From: a virus
Virus record (IMG/VR): IMGVR_UViG_3300013132_000162
Coordinates: 1-31,509 of that record
DNA length: 31,509 nt
Strand: one strand, 5' to 3'
A program made the translations under genes and the position numbers. Within the stretch, counting starts at the first letter, position 1, and the number at the start of each line of letters is the position of its first letter. Of this stretch, positions 1 through 31,509 are shown piece by piece. A model generated the notes under the pieces. The model was not told where the DNA came from. It did not search any database and was given only the letters and a program-made list of their open reading frames with translations.

Positions 1-1526
1 AAGTTTTCGCTTGACTTCAGAGCTGTATTAGCATTATCATAAGTCAAAGTATTATCTGGACCAATCTTAATACCTGCGCCATCTGCAAGTGCATCGGTTG
101 TTGCTGTAGAAGCAATACCAACAATAAAATCAGCAAGTTCAATTGTTGTCGAATTAATAACAGTCTGAACACCGTCAACAAACAGGTCACCCTTAATTCT
201 TACAGCACCAGTATTATCACCAACACCTGCTGGGTCAATGATGATTTCTGCAGGACCAGAAATTGTGCTTGTGTTAATTCCAATCGCTTGACCTGAAGCA
301 CCAGTTACAAACTGAGCAGCGGTGATGATACCAGATGCTTTAACACTTGTTAAATCAATCGCTGGATCAAGGTTAATTGTAACTCCATTTGCAGCTGCAG
401 AAGAAGTCAGGTTTGTTCCACCAGAAATTGTCAGAGTTTCTGATAAAAGATCAATGTTCTCAGAACCAGAATCGCCAGCAACTGTTAAAGCAGTGCCAAC
501 TGAAGCTGTACCAGCAGCAGTTAAACGACCTTTTGCATCAACAGTAAATGTTGGGATCTGAGTTGATGAACCGTAAGAACCTGGGGTTACTGCAGTATTA
601 ACAAGATCAACTGTAATTGTATTAGATGCAGCAGATGTAGCAACGCTACCAGCAGCGCCGACGATTGACAGAGTTTCTGTCAGAAGGTTGATATTTTCAG
701 AACCAGAGTTTCCAGCAACTGTTAAAGCAGTACCAACAGAAGCTGTACCTACTGAAGTTACACGACCTCTTGAGTCAACTGTAATTGTAGGAATTGATGT
801 CGTTGAACCGTAAGAACCTGCAACAACACCAGTTGTTGTAAGACCAATAGTAACCGCAGCAGTTTCTGTACCAGAGTTGTTGACTACAATGTCAGATGAA
901 CCAGCATCAGCAACAGTTGCGACATAATTACCAGTTGTATCAGTACCAAGAGCAACTGAGTTTGGTTGAATTGTAGCTGCGATAGAAACGTTTCCGGTTC
1001 CATCAAAAGATACTGCAGCCGAAGCTACGTCACCAGTGAGTTGGAAAGTTCTAGCGGTTTGTAATGCCGTTGCTGTATCAGCATTACCAGTTACATTGCC
1101 AGTTAAGTTTCCTTGTACACCTCCACTTGCCATGATAAGACCAGATGCTGCAATACCACCTGTGAAAGATGATGTTGAAGTAACTGTTAAGTTAGTTGTT
1201 GTCGTTACACCAGAAACAACAACACCAGAAGCATTGGTATCAAATGCAGCAGCATTAACTTCACCAGTTAAGTTTCCTGATACATTACCAGTTACGTTAC
1301 CTGTTAAAGGACCTTCAAATCTGCCTTCACCAGAAGTTTTAAAGTTTGCAGCAGTAATAATACCAGTAATTCTTGCATCACCAACGACTACGAATTTTGA
1401 GTCTGGGGTTGCTGTACCAACACCGACCTTTGTTGAAGCTGAGTTGGAAGTAATTCCAATATATCTCGCAGATGCGTCCAGCTCCAAGAACGACGCAAAT
1501 TGCGAGAGTTCTCTATTAAATGCCAT
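1..1526 (-). CDS. Tail-fibre-like protein, 3' end beyond the window
   Basis: Reading leftward from ATG at 1526, the frame stays open for 508 codons to the window edge, so the C-terminus is missing. The start follows a weak purine-rich AGAAG. The N-terminus (MAFNRELSQFASFLELDASA) leads into a fibre-type segment 'VGTATPDSKFVVVGDARITG' (about 35-54). Low-complexity LTGN repeats follow (74-90, 141-148), then 'TALQTARTFQLTGDV' (153-167), a signature seen in many T4-like and cyanophage fibres. Residues 234-391 are two tandem 79-residue repeats. Residues 446-473 match a module in the 371-aa fibre gene. The composition is Ala, Thr, Gly, Ser and Val rich, with almost no Cys or Trp, as expected of a trimeric beta-structured fibre. 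The role in host attachment is inferred; the receptor-binding tip would lie outside the window. Confidence 0.85.
   Translation of the reverse strand, partial: MAFNRELSQFASFLELDASARYIGITSNSASTKVGVGTATPDSKFVVVGDARITGIITAANFKTSGEGRFEGPLTGNVTGNVSGNLTGEVNAAAFDTNASGVVVSGVTTTTNLTVTSTSSFTGGIAASGLIMASGGVQGNLTGNVTGNADTATALQTARTFQLTGDVASAAVSFDGTGNVSIAATIQPNSVALGTDTTGNYVATVADAGSSDIVVNNSGTETAAVTIGLTTTGVVAGSYGSTTSIPTITVDSRGRVTSVGTASVGTALTVAGNSGSENINLLTETLSIVGAAGSVATSAASNTITVDLVNTAVTPGSYGSSTQIPTFTVDAKGRLTAAGTASVGTALTVAGDSGSENIDLLSETLTISGGTNLTSSAAANGVTINLDPAIDLTSVKASGIITAAQFVTGASGQAIGINTSTISGPAEIIIDPAGVGDNTGAVRIKGDLFVDGVQTVINSTTIELADFIVGIASTATTDALADGAGIKIGPDNTLTYDNANTALKSSEN
354..827 (-). repeat. Two tandem 79-codon repeats in the fibre gene
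   Basis: Two 237-bp copies lie head to tail: copy A at about 827-591 and copy B at about 590-354. Both begin near GSYGS, continue with 'IPT.TVD..GR.T..GTASVG' and then 'TALTVAG.SGSENI.LL.E'. The start of each copy diverges more than its middle. This looks like a duplicated fibre-shaft module. Confidence 0.85.
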
Positions 1527-1544
1527 TTTCTTCTACTAAAAAGT

Positions 1545-1577
1545 GGATGGGGGGTTTTTAGATCTAAAAAGCCATCC
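1545..1577 (-). promoter_or_regulatory. Hairpin in the leader of the terminal fibre gene
   Basis: GGATGG (1545-1550) pairs with CCATCC (1572-1577). Between them sits the perfect 16-bp palindrome TTTTTAGATCTAAAAA (1555-1570); four G's on one side face a single G on the other. On the minus strand the stem is followed directly by ACTTTTT, about 10 nt before the ATG at 1526. It could be a weak intrinsic terminator or attenuator, or a stabilising 5'-leader hairpin for transcripts starting near the CTAAATA at 1607-1613. A smaller hairpin (TGCCT-AA-AGGCA, 1581-1592) lies next to it. Confidence 0.5.
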
Positions 1578-1606
1578 TCATGCCTAAAGGCACTAGGCTA
1601 TGCAAT

Positions 1607-1613
1607 TATTTAG
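1607..1613 (-). promoter_or_regulatory. Late-promoter-like CTAAATA for the terminal fibre gene
   Basis: CTAAATA on the minus strand overlaps the stop codon of the 233-aa fibre gene and lies about 80 nt before the next ATG. T4-like phages use TATAAATA-type late promoters, with cyanophage variants NATAAATA/CTAAATA. The assignment rests on motif and position only. Confidence 0.4.
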
Positions 1614-2311
1614 AAACTACTTAAAGAAACCCTTTTCCAACTGTTTGGAGAGATACAAACATAAAGATATGACGCATCATATGACATTTGACCGGGCAAT
1701 CCAGTTGATGATGAAGTTGTTGGTGGATTGTGTAAAACGTTTGGAGAAACACCAGTGGATGGCGTATTATATGCATGAAAATCTATTGTCTCTCCACCAT
1801 AAGTGGTCTCATTGAATACAACTGATGTTCCATTACTAGCTGTAAAATCAGAAGGAGCAAGTTTTACACCATTAACATATACATCTAAAAACCCTACAGT
1901 ATAGTTTAATGTAAATGTATCAGTATTTGCAATTGCAACCGTCGAAGAAGTATTTCTTAAAACACTACCTGATGTCCAAGTGACTCCAACTCCCGTAGAT
2001 TGTAAATACTGCCCGGTTAATCCAGTTGAAGAAGCAGCACTTACAGTTCCACTGATAACAAAATTTTGAACTGTAAGTGTAGATCCTATGGATACATTGT
2101 TATTATAGGAAATGGAATTACCACCATAATTCTCCTTCCAAGGAGTAAGCGATGCTACGGTTGTTGCAATTCCAACTCCACCAGTGTCAACTTGAGCAAA
2201 TAGTTGACCATCATAGGTGTTTAAACCAAGTTCGCCCAAAGGCAATTGGTCTACTGTCGGTCTTTTGCCGGGTACGGCTGACCGTTTAATTTTGATATTC
2301 GGATTTGCCAT
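1610..2311 (-). CDS. Small tail-fibre / baseplate-attached protein
   Basis: A 233-aa protein. The N-terminus (residues 5-40) carries 'IKIKRS', then 'QLPLGELGLNTYDGQLF'. This is the 'K-R ... G-E-x-G-x-x-T' pattern found at the N-termini of many phage fibre and receptor-binding proteins, where it typically forms a baseplate-docking beta domain. A middle stretch 'GLTGQYLQSTGVGVTWTSG' recalls the 'VLTNDGNGNLTWSSG' segment of the 371-aa neighbour. Residues about 125-180 form a compact beta domain ('FLDVYVNGVKLAPSDF') also common in phage fibres. The C-terminus ends WKRVSLSSF after an 'LPGQMSYDASYLYVCI' segment. It is probably an accessory fibre; the specific function is unknown. Confidence 0.75.
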   Translation of the reverse strand: MANPNIKIKRSAVPGKRPTVDQLPLGELGLNTYDGQLFAQVDTGGVGIATTVASLTPWKENYGGNSISYNNNVSIGSTLTVQNFVISGTVSAASSTGLTGQYLQSTGVGVTWTSGSVLRNTSSTVAIANTDTFTLNYTVGFLDVYVNGVKLAPSDFTASNGTSVVFNETTYGGETIDFHAYNTPSTGVSPNVLHNPPTTSSSTGLPGQMSYDASYLYVCISPNSWKRVSLSSF

Positions 2312-2331
2312 CAGGTCAAATTAACATTGTT

Positions 2332-2361
2332 GGTATATACCGTAGAACCCGATATATATCG
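2332..2361. promoter_or_regulatory. Two perfect palindromes in the intergenic gap
   Basis: GGTATATACC (2332-2341) and CGATATATATCG (2350-2361) are perfect palindromes 8 bp apart in the 65-bp gap upstream of the 233-aa fibre gene. They could bind a dimeric protein, or form AT-rich hairpins in the leader downstream of the late motif at 2384-2391. No known operator is recognised. Confidence 0.3.
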
Positions 2362-2376
2362 AGTTATTACTCAGCA

Positions 2377-2550
2377 TTAAGAATATTTATCAGATTTTAA
2401 CTCTTGTTGCTTCAATCTTTCTTCCAACTCAACTATTTTTGCGAGTGCTTGTTCTAACTTAGTTTCTGCAACGACCAGTTGTGTAAATAAATCCATTGCT
2501 TTTTTCTGGTAAGTATTTAATAGATATTTCAAATCAGTTTCGGATGCCAT
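2377..2550 (-). CDS. 57-aa coiled-coil protein
   Basis: The ATG at 2550 opens a 57-codon frame ending in TAA at 2377-2379. It begins 9 nt after the stop of the 371-aa fibre gene, same strand. The protein starts MASETDLKYLLNTYQKKAMD and ends LKSDKYS. Residues about 22-52 are heptad-like and charged (AETKLEQALAKIVELEERLK), predicting a coiled coil. There is no signal peptide or membrane segment. The gene fills an otherwise unexplained interval between two fibre genes. It may be a small structural component or a trimerisation/chaperone factor for a fibre; that is inference from size and position. Confidence 0.65.
   Translation of the reverse strand: MASETDLKYLLNTYQKKAMDLFTQLVVAETKLEQALAKIVELEERLKQQELKSDKYS
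2384..2391 (-). promoter_or_regulatory. Late-promoter-like GATAAATA
   Basis: GATAAATA on the minus strand lies inside the last codons of the 57-aa gene, about 73 nt before the ATG of the 233-aa fibre gene (2311). It matches the T4/cyanophage late -10 consensus NATAAATA. Confidence 0.4.
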
Positions 2551-2559
2551 AATTTAAAA

Positions 2560-3675
2560 TCAGAATGTTCCTCCATCAATAGTTATATTGATAAGATTTC
2601 TAGTTGATCCAGAGCAGGAAATAACCTGAGTCTGCCCTGCACAGTCATTTAAATACAGAGATCCAATTTCTAAACTAGCATATCCTGATGGAGTTAAAAC
2701 ACCCGAAGATTCTGATACTGCAGAGGCAAGAACAATTCTCGATGCACTATCATCCCAGTAAACTGCAGCTTTCTTGGCAGTACCATCATAATAATTTAAA
2801 AGTAATCCAAGATCTATATCAAGATCTGTGGTTGGTGCTGCACCACTTACAAGACCTACATCAATCAGAGCGTCTTCAACAGTTAATGTTTGAGTATTAA
2901 CTTGAGTTGTCGATCCATTAACAAAAAGATTTCCACCAATTGTAAGGTTACCACTAATATTACCAGTAGCAGCACTTAATGTATTTGTTGTAACGATACC
3001 CGAAAATACTGAGTTTTTCCATCTCTTAGAACTATTTCCAAGTTCATATGTATCATCATCTGTAGGAATTAAATTAGATGCAAACTCACCACCAACAACA
3101 ACGTTATCGCCTTCAGTATCACCAAGTCCAATTGAACCTCCACGGAAGGTTACAACTCCAACAAATTCAGAATATCCTTGTACGTTTAAATTTTGCCCAA
3201 TCGTAACATTTTTATTAACTCCGAGACCACCATCAATTTGAACAGCACCAGTATCAGCATTTCCAAGTGCATTATCAGTTGTATCTGTAAATGATGCAAT
3301 ACCCGTAAAAATTGGATTTGCTGATCCACTAGACCATGTTAGATTGCCATTACCGTCATTCGTTAAAACACTACTTACATTTCCTTGAACTGCTGGGAAA
3401 TAGTAGGTTACAATACCAGCAAGAGAAGCGGGAGATGCGATAGTAATATAACTAGAACCATTATCGGTTCCTTCTACAAGGTTAACTCCACTACCAGTTG
3501 TAGAAGTTCCTTTAGTCCAATATCTATGAGATCCTACAAATTTGTTAGTTCCTGTTGAAGAAGTTAAACCAACATATAAGTCATAACTATCAGTTGTAAA
3601 TCCTGGTTCGCCAGCTTGCAACCCAGGAAGATTTGCAAATAATCCTCTTTTAAACTGAATAACCGGTGCAGGCAT
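2560..3675 (-). CDS. Tail-fibre-like structural protein
   Basis: A 371-aa protein. Residues 4-37 carry 'VIQFKRGLFANLPGLQAGEP' then 'GFTTDSYDLYVG', the 'K-R ... G-E-x-G-F-x-T-D' docking-domain pattern of phage fibres and receptor-binding proteins. Residues 98-117 are 'GNVSSVLTNDGNGNLTWSSG'. Residues 201-226 contain 'DDDTYELGNSSKRWKN', a fibre motif ('LG...RW') widespread in phages. Residues 248-276 hold 'GNLFVNGSTTQVNTQTLTVE', a module shared with the terminal fibre gene. The protein ends IDGGTF, nearly the same as the neighbour upstream. It probably sits on the baseplate or a fibre; the receptor is unknown. Confidence 0.8.
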   Translation of the reverse strand: MPAPVIQFKRGLFANLPGLQAGEPGFTTDSYDLYVGLTSSTGTNKFVGSHRYWTKGTSTTGSGVNLVEGTDNGSSYITIASPASLAGIVTYYFPAVQGNVSSVLTNDGNGNLTWSSGSANPIFTGIASFTDTTDNALGNADTGAVQIDGGLGVNKNVTIGQNLNVQGYSEFVGVVTFRGGSIGLGDTEGDNVVVGGEFASNLIPTDDDTYELGNSSKRWKNSVFSGIVTTNTLSAATGNISGNLTIGGNLFVNGSTTQVNTQTLTVEDALIDVGLVSGAAPTTDLDIDLGLLLNYYDGTAKKAAVYWDDSASRIVLASAVSESSGVLTPSGYASLEIGSLYLNDCAGQTQVISCSGSTRNLINITIDGGTF

Positions 3676-3697
3676 TTTTATTATCTTTTACTTATTA

Positions 3698-3704
3698 TAT
3701 TTAG
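3698..3704 (-). promoter_or_regulatory. Late-promoter-like CTAAATA for the 371-aa fibre gene
   Basis: CTAAATA on the minus strand lies about 22 nt upstream of the ATG at 3675, in the 31-nt gap after the 116-aa gene. It is the best-placed of the late-type motifs in the fibre block. Confidence 0.45.
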
Positions 3705-3706
3705 TT

Positions 3707-4057
3707 TTAGAAAGTTCCAGCATCTACATCAATTCTATCATCAAGATCAATATCCATTCGATCAAGAAATGCATCTGCATAACCAACCAATCCTGGTTGT
3801 TGTGACTCTGTAGCAGCTGCGTTGAGCACTTGATCTGGATTTACGAGTTTATATTTTTGAACTCCGGCATCATAAACTAAAACGTATTGATCTTTATTTG
3901 AAAGATCAGAAACTGAAACATCATTAAGATCTGAAAGTTTATCTGCCACGATTGTTTTTTCTACAGAAACTGCGTATGATTTTTGATCTATATTTTTTGC
4001 AGGAACAATAAATACGTTGATGCTACTGTTTTCCAAACTAACGTTGTATTCTGCCAT
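3707..4057 (-). CDS. Small structural protein with LSDLNDV motif
   Basis: A 116-aa protein, not assigned to a named family. The N-terminal half is a beta-type segment ('MAEYNVSLENSSINVFIVPA'). Residues about 41-72 read 'LSDLNDVSVSDLSNKDQYVL' followed by 'VYDAGVQKYKLVNPD', a short module common in phage tail-fibre proteins. The C-terminal part is acidic (DRMDIDLDDRIDVDAGTF). The D-A-G-T-F ending nearly repeats the D-G-G-T-F ending of the next gene product. It is probably a virion component of the fibre or baseplate periphery. Confidence 0.65.
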   Translation of the reverse strand: MAEYNVSLENSSINVFIVPAKNIDQKSYAVSVEKTIVADKLSDLNDVSVSDLSNKDQYVLVYDAGVQKYKLVNPDQVLNAAATESQQPGLVGYADAFLDRMDIDLDDRIDVDAGTF

Positions 4058-4067
4058 GGATCTAAAA

Positions 4068-4091
4068 AACCCATTTAAATATATTTAGGTT
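4068..4091 (-). promoter_or_regulatory. Late-type CTAAATA inside an AT-rich inverted repeat
   Basis: On the minus strand AACC, the perfect palindrome TAAATATATTTA, AAATG and then GGTT followed by T's occupy the gap between the 111-aa stop (4085) and the 116-aa start (4057). CTAAATA (4082-4088) overlaps the stop codon. The element could be a late promoter, a weak terminator, or both. Confidence 0.35.
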
Positions 4092-4420
4092 GAAACTGAT
4101 GGCGTTACCAAAGCCATCCCTTCAATCACTCTTGTTTTTTTAGATGTTGAACTATTTGTCAATACAATGTCATAGTAATATCTACCTGGATCCAAAGCAT
4201 TTGTCACAGTATTTCCCATCGATATCGTGACTTTTCCAGTCGCAACAATCAAAGATGAGGAAAATGAATATGATGTTGTAGACGAAGGAAATTTTTTTAA
4301 TTTTGCAACAGCACTTTGGTTGGTTAAATCATATGCTGAACCATCAGCATTCGTAATTGTAAAAGTAGATGCGTGATCAGTACCTTTTTCTATTGTAATA
4401 TTTACTGATGGGACTGCCAT
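4085..4420 (-). CDS. Small Ig-like beta-sandwich protein
   Basis: A 111-aa protein. Alternating hydrophobic strands and motifs such as 'ITIEKGTDHASTFTI', 'GSAYDLTNQSA', 'GKVTISM', 'LDPGRYYYDIVL' and 'VIEGMALVTPSVS' match the general pattern of small Ig-like beta-sandwich domains found in phage baseplate and fibre proteins. I do not recognise a specific family. There is no signal peptide or membrane segment. It lies 13 nt after gp16 and opens the fibre block, which suggests an accessory virion or fibre-attachment role. Confidence 0.65.
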   Translation of the reverse strand: MAVPSVNITIEKGTDHASTFTITNADGSAYDLTNQSAVAKLKKFPSSTTSYSFSSSLIVATGKVTISMGNTVTNALDPGRYYYDIVLTNSSTSKKTRVIEGMALVTPSVST

Positions 4421-4433
4421 AGGTCTTTTTTAA

Positions 4434-4868
4434 CTATTTATCTTGAGTTCCTAATCCGTCTTTTAACAGTTTAGAAAGTTCTGCTGTCGATCCTACAAAC
4501 AATGCGTTAGTAACATTTGTAGGCCCACGAACTTGTTTTGTTTCTTCAATATCTTTAAGTTTCTTTTGAAGGTCCATTAATTTATCCGTTGCATCAGAAA
4601 CGTTTTTGATTAACTGACCAGCAACTTCATAAGCTCTGGGCATCTCGCTTTCTGCTGCCAACTCAAGAATGCCATTAATTGCTTCTTGCCCCTTTTCAAT
4701 AATTGAATACAAATTTCCTCTAGTATATTCATAATCTTTACGAACATCTTCTACAGAAGATGAAATGCTATCAATTTTAGATTCAACTACTTCAGTATCT
4801 GTTGCGACAACATCTCCAGAAACATCAAAGGTCTCATTGAGTTTGTCGAATTTCTTTGTCATCTTCAT
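4434..4868 (-). CDS. gp16: Small terminase subunit (gp16-like)
   Basis: A 144-aa protein, close to the 164 aa of T4 gp16. Residues about 25-105 are almost entirely helical and coiled-coil-like ('SKIDSISSSVEDVRKDYEYT', 'AGQLIKNVSDATDKLMDLQK'). A C-terminal 'FVGSTAELSKLLKDGL' is characteristic of T4-like small terminases. These proteins form rings that recognise DNA and regulate the gp17 packaging ATPase. The ATG at 4868 overlaps the gp15 stop (ATGA), implying translational coupling. A second ATG two codons later is also possible. In the sequence shown gp16 is followed by fibre genes, not by the large terminase. Confidence 0.85.
   Translation of the reverse strand: MKMTKKFDKLNETFDVSGDVVATDTEVVESKIDSISSSVEDVRKDYEYTRGNLYSIIEKGQEAINGILELAAESEMPRAYEVAGQLIKNVSDATDKLMDLQKKLKDIEETKQVRGPTNVTNALFVGSTAELSKLLKDGLGTQDK
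4435..4442 (-). promoter_or_regulatory. Late-promoter-like GATAAATA
   Basis: GATAAATA on the minus strand coincides with the last codons and stop of gp16 (D-K-stop) and lies about 15 nt before the ATG at 4420. It could drive the fibre block separately from gp16. The sequence is partly constrained by coding. Confidence 0.35.
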
Positions 4869-5869
4869 GATCCATTAAATCCAAAATCGTCACCAATTTG
4901 TATCAGATTATTATCGGTAGAAGTTATCATTTTAACTGCAGACCCATTTACGTGAGGTGCAATAACAGTATTATCAGATCCACGAGTCACTTTAAGAGTA
5001 TTGCCAGTCTTAGATTCCACATACATTTCCTCATTGTCAACTATAATATAAGTTTCTGCGGAAATAGACGTTGCATCTACAACTTCAACATAAATTGTAG
5101 TATCTAACGCATCAATATCTTTAGAAAGATTTGTAGTTACTGTGCCAGTATAGTTCTTAGTAGCTCGAGGTTCTACTGTATATGAAAGATCTCTTGATGG
5201 ACTTGATGACTGATCTCCACCAATATACCCAATAGAAACTTTCTTGATAACATCTTTTGATACGTCTACAATAGGTCCGAAGAGATATGTCTTTGCAGAG
5301 AATCGAAGAGTATAAATTAATGACCTACGAGTGTCAAAGTCGCCCTCATAATCATCTCGCATCGATATTCCTTCAAATACTACAGGAATATCTCTTTTTT
5401 CTCCAATCGTTTTTATTAAATCAACTGACAATGTATATGCTGGTTGAAAGTATGGTAATATTTGCTCAACAATTTGAAGCATGTCATCGTTGAGTTTCGT
5501 ATATATTGATAACTCAAATTGCATGTTATATGGAACGGGCATGAAAGACTTTCTTGGTTTAGTTTTATCTGACCCTAAACCAGAAATAAAAGTCTGTGTC
5601 GTTGTAACTTTTCTTGAAGGATCATAATTTAATGCAATAAATTCAAAAGACATTCTTGGTAGTGTAATCTGAACTGGTTTATTCAGATTATCCCCAACCT
5701 GCTCCAGTCTTGCTAAGAATTTTTGAGTTGGTCCATAGGCTAAAGGAACTTTGATAACGCTTGTTACGTTATCGGAATCATTTGTATGTTTAATGGAGAT
5801 ATCATTAAATAGAGTTCCAAATGCTACAATGGTGTTCCTCAATATCTCGTGATAAAAATATTCAAACAT
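4865..5869 (-). CDS. gp15: Tail sheath stabiliser / terminator (gp15-like)
   Basis: A 334-aa protein; T4 gp15 is 272 aa. The core (1-215) matches gp15: 'MFEYFYHEILRNTIVAFGTL', then 'VPLAYGPTQKFLARLEQ', 'LPRMSFEFIALNYD' and the hallmark 'QIVEQILPYFQPAY' (132-145). gp15 forms the hexameric ring that caps the sheath and tube and binds the neck. Residues 241-316 are an extra module ('YIIVDNEEMYVES...LKVTRGS...PHVNGSAVK') that also occurs in both giant proteins here. A good ribosome binding site, AAGGA (5879-5883), lies 9 nt before the ATG. The 45-nt gap after gp14 also carries GTTAAATA (5892-5899), a weak late-type motif. Confidence 0.92.
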   Translation of the reverse strand: MFEYFYHEILRNTIVAFGTLFNDISIKHTNDSDNVTSVIKVPLAYGPTQKFLARLEQVGDNLNKPVQITLPRMSFEFIALNYDPSRKVTTTQTFISGLGSDKTKPRKSFMPVPYNMQFELSIYTKLNDDMLQIVEQILPYFQPAYTLSVDLIKTIGEKRDIPVVFEGISMRDDYEGDFDTRRSLIYTLRFSAKTYLFGPIVDVSKDVIKKVSIGYIGGDQSSSPSRDLSYTVEPRATKNYTGTVTTNLSKDIDALDTTIYVEVVDATSISAETYIIVDNEEMYVESKTGNTLKVTRGSDNTVIAPHVNGSAVKMITSTDNNLIQIGDDFGFNGS

Positions 5870-5914
5870 GTTAACAATTCCTTATATAATCTATTTAACA
5901 AAAAGATAATCTAT

Positions 5915-7294
5915 CTATGGTGTTCCGAATGGATTTTTCTCAGAAAAATCAACTATTACGTCGGCTTCGGACTCAATAACATCATTTTGAGCATATGGAT
6001 CAACTAAATTATCTGTTGAATATGTTCTTAGTTTATAAGATGCAGTGGATGCGGATCCCACAATTACATCTCCATTTACAAAATTGCCATTGATTTTATA
6101 TACGTTGAGTTCCCCTGTGGGGGCATTCCAAGATTTAACCAAAGCAGTTGTTCCACTAATACTTCCAGTTACGGTTTCTCCATGGATATAAGTTCCAATT
6201 CCGGAAGAAGTCGGAGATGCAATCGTAATAGTTGGCGTGGTCGTATATCCAGCACCAGCATTTGTGATTCTAATTGCAGTCACTACACCGACAGTATTGA
6301 TATATGCTCTTGCAACAGCATTAATACCACCAGCTGGCGCAGCAGGAATTGTTACAATTGGTGCGGTTGCATATCCACCACCACCACTTGTAATAGTAAT
6401 AACTCCAACAACACCATTTGCTATTGATGCAGTTGCAGCTGCTCCAGCACCACCTCCACCAACAAATACAACTCCTGGAGCAACTGTATATCCATAACCA
6501 GGATTTATAAGTTCAACCCCCTGAATTTTAGTTGATGTTGTACCATTACAATCAACGATGTTATCAATAAATGTGGCAATACCTACTGCTGTCAATCCAC
6601 CAGATGGTGCAGAAGAAATTGCTACTTGTGGAAGCGATGTATATCCACGTCCTCTATTTGTCACTGTAATTAATCTTACAGCACCATTCAATATTCCTGT
6701 AGTTGCCGTTGCAGTTGTTCCAACGCCAACTAATTGTAAAGTTTGTATATATCCGGCAGTTAAAATATTATCATCAATTTCATCAATATTTGTATTAAGT
6801 TCTTCATCTTCATATCTAAACAGTTCACACTTTAATTCATAAACATATGTTTTTTGCAATTGATAAAATGGTTGCTCATGCTCAACAAATTTAATTTCAA
6901 ATAATCTATCACCCAAAGGAAAATATATTAAATCTCCCTCTTTTGGTCTACTTATAAGTTCAATATTAGTTAATTGTTGAGCTAAAGGTGTAATATAAGT
7001 CTCAAACCTTTCTTTTGATATTGTAATTGTTAAATCTGTTAATGGTTGAATACCAAACTTTGAAAGTATAGTTCCCTGTCCTTCATATCCATCATAAGTA
7101 TTTACATAAGCTTCGATTGGATATGCATTATTAAAAGTTGATTCGATGACTTCTTTTATAACACTTTTTTTGGTAATATATTTTCTTGGGATATAGTAAA
7201 TTTCAACGCCATACATGCGAAGTTGTTCGTTAATCAAATCTTGGATTAACGATTGTTCGGTTTTTGATCCTTGAAGAAAAAATGGATTAAGCAT
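5915..7294 (-). CDS. gp14: Neck protein (gp14-like) with repeat insertion
   Basis: A 459-aa protein against 256 aa for T4 gp14. The N-terminal region is clearly gp14 ('LIQDLINEQLRMYGVEIYYI', residues 17-36, then PRKYI), continuing to about 180 ('FPLGDRLFEIKFVEHEQPFY'). Residues 183-365 are an inserted array with four Gly-x-Gly-Tyr repeats (at 214, 264, 304 and 345), typically 'ITxxGxGYTxxPxVxI'. Residues 366-421 are an 'F..GE.VTGS.SGTTA' module. The gp14 C-terminus then resumes (422-459, 'DVIESEADVIVDFSEKNPFG'). gp14 joins gp13 in the neck between head and tail. The start follows the gp13 stop by one nucleotide. Confidence 0.92.
   Translation of the reverse strand: MLNPFFLQGSKTEQSLIQDLINEQLRMYGVEIYYIPRKYITKKSVIKEVIESTFNNAYPIEAYVNTYDGYEGQGTILSKFGIQPLTDLTITISKERFETYITPLAQQLTNIELISRPKEGDLIYFPLGDRLFEIKFVEHEQPFYQLQKTYVYELKCELFRYEDEELNTNIDEIDDNILTAGYIQTLQLVGVGTTATATTGILNGAVRLITVTNRGRGYTSLPQVAISSAPSGGLTAVGIATFIDNIVDCNGTTSTKIQGVELINPGYGYTVAPGVVFVGGGGAGAAATASIANGVVGVITITSGGGGYATAPIVTIPAAPAGGINAVARAYINTVGVVTAIRITNAGAGYTTTPTITIASPTSSGIGTYIHGETVTGSISGTTALVKSWNAPTGELNVYKINGNFVNGDVIVGSASTASYKLRTYSTDNLVDPYAQNDVIESEADVIVDFSEKNPFGTP
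6200..6748 (-). repeat. Four Gly-x-Gly-Tyr repeats in gp14
   Basis: Four degenerate copies of 'ITxxGxGYTxxPxVxI' encode about 180 residues inserted in gp14. The shared cores include 'VTNRGRGYTSLPQVAI', 'INPGYGYTVAPGVVF', 'ITSGGGGYATAPIVTI' and 'ITNAGAGYTTTPTITI'. The same motif recurs in the gp8-like protein and in both giant proteins. Confidence 0.85.
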
Positions 7295-7295
7295 A

Positions 7296-8141
7296 TTATC
7301 CGATCATGTCTAATGGTGGTAACTCATAAGTATTAGACATTCTCTCCATAATGAGGTCTATTTCTCTTTGACCATCTTCATACATTTGTCTTCCGTTCAA
7401 TTCAACACCACCAGGAAGTTTAACACCAGTAAATTTCATCATATTTTGACCCCACTGACGTTTGATCAATGCGGTCAAATATGGTTTGAGGAATGAATCA
7501 TTCCAAACTCTTGAATAGTCATTTGGATCCATTGTTCGGAAACAATCAATGATGATCCAATTTCCTACAGCTGCGCTACCCCAATCAATATCTAAATATA
7601 ATCTATCTTGTCTCTTGTTAAATCTAATTTGCTTTTCTGTAGTCAAAAGAAAATCAATATCTTCAAGATATGTCTTAACCATCGCATACGTTAACAGTTC
7701 AGTTGTGCCCCAATAGTAAATATCATTTAAGAATAACTGATATTTAACACTGAACATGTTGTGAGTAATACTGTTCGTTCCATCAAATTTAAATACCTTA
7801 TTAACACCAATAACTGATGGGTGAACAGGTAAGAAATTTGAATTTTCTTCAAATTTGAATGAAGTGCTATTTCCTATAGTTTCATTTACGGTCGTTGTTG
7901 TAATTCCTACAGAACCTGAAGACCCACCACGAGCTCTTCCCCTATCCAGATCATCCTGAGTGATCTGATATTTCATATATGTTTGATAGACACCATCAAA
8001 GTGTCTTTCTTGGAAATACTGAACTGCATCATCAACAAGATCTTCAATTTGCTCATCAGCAACATTAATTTCTAAAACTGGATAACCCAGTTTTCTTTTG
8101 CAATAATCAATCAGTTCTTGTCTTGTGCTGGGTTGGGCCAT
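7296..8141 (-). CDS. gp13: Neck protein (gp13-like)
   Basis: A 281-aa protein against 309 aa in T4. The N-terminus 'SRQELIDYCKRKLGYPVLEI'-type segment (residues 5-24, with T at 6) is diagnostic, followed by 'EQIEDLVDDAVQYFQERHFD' (30-49). Other gp13-like stretches are 'FLPVHPSVIGVNKVFKF' and 'LYLDIDWGSAAVGNWIIIDC'. It forms the neck ring that seals the portal after packaging, together with gp14. Unlike gp14 and gp15, it carries no inserted module. Its start lies inside the 3' end of the 64-aa gene (31-nt overlap). Confidence 0.93.
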   Translation of the reverse strand: MAQPSTRQELIDYCKRKLGYPVLEINVADEQIEDLVDDAVQYFQERHFDGVYQTYMKYQITQDDLDRGRARGGSSGSVGITTTTVNETIGNSTSFKFEENSNFLPVHPSVIGVNKVFKFDGTNSITHNMFSVKYQLFLNDIYYWGTTELLTYAMVKTYLEDIDFLLTTEKQIRFNKRQDRLYLDIDWGSAAVGNWIIIDCFRTMDPNDYSRVWNDSFLKPYLTALIKRQWGQNMMKFTGVKLPGGVELNGRQMYEDGQREIDLIMERMSNTYELPPLDMIG

Positions 8142-8305
8142 GTGAGTTCAGATAAAACTTCTGCTTGCTTAAGATATAATTTTAAAAACGATTTAGCTAC
8201 ATTTTTTAATTCATCAATATCACTTATACTATCTATATTACGAGCAACCCTTTCATATTCAAAAGATTTATTTAAATCTGTAAGTTTAATACTATTTGGA
8301 TTCAT
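8111..8305 (-). CDS. Small conserved-type helical protein
   Basis: A 64-aa protein starting MNPNSIKLTDLNKSFEYERV. It is predicted mostly helical ('DELKNVAKSFLKLYLKQAEV'), with no signal peptide or membrane segment. It overlaps the upstream gene by 14 nt and gp13 by 31 nt, a compact arrangement that supports a real gene over a chance frame. The family is not recognised; it may be an assembly factor for neighbouring neck proteins. Confidence 0.7.
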   Translation of the reverse strand: MNPNSIKLTDLNKSFEYERVARNIDSISDIDELKNVAKSFLKLYLKQAEVLSELTWPNPAQDKN

Positions 8306-8525
8306 AAGTCAATGCCTTCAGAAGATTTTTAATTTCACCAATATCATCTTTTAATCTATTCATATCATCTTCGAGTCTTTGAAGTTTTTGATTCTCAGAC
8401 TCTTTTACTTGTTTTAAATTTTTATAATTTTGATAGTCACTCATATTGGTGTTTAGGATAGCATTCGTAGAATTATCACGAACTAGGCTAGTATAACCCT
8501 CAACTTTAGAAAATTTTGTATTCAT
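8292..8525 (-). CDS. Small coiled-coil protein
   Basis: A 77-aa protein from ATG at 8525. A GTG at 8531, overlapping the stop of the 2494-aa gene, would add two residues. I prefer the ATG because the sequence then opens MNTKFSKVEGYTSLVRD, typical of a small protein family in marine T4-like phages. Residues about 35-72 are a charged coiled coil ('ENQKLQRLEDDMNRLKDDIG'). The function is unknown. The position between baseplate and neck genes suggests a minor structural or assembly role. Confidence 0.75.
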   Translation of the reverse strand: MNTKFSKVEGYTSLVRDNSTNAILNTNMSDYQNYKNLKQVKESENQKLQRLEDDMNRLKDDIGEIKNLLKALTYESK

Positions 8526-8527
8526 AA

Positions 8528-11500
8528 TCACGCAAGAGCAATGACTCTCAGATCTTTTAATCTAGGTGGATGAGCCATATCCGATGATGATCCAATAAGT
8601 TTGATTGTAAAGTATCTAAAATCGGTCAAATTATTTACAGTGAATGTATATTCTTTATAGTCAAGGTTCTGACTCAGGTTAGCAAGATTATCAGTTTTGG
8701 CAACCTTAACGTCTGAGAGACCATCGTTATTGGCAACATCAATTACATTACCAAGACTATTCAGATTATTCCATCCTGGGAATGGATAGTAAATTGGATT
8801 CTCTGTAGGATCTTTCATAATTGCATATAATGCTCTCAGATCACTGTCTCTGTTCACGTATGCACTTACAATAACTCTGAGAGACGATGCTGGAACTTCA
8901 AGTGCAATTGGATTTGATGCATAAACAAACGCTGAAGGATCATCCGCAAGGGTTGATACTCTTGAATCAGTTGCATAGTCGCTGATTGGACTATTAACTC
9001 TATTGTTGATGAAGATTGCAGATATTCTATCAAGATCAATTACAGGGGAAACATTGCGATCAATAGTACTCATCTTCACATTCATTGTGAATGATTTATT
9101 TCCAGGGAGAGTGGTTAATGCGGAAGATTCATTAATTGATGCAGCTACTATTCTTGGTGAAGATAAGTAATTGTTAGAAGTCAATACGATTGGTTCGTAA
9201 CCAGCATCCATGTAGGATTCTTCACTACCATCAACACTAGATCCTGTTACAGTTCTGATTGATGCAGAAACTGTTGTTGCCAGTAAGTTCATAATCTGAA
9301 TATTGGGTCTAATTACTGAGTATGGGATATTTTGAGTAGCGTATACATTGGGACCACCTGCAGATTTGGTCTGATCAATATAAAGTGGTGGGAACGATGT
9401 TGCAGAACTTCTGTTAACTTGTCCTTGTGGAAGAGATGCACTGTTTCCTGCAGAACTTGTATCAATTTTCAGGTAATAATAATCCAAATCATATGTTCTG
9501 GTTGATGAGAAACCAACATCCTGCAGAGTGTGAGTCTTATTAATTCTTCTCAGAGAAATTCCATTCGTTTCATATTTAAATACTGGAGTTCCAGCAGCAT
9601 ATGTAAACGATTTTGTCTGATCAATTTGTCTGGTAATACCAGTCAGTGTGTTGCCAACAACTCCTTCATAAGCAATGATTTCATCCTCAATTTGGATATA
9701 CCCAGGATTTGTAGATGCAACGCTTACATTTTCAAATGTTTCAAATCCGCTTGCATTTGTAAGCACAATACTACCCGAACTTTCTTTTGCATATGCAGTA
9801 TTCAATGTCGTTGGAGTTGAATCAGAATAAACTCCAGAAATAGCAACGTTGTTATTCAGAGCGTACATACCATGGTTCTTGTGATTTACCTTGATATGTA
9901 ATCCATCAGATGGTTCTGAATCCACAGTAACATAACTTACTGTTACTCCACCACCGTTCAGACTTGTTACTCCTATTCCAGAAGCAACGTAAGTGATTGT
10001 GCTTCCAGTTCCTGTTGTAAATGTACCTTGAACATTATCCAAAATAATTTCTTTAATGCCAGTAATTTGTGGAACGGAGAGTCTTAAGTTAGATCCAAGA
10101 GTGCTTCCACTAAGGCTCGAAACGCTAAGAACATCACCAACACGATATCCAGATCCACCAGCATTGATTGTTGCAGCTGTGGCAACGTTATTGGAAATGG
10201 TGATATTTGCGGTTGCGTTAACACCAGATCCAGTTACATTTGTCAGGGAAACGTTGTTGAATGAACCGTTAGAATAACCAATACCAGCGTTTGTAATTGT
10301 CAGATTTCCTGTGACGGATCCAGCAGATCCAACATAATTACCAGTTGCATTTGAGTTCAACTGACCAACAGTTGTGCCGACGATAAAGTTTGTACTTTTT
10401 ACTGTTGTTCCTAGTCCAACACGAACTTTTCTTGAATTCATTTCAAGAGGATTGACCAGAAGATTTGCAATCTGCTTGTTGCCAATATTTAACTGTGGAT
10501 TATAGAAATTGATGTCTCCTGTTTGATTTGTAAATACTGCCTGATAGAGAGTAAACTTAAGATCTTCATATTGGCTTGGAGTCCAAGTTGATGCATTTTG
10601 AGACTTAAATAATGATCCTAAGAGTGGTTGCTGAGTTACAAAAATTTGTTGTGATTCTGGTAATCCAGCAGTTGTTCTATCAACTTCACCAAGTCTAGAA
10701 ATCCAAACTTGATATGAAGTTGATTCTGAAAGAAGAACAACAGCATGTTCTTCTCCACCTTTCAGATACACTGGTGATGGGAATGTAACTGTGGTAACAG
10801 TAGTTCCATCTTCTGAGATATTAACATCTTTTGGATCAATGCTTACTTCGCTGAATGGATATACAGTTCCTGTTGGTAATCCAAGAGACATTGGACGAAG
10901 TTGAACCGTAACTGGAAGAACATCATCTTTTGATCTGAAATACAAATCAATCTTGGTTACAAATAATCCATTCCCTGCAGGAAGATTAAACGATTGTGCT
11001 AATGGATCTTGGGGCGGCGCTGGAGCTTCTACTATAATCGTAGTTTCTATTACATTAGTGATGAATACTGGTTGAACTCTAGTTGAACTTGAAGATGTAG
11101 TAGAATTTGATTGGGATCTTGTATCTGATAATGATGTTGATGTAAACTGAGGACTTCTGACAGAAGTAATAGTTTCTTGAACATTATTCAGAAGACCTTG
11201 TGCATAATAATTGACTTCACCTTCAGTATATACAGATCCTGGTACTAAAGAGTTTGTTCTATCATTGGTCAGTTTAAATGTTTTAATTCCAGTCTCAAAT
11301 GTTGGATTTGTAGGTACGTTTGGATTGGGAATTAAGAATGATCCAATGATTGTTCCAAGATTATCCGACACCAATCTGACATCTGATACCGTAGCTTCAG
11401 CGCCACTTGTCAATCCTTTTAATTTTAATCCTGGCAGAACTCTTCCGAAGAACTGTCCTTGAACTTGTTCCGAAAGACTTGCAATATCTACATTAAGAAG

Positions 11501-14500
11501 TGTAGAAGTTGCAGAATAAACTGAAGTTAAAGTTCCAGTTGCTTGCTGATCGTATGGATTATTTGTGTAAACATCACTTGGAGCATTAAATGAACCATAC
11601 TTGTGATTTGCTGTTGCGACTCTAAATCTAATCTCAGTTGGAGTAGATCCTGGCGTAGTGTTTTGATTTATTGAAGAATTTGCAAATGTACCAACTACTG
11701 TTTCACCAACTTGGAAAATACCAGATATCATTCCAATTTCAAGAAGTTTTGGAACAATAAATGAATTTACGTCTTCACCATCAAAGAATGAATATACCCG
11801 AGTATATGGTCTAAAACGCTTAGCAACAAATTCGACGTTTCTTGATCTCATGAATGTTACAAGAGAAGAAGAAATCAGAGAATCTCCTTGTGAAGTCGTT
11901 GTGGTTTGTTCAGTAAGTTGTAATTGAGTTCCACTTCTTCTTTGATCCTCAGTGGTTGTAGTCGTAGTAAATGTTGTGGTTGTATCTCCAGAATTTTCTA
12001 CTTGTTGTGAAGTAGATTGTCCAGTCCAGGTGGTTTCCCATGCACCCCAATTAACGGGGCCAAGACCTGTCTGGGGATCAAATCCTTGAGATGCAAGTTG
12101 TTGTTGAGTAGCAGTAAAATTATCTTGAGTAATTGTTCTTGGCGCTAATCTAACTTGATCTGTCCAAACATCAGATGAAGGTGTTAATGAAATAGTTCCC
12201 TCATAGTTTGTTACAAGATATGGTGTTACATTTTCAATTCTTGTAGCAAATGGTTGTCTTATAAAAGAAGCTTCTGTATAGTCAAGCGTGATTACTTGAC
12301 CAGTTCTTCTTACATTATTGCCAATTAAATCATCGACAAATCTTACATCAGCGTTTGGATCTACAGAAGCTCCAATTCCAACTAAAGACTTAGAACCAAT
12401 TAATAAATCAACTTCAGTTGTGTATGGTGATGGTCTTAATTCTTGATTCGTTTGATCGATTGAGTTTTTAATTGTTGTGGTTTTATTTTGGAAATTGGTT
12501 GTTCTAAAATTGTCTACAAAGAATCCAGATTTAAATCTGTCCAAACCATTAACATCTTTAATACTTAAAGACTGCGTATTTGCTTCCAAAAGATTGAGTG
12601 TGGTATAAGATTCAAGATTTTTAATTCTATCTTCAAGTCTAGAAATATCACTCATCTGATATCTCTTATGAGAAACCAAACTTACCGATGCCCTGTTTAC
12701 ATCGCAAAGATAAGGTGGAAGTGATACCGATCCAATCTCAAGAGCATCATCTAATGCTTTAGGTGGTCTTGGAGTTTCTGAAGGATCGCCAGTAAGAAGT
12801 TGCAATCCACCATTCCTCGTTAAGAAAATTCTATCAATTCTTCCTAAGTAGTAATCGAATGAAAGAAGAATGGACTCATCAGATGCAAGAATATTTCTAC
12901 CACAATTCTGAGCTTCCGAGAATGTTCTTGATAAAAATTCAAACGGTGAACGAGAACCCGCAGCGACAGCATATTCTGATACTCTTGGACGAATATCAAT
13001 AATATCACTATTTGCTACTTTTCCTTCTACAGGAGCTATATCGCAATAATCATAGTCATTGTAAGAATTTACAGTCGTGATATCTCCAAGATCTGAAGAT
13101 GCAAAACTTGCAGATTCAAAAATAATTTTAATTTGCTTTACTGGTTCTTTTGATATTGGATTTCTTACAATTCTGGAATAATCATAGATTGTATTTTTTT
13201 GTGAAGCATCTAATGTATAATCTGCAGTTATATTTTTATCGGACAATGTAAGGGCAGAAATAGTGGCATTAATTCCACTTTCTTCAAACATTACAACTTC
13301 ACTTGATTGGAATGACTTGTCGTTTAAGTAAACATAATTAATTTGAAGATCATTGACTTTATTTGTAAAGACCGCAACAGCTCCTGAAGTTTGTCCTGTG
13401 AATTTTTCACCAACTAACAAATCGCTAGTTTTATTTGTAGGTCCAGTTAAAGAGCTGAAGGTAACTGCTGGTAAAGACGCTTCAGATGTTGTTGTAGATT
13501 CAAAAATGCCGTAGAGCTTTGTTACATCTGGAACATTCAGACAAATCTCTTCATCCTGAACTCTTGTGCCGTATGGGAACGTTCCGTAAGTTAATCCATC
13601 ATTAACTGTGGTTGATCCAATACCAGAATGCTCATACTTTGATTTATTGATGATTAAAGTTTTGATTCTGTTCTTATTTTTTGCTTTTGCTTTAACTTTG
13701 ATTTTACGTAAAGTTGCAATCAGTCTTGCACTACTATCATTTGAGCCTAATCCAAAAATTGTTAGTTGAGATCCAGTTGCATCAAATGAGAACTTATCTG
13801 CACGTAACGTTTCAAATGTTCCATCAGATCTAACCAATACATATCTTTCTTCGTCAAATGGTAAGAAAGTTTCATTTGCAGATGCAACCAAAGTATTTGA
13901 TTGATTGCTTGCAATAGTAACGGCAAATTCTTTTTTAATTGTAAGATTAGAATCTGTAAGATCTACAGAAGAAACAAAATTCTTAGGAAGTTTTGTATAT
14001 AAAGTATTATCTACTGAAGTCTGGAAAAAAGATCCAAGAATTGCAAGATCACTTACAGAACTTGCTGTTGCCGGTGGAGAACCCTCACAAATTCCAGTTA
14101 CAGTCGTAACTCCAGTTACAACAATAGAATTTGCTGAAACTGTAACAATTGTGTTATGAGTTGGAACTGTGGATCCAGCAATTGTATATTTTACTAATTC
14201 ACCAACTTTCACATTATTTGTAAATGCAAAGTTACTATTTCCTACATTTAAACTAATGCTGCTGATTCCAGTTGCAGATCTTGCAGTAACAGAAGCAAGT
14301 CCTACATTATATGTAATAGTTGGTACAATATCTGCAGTGAATGAAGTTGAAGATGTGCTTACATTTGATAAAGATTCTACATTTTGTATTGTATACTCAG
14401 TAATCGCAGTAGAAACTCTACTTGTGGTTTCTACGCCATTAAAGATAAATTTCTCATTTGTAGCAAATGATCCTTTCACGCCATATGCAGTAAGAATGCC

Positions 14501-16012
14501 TGCATTATTAACATCAAATCTAAGGTATCCAGTAGCTCCGCTTGCTTTTCCTTTAATATGAACTGGAGTTGTTAACGTTACATTTTGGTTAAGAGTAATT
14601 TCAGTATAGGTTTCTACATCAAATAAAGAAATATCCCATTGATTTAATTTTAAATTCGTGGTATTATAGGATCCAGATTCTAAAGCATAATCATAAACTC
14701 TTGCTAATCCAATTTCTTTTCCTGGAAGCGTAGCAGAAACAACTCCAACTCTAGAGTCTCTTAAACTTACAATGAATGGACTTCCAAGATTTAAATTAGG
14801 AGCTCCAAAAGCATTATTAACTGTAAAAGTCGGACCAGTTACATATGCAAGACTTGCATCAGTAATTGTTTTTGTTGTTCTTGGTTTTTGGAAGTCAAGG
14901 AAATTTGCAGATAAAGATTCTACTTCATATCCTTTGACATATGCCTTTCCTGCACTAATTTTATAAGTGCCTAAACTTTCTTTAGGAGTTTGATTATTAT
15001 ATGTTAACTGACCTTCTTGAAATACTCCATTATTTCCAAGATTGTCATTTAAAGTTTCTTTTACAGTAATGTCAAATGGTCTGACATAATAATCACCAGA
15101 CTCTTCAGATGTTCTTCTAGCAAGTTCTGTAGAAAGAACGTTATATTGGGATGTTGTAGTTGTATTTTTTACTAATTCTCCACTTCTTACTTCTAATAAA
15201 CTAATAAAATTTTCTGCTGTCGTTTCTGTTAAACCTTTCTTAGATAATACTGCAGCGATTTTAAATCTATCAGCTCCTGGTGCTGCATAGTTAGAAAATC
15301 CTTTCGCATTATCATTTAAAGAATCATCTTCATCCGCATTAATAAATTCTTCAATAATATCAAATCCAACTTTATAACTTGGGATATTGCTATATGGTTC
15401 AAGAACTAATGTTTGCTCAGATACTTCAACAAAGTATCCGCGCAAGAAATAAATTCCATTGCTAAGAACAGCAGCAGAACCATTACCAGTCGCAGATAAA
15501 GTAGTGTTTGCAAATCCTTCACCACTTTGAATAATGATTGAGTTTTGAGAGTAACTTTCGTTAAGTGTTAATTTTTCATTATCTGAAAATACTTTTTGAT
15601 CACCCAATCCAGAAGCCAAATAGTTCACATAAAGAGTTGTATATTCATTTCCAAGTTCGTTTTGTGGAAGCACAGATAAAATTTGTGCTTGTACTTTAGA
15701 TTGATCTCCTGTGATTTTTTTACCTACAAGATCATTAATATAAACGCTTACGTCTACGCCGAGATATGAATTTTCAATCTTTACGAATTTATACTGATTT
15801 GTATAACTTAACTGCCCAGGGATTACTACAGATCCTTCTTTAAATACGTGATTACCAAATTGTTCAATTTGGTTTTTAAGAATGGATTGTAAAGTAGTTA
15901 ATTCTCTAGCCTGAACAGGATATCCAGGTTTAAACAAGACCTTATAATAATTCTTAGTAGAATCAAAATCATCAAAATATGGAGAAACGTTGAGATTGGT
16001 TGACTCTGGCAT
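8528..16012 (-). CDS. Giant baseplate/tail structural protein (DUF4815-type)
   Basis: A 2494-aa protein following gp8, in the genome slot of T4 gp9/gp10. The N-terminus ('VSPYFDDFDSTKNYYKVLFK', then 'PGYPVQARELTTLQSILKNQ') matches the DUF4815-type start of large phage virion proteins. Residues about 1100-1420 hold a conserved segment with 'EASFIRQPFATRIENV', a Thr-rich linker near 1343-1356, and 'SSLVTFMRSRNVEFVAKRFR', then 'PYTRVYSFFDGEDVNSFIVP'. 'DPLAQSF' near 1668 starts another conserved region. Two Gly-x-Gly-Tyr repeats (about 1908-1958) and an 'IEDEIIAYEG...ITRQ' module (about 2100-2145) follow. The last 120 residues are a beta-sandwich ending 'PPRLKDLRVIALA'. It probably forms the wedge periphery or fibre connection; the link to T4 gp10 is positional only. 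Confidence 0.8.
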   Translation of the reverse strand: MPESTNLNVSPYFDDFDSTKNYYKVLFKPGYPVQARELTTLQSILKNQIEQFGNHVFKEGSVVIPGQLSYTNQYKFVKIENSYLGVDVSVYINDLVGKKITGDQSKVQAQILSVLPQNELGNEYTTLYVNYLASGLGDQKVFSDNEKLTLNESYSQNSIIIQSGEGFANTTLSATGNGSAAVLSNGIYFLRGYFVEVSEQTLVLEPYSNIPSYKVGFDIIEEFINADEDDSLNDNAKGFSNYAAPGADRFKIAAVLSKKGLTETTAENFISLLEVRSGELVKNTTTTSQYNVLSTELARRTSEESGDYYVRPFDITVKETLNDNLGNNGVFQEGQLTYNNQTPKESLGTYKISAGKAYVKGYEVESLSANFLDFQKPRTTKTITDASLAYVTGPTFTVNNAFGAPNLNLGSPFIVSLRDSRVGVVSATLPGKEIGLARVYDYALESGSYNTTNLKLNQWDISLFDVETYTEITLNQNVTLTTPVHIKGKASGATGYLRFDVNNAGILTAYGVKGSFATNEKFIFNGVETTSRVSTAITEYTIQNVESLSNVSTSSTSFTADIVPTITYNVGLASVTARSATGISSISLNVGNSNFAFTNNVKVGELVKYTIAGSTVPTHNTIVTVSANSIVVTGVTTVTGICEGSPPATASSVSDLAILGSFFQTSVDNTLYTKLPKNFVSSVDLTDSNLTIKKEFAVTIASNQSNTLVASANETFLPFDEERYVLVRSDGTFETLRADKFSFDATGSQLTIFGLGSNDSSARLIATLRKIKVKAKAKNKNRIKTLIINKSKYEHSGIGSTTVNDGLTYGTFPYGTRVQDEEICLNVPDVTKLYGIFESTTTSEASLPAVTFSSLTGPTNKTSDLLVGEKFTGQTSGAVAVFTNKVNDLQINYVYLNDKSFQSSEVVMFEESGINATISALTLSDKNITADYTLDASQKNTIYDYSRIVRNPISKEPVKQIKIIFESASFASSDLGDITTVNSYNDYDYCDIAPVEGKVANSDIIDIRPRVSEYAVAAGSRSPFEFLSRTFSEAQNCGRNILASDESILLSFDYYLGRIDRIFLTRNGGLQLLTGDPSETPRPPKALDDALEIGSVSLPPYLCDVNRASVSLVSHKRYQMSDISRLEDRIKNLESYTTLNLLEANTQSLSIKDVNGLDRFKSGFFVDNFRTTNFQNKTTTIKNSIDQTNQELRPSPYTTEVDLLIGSKSLVGIGASVDPNADVRFVDDLIGNNVRRTGQVITLDYTEASFIRQPFATRIENVTPYLVTNYEGTISLTPSSDVWTDQVRLAPRTITQDNFTATQQQLASQGFDPQTGLGPVNWGAWETTWTGQSTSQQVENSGDTTTTFTTTTTTEDQRRSGTQLQLTEQTTTTSQGDSLISSSLVTFMRSRNVEFVAKRFRPYTRVYSFFDGEDVNSFIVPKLLEIGMISGIFQVGETVVGTFANSSINQNTTPGSTPTEIRFRVATANHKYGSFNAPSDVYTNNPYDQQATGTLTSVYSATSTLLNVDIASLSEQVQGQFFGRVLPGLKLKGLTSGAEATVSDVRLVSDNLGTIIGSFLIPNPNVPTNPTFETGIKTFKLTNDRTNSLVPGSVYTEGEVNYYAQGLLNNVQETITSVRSPQFTSTSLSDTRSQSNSTTSSSSTRVQPVFITNVIETTIIVEAPAPPQDPLAQSFNLPAGNGLFVTKIDLYFRSKDDVLPVTVQLRPMSLGLPTGTVYPFSEVSIDPKDVNISEDGTTVTTVTFPSPVYLKGGEEHAVVLLSESTSYQVWISRLGEVDRTTAGLPESQQIFVTQQPLLGSLFKSQNASTWTPSQYEDLKFTLYQAVFTNQTGDINFYNPQLNIGNKQIANLLVNPLEMNSRKVRVGLGTTVKSTNFIVGTTVGQLNSNATGNYVGSAGSVTGNLTITNAGIGYSNGSFNNVSLTNVTGSGVNATANITISNNVATAATINAGGSGYRVGDVLSVSSLSGSTLGSNLRLSVPQITGIKEIILDNVQGTFTTGTGSTITYVASGIGVTSLNGGGVTVSYVTVDSEPSDGLHIKVNHKNHGMYALNNNVAISGVYSDSTPTTLNTAYAKESSGSIVLTNASGFETFENVSVASTNPGYIQIEDEIIAYEGVVGNTLTGITRQIDQTKSFTYAAGTPVFKYETNGISLRRINKTHTLQDVGFSSTRTYDLDYYYLKIDTSSAGNSASLPQGQVNRSSATSFPPLYIDQTKSAGGPNVYATQNIPYSVIRPNIQIMNLLATTVSASIRTVTGSSVDGSEESYMDAGYEPIVLTSNNYLSSPRIVAASINESSALTTLPGNKSFTMNVKMSTIDRNVSPVIDLDRISAIFINNRVNSPISDYATDSRVSTLADDPSAFVYASNPIALEVPASSLRVIVSAYVNRDSDLRALYAIMKDPTENPIYYPFPGWNNLNSLGNVIDVANNDGLSDVKVAKTDNLANLSQNLDYKEYTFTVNNLTDFRYFTIKLIGSSSDMAHPPRLKDLRVIALA

Positions 16013-16018
16013 GATTTC

Positions 16019-17572
16019 TTAGAATTGCAAAATTACCTTGATATCTTCTTTTTGGCTAGACGATCTTGTAACAGAGGGTCTATTATCTACATGAATGATG
16101 TTTCCAGAATACTTTTGAACTTCTGGACTAGACACACCATTAATAAAGTTCTGTCCAAAATAATATGTCCTACTATTTATTGAGGTAGATATACCATTGT
16201 AATTTGTATCAATAGATAATCCAGCACTTCCACCTTGAATTATAGTAGTGCCACCAACACCAGGAGATGATGTGAATCTATTCATATTAAATCCATAAAT
16301 TGGTGTGGAGTTTTTAGTACCATCACTATTAAATCCAACAAGAGTTCTATCTTGCCAGTATTTTAAAACTCCAGTATTTTGATCATATGAAATGACTCTA
16401 CCAACAGCAGTAGATGCTACTCCTACTGTTTGGGTAACTAATGCATCGGCAATAAAAGTTGCAGTGCTATATCCAGTACCAACAAGTTTCAATGCATAAA
16501 CTGCACTTGCCTTATCTTCAGTAAGGATAAAACTTGAATTGTAAACCAATGGATTTTCAATTACACCAACTCTTGAAATTTGATTTCCTGTTATAAAATC
16601 TGGATTTTGTGTGTCGTTTTCAATTCTCGCGTAAAGTGCAACTCTATTAGCCCCAAGTTCTCTATAGATATCTGCTCCATGTCCACCTTTTGGAGGAATA
16701 ATTACGTCAAAGTTTGGTTGAGTAGTTCCTACAGGTACGTTTCCTGCAACTAAATCAACTGTTCCATAGGTATAACTAGATCCACCATTGGATATTGTAA
16801 TAGATTCTACTTTAGAATTATTGTTGATGATGATTGTTGCTTCGGCACCAATCCCATCTCCTTTAATTGGAACTCTAGTGTAGGTTGTGTTTGCAGTTCC
16901 AATGCCAACACCACGATTGGTAATCGTTACAATTTTGATCTGTCCGCTTGTAGCGGCATTGTTTCTTACTGTTGAGTTTGTATCACTAGTTCCCCAATCT
17001 TTTGGAACAGGAATAAAATTTGAAGTTTCAAACTTGATAATATCGCTAGGAGCAATTGTATACAGATATTTCCAAATATATCCATCACCACTTGTACCTG
17101 CGGATCTTGGTTCTAAATCTGTAAAGATTGGCTCATCAAGAGAAGGTCTTCCTTCTGGGTTTTCTGGATTTGTTCCATTTTGTAAACAGATATAAACTCT
17201 GTAGTCCGAGTTTACGACATAATAATTTGCAGCATATAAACTAGTTGCATCAGATGGTTTTGATGTATTAGTTCTACTTATATCATGTCTATACATGTCA
17301 TAAGTAATTCCCGATGTCCAGGTTATCTTTCTAATAATTTGTTTAATATTTTCTGTCGATATTTTTTTGACTGCAATTGCAGTATCCCAATATGAATTCT
17401 CTTCACTAAAATTATCCTTTGGTGCTGGAGGATTTGTGTCCCACGTCGTACTATATTCTGACGCATTGGGAAGTCCTACAAAAACATAATATGAGTTGTC
17501 TGAAGAACTAGCTACAGAAACAAAATTCTTAGCACTCAATATTCTAAATTGATCTGTTATAATAGCAGCCAT
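16019..17572 (-). CDS. gp8: Baseplate wedge protein (gp8-like)
   Basis: A 517-aa protein; T4 gp8 is 334 aa. The N-terminal half is gp8-like: 'TDQFRILSAKNFVSVASSSD', 'YWDTAIAVKKIS', 'YDMYRHDISRTN', 'YRVYICLQNGTNPENPEGRP' and 'YIWKYLYTIAPSDIIKFET' (163-182). Residues about 210-280 are an insertion with degenerate Gly-x-Gly-Tyr repeats ('VESITISNGGSSYTYGTVDL'). 'PPKGGHGADIYRELGANRVA' (293-312) is a gp8 hallmark, and the C-terminus 'NIIHVDNRPSVTRSSSQKED' then 'IKVILQF' is typical. gp8 is part of the wedge with gp6, gp7 and gp25. The start lies 18 nt after the giant upstream gene. Confidence 0.92.
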   Translation of the reverse strand: MAAIITDQFRILSAKNFVSVASSSDNSYYVFVGLPNASEYSTTWDTNPPAPKDNFSEENSYWDTAIAVKKISTENIKQIIRKITWTSGITYDMYRHDISRTNTSKPSDATSLYAANYYVVNSDYRVYICLQNGTNPENPEGRPSLDEPIFTDLEPRSAGTSGDGYIWKYLYTIAPSDIIKFETSNFIPVPKDWGTSDTNSTVRNNAATSGQIKIVTITNRGVGIGTANTTYTRVPIKGDGIGAEATIIINNNSKVESITISNGGSSYTYGTVDLVAGNVPVGTTQPNFDVIIPPKGGHGADIYRELGANRVALYARIENDTQNPDFITGNQISRVGVIENPLVYNSSFILTEDKASAVYALKLVGTGYSTATFIADALVTQTVGVASTAVGRVISYDQNTGVLKYWQDRTLVGFNSDGTKNSTPIYGFNMNRFTSSPGVGGTTIIQGGSAGLSIDTNYNGISTSINSRTYYFGQNFINGVSSPEVQKYSGNIIHVDNRPSVTRSSSQKEDIKVILQF

Positions 17573-17587
17573 TTGGAGTTTTTTATG

Positions 17588-17595
17588 TATTTATG
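17588..17595 (-). promoter_or_regulatory. Late-promoter-like CATAAATA before gp8
   Basis: CATAAATA on the minus strand overlaps the stop codon of the 3681-aa gene and lies about 15 nt upstream of the gp8 ATG (17572). It is the only clear late-type motif between core baseplate genes after gp25. It could boost gp8 relative to the 11-kb gene before it. Confidence 0.4.
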
Positions 17596-20500
17596 TAGTA
17601 TAATCTCGGTATTTCAGAGGAAGTAATCTTTGAACTGTTGGAGAACTTGAAACTCCAGCAATACCATTGATATAATTTGTAAATGCTTTTGGATATACTC
17701 TATTCATAGTAGAAAGTCTTCCCCAACTATATTCGCCATAGAATGAACTAAATCCAAGTCCTATAAGATTATTATATGAAGTAAGACTTATGGTTACTTT
17801 TGCAACATAAGTCAATCCAATACCAGGGACAGCAGTTTGTGCAATCGAAACTGCAACAGCCTTATAAATGTTATCCAAACAAGTTGTTCCAATACCTACG
17901 GTTCCACCGGTTTCATCTTTTGCTGTTACTCCATTTCCAACATTTGAATTCTTAACTACGAAATAATATCCAGTTTGAATTCCACTGACACCGGTTGTGG
18001 CAATACCGACAGTATTGATATTTAAATCTCTTAGATAAGAATTCTGTGGAATAAAGAAGTCAAATACTAATCCCGTTGTTGCAACAGAAACTGATGTAGT
18101 TTTAATTCCTGTAATAATACCAAAGTCGCCTTCAAATGTAACATTAGATATTTCTTCTTTAGTAACTTTTGGACTTTGAATTAAAACTAATGGCGGATTT
18201 GTTGATGTATACCCATAACCAATTGCAGAAACTCCAATAGATGTTACAACACCATTCGTTATGGTTGCAGAACCAGAAGCTCTATATGTTGATCCAAGAC
18301 CAACTGGATTTGAAACAACCACGTCTGGTGCCGAAGTATATCCATAACCACCATCACTGATTACAAACGAAGTAATTGTTCCAGCGGCAGAAACAACTGC
18401 AGTTGCAGCTGCTCCAGAAACTGCATCTTGAGATGTAATAGTAATTTTCTTGTAGTTTGTACTTCCAGTAGTATTTTCTTTTTGTGAATCAAAGAAAGTC
18501 TTTGCATTTTCCACAAATACTACTGAAGATGTAATTCCAAGACTATTAATTATATTTGTTGATGGTTGAACAAATGGTTCATAAAGAACTCTGGTTTTTC
18601 CAACTTCTAATCCATCAATAATTTTATCTTCAGTTTGATAGCATAGTGTAACAGGTCTTACATAGGTCTCTCCAAATGTAAGTCCAGGATTAAAATAAGT
18701 ATTCGTATTTACATAATCACTTGCAGGAATACTTGTAACAAGTCTTTCATCTTCAGTTAAGAAAATTGAATCATCAATTAATTGTAAACCGTCACCTACT
18801 TCAATTGGTTCTAAAACATCGACTAAAGCAACATCAACATTACTAGTGCCTTTATAGAAGAGAATTTTTGAAGTATCTCCAGATTTTGGTGGTTCTGGGA
18901 ATGTAATTAAATTACCTCCACGGAAAATATATCCAGATCCAGGTACTTGTAAAACATCATTAATAAACACTAATAACGTTGCCTGAATATCAATATTTGA
19001 TCCAGGTCTTGTTCTAATAGATGTAAGAGCTTCATTTATTTTAATTTGAAAGATTTTTCTTTCTCCATCAAATAAAGCATCAAATGGATCAATAACCTGT
19101 AAATCGCCAATAGACCAACCAGCAAAAGAGTCTGTATGAGTTCTATCAACAGTAAGTCTGAATTCTTGATAGGATAGAGTTGTATTTGTTGGAATACCAA
19201 CTGTACCACCGATTGCAACGGTAAGAGTTTCACCTTGACCATATCCATAGCCACTGTTTCTAACTTCAAAATTGACAATGCTTGAACCTTGGCCCACCAC
19301 AATATCAACTTTTGCACCACTTCCAATTCCAGGAATTGAAGATGAACTATAAATGAGTGGAATATTGCTATAAGAAAGTGGAGAATCAATAAAGACAACT
19401 GGAGGATTTGATCTAGTATATCCAATTCCGGGATTCGTAATCGCAATACTTACGACGCGACCATTTTGAACTGCTGCGGTTCCAATAAATTGAATATTTG
19501 GAGTTCTTGTACTTGAAGTTCCAACACCAACTCTTACAGTCTGCGCTCCAGAACGATAACCAGAGCCGCTGTTGCCAATACTAATTGATTGAATTGTGCC
19601 AGCAATAGAAACAACCGCAGTTCCTCCAGCTGAAACTAAAGGTTGGAATCCAAATCCAGCAGTTGAACCAACAGAAACAAGTATACCTTTCCTTGGCAAT
19701 CCTGAGGCATTAATATCATATGATTGTGATGCATTACCAATGAACGAGATTGTAGTAATTCCAGAAGACTCTGAAAGACTATAATTACCAGTCACCGTAA
19801 TTGGAGATGTATTTCTGGATGGTTGTTGGAAAATTTGATTTACCAATATCACCGCATTGCTAGTGCTTACACCAGTAATATTTGATGCATTAGATTTAAG
19901 GATAAAACTGGTATTAACTCCAGTAAATGATTCTGAAATATCATCAAATATTTTATTGTAAAAATATGCATCAGAAGAAGAATTTACATCTCCCGATCTT
20001 AAGAAGACTCTACCACTAAATGTGGATCCAGTTATCAGTCCAACATAATCCTGTTCATCCGCTCTACTTGATGGATTTGTAAATGGTATTTGCCCCCATG
20101 GAGAATTTGCAAAGTAAATTGTATTTGCATCGATATTATAATTTCCCGATAATTTAGTAACTACGGTTCCTACTTGGTGCGTAGCAATTCCAGTACCAAG
20201 CCATCCTCTTTGAACAATAGCAACATTAGTTGCACCAAATCCCAAAGTATCAAGTCGCATAATTTCGTTATCAATCTTTATTAAATCTCCACTGAATATT
20301 GACGTAATTCCGGATAGAGTAACAATATTTGTTATTGCTTCTACATATGTTCCAACAGTTGTTGTTATTGAAGTGCCAACGATTGGTGATTGTATTACGT
20401 TATCAATTGCAATCATCGATCTAGCATTTTGATTCGATCCTTTAACAATATGTGAAGTTCCAATTCCAACACTGGTTATGTCTAAGAACTTTGGTGGACT

Positions 20501-23500
20501 TGATAAAGCATCAGCAGCTGATCCAGCAAACTTTAGATATAAGTTATCTGTTTTATATGCATATAAAGTTCTTGGAAGTTTATCAGTAACTCCAATTCCA
20601 GAAATTGATGTGGTTGCAATTCCAATGGCATTGGCACTATTGGTATCAGAACCACCATATTCATAATAGATTTTTTCACCAGTTACAAAGAAATGTTCAG
20701 GAATCTGTAATCTATCATTTGCTAAATCTACAATATTAGTAGATGTTCCATCAAAATATCTTTCAAAAATTGGTCGTTGTCTATACGTCAAACCAAAATT
20801 TTTCTTAGAAGAAATAGCAGTTCCTTCATAGAGTGCATGACCACCATCTACAGCAGCATTATTTAAAGATATTTCTCTAGGATAATCATGAGCATGTAGT
20901 GCTGTAATTGCTTCTTGATATACTCTGACTTGTGTTTGTATATTTGCTCTTGGCGTAAATTTGAGTACCGTATCATCACCAACTCGATCAACTGTGAAAT
21001 CTCCAAGAGAACCATTAGTTTGAATATACCCAAACTCTGATATGTATGCATTAGATTGATTTTTTAATACAACCATTTCAGAAATCTGATACTCATTATT
21101 TGTAAAATCTTCGACAACACCAATATAATAGGCTGCATCATGATCTGATGGGAACGATGCGACATTCACTGCTGTTGGAGAACCCGATGAAGCAATGCTT
21201 GTAAAACCAGATCCAACGAATCCGTCAAAGATGTATGATGTTCCAACACCAACTGAAGATGAGTTTGCAATTGAAACACGAATCGTATTTACAAAATAGT
21301 TTGTTGAAAGACCCGCGTATGGAATAAGATCAACATTTAAATTAGATCCTGAAAGATATGAATAATATGTGCCAATTCCTGGAGAACCATATGAAGAGAG
21401 ACTTCCAGTTGTTAACTGCCCATAATCCATATATGAAACATCAGTTCCATTATGTACAACACTGAGTTCATCAACTTCATAGTAGGATCCATCTGTTGCC
21501 CCAATTACAACATAAATTTTTGATCCTCTATAAGTAGATGCGATTCCAACAACGGTTGTGGCAGTTGATGTTCCTGAAGGAATAGTTACACTCGATGATG
21601 CAATACTTACAACATCACCAAGGTTTAATTGCCCAACGGACGTTGTAAGATCGCTGACAGCAAGAGCTGAGAATGAAACATTATAACTATTCTCTTCATA
21701 ATAATTTGGATGAAATTCTAATACACCCTCAGAACCAAAAACACTAAAGTCAAACGCTCCAAGATCATCATCATTATAAATTTTTCCATACTGATTCAAA
21801 TACCCATAATTATCGTCATGCAATAATGAAACAAGAAGAATTTGATTTTGATCAGCATAAGCCAAATCATTTACAAAAGTCACATACTTTTTATATCTTG
21901 CAGTAGATAATGTAAAGACATCGATATTTGAATATTTTGTAGATCTTGGATTGCTATTAAATTCTGGTGAAAGATCATCAATCATCAGAACTCTATTACC
22001 AATAGACTCCAAATAATCTTGAAGAATCGCAGATTCAAAAATTATTTGATTAGATGCATAATTTGCTCCAATTATTATGTTATTTTCTCTAGCGAGATCA
22101 AAGTCAGTTTTACAATGTAAATTAAGTGAAGAATCTAATTCAACAATTACATTAGATTCAGTTCCAACAGTTGATCCTATACCTACACCCACAGGTAAAG
22201 ATTTTACTTGAAGATCTGCAAACTTTTTAAATCCTACTGGATGATTTAATTCGTCAACACTACTATCCCAGGTTTCAAGTGGAATATTTGTTTTAACTGA
22301 ATATGAAAAATATTGGTAATAATCGTTGTCATGAATTTTTTGAAGATCATTACTCAAAAATCCAGTTTCTTTTTGCCAACCTTTTTTGACAACTGAAGAT
22401 GATTTAACATCATAAATTGAATTAAAATTCAATACGCTTACAATTTCAGCTTGAGTTTTAGATGATTCTCCAGATACAACTTCCCCAGAATTAAAATCTA
22501 TATTTGAAGAAACTTTTAATAGTGAATTTTTATTATTCCATCTTACAACTTCACCAGATGCAGATTGTGAATTAACAATTTCACCTTCTAAGAAATCATT
22601 GGTCTTAAATTCTGGTACAAATATTGGAAGATCTTTTTCTGGTATAATTCTACCAGCAGAATTAATTGAATCATAATTTCCTGGTATTTCTCCAGTTTTA
22701 AGTAATCCAGAAATATTATAAGAAACTGTTCCTCCAATACCTCCAATATTTGGATCTAAATTCGCAATTGTAAAGAATCGATATCCATAGCTCTCTGAGT
22801 TGTATCCTTTAGCAGTAGAACCAATTCCAACACTAATATTTTCAATTAAAATTCTATCACCAATTGCAAATGGATAAGATCCAGCATCACTGAAACTAGA
22901 ACCTAAGGTAACCACAACATCTTGAGATGCTGGTATAAATCTTATAGTGCTAATACCAACACCATTTCCATTGTTTACTGGTCGAATAACTGAAGTTTCT
23001 TTATCGAGGTTATACGCATTACTTAAAATAGTAACATTCTTGTCACCTAAGTTGTATCTCAGATTTGTTTGTGAATTTACTTCCCCTGTTAATTCATCAA
23101 CAACAATTAAATCTGGAGCAACATTATAGTTTCTACCCACAGACGCAATTCCAATAGATTCAAATGAATATAAATCTTTGACTTGTAAAATTTGTGGAAG
23201 ATTTGCTGTTGGTCTCAAACTTAAATCTGATGGATAATCAAATCCAATATCTTGCAATTCAATTTTATTAATTGAACCAATACTTGTTCCATATGAAACT
23301 AAGATATCTCCAGTACCAATTCCACTACTTACATAAGAAACTTTTGGTAAAGTTTTATATGAAAGTCCTTTGGAAATTAAATCAATACCAACGATAGATC
23401 CATAGACTTGAGTAGAATTAGTAGAGTATTTTAATTCTCCATCATTTTGTGTGTAGAGAGCGTTCTCTGGATAATCTTTGATTGTATATGTGAACTGTGT

Positions 23501-26500
23501 TCCGCCCGCAGAAATAACTTCATAATTTCCAGAGTATAAACTCGTGATAACTCCGGAAAGGACAGAAACATTTGCATAATCTGCAGACTGAAGATTATGA
23601 GTTGATGCTGTAGATACAGTTACTCGATTTAATGTTGTAGTTCCATCTAAAGTATTGTCATAATTTGTTGTAAGGCTATGAGTATTGCCAAGTCCAATAT
23701 TTGTAAAATAAACTAGTGATGCTGTGGTTGCAATTCCAACAAAGGAACCTGTTGTTCCTAACCCAACCTTAACTGTAGAAATTCCTAATAAATTATCACC
23801 AAGACGTGCAGCATAGACAACACTATCATTTGCAAGTTGATAACTGCTTATTCCATCTGTTGAAATGGAAACAGCATTCCCGCCATTGGCATTATAGATT
23901 AACTGAGTTCCAGTTTCAATCTCATGTTTTGGTAACCATAATGCCTGAGTAGGGATTGTGATTTGAGTCAGACCTGCTCCAGGATTTGTAAATGTCAGAG
24001 TATATCCAATTCCTGGGCCAGCAGTTGTTCCTAAACCAACAGATTCTTTTGGATCAAAATAAATTTGCTTATCTAATTTGAAATTATAAGTTGAAGTTGA
24101 AATACCAAATGGTAATATAAACTTTCTTGGTTTTTCTGTAATCGCAATTCCGGCGGAAATTGTAGATATTCCTTGAGTTTCATTATAACTACGTCTTACT
24201 CGAATTCTAGACGAAACAGTATCTACATTTAAGACCTTTACTTGCTCTGCAAGAATTTGATAAACATCATTCTCTTTGATCGTAACTAAATTACCAGATA
24301 CATTAAAATAAGTTACCAATCCAGTATATCCAGTCGAACCAATTCCAGTAGTTACTAAAAGTTCATTTGCAATTGATGTAATTTTTCCACTCGTAGTAAT
24401 TCCAGAAGCTGTGAATGTGATGGTCTCACGATTTAAATAATTATGTGGATTTGGCGAATAACCAACAAAATTCTTAGCATCAGCAATTGGAATCATTTGG
24501 ACATTAGTTAATGTAGAAGTAGCAATTCCAACACTTGTTACTTGTTTTCCTCCTACAATCGAAACTTTTGCGGAAATGCCAAATCCACCAGTAGTTTCGT
24601 TATCAAATACAATTTTATCACCTACTTGATAGTTTGATCCACCTGTAGTAATTCCAATCGAGTCAATACCAGATTTTGTTGTACTCTTGATCAAAGATAA
24701 CTGTTTTTTGATTTTATTTGAATCTAAAACGTAGTCATAATAACTTCTAGATTTTGTGAGATGATATGGATGAGTGTTTCTACTCCAATTAGTCTCGTTA
24801 ATGTTTATCTCATCTTGATTTGAACTTGCAAGATAATTAAATGATATTGGATTTGACTTATAGGTATTTCCTATTACATATGGGAATACTGGTCTTCTAT
24901 AAGATTGGAATATTCCTGTGGAATCATTTATTGAGTTTATAGTGCAGAAGTATGCGTATGTACCATCTGGATATTCTGGAGTTGAACCATATTTTGCATT
25001 ACTTGCATCAAGATCTCCAGTATTTGTAAATTGATAATCTTCTACGAAAAATCCTAAGGGATATCTTAGAATATTGGGTCTTACAGAACTTGAAACTTGC
25101 GTATATCCGGAAACCATTCTCTTAACAGAACCATTAGAATCAAAACCATATGGCCCATATATTGGATTTCCATCATAAGCCCAACCAATAATTGGTGAGT
25201 GGGAAGATGAATTGATTTCAGATCCTCCAGATGTTCTTAAATCTGGAACATAAATTGGTCTTTCGCCAACCGTTTCTTTTGCAAGTGATGAAGATCTCAA
25301 TCCTCTAGATGCATAAGCATGACCATATTGCAATCCGTATGATTCGGTTTTAGACTTTAATAAAATGCCGTCATCAAGATTAATCTGATTAAAGTATAAT
25401 AATCTTTCTACTTCATTTACTCTCCAAGATTTTATTTCTGCTTCAAACTGAGCACCAGATCCTGCTGCAATAATATCAATATTTGTACCTTCGGAATATC
25501 CAAGACCTTCAAAAATTACTTTTACATCTACTAATTGTCCATTTTGAACAACTGGAGATAATACGGCACCAGATCCTGTTGAACTATTGATAATCAGATT
25601 TGGTGACGAATTATAGTCATGCCCAGGTTTTGTAACAAAAACTTGCTTGATTTTTCCATTTGAAATAACTGGTATTACTTCTGCCCCAGATCCACTATTC
25701 AGAGAGAATGTTGGTTGCCTATTATAATTGATAATCTCTTCACTTCCATATTCTACACCAGAAGAAGTGAGAGAAACTGACGTAATATTTCCTCTAAAGA
25801 TGGGATTTAAGATGGCCTCAAAACTTTGTCCAGTTAAGGTTGAAATTCCAATTCTACTCTTGATTGTAAGTAGAATTGTAGATCCACTACTTACATATCC
25901 GCTACCACCATTAATAACAGAAATGGTTCCAATTTTCTTTTTCTTTGCTGTGGAAAGCAATTTATGATTTCCAGCACCATATGATGTCAAATCAACGGTA
26001 TTAATTCCAACGGCAGAATCTGTAAAGGTTTTGTGTAATTTAATAGTGAATCCATCCTGAACCTTGACGTAGTATTTTGCACCTGTTGTAAGTCCACTTA
26101 CGTTTGTTCCGCCCTGAGTATCATAGATTACTTCTTCCGAATCTCGGAACTTATGGTAGGAAGAGAAACCAATCGTATCATTCGTTGTATTGACCTGTAA
26201 TGCCCCTGCGGATGAGTTGAAGGATGAAGAGTGGTCAAACTCGATTAAATTAGGTTTGACCAAAACTCCAGATCCACCTCCACCGGCAATTGTAATAATT
26301 GGATCTTCCAGATAATCAAATCCGGGATCAATGACATCGACTCGGACTAAAGATCCAGTTACAGTGCAAATGCCAGTTGCTCCAAAACCAATTGCATCTG
26401 CAATATGAAGAGTTGGAGGGTTGATAACATCATAATCACTTCCAGATGCAGTTGGAACTACCTGCTGCAGTGGACCATAAAAGATAATGTCGGTTGTTTT

Positions 26501-28636
26501 GTAGTTGACTAATTCAACTCCATTGATAAACATTCCCGTTGTTCCAACAGGAGTATCATATGATGACCCGTCACTTTCTGCTGGAGATATTTTACGAATT
26601 AATTTTTGTGGCTCTACTTGTTTTGCATTTAAAAGATCATCACTAAAATCATATAAGAAGAATACATTATTTGATACGGTTCCACTTACAGAAATATAAT
26701 TTTCCGTAAAGATATTTTCTCTGCTTCTTGCAATACTAATCGTAGTATTGTTTACTCTTTTAACAAAATATATGCCGGGATGTAAGTCTAATTTATTTGT
26801 AGTATCTGTTGGATTATAAACAATCGCATTTCCAGTTATAAATCCATGCGTTCCAATTATTAACTCAGTTCCTGAGAAAGATCCCGAGAAAGTAATTGAT
26901 CGATCATTAATTGCTAATGGATTATTATAATATGTTGGGAGTGAGTTAGATGCAACATATAAAGTATCATTCAGATCTGTATAAACATTCTGAACATTAG
27001 TAGTATATTTTGTTAAACTTGGATAATTTGTTGTAGATACTTTGGAAACGTTTTTCCTTACGGTATAAAAAACGCTTGTATTTAATTGTCCTTGGCCAGT
27101 TATATTAAAGGATAACTTACTATCAAATCCAGAAATACTTGATGAATATACTGAATTAATATTTTCTGGAATAATTTCACCATAGAATTCTCTGCTGTTT
27201 GATGAAATTAAAGTAATTGAATCTCCAATTACAAAATCGTGTTCATCAAATAAATTGACTCGATAAGTATATGTTGAGACATCTACTAACTGAATTGATT
27301 TTACATCATATCTTACTGATACATTGAAAAACCAATTGTTTGCTTTTGCAGAAGATAAGTTTGAACCAAGACTTTCTATTTCAATTCTTTCATCTTTTTC
27401 ATAATAATAAGTTTTATCTAAAATTTTAAGATCTGATAATACGCCCGTTACTCTAACCTTTACGACGTTATTTGTAGAAATGCCGACATGTCCATATGCA
27501 TATGAATCCAACACAACTTCTTTTTGTGATGGAATTTCTGAAGTAATATTGGAGCAACCAAGAAACTGGTTTAGTGTTTTTTCCTGATAAGTTACTGAAA
27601 ACTCAGTATCTGTAGCTTGATTTAAAATGAGGGTTCCTGATTGTGGAAATCCAACTGTCGAGTCAACATCAAGAGTTGTAACACCGATTCCTGCAGTTGT
27701 TACAACTCTTGTTTTTGGATGAATTGCAAATGTGCCATATGCCTGGAAATCTGTGTCTTGATCATGATCAAGACTGATAATAAAATACTCTTTTTGCCCT
27801 CTAAGAATTCTTTCTACTTTTGAAACAGTTCCTTTTGCAGGTTCAAAGAATCCACCATCTTGATATAACGTAGATCCTACAAGATCATTTGGATCTCCTA
27901 TAATTTTTTCTACTACCAGATCTTTTGTGATATAATAACGAGCATCGGATGGTTGAATCAAATAATCGCTTGGTTTGATGACCGAAGCTTCAGTATCTCC
28001 ATACAAAGCATAGAACAGAATTCTAAATGAATTATCCGTTCCCTTTGATGAGTAAAAATCTTTTACTTGCTTAAGAAATAAGGATTCATTCAGTTGAGAA
28101 TATAGATCTCTTCCATCAAATCCTGGAGAAATTTGCTTTTTAACTTTGAGCAGAAATTCTTTTAAGAAAAGAACACTTAAATTTGATACAATAGACTCGT
28201 CTGCATGTTCATCGACATTTGTGTCGGCAAATACAAGTTGATCTACAGATGTTGAGTCTTGATATGCTGTTGTTCCAGAAAATCCCCTCTTACAATTTAC
28301 AAATGAAGTAGAAGTCTTTGATTCATATGTAATGATTTCATTATCAATCAGAAGTAAACCATATGAGTCTGGAAATCCTGTAGTAGATACGACATTAATC
28401 GTCGTATCGTAAAATTCTACAAAAGAACTTAAAGTAGTAGAGTCAATTAAGCTTACAAGACTATCTAATTTTACATATTGATCAATATTCTGTAGAATAT
28501 CAGATGGCCCACTTTGAAAATCTAAGGATCTATAATATTGCGATAAAAATTCAACAAGAAGAGGAAATTCTTCTCTAACGTATGCTGGAACCTGATTTTC
28601 AACGATTAAACTTGTCTTGACTCTAAATTCTGACAT
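17591..28636 (-). CDS. Giant multidomain baseplate protein in the gp7 position
   Basis: An uninterrupted 3681-codon frame, starting one nucleotide after the gp6 stop. T4 places gp7 (1032 aa) between gp6 and gp8, so this is a positional gp7 candidate; I see no decisive sequence match. Residues 1-60 ('VPAYVREEFPLLVEFLSQYY') plus 190-212 ('KQVKDFYSSKGTDNSFRILF') are the likely conserved baseplate-binding head. The rest is modular. 'IDNEIITYES...CKRGFSG' modules lie at about 77-125, 309-362 and 2770-2830. At least 14 Gly-x-Gly-Tyr-type repeats lie at about 730-1340, 1740-1845, 2980-3150 and 3420-3485. A YHYH-like domain occupies about 1140-1265. A triplicated beta domain occupies about 2250-2582. 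No catalytic motif, signal peptide or membrane segment is evident. It is probably a wedge backbone with large surface decorations. Confidence 0.85.
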   Translation of the reverse strand: MSEFRVKTSLIVENQVPAYVREEFPLLVEFLSQYYRSLDFQSGPSDILQNIDQYVKLDSLVSLIDSTTLSSFVEFYDTTINVVSTTGFPDSYGLLLIDNEIITYESKTSTSFVNCKRGFSGTTAYQDSTSVDQLVFADTNVDEHADESIVSNLSVLFLKEFLLKVKKQISPGFDGRDLYSQLNESLFLKQVKDFYSSKGTDNSFRILFYALYGDTEASVIKPSDYLIQPSDARYYITKDLVVEKIIGDPNDLVGSTLYQDGGFFEPAKGTVSKVERILRGQKEYFIISLDHDQDTDFQAYGTFAIHPKTRVVTTAGIGVTTLDVDSTVGFPQSGTLILNQATDTEFSVTYQEKTLNQFLGCSNITSEIPSQKEVVLDSYAYGHVGISTNNVVKVRVTGVLSDLKILDKTYYYEKDERIEIESLGSNLSSAKANNWFFNVSVRYDVKSIQLVDVSTYTYRVNLFDEHDFVIGDSITLISSNSREFYGEIIPENINSVYSSSISGFDSKLSFNITGQGQLNTSVFYTVRKNVSKVSTTNYPSLTKYTTNVQNVYTDLNDTLYVASNSLPTYYNNPLAINDRSITFSGSFSGTELIIGTHGFITGNAIVYNPTDTTNKLDLHPGIYFVKRVNNTTISIARSRENIFTENYISVSGTVSNNVFFLYDFSDDLLNAKQVEPQKLIRKISPAESDGSSYDTPVGTTGMFINGVELVNYKTTDIIFYGPLQQVVPTASGSDYDVINPPTLHIADAIGFGATGICTVTGSLVRVDVIDPGFDYLEDPIITIAGGGGSGVLVKPNLIEFDHSSSFNSSAGALQVNTTNDTIGFSSYHKFRDSEEVIYDTQGGTNVSGLTTGAKYYVKVQDGFTIKLHKTFTDSAVGINTVDLTSYGAGNHKLLSTAKKKKIGTISVINGGSGYVSSGSTILLTIKSRIGISTLTGQSFEAILNPIFRGNITSVSLTSSGVEYGSEEIINYNRQPTFSLNSGSGAEVIPVISNGKIKQVFVTKPGHDYNSSPNLIINSSTGSGAVLSPVVQNGQLVDVKVIFEGLGYSEGTNIDIIAAGSGAQFEAEIKSWRVNEVERLLYFNQINLDDGILLKSKTESYGLQYGHAYASRGLRSSSLAKETVGERPIYVPDLRTSGGSEINSSSHSPIIGWAYDGNPIYGPYGFDSNGSVKRMVSGYTQVSSSVRPNILRYPLGFFVEDYQFTNTGDLDASNAKYGSTPEYPDGTYAYFCTINSINDSTGIFQSYRRPVFPYVIGNTYKSNPISFNYLASSNQDEININETNWSRNTHPYHLTKSRSYYDYVLDSNKIKKQLSLIKSTTKSGIDSIGITTGGSNYQVGDKIVFDNETTGGFGISAKVSIVGGKQVTSVGIATSTLTNVQMIPIADAKNFVGYSPNPHNYLNRETITFTASGITTSGKITSIANELLVTTGIGSTGYTGLVTYFNVSGNLVTIKENDVYQILAEQVKVLNVDTVSSRIRVRRSYNETQGISTISAGIAITEKPRKFILPFGISTSTYNFKLDKQIYFDPKESVGLGTTAGPGIGYTLTFTNPGAGLTQITIPTQALWLPKHEIETGTQLIYNANGGNAVSISTDGISSYQLANDSVVYAARLGDNLLGISTVKVGLGTTGSFVGIATTASLVYFTNIGLGNTHSLTTNYDNTLDGTTTLNRVTVSTASTHNLQSADYANVSVLSGVITSLYSGNYEVISAGGTQFTYTIKDYPENALYTQNDGELKYSTNSTQVYGSIVGIDLISKGLSYKTLPKVSYVSSGIGTGDILVSYGTSIGSINKIELQDIGFDYPSDLSLRPTANLPQILQVKDLYSFESIGIASVGRNYNVAPDLIVVDELTGEVNSQTNLRYNLGDKNVTILSNAYNLDKETSVIRPVNNGNGVGISTIRFIPASQDVVVTLGSSFSDAGSYPFAIGDRILIENISVGIGSTAKGYNSESYGYRFFTIANLDPNIGGIGGTVSYNISGLLKTGEIPGNYDSINSAGRIIPEKDLPIFVPEFKTNDFLEGEIVNSQSASGEVVRWNNKNSLLKVSSNIDFNSGEVVSGESSKTQAEIVSVLNFNSIYDVKSSSVVKKGWQKETGFLSNDLQKIHDNDYYQYFSYSVKTNIPLETWDSSVDELNHPVGFKKFADLQVKSLPVGVGIGSTVGTESNVIVELDSSLNLHCKTDFDLARENNIIIGANYASNQIIFESAILQDYLESIGNRVLMIDDLSPEFNSNPRSTKYSNIDVFTLSTARYKKYVTFVNDLAYADQNQILLVSLLHDDNYGYLNQYGKIYNDDDLGAFDFSVFGSEGVLEFHPNYYEENSYNVSFSALAVSDLTTSVGQLNLGDVVSIASSSVTIPSGTSTATTVVGIASTYRGSKIYVVIGATDGSYYEVDELSVVHNGTDVSYMDYGQLTTGSLSSYGSPGIGTYYSYLSGSNLNVDLIPYAGLSTNYFVNTIRVSIANSSSVGVGTSYIFDGFVGSGFTSIASSGSPTAVNVASFPSDHDAAYYIGVVEDFTNNEYQISEMVVLKNQSNAYISEFGYIQTNGSLGDFTVDRVGDDTVLKFTPRANIQTQVRVYQEAITALHAHDYPREISLNNAAVDGGHALYEGTAISSKKNFGLTYRQRPIFERYFDGTSTNIVDLANDRLQIPEHFFVTGEKIYYEYGGSDTNSANAIGIATTSISGIGVTDKLPRTLYAYKTDNLYLKFAGSAADALSSPPKFLDITSVGIGTSHIVKGSNQNARSMIAIDNVIQSPIVGTSITTTVGTYVEAITNIVTLSGITSIFSGDLIKIDNEIMRLDTLGFGATNVAIVQRGWLGTGIATHQVGTVVTKLSGNYNIDANTIYFANSPWGQIPFTNPSSRADEQDYVGLITGSTFSGRVFLRSGDVNSSSDAYFYNKIFDDISESFTGVNTSFILKSNASNITGVSTSNAVILVNQIFQQPSRNTSPITVTGNYSLSESSGITTISFIGNASQSYDINASGLPRKGILVSVGSTAGFGFQPLVSAGGTAVVSIAGTIQSISIGNSGSGYRSGAQTVRVGVGTSSTRTPNIQFIGTAAVQNGRVVSIAITNPGIGYTRSNPPVVFIDSPLSYSNIPLIYSSSSIPGIGSGAKVDIVVGQGSSIVNFEVRNSGYGYGQGETLTVAIGGTVGIPTNTTLSYQEFRLTVDRTHTDSFAGWSIGDLQVIDPFDALFDGERKIFQIKINEALTSIRTRPGSNIDIQATLLVFINDVLQVPGSGYIFRGGNLITFPEPPKSGDTSKILFYKGTSNVDVALVDVLEPIEVGDGLQLIDDSIFLTEDERLVTSIPASDYVNTNTYFNPGLTFGETYVRPVTLCYQTEDKIIDGLEVGKTRVLYEPFVQPSTNIINSLGITSSVVFVENAKTFFDSQKENTTGSTNYKKITITSQDAVSGAAATAVVSAAGTITSFVISDGGYGYTSAPDVVVSNPVGLGSTYRASGSATITNGVVTSIGVSAIGYGYTSTNPPLVLIQSPKVTKEEISNVTFEGDFGIITGIKTTSVSVATTGLVFDFFIPQNSYLRDLNINTVGIATTGVSGIQTGYYFVVKNSNVGNGVTAKDETGGTVGIGTTCLDNIYKAVAVSIAQTAVPGIGLTYVAKVTISLTSYNNLIGLGFSSFYGEYSWGRLSTMNRVYPKAFTNYINGIAGVSSSPTVQRLLPLKYRDYTT
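20880..21880 (-). repeat. Triplicated beta domain inside the giant gene
   Basis: Three diverged tandem copies of a roughly 110-residue unit cover about residues 2250-2582. Each has a '..Y.I.ELSVLHN'-type strand, a tyrosine-rich turn ('YLNQYGKIYNDDDLGAFDFS', 'YMDYGQLTTGSLSSYG', 'YISEFGYIQTNGSLGDFTVD') and an 'L.F.P' strand ('VLEFHPN', 'NVDLIPY', 'VLKFTPR'). Confidence 0.6.
24827..25219 (-). other. YHYH-like domain inside the giant gene
   Basis: Residues about 1140-1265 contain 'HSPIIGWAYDGNPIYGPYGF', then 'PEYPDGTYAYFCTI' and 'PVFPYVIGNTYK'. This spacing and these motifs are characteristic of the C-terminal half of YHYH-domain proteins. The YHYH tetrapeptide itself is not seen upstream. The biochemical role of the family is not settled. 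Confidence 0.65.
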
Positions 28637-28637
28637 A

Positions 28638-30551
28638 TTACAATCTGATTAAATTCCCGTTTGTGTAACTTGATGTTACTGTGTATGTTGATCCAGAAAT
28701 ATTTGCTCCAGATGAGATATCATCTGTTTGCATATTTAATACACTGTTATTAATATCTAGTTGTAAATAAAGATCCTCTTTTCCGATGACATCATTTGAA
28801 TTTGGAGATGCAGAAATTTCAATAATTCGCACACCATCCTTCGATTTTGCTGCATTTGTAATTTTAATTGGATATAGTTTTACTTCCCCTCTTTCATAAT
28901 CAATTGTACCAACATTATTTCGAACAACGACTGGTTCTGTTGGTGAATTTAATTTAAACAGGAATACTGCTCCCGTTTTTTGGTTTGCATTGGGCAAATC
29001 GCCAAGATAAACAGTATCTACTATACCATCGACATTGAATCCCGATGATTTGATGTTATATCCACTCTTTGTGTTCTTTAAGTGGAATGCATTTCCAAAA
29101 CAAATTTCATAATCAGCAAGGATATTTACTTTTGCCTGTAAATTGCGACGAATTGTGATTTTTGTGATGTTTGAAGTGATTGCTTGATGACTATCATCAA
29201 CTATTTTTTGGAATTTACTATATTTGAACTTAGAACCATACTTATTCAGTTCAATTGAGTCGGAATACGCGGAAATATTACTTTGAATAATTGATTTGAC
29301 AGTTCCTTCTCCAGGAGCTACGTTAGCATTGTAATATGCGACAGTATCATACTCAACATACAGATACTTAAGGTCAATAATTTCTACTACAATACCAGCA
29401 ACAGTATATTTTCTTAATTCTGTTATGATTGCGTTTTTAAGAATATCTGAAACAAAATCTCCATTATAAGGTTTGATGGAAATATAAACTTTTCCATATC
29501 TTGGGGGATTTAAGGTCTCTCCGCCAAAAACTGAAATTGATTCTGTCTCTTGAAAGATCTTAGGAATGATTGCTTCATAATCTGCAGCAGTAACTGCACG
29601 ATTTTGTGATGCATAGATTCGTGGAGCGTACTTTTTAATAGAATCTACAGATTCAATCTCTTGGCCGTTATTTGATGAAACGTCAGTTGTTAATGCTGAG
29701 ATTGAAGTTGTGACTGGAGTGCCGTTATTATCTAAAATTCTTCCAGAATATGTAAAATCTGATATGCCATTTCCATATTTGCCATTGGTGGCGACATAAG
29801 AGACTTCAATGTAGTTAAGATTATCAAGTTTAACACCAAAAACTCCATCGCCAAAGATGAGTTCATATCTCTGATCTTCAATCTCTTGAATAAAGAAAAC
29901 CTTTGATGATGCGTTGATTCCAATTAAATTGTCAGCGAGGGTAAATTTCCTCGTAACCGTGCTGTTCTGCGTGTTCCTGACGCTCACACGTATCGATGAC
30001 GTATCAATATTGGGGTTCGTCAGAATAAACTTTTGATTTGGATTATTTGCATCTACAGTAAATGTCTGAGTAAGATATGTTCCCTCATAAATTGTAATTG
30101 AGTCAAATGATGCAATATTATTGACGACAGGCTTTGTAACCGGATCAAGGATATTGTAGGTATAACTTGTACCTTCAAAGGAAGAAGCACTTGTACAAAC
30201 CAAACCTTTTTGTAATGTTAATGTAAGAGGTGTTGTTGCTTCAGAAGTTGTATCGACATAAAATGAAATCGTTGCAACAGCAGATTTCCTTGATTTTGGC
30301 ACATAACCAATGGTTCTTGCAAGAGAAACGACATTTTCTCTTAAAGTTGCCGAATCAATGAAAACTTCGTTGCTAACCATGTTAGCGTTGTACGAAGTAA
30401 TGTACGTATTGTACGCAAGAGTGTCAATAATCGTTGATAAATTAGAACCTTCGAAATCATAGTCAGTAAAATTCGAGTTTGCTCTCAGATATTCCTTGAG
30501 AGAACTCTTAATTTGATCGAAATCGAGATTGCTAAAATTTACTAGTGCCAT
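28638..30551 (-). CDS. gp6: Baseplate wedge protein (gp6-like)
   Basis: A 637-aa protein, near the 660 aa of T4 gp6. The N-terminus 'NFSNLDFDQIKSSLKEYLRA' (5-24), then 'DYDFEGSNLSTIIDTLAYNT', 'YNANMVSNEVFIDSATLREN' and 'SLARTIGYVPKSRKSA', is diagnostic of gp6/gpJ-type baseplate proteins. 'QRYELIFGDGVFGVKLDNLN' and 'AVTAADYEAIIPKIFQETES' are further hallmarks in the middle. gp6 dimers form the continuous inner ring that ties the wedges together. The ATG directly abuts the gp25 stop (TAA|ATG). No module insertion is visible and the length is normal. Confidence 0.95.
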   Translation of the reverse strand: MALVNFSNLDFDQIKSSLKEYLRANSNFTDYDFEGSNLSTIIDTLAYNTYITSYNANMVSNEVFIDSATLRENVVSLARTIGYVPKSRKSAVATISFYVDTTSEATTPLTLTLQKGLVCTSASSFEGTSYTYNILDPVTKPVVNNIASFDSITIYEGTYLTQTFTVDANNPNQKFILTNPNIDTSSIRVSVRNTQNSTVTRKFTLADNLIGINASSKVFFIQEIEDQRYELIFGDGVFGVKLDNLNYIEVSYVATNGKYGNGISDFTYSGRILDNNGTPVTTSISALTTDVSSNNGQEIESVDSIKKYAPRIYASQNRAVTAADYEAIIPKIFQETESISVFGGETLNPPRYGKVYISIKPYNGDFVSDILKNAIITELRKYTVAGIVVEIIDLKYLYVEYDTVAYYNANVAPGEGTVKSIIQSNISAYSDSIELNKYGSKFKYSKFQKIVDDSHQAITSNITKITIRRNLQAKVNILADYEICFGNAFHLKNTKSGYNIKSSGFNVDGIVDTVYLGDLPNANQKTGAVFLFKLNSPTEPVVVRNNVGTIDYERGEVKLYPIKITNAAKSKDGVRIIEISASPNSNDVIGKEDLYLQLDINNSVLNMQTDDISSGANISGSTYTVTSSYTNGNLIRL

Positions 30552-30953
30552 TTATCGTGTCTGTTGTAATGCAAATGTCAACTGTTGTGGTAAAACATCA
30601 ATTCCAATGATCTCATAAGTGATAGTAACGTTAAAATTGTTGTTATCAAAGTCTGGATCAACCTTTACCTCAAGTAAATTGACTCTTGGCTCATAATTTT
30701 TGATTGTATTTTCAATTTCACTCTGTATAATTGATGCTGAAATCGAGTCAATGTTCTCAAAAAGTGATTTTGAGACGTTTGAACCCAAATTTTCATTAAA
30801 AAATCGCTCTCCAGGCAGTGTCAGAACCAAATTTCGAAGCGAACGAGCAATTGCATTTTCATTTTTAAGCGAAATAAGGTCGTAATTAAGTGCGCTTACT
30901 AAAAAAGAAGCACTTACGTCCTTAAATCCTTTACTTACCCTTTCTAAAGGCAT
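30552..30953 (-). CDS. gp25: Baseplate wedge protein (gp25-like)
   Basis: A 133-aa protein, essentially the T4 gp25 length (132 aa). It has the lysozyme-like fold sequence pattern of gp25/GpW-type wedge proteins: 'NENAIARSLRNLVLTLPGER', 'FFNENLGSNVSKSLFENID' and 'YEPRVNLLEVKVDPDFD'. The EPR motif ('NYEPRV', residues about 89-94) is the conserved core of the family. It binds gp6 in the inner baseplate. A late-type AATAAATA lies about 22 nt upstream; no strong ribosome binding site is visible. Confidence 0.95.
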   Translation of the reverse strand: MPLERVSKGFKDVSASFLVSALNYDLISLKNENAIARSLRNLVLTLPGERFFNENLGSNVSKSLFENIDSISASIIQSEIENTIKNYEPRVNLLEVKVDPDFDNNNFNVTITYEIIGIDVLPQQLTFALQQTR

Positions 30954-30974
30954 GAAAATATAATAAATCTATCT

Positions 30975-30982
30975 TATTTATT
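30975..30982 (-). promoter_or_regulatory. Late-promoter-like AATAAATA before gp25
   Basis: AATAAATA on the minus strand lies in the 43-nt gap upstream of the gp25 ATG (30953). It matches the T4 late consensus in 7 of 8 positions and sits well for transcription of the gp25-gp6-giant block. Confidence 0.5.
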
Positions 30983-30996
30983 CGTAATTTTGGAGA

Positions 30997-31191
30997 TTAT
31001 TCGTGCCATCTTTCGACAAAATCGTCAAATCCACCAGCTCCACCGCATGGTCTGGAGTAACGATCTGTCGGAATGTCATATTGTTCAGTTTTTTTCTGTT
31101 TTTGAAGGTATTTCTCAGAGGAAACTTGAGTGATTAGCGTCATTCCAGACTTAATAAACTCATTTCCTTTATCTGTTGGTGAAGTTGCCAT
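30997..31191 (-). CDS. Small unassigned phage protein
   Basis: A 64-aa protein starting MATSPTDKGNEFIKSG and containing 'YDIPTDRYSRPCGGAGGFDD' near the C-terminus. It has no signal peptide or membrane segment. The start is supported by AGGAG (31201-31205) 9 nt upstream. It overlaps the upstream gene by 23 nt. The function is not recognised; the position before gp25 suggests a late gene. Confidence 0.75.
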   Translation of the reverse strand: MATSPTDKGNEFIKSGMTLITQVSSEKYLQKQKKTEQYDIPTDRYSRPCGGAGGFDDFVERWHE

Positions 31192-31509
31192 TGGGTTTAG
31201 CTCCTGATTCGTTAAAATCAGAACTTTTTACGGGGTTGCTATCCCGAATTTCTGTAATATCGTACATAAAATCATCTGAGGTCTCAATTTTTCGACGATT
31301 TTCGACAGAATACTCTGTTAAGTCAATTTCATAACCTGGATTTTGAGTGATTCTGTTTTTTGTCCAGGCATCATCATACCATAAAATTTTGTTATTTGGG
31401 TAAGCGTAGAAATTTCCATTGTCCATCTTAAAAACATGAGCACATTTATGCTCTGGAGTCTCACTAAAGTTAGTATTCAACGTAGATTTTGACTCCCATG
31501 ACCAATCAA
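31169..31509 (-). CDS. Unassigned phage protein, 5' end beyond the window
   Basis: The frame is open from the right edge to TAA at 31169. The first visible residues are DWSWESKST, reading through a TTG at 31480 that should not be taken as the start. About 113 residues are visible. Motifs are 'HVFKMDNGNFYAYPNNKILW' and a C-terminal acidic/polar stretch (SSDFNESGAKPNGNFTNR). It has a basic-aromatic beta-rich look, with one visible Cys (in HKCAHVF) and no membrane segment. I do not recognise the family. Confidence 0.65.
   Translation of the reverse strand, partial: DWSWESKSTLNTNFSETPEHKCAHVFKMDNGNFYAYPNNKILWYDDAWTKNRITQNPGYEIDLTEYSVENRRKIETSDDFMYDITEIRDSNPVKSSDFNESGAKPNGNFTNR

Follow-up and report, generated by a model that had tools for sequence, protein, structure and literature searches.

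Repeat-bearing genes in the structural cluster

The stretch of DNA analysed here (the window, 31,509 nucleotides in full) is a 31.5-kb virus record that carries, on its minus strand, the structural gene cluster of a cyanophage-type T4-like phage. The gene order, gp25-gp6-gp7-gp8-DUF4815-gp13-gp14-gp15-gp16, is that of the Kyanoviridae structural cluster and is the same in P-SSM2, P-TIM68, S-SM2, Bellamy and other phages, and the closest annotated gp14 proteins are those of Synechococcus and Prochlorococcus phages. The gp14 gene (5915-7294, minus strand) encodes a head-closure or neck protein of 459 aa, identified by PF11649, by the PHROG family head closure Hc2 and by T4 gp14 chains in the PDB; residues 2-176 form the T4 gp14 core (PF11649, E 7.3e-32). 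The baseplate wedge protein in the gp7 position (17591-28636, minus strand), assigned from the gp25-gp6-gp7-gp8 synteny with P-SSM2, S-SM2 and others, has 3681 aa in the window versus 1032 in T4, with a weak Pfam match (PF23786) at its N-terminus. A protein of 2494 aa in the same cluster is the DUF4815 or ‘VrlC’ protein.

These three proteins and gp8 contain copies of a short repeat, hereafter the GxGY unit, with the consensus G-x-[IV]-x-x-[IV]-x-[IV]-T-[ND]-x-G-x-G-Y-T-x-x-P-x-[VI]-x-[IF]; all repeat features described in this section lie on the minus strand. The four units that the first-pass annotation had read in gp14 were all recovered by a hidden Markov model (HMM) of the unit (21-37 bits). 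They occupy an insert at aa 183-365 (6200-6748; AF2 pLDDT mostly 85-94) and comprise unit 1 (6605-6685, 34.3 bits), unit 2 (6452-6529, 31.1 bits), unit 3 (6338-6415, 21.0 bits) and unit 4 (6209-6289, 36.6 bits). In the alignment with T4 gp14, the insert follows residue ~176 and precedes the conserved C-terminal ‘DFxExNPFG’ tail. The gp8 insert (aa 196-296; 16685-16987) begins after residue ~195 in the alignment with T4 gp8 and holds two units (13.6 and 6.7 bits) where two to three had been proposed. Both arrays thus lie, as first described, between segments that match the T4 homologues.

The gp7-position protein holds the largest number of units. Array 1 (aa 714-1076; 25409-26497; AF2 pLDDT mostly 89-96) consists of about six units, three of which exceed 6 bits, and is followed by a weak pair at aa 1747-1810 (23207-23398) that is recognised by pattern only and falls below the HMM threshold. 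Array 3 (aa 3010-3160; 19157-19609) has two clear units (18.5 and 25.3 bits) and one seen by eye, and array 4 (aa 3410-3492; 18161-18409) has two clear units (26.3 and 16.9 bits). In total, seven gp7 units score at least 6 bits, three more sites are indicated by the AF2 strand pattern and two or three others were seen by eye; the initial count of at least 14 units was too high, and about 10-13 are supportable. In the DUF4815 protein, the two expected units correspond to a degenerate pair at aa 1895-1965 (10118-10330), which lies below the unit-HMM threshold and is supported by profile-to-profile comparison. The alignment also suggested a possible vestigial unit in T4 gp14 (‘VVVNNRGKSFESSP’), which scored below 3 bits and was dropped.

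Detection of the GxGY unit and homology of its copies

The unit HMM was seeded with ten units from the window and then iterated, the seeds coming in part from proteins that were later counted, and was searched against 350 ORFs drawn from the window and from 14 loci in 13 phages, T4 among them, using the reversed ORFs as decoys. At a threshold of at least 6 bits, 172 units were found as against 1 in the reversed ORFs, and at 8 bits or more, 148 as against 0, placing the repeat in the four window proteins far above chance. In the turn, one G is invariant, a further G occurs at 78% and a Y at 97%; a P follows four residues on at 92%, and V and I alternate on both sides.

Because the HMM seeds came partly from the same proteins, we compared profiles built from alignments of environmental homologues by hhalign as an independent check. 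The repeat regions of gp14 and gp8 and the three of gp7 were all linked to one another at 82-99.4% probability, compared with 8% for the best reversed decoy and none above 20% for non-repeat regions of the same proteins; these values come from short units, from alignments that are shallow in places (Neff about 2-3) and from phage sets that are not independent. The gp14 repeats matched those of gp8 (94.9%, E 4.3e-8) and, within gp7, array 1 (98.1%, E 7.4e-14), array 3 (96.2%) and array 4 (98.8%, E 4.5e-17). The DUF4815-protein pair joined the other repeat regions at 64-93%, the leading values being 93.4% with the gp7 C-terminal array profile gp7repC1, 92.5% with the gp8 repeats and 83.7% with the gp14 repeats.

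A resemblance of this kind could arise by convergence, glycine-rich beta proteins looking alike without common origin, and the unit is both short and biased in composition. Against this, reversed decoys of equal composition scored almost nothing in either the HMM or the hhalign comparison, the alignments between repeat regions extended to as many as 149 columns, and the gp14-gp7 alignment ran past the last unit into a common flank, ‘A.(V/I)KSW’. The G-x-G-Y-T-x-x-P spacing is moreover the same in viral and bacterial copies. We regard convergence as a very improbable explanation. Profile comparison shows that the GxGY copies in the four window proteins are homologous, and the earlier proposal that one module family was added to proteins of different ancestry is borne out by the hhalign links and, for gp14 and gp8, by the T4 alignments.

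Neither Pfam nor NCBIfam has an entry for the unit itself, and the literature searched contained no relevant mention of the motif letters. Six PHROG profiles (460, 701, 708, 2885, 5342 and 19630), annotated as head closure, virion structural, baseplate and tail fibre, include the unit, and this accounts for the matches of gp14 to baseplate and fibre profiles; unlike the unit, the PHROG profiles are clusters of whole proteins. Judged against Pfam, NCBIfam, the PDB and the literature covered, we claim the GxGY module as unnamed and new.

Predicted fold and a relative in a solved tailspike

AF2 models of gp14 and of gp7 residues 690-1260 were built separately, from alignments of 49 and 44 sequences, respectively, and pLDDT over the repeats was mostly 85-96. 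In both models, the unit is predicted to be all-beta and about 40 residues long, with a long strand ‘GxVxxIxITN’, a turn ‘GxGYTxxP’, a short strand ‘xVTI’ and a third strand past a Gly-rich loop. The array period is 36-47 aa. Arrays of several units in the phage set comprised 2, 4 or 6 units in 45 cases and an odd number in 2, a ratio that overstates the independent evidence since the sequences are related. Because arrays are mostly even-numbered, two units probably form one domain, a small Ig-like beta domain as in D3* of the Dpo31 tailspike described below.

Single-sequence searches of the PDB found no relative of the repeat, and across the PDB searches the T4 gp14 core was the one structure found for these cyanophage proteins. 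Among the PDB matches that Foldseek listed, those of the gp14 model covered the T4 gp14 core and none covered the repeat part of either model; the gp7 model had no significant match. Against BFVD, the gp7 model gave 62 matches at E <= 0.001, mainly cyanophage structural proteins and proteins of uncultured Caudovirales; their TM-scores were mostly low and gp14 proteins were not in the top 50, and these matches do not amount to proof of a common fold for gp14. The Pfam Ig-like families Big, FN3 and I-set gave no match to gp14, gp7, gp8 or the DUF4815 protein up to E 0.1.

Alignment profiles searched against the PDB did find one solved protein, the Dpo31 tailspike of marine phage Carin-1 (PDB 28lx, 28mg, 8ck1), at E 2.4e-4 with the gp14 profile and 0.009 with a unit-pair profile. 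The match spans residues 393-514 or 444-505, that is, in or across domain D3* (434-536), and the unit HMM detects two units in Dpo31 (13.0 and 17.4 bits); Dpo31 was absent from the top 50 Foldseek PDB matches of the gp14 and gp7 models. D3* is described as an Ig-like insertion that projects out of the beta-helix core and bears a distant similarity to sugar-binding domains (PMC13317679). On these modest E-values, D3* appears by sequence to be a relative of the GxGY module, most of it corresponding to two consecutive units. As in gp14 and gp8, where the units are inserted between two parts of the host protein, D3* is an insertion in a virion protein, its protrusion being a feature of Dpo31. Dpo31 differs in having a single pair within a trimeric beta-helix depolymerase of a podovirus, compared with the arrays in neck and baseplate proteins here, and its authors assign an Ig-like fold, not a repeat family (PMC13317679).

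Age and inheritance of the insertions

Units nearly always had their closest counterparts in the same gene of another phage and not in other genes of their own genome (39 of 40 units in gp14, 86 of 91 in gp7 and 13 of 14 in gp8), and 23 of 27 gp14 units matched the same ordinal position in other phages. All 49 environmental gp14 homologues contained 3-4 units. In a tree of the gp14 core, phages with four units grouped into one clade (support 98/99), P-HM1 excepted. Two units are present in the gp14 of Syn9 and ACG-2014d, and none in that of S-CAM3, Melnitz, HTVC008M, Ackermannviridae and T4-type phages (T4, RB49), so the conserved gp14 core occurs with 0, 2 or 4 units and the module on it is optional. 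Since the units are positionally orthologous and gp14 unit number follows the gp14 tree, sequence comparison shows the insertions to be old and vertically inherited.

The first-pass annotation had pictured gene-to-gene spread within the structural region, and recent spread or gene conversion would indeed leave similar units in different genes of one genome. One perfect match of 20 nt, at homologous repeat positions of gp14 (6428-6447) and gp7 (18398-18417), has this appearance and is borderline, an identity of at least 20 nt arising in 1 of 60 synonymous-codon shuffles. The same-gene similarity described above runs the other way, and a permutation test found no homogenisation of units within genomes (p 0.10 for best scores, 0.45 for means). 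The gp14 units were also on average nearer to bacterial units than to gp7 units, a comparison that is biased since the bacterial loci were fetched with a gp14 query. With one 20-nt identity, no elevated within-genome similarity and a clade-structured gp14 count, recent gene conversion was rejected and spread as a recent or ongoing local process is improbable. Because pelagiphage HTVC008M has units in gp8 and gp7 and none in gp14, the gp14 array was probably added later than the gp8 and gp7 units, a second point that leans towards movement between genes.

Occurrence in bacteria

A single-protein genome scan with the gp14 repeats as query retrieved 13 bacterial loci with 1-26 units per protein, at profile E-values down to 1.5e-19. 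The carriers include PilY1 tip adhesins, a T9SS-sorted pectinesterase, a multicopper oxidase and a DUF2589 protein. In the phylum of one carrier, 3 of 150 sampled genomes matched, the centre genome included. Given this frequency, in a bacterial sample drawn with the gp14 query, the GxGY module is sporadic in bacteria, and it is regular in these phages. The module is not confined to this structural region: it recurs in a lambda-like tail tube protein and among the secreted proteins of bacteria. The gp14 repeats had no match in plasmids. A tblastn search with the consensus as query gave no match in phages or plasmids, probably owing to BLAST low-complexity masking, and absence is not concluded from it.

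Two of the non-cyanophage copies may be noted individually. The multicopper oxidase-like protein (L345:841-8577) carries 26 GxGY units within one chain; the lambda-like tail tube protein of P. putida (L352:3662-4390) has two.

Candidate role on the virion

Taken together, we consider it fairly probable that the GxGY unit belongs to an unnamed beta decoration module, inserted long ago, vertically inherited and likely to make weak contact with glycans. The domains would have been inserted long ago in the cyanophage lineage at flexible or exposed places of gp14, gp7, gp8 and the DUF4815 protein and then passed down vertically, and, with at least two other common beta modules, they would contribute to the bulk of these proteins. 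Their most likely job would be surface decoration through weak glycan contact with the cell envelope or exopolysaccharide; alternatively, they may act as a scaffold that carries lectin-like domains. Roles of this sort have been put forward for the Ig-like domains of phages. Such a role fits because the module is optional, has been inserted into several proteins, virion and secreted, that are unrelated to one another, is composed of beta strands only and protrudes in its sole solved relative; by this analogy surface exposure and glycan contact of the units are the most likely interpretation. The D3* match, a ConA/LamG-like domain in S-SSM7 gp14 and the occurrence in PilY1 and secreted proteins all point to a resemblance to surface decoration modules. 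The carbohydrate binding suggested initially is a candidate role, with the similarity of D3* to sugar-binding domains and the LamG neighbour as indirect pointers.

Comparable systems are known in phages. The Ig-like, FN3 and Big_2 decoration domains of tailed phages, reviewed for tail tubes, are likewise optional beta domains, added to neck and tail proteins that differ in ancestry, and weak contact with surface carbohydrates has been proposed, not proven, for them (PMC8718954); unlike those domains, the repeat has no match in the Ig-like, Big and FN3 Pfam families and here the domain is apparently built from two short units. In crAss-like phages, a phage protein carries a putative carbohydrate-binding domain, BACON, in tandem copies (PMC6949934); this is a different family, and the window proteins had no BACON match in Pfam. 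Domain shuffling among tail and neck proteins is presented as general in the passages covered of a study of phage domain mosaicism (PMC10684548), and those passages do not describe the GxGY repeat or these cyanophage proteins.

The main rival to decoration is an assembly interface, in which the units would extend the contacts between subunits and lend stability to neck and baseplate, those of gp14 lengthening a C-terminal arm that docks on gp15. The C-terminal region of T4 gp14 (aa 178-256) is flexible and, upon tail docking, contacts gp15 extensively (PMC12270204). The insert in the cyanophage protein begins near the corresponding position, and because of these arm contacts it may face the tail and not the solvent. 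In addition, gp15 bears an added module (module c, see below) in the window and in seven other four-unit phages, and is short (262-273 aa, annotated coordinates) in the 0- or 2-unit phages Syn9, ACG-2014d, S-CAM3, Melnitz and HTVC008M. P-SSM2, however, combines four gp14 units with a short gp15, and the module is also found in bacterial secreted proteins and the protruding D3*, where no such interface exists. By analogy with T4, an interface role of the gp14 copy is a serious reading, if a rather unlikely one, and we rank decoration ahead of it because the unit recurs where a head-tail joint is absent.

The decoration reading can be extended, more doubtfully still, to the view that the unit represents an unnamed glycan-contact domain family common to bacterial adhesins and phage virions, which, with other shuffled beta modules, might coat the whole neck and baseplate of marine T4-like phages as a low-affinity adhesive surface that helps to set host adsorption. 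The cyanophage gp7, gp14 and DUF4815 proteins are large and mostly unexplained, and giving the repeat a name and a structural anchor would account for some of their bulk, would correct annotations that cross between neck and baseplate owing to common modules, and would yield a testable hypothesis on the encounter of abundant ocean phages with host envelopes. The repeat also connects a phage module with PilY1-type and secreted proteins of bacteria.

Other modules in the same proteins

At least two further modules accompany the GxGY units. Module b, ‘GExxTGxxSG’, occupies gp14 aa 366-428 (6011-6199, minus strand), and its HMM also matches gp7, gp8 and DUF4815 homologues; S-CAM3 gp14 has module b without GxGY units. 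The motif occurs weakly in the window gp7 (~22427-22609) and in strong copies in HTVC008M gp7 and Syn9 DUF4815 homologues, and in the Syn9 DUF4815 homologue it occupies the place that the GxGY pair holds in others. Module c, ‘IDNE...RG’, is present at 4922-5158 in gp15, at 28247-28441 and 20141-20368 in gp7 and at 9563-9703 in the DUF4815 protein. In gp15 it forms a C-terminal extension, which is absent from the gp15 of P-SSM2 and Syn9.

In the gp14 of S-SSM7 (L007:36704-38992, 762 aa), a LamG/ConA-like domain (Laminin_G_3, PF13385, E 7.6e-6, just below the Pfam cut-off) lies among the GxGY units. In the window, a YHYH domain (PF14240, E 6.9e-20; gp7 aa 1141-1234, 24935-25216) directly follows GxGY array 1; YHYH domains have been noted in pelagimyophage and cyanophage structural proteins (PMC7029224). 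Between GxGY units at gp7 ~aa 800-890 (~25967-26239) is a repeat-like segment, ‘NTIGFS.YHKFRD.E.VIY..GG..V.GL..G..YYV...DG..IKLH’, of which relatives have an extra similar copy as an insertion. Lastly, the gp7-position protein of HTVC008M (L016:33435-36485) is annotated as ‘head closure Hc2’, a label that is probably a misannotation caused by modules in common with gp14.
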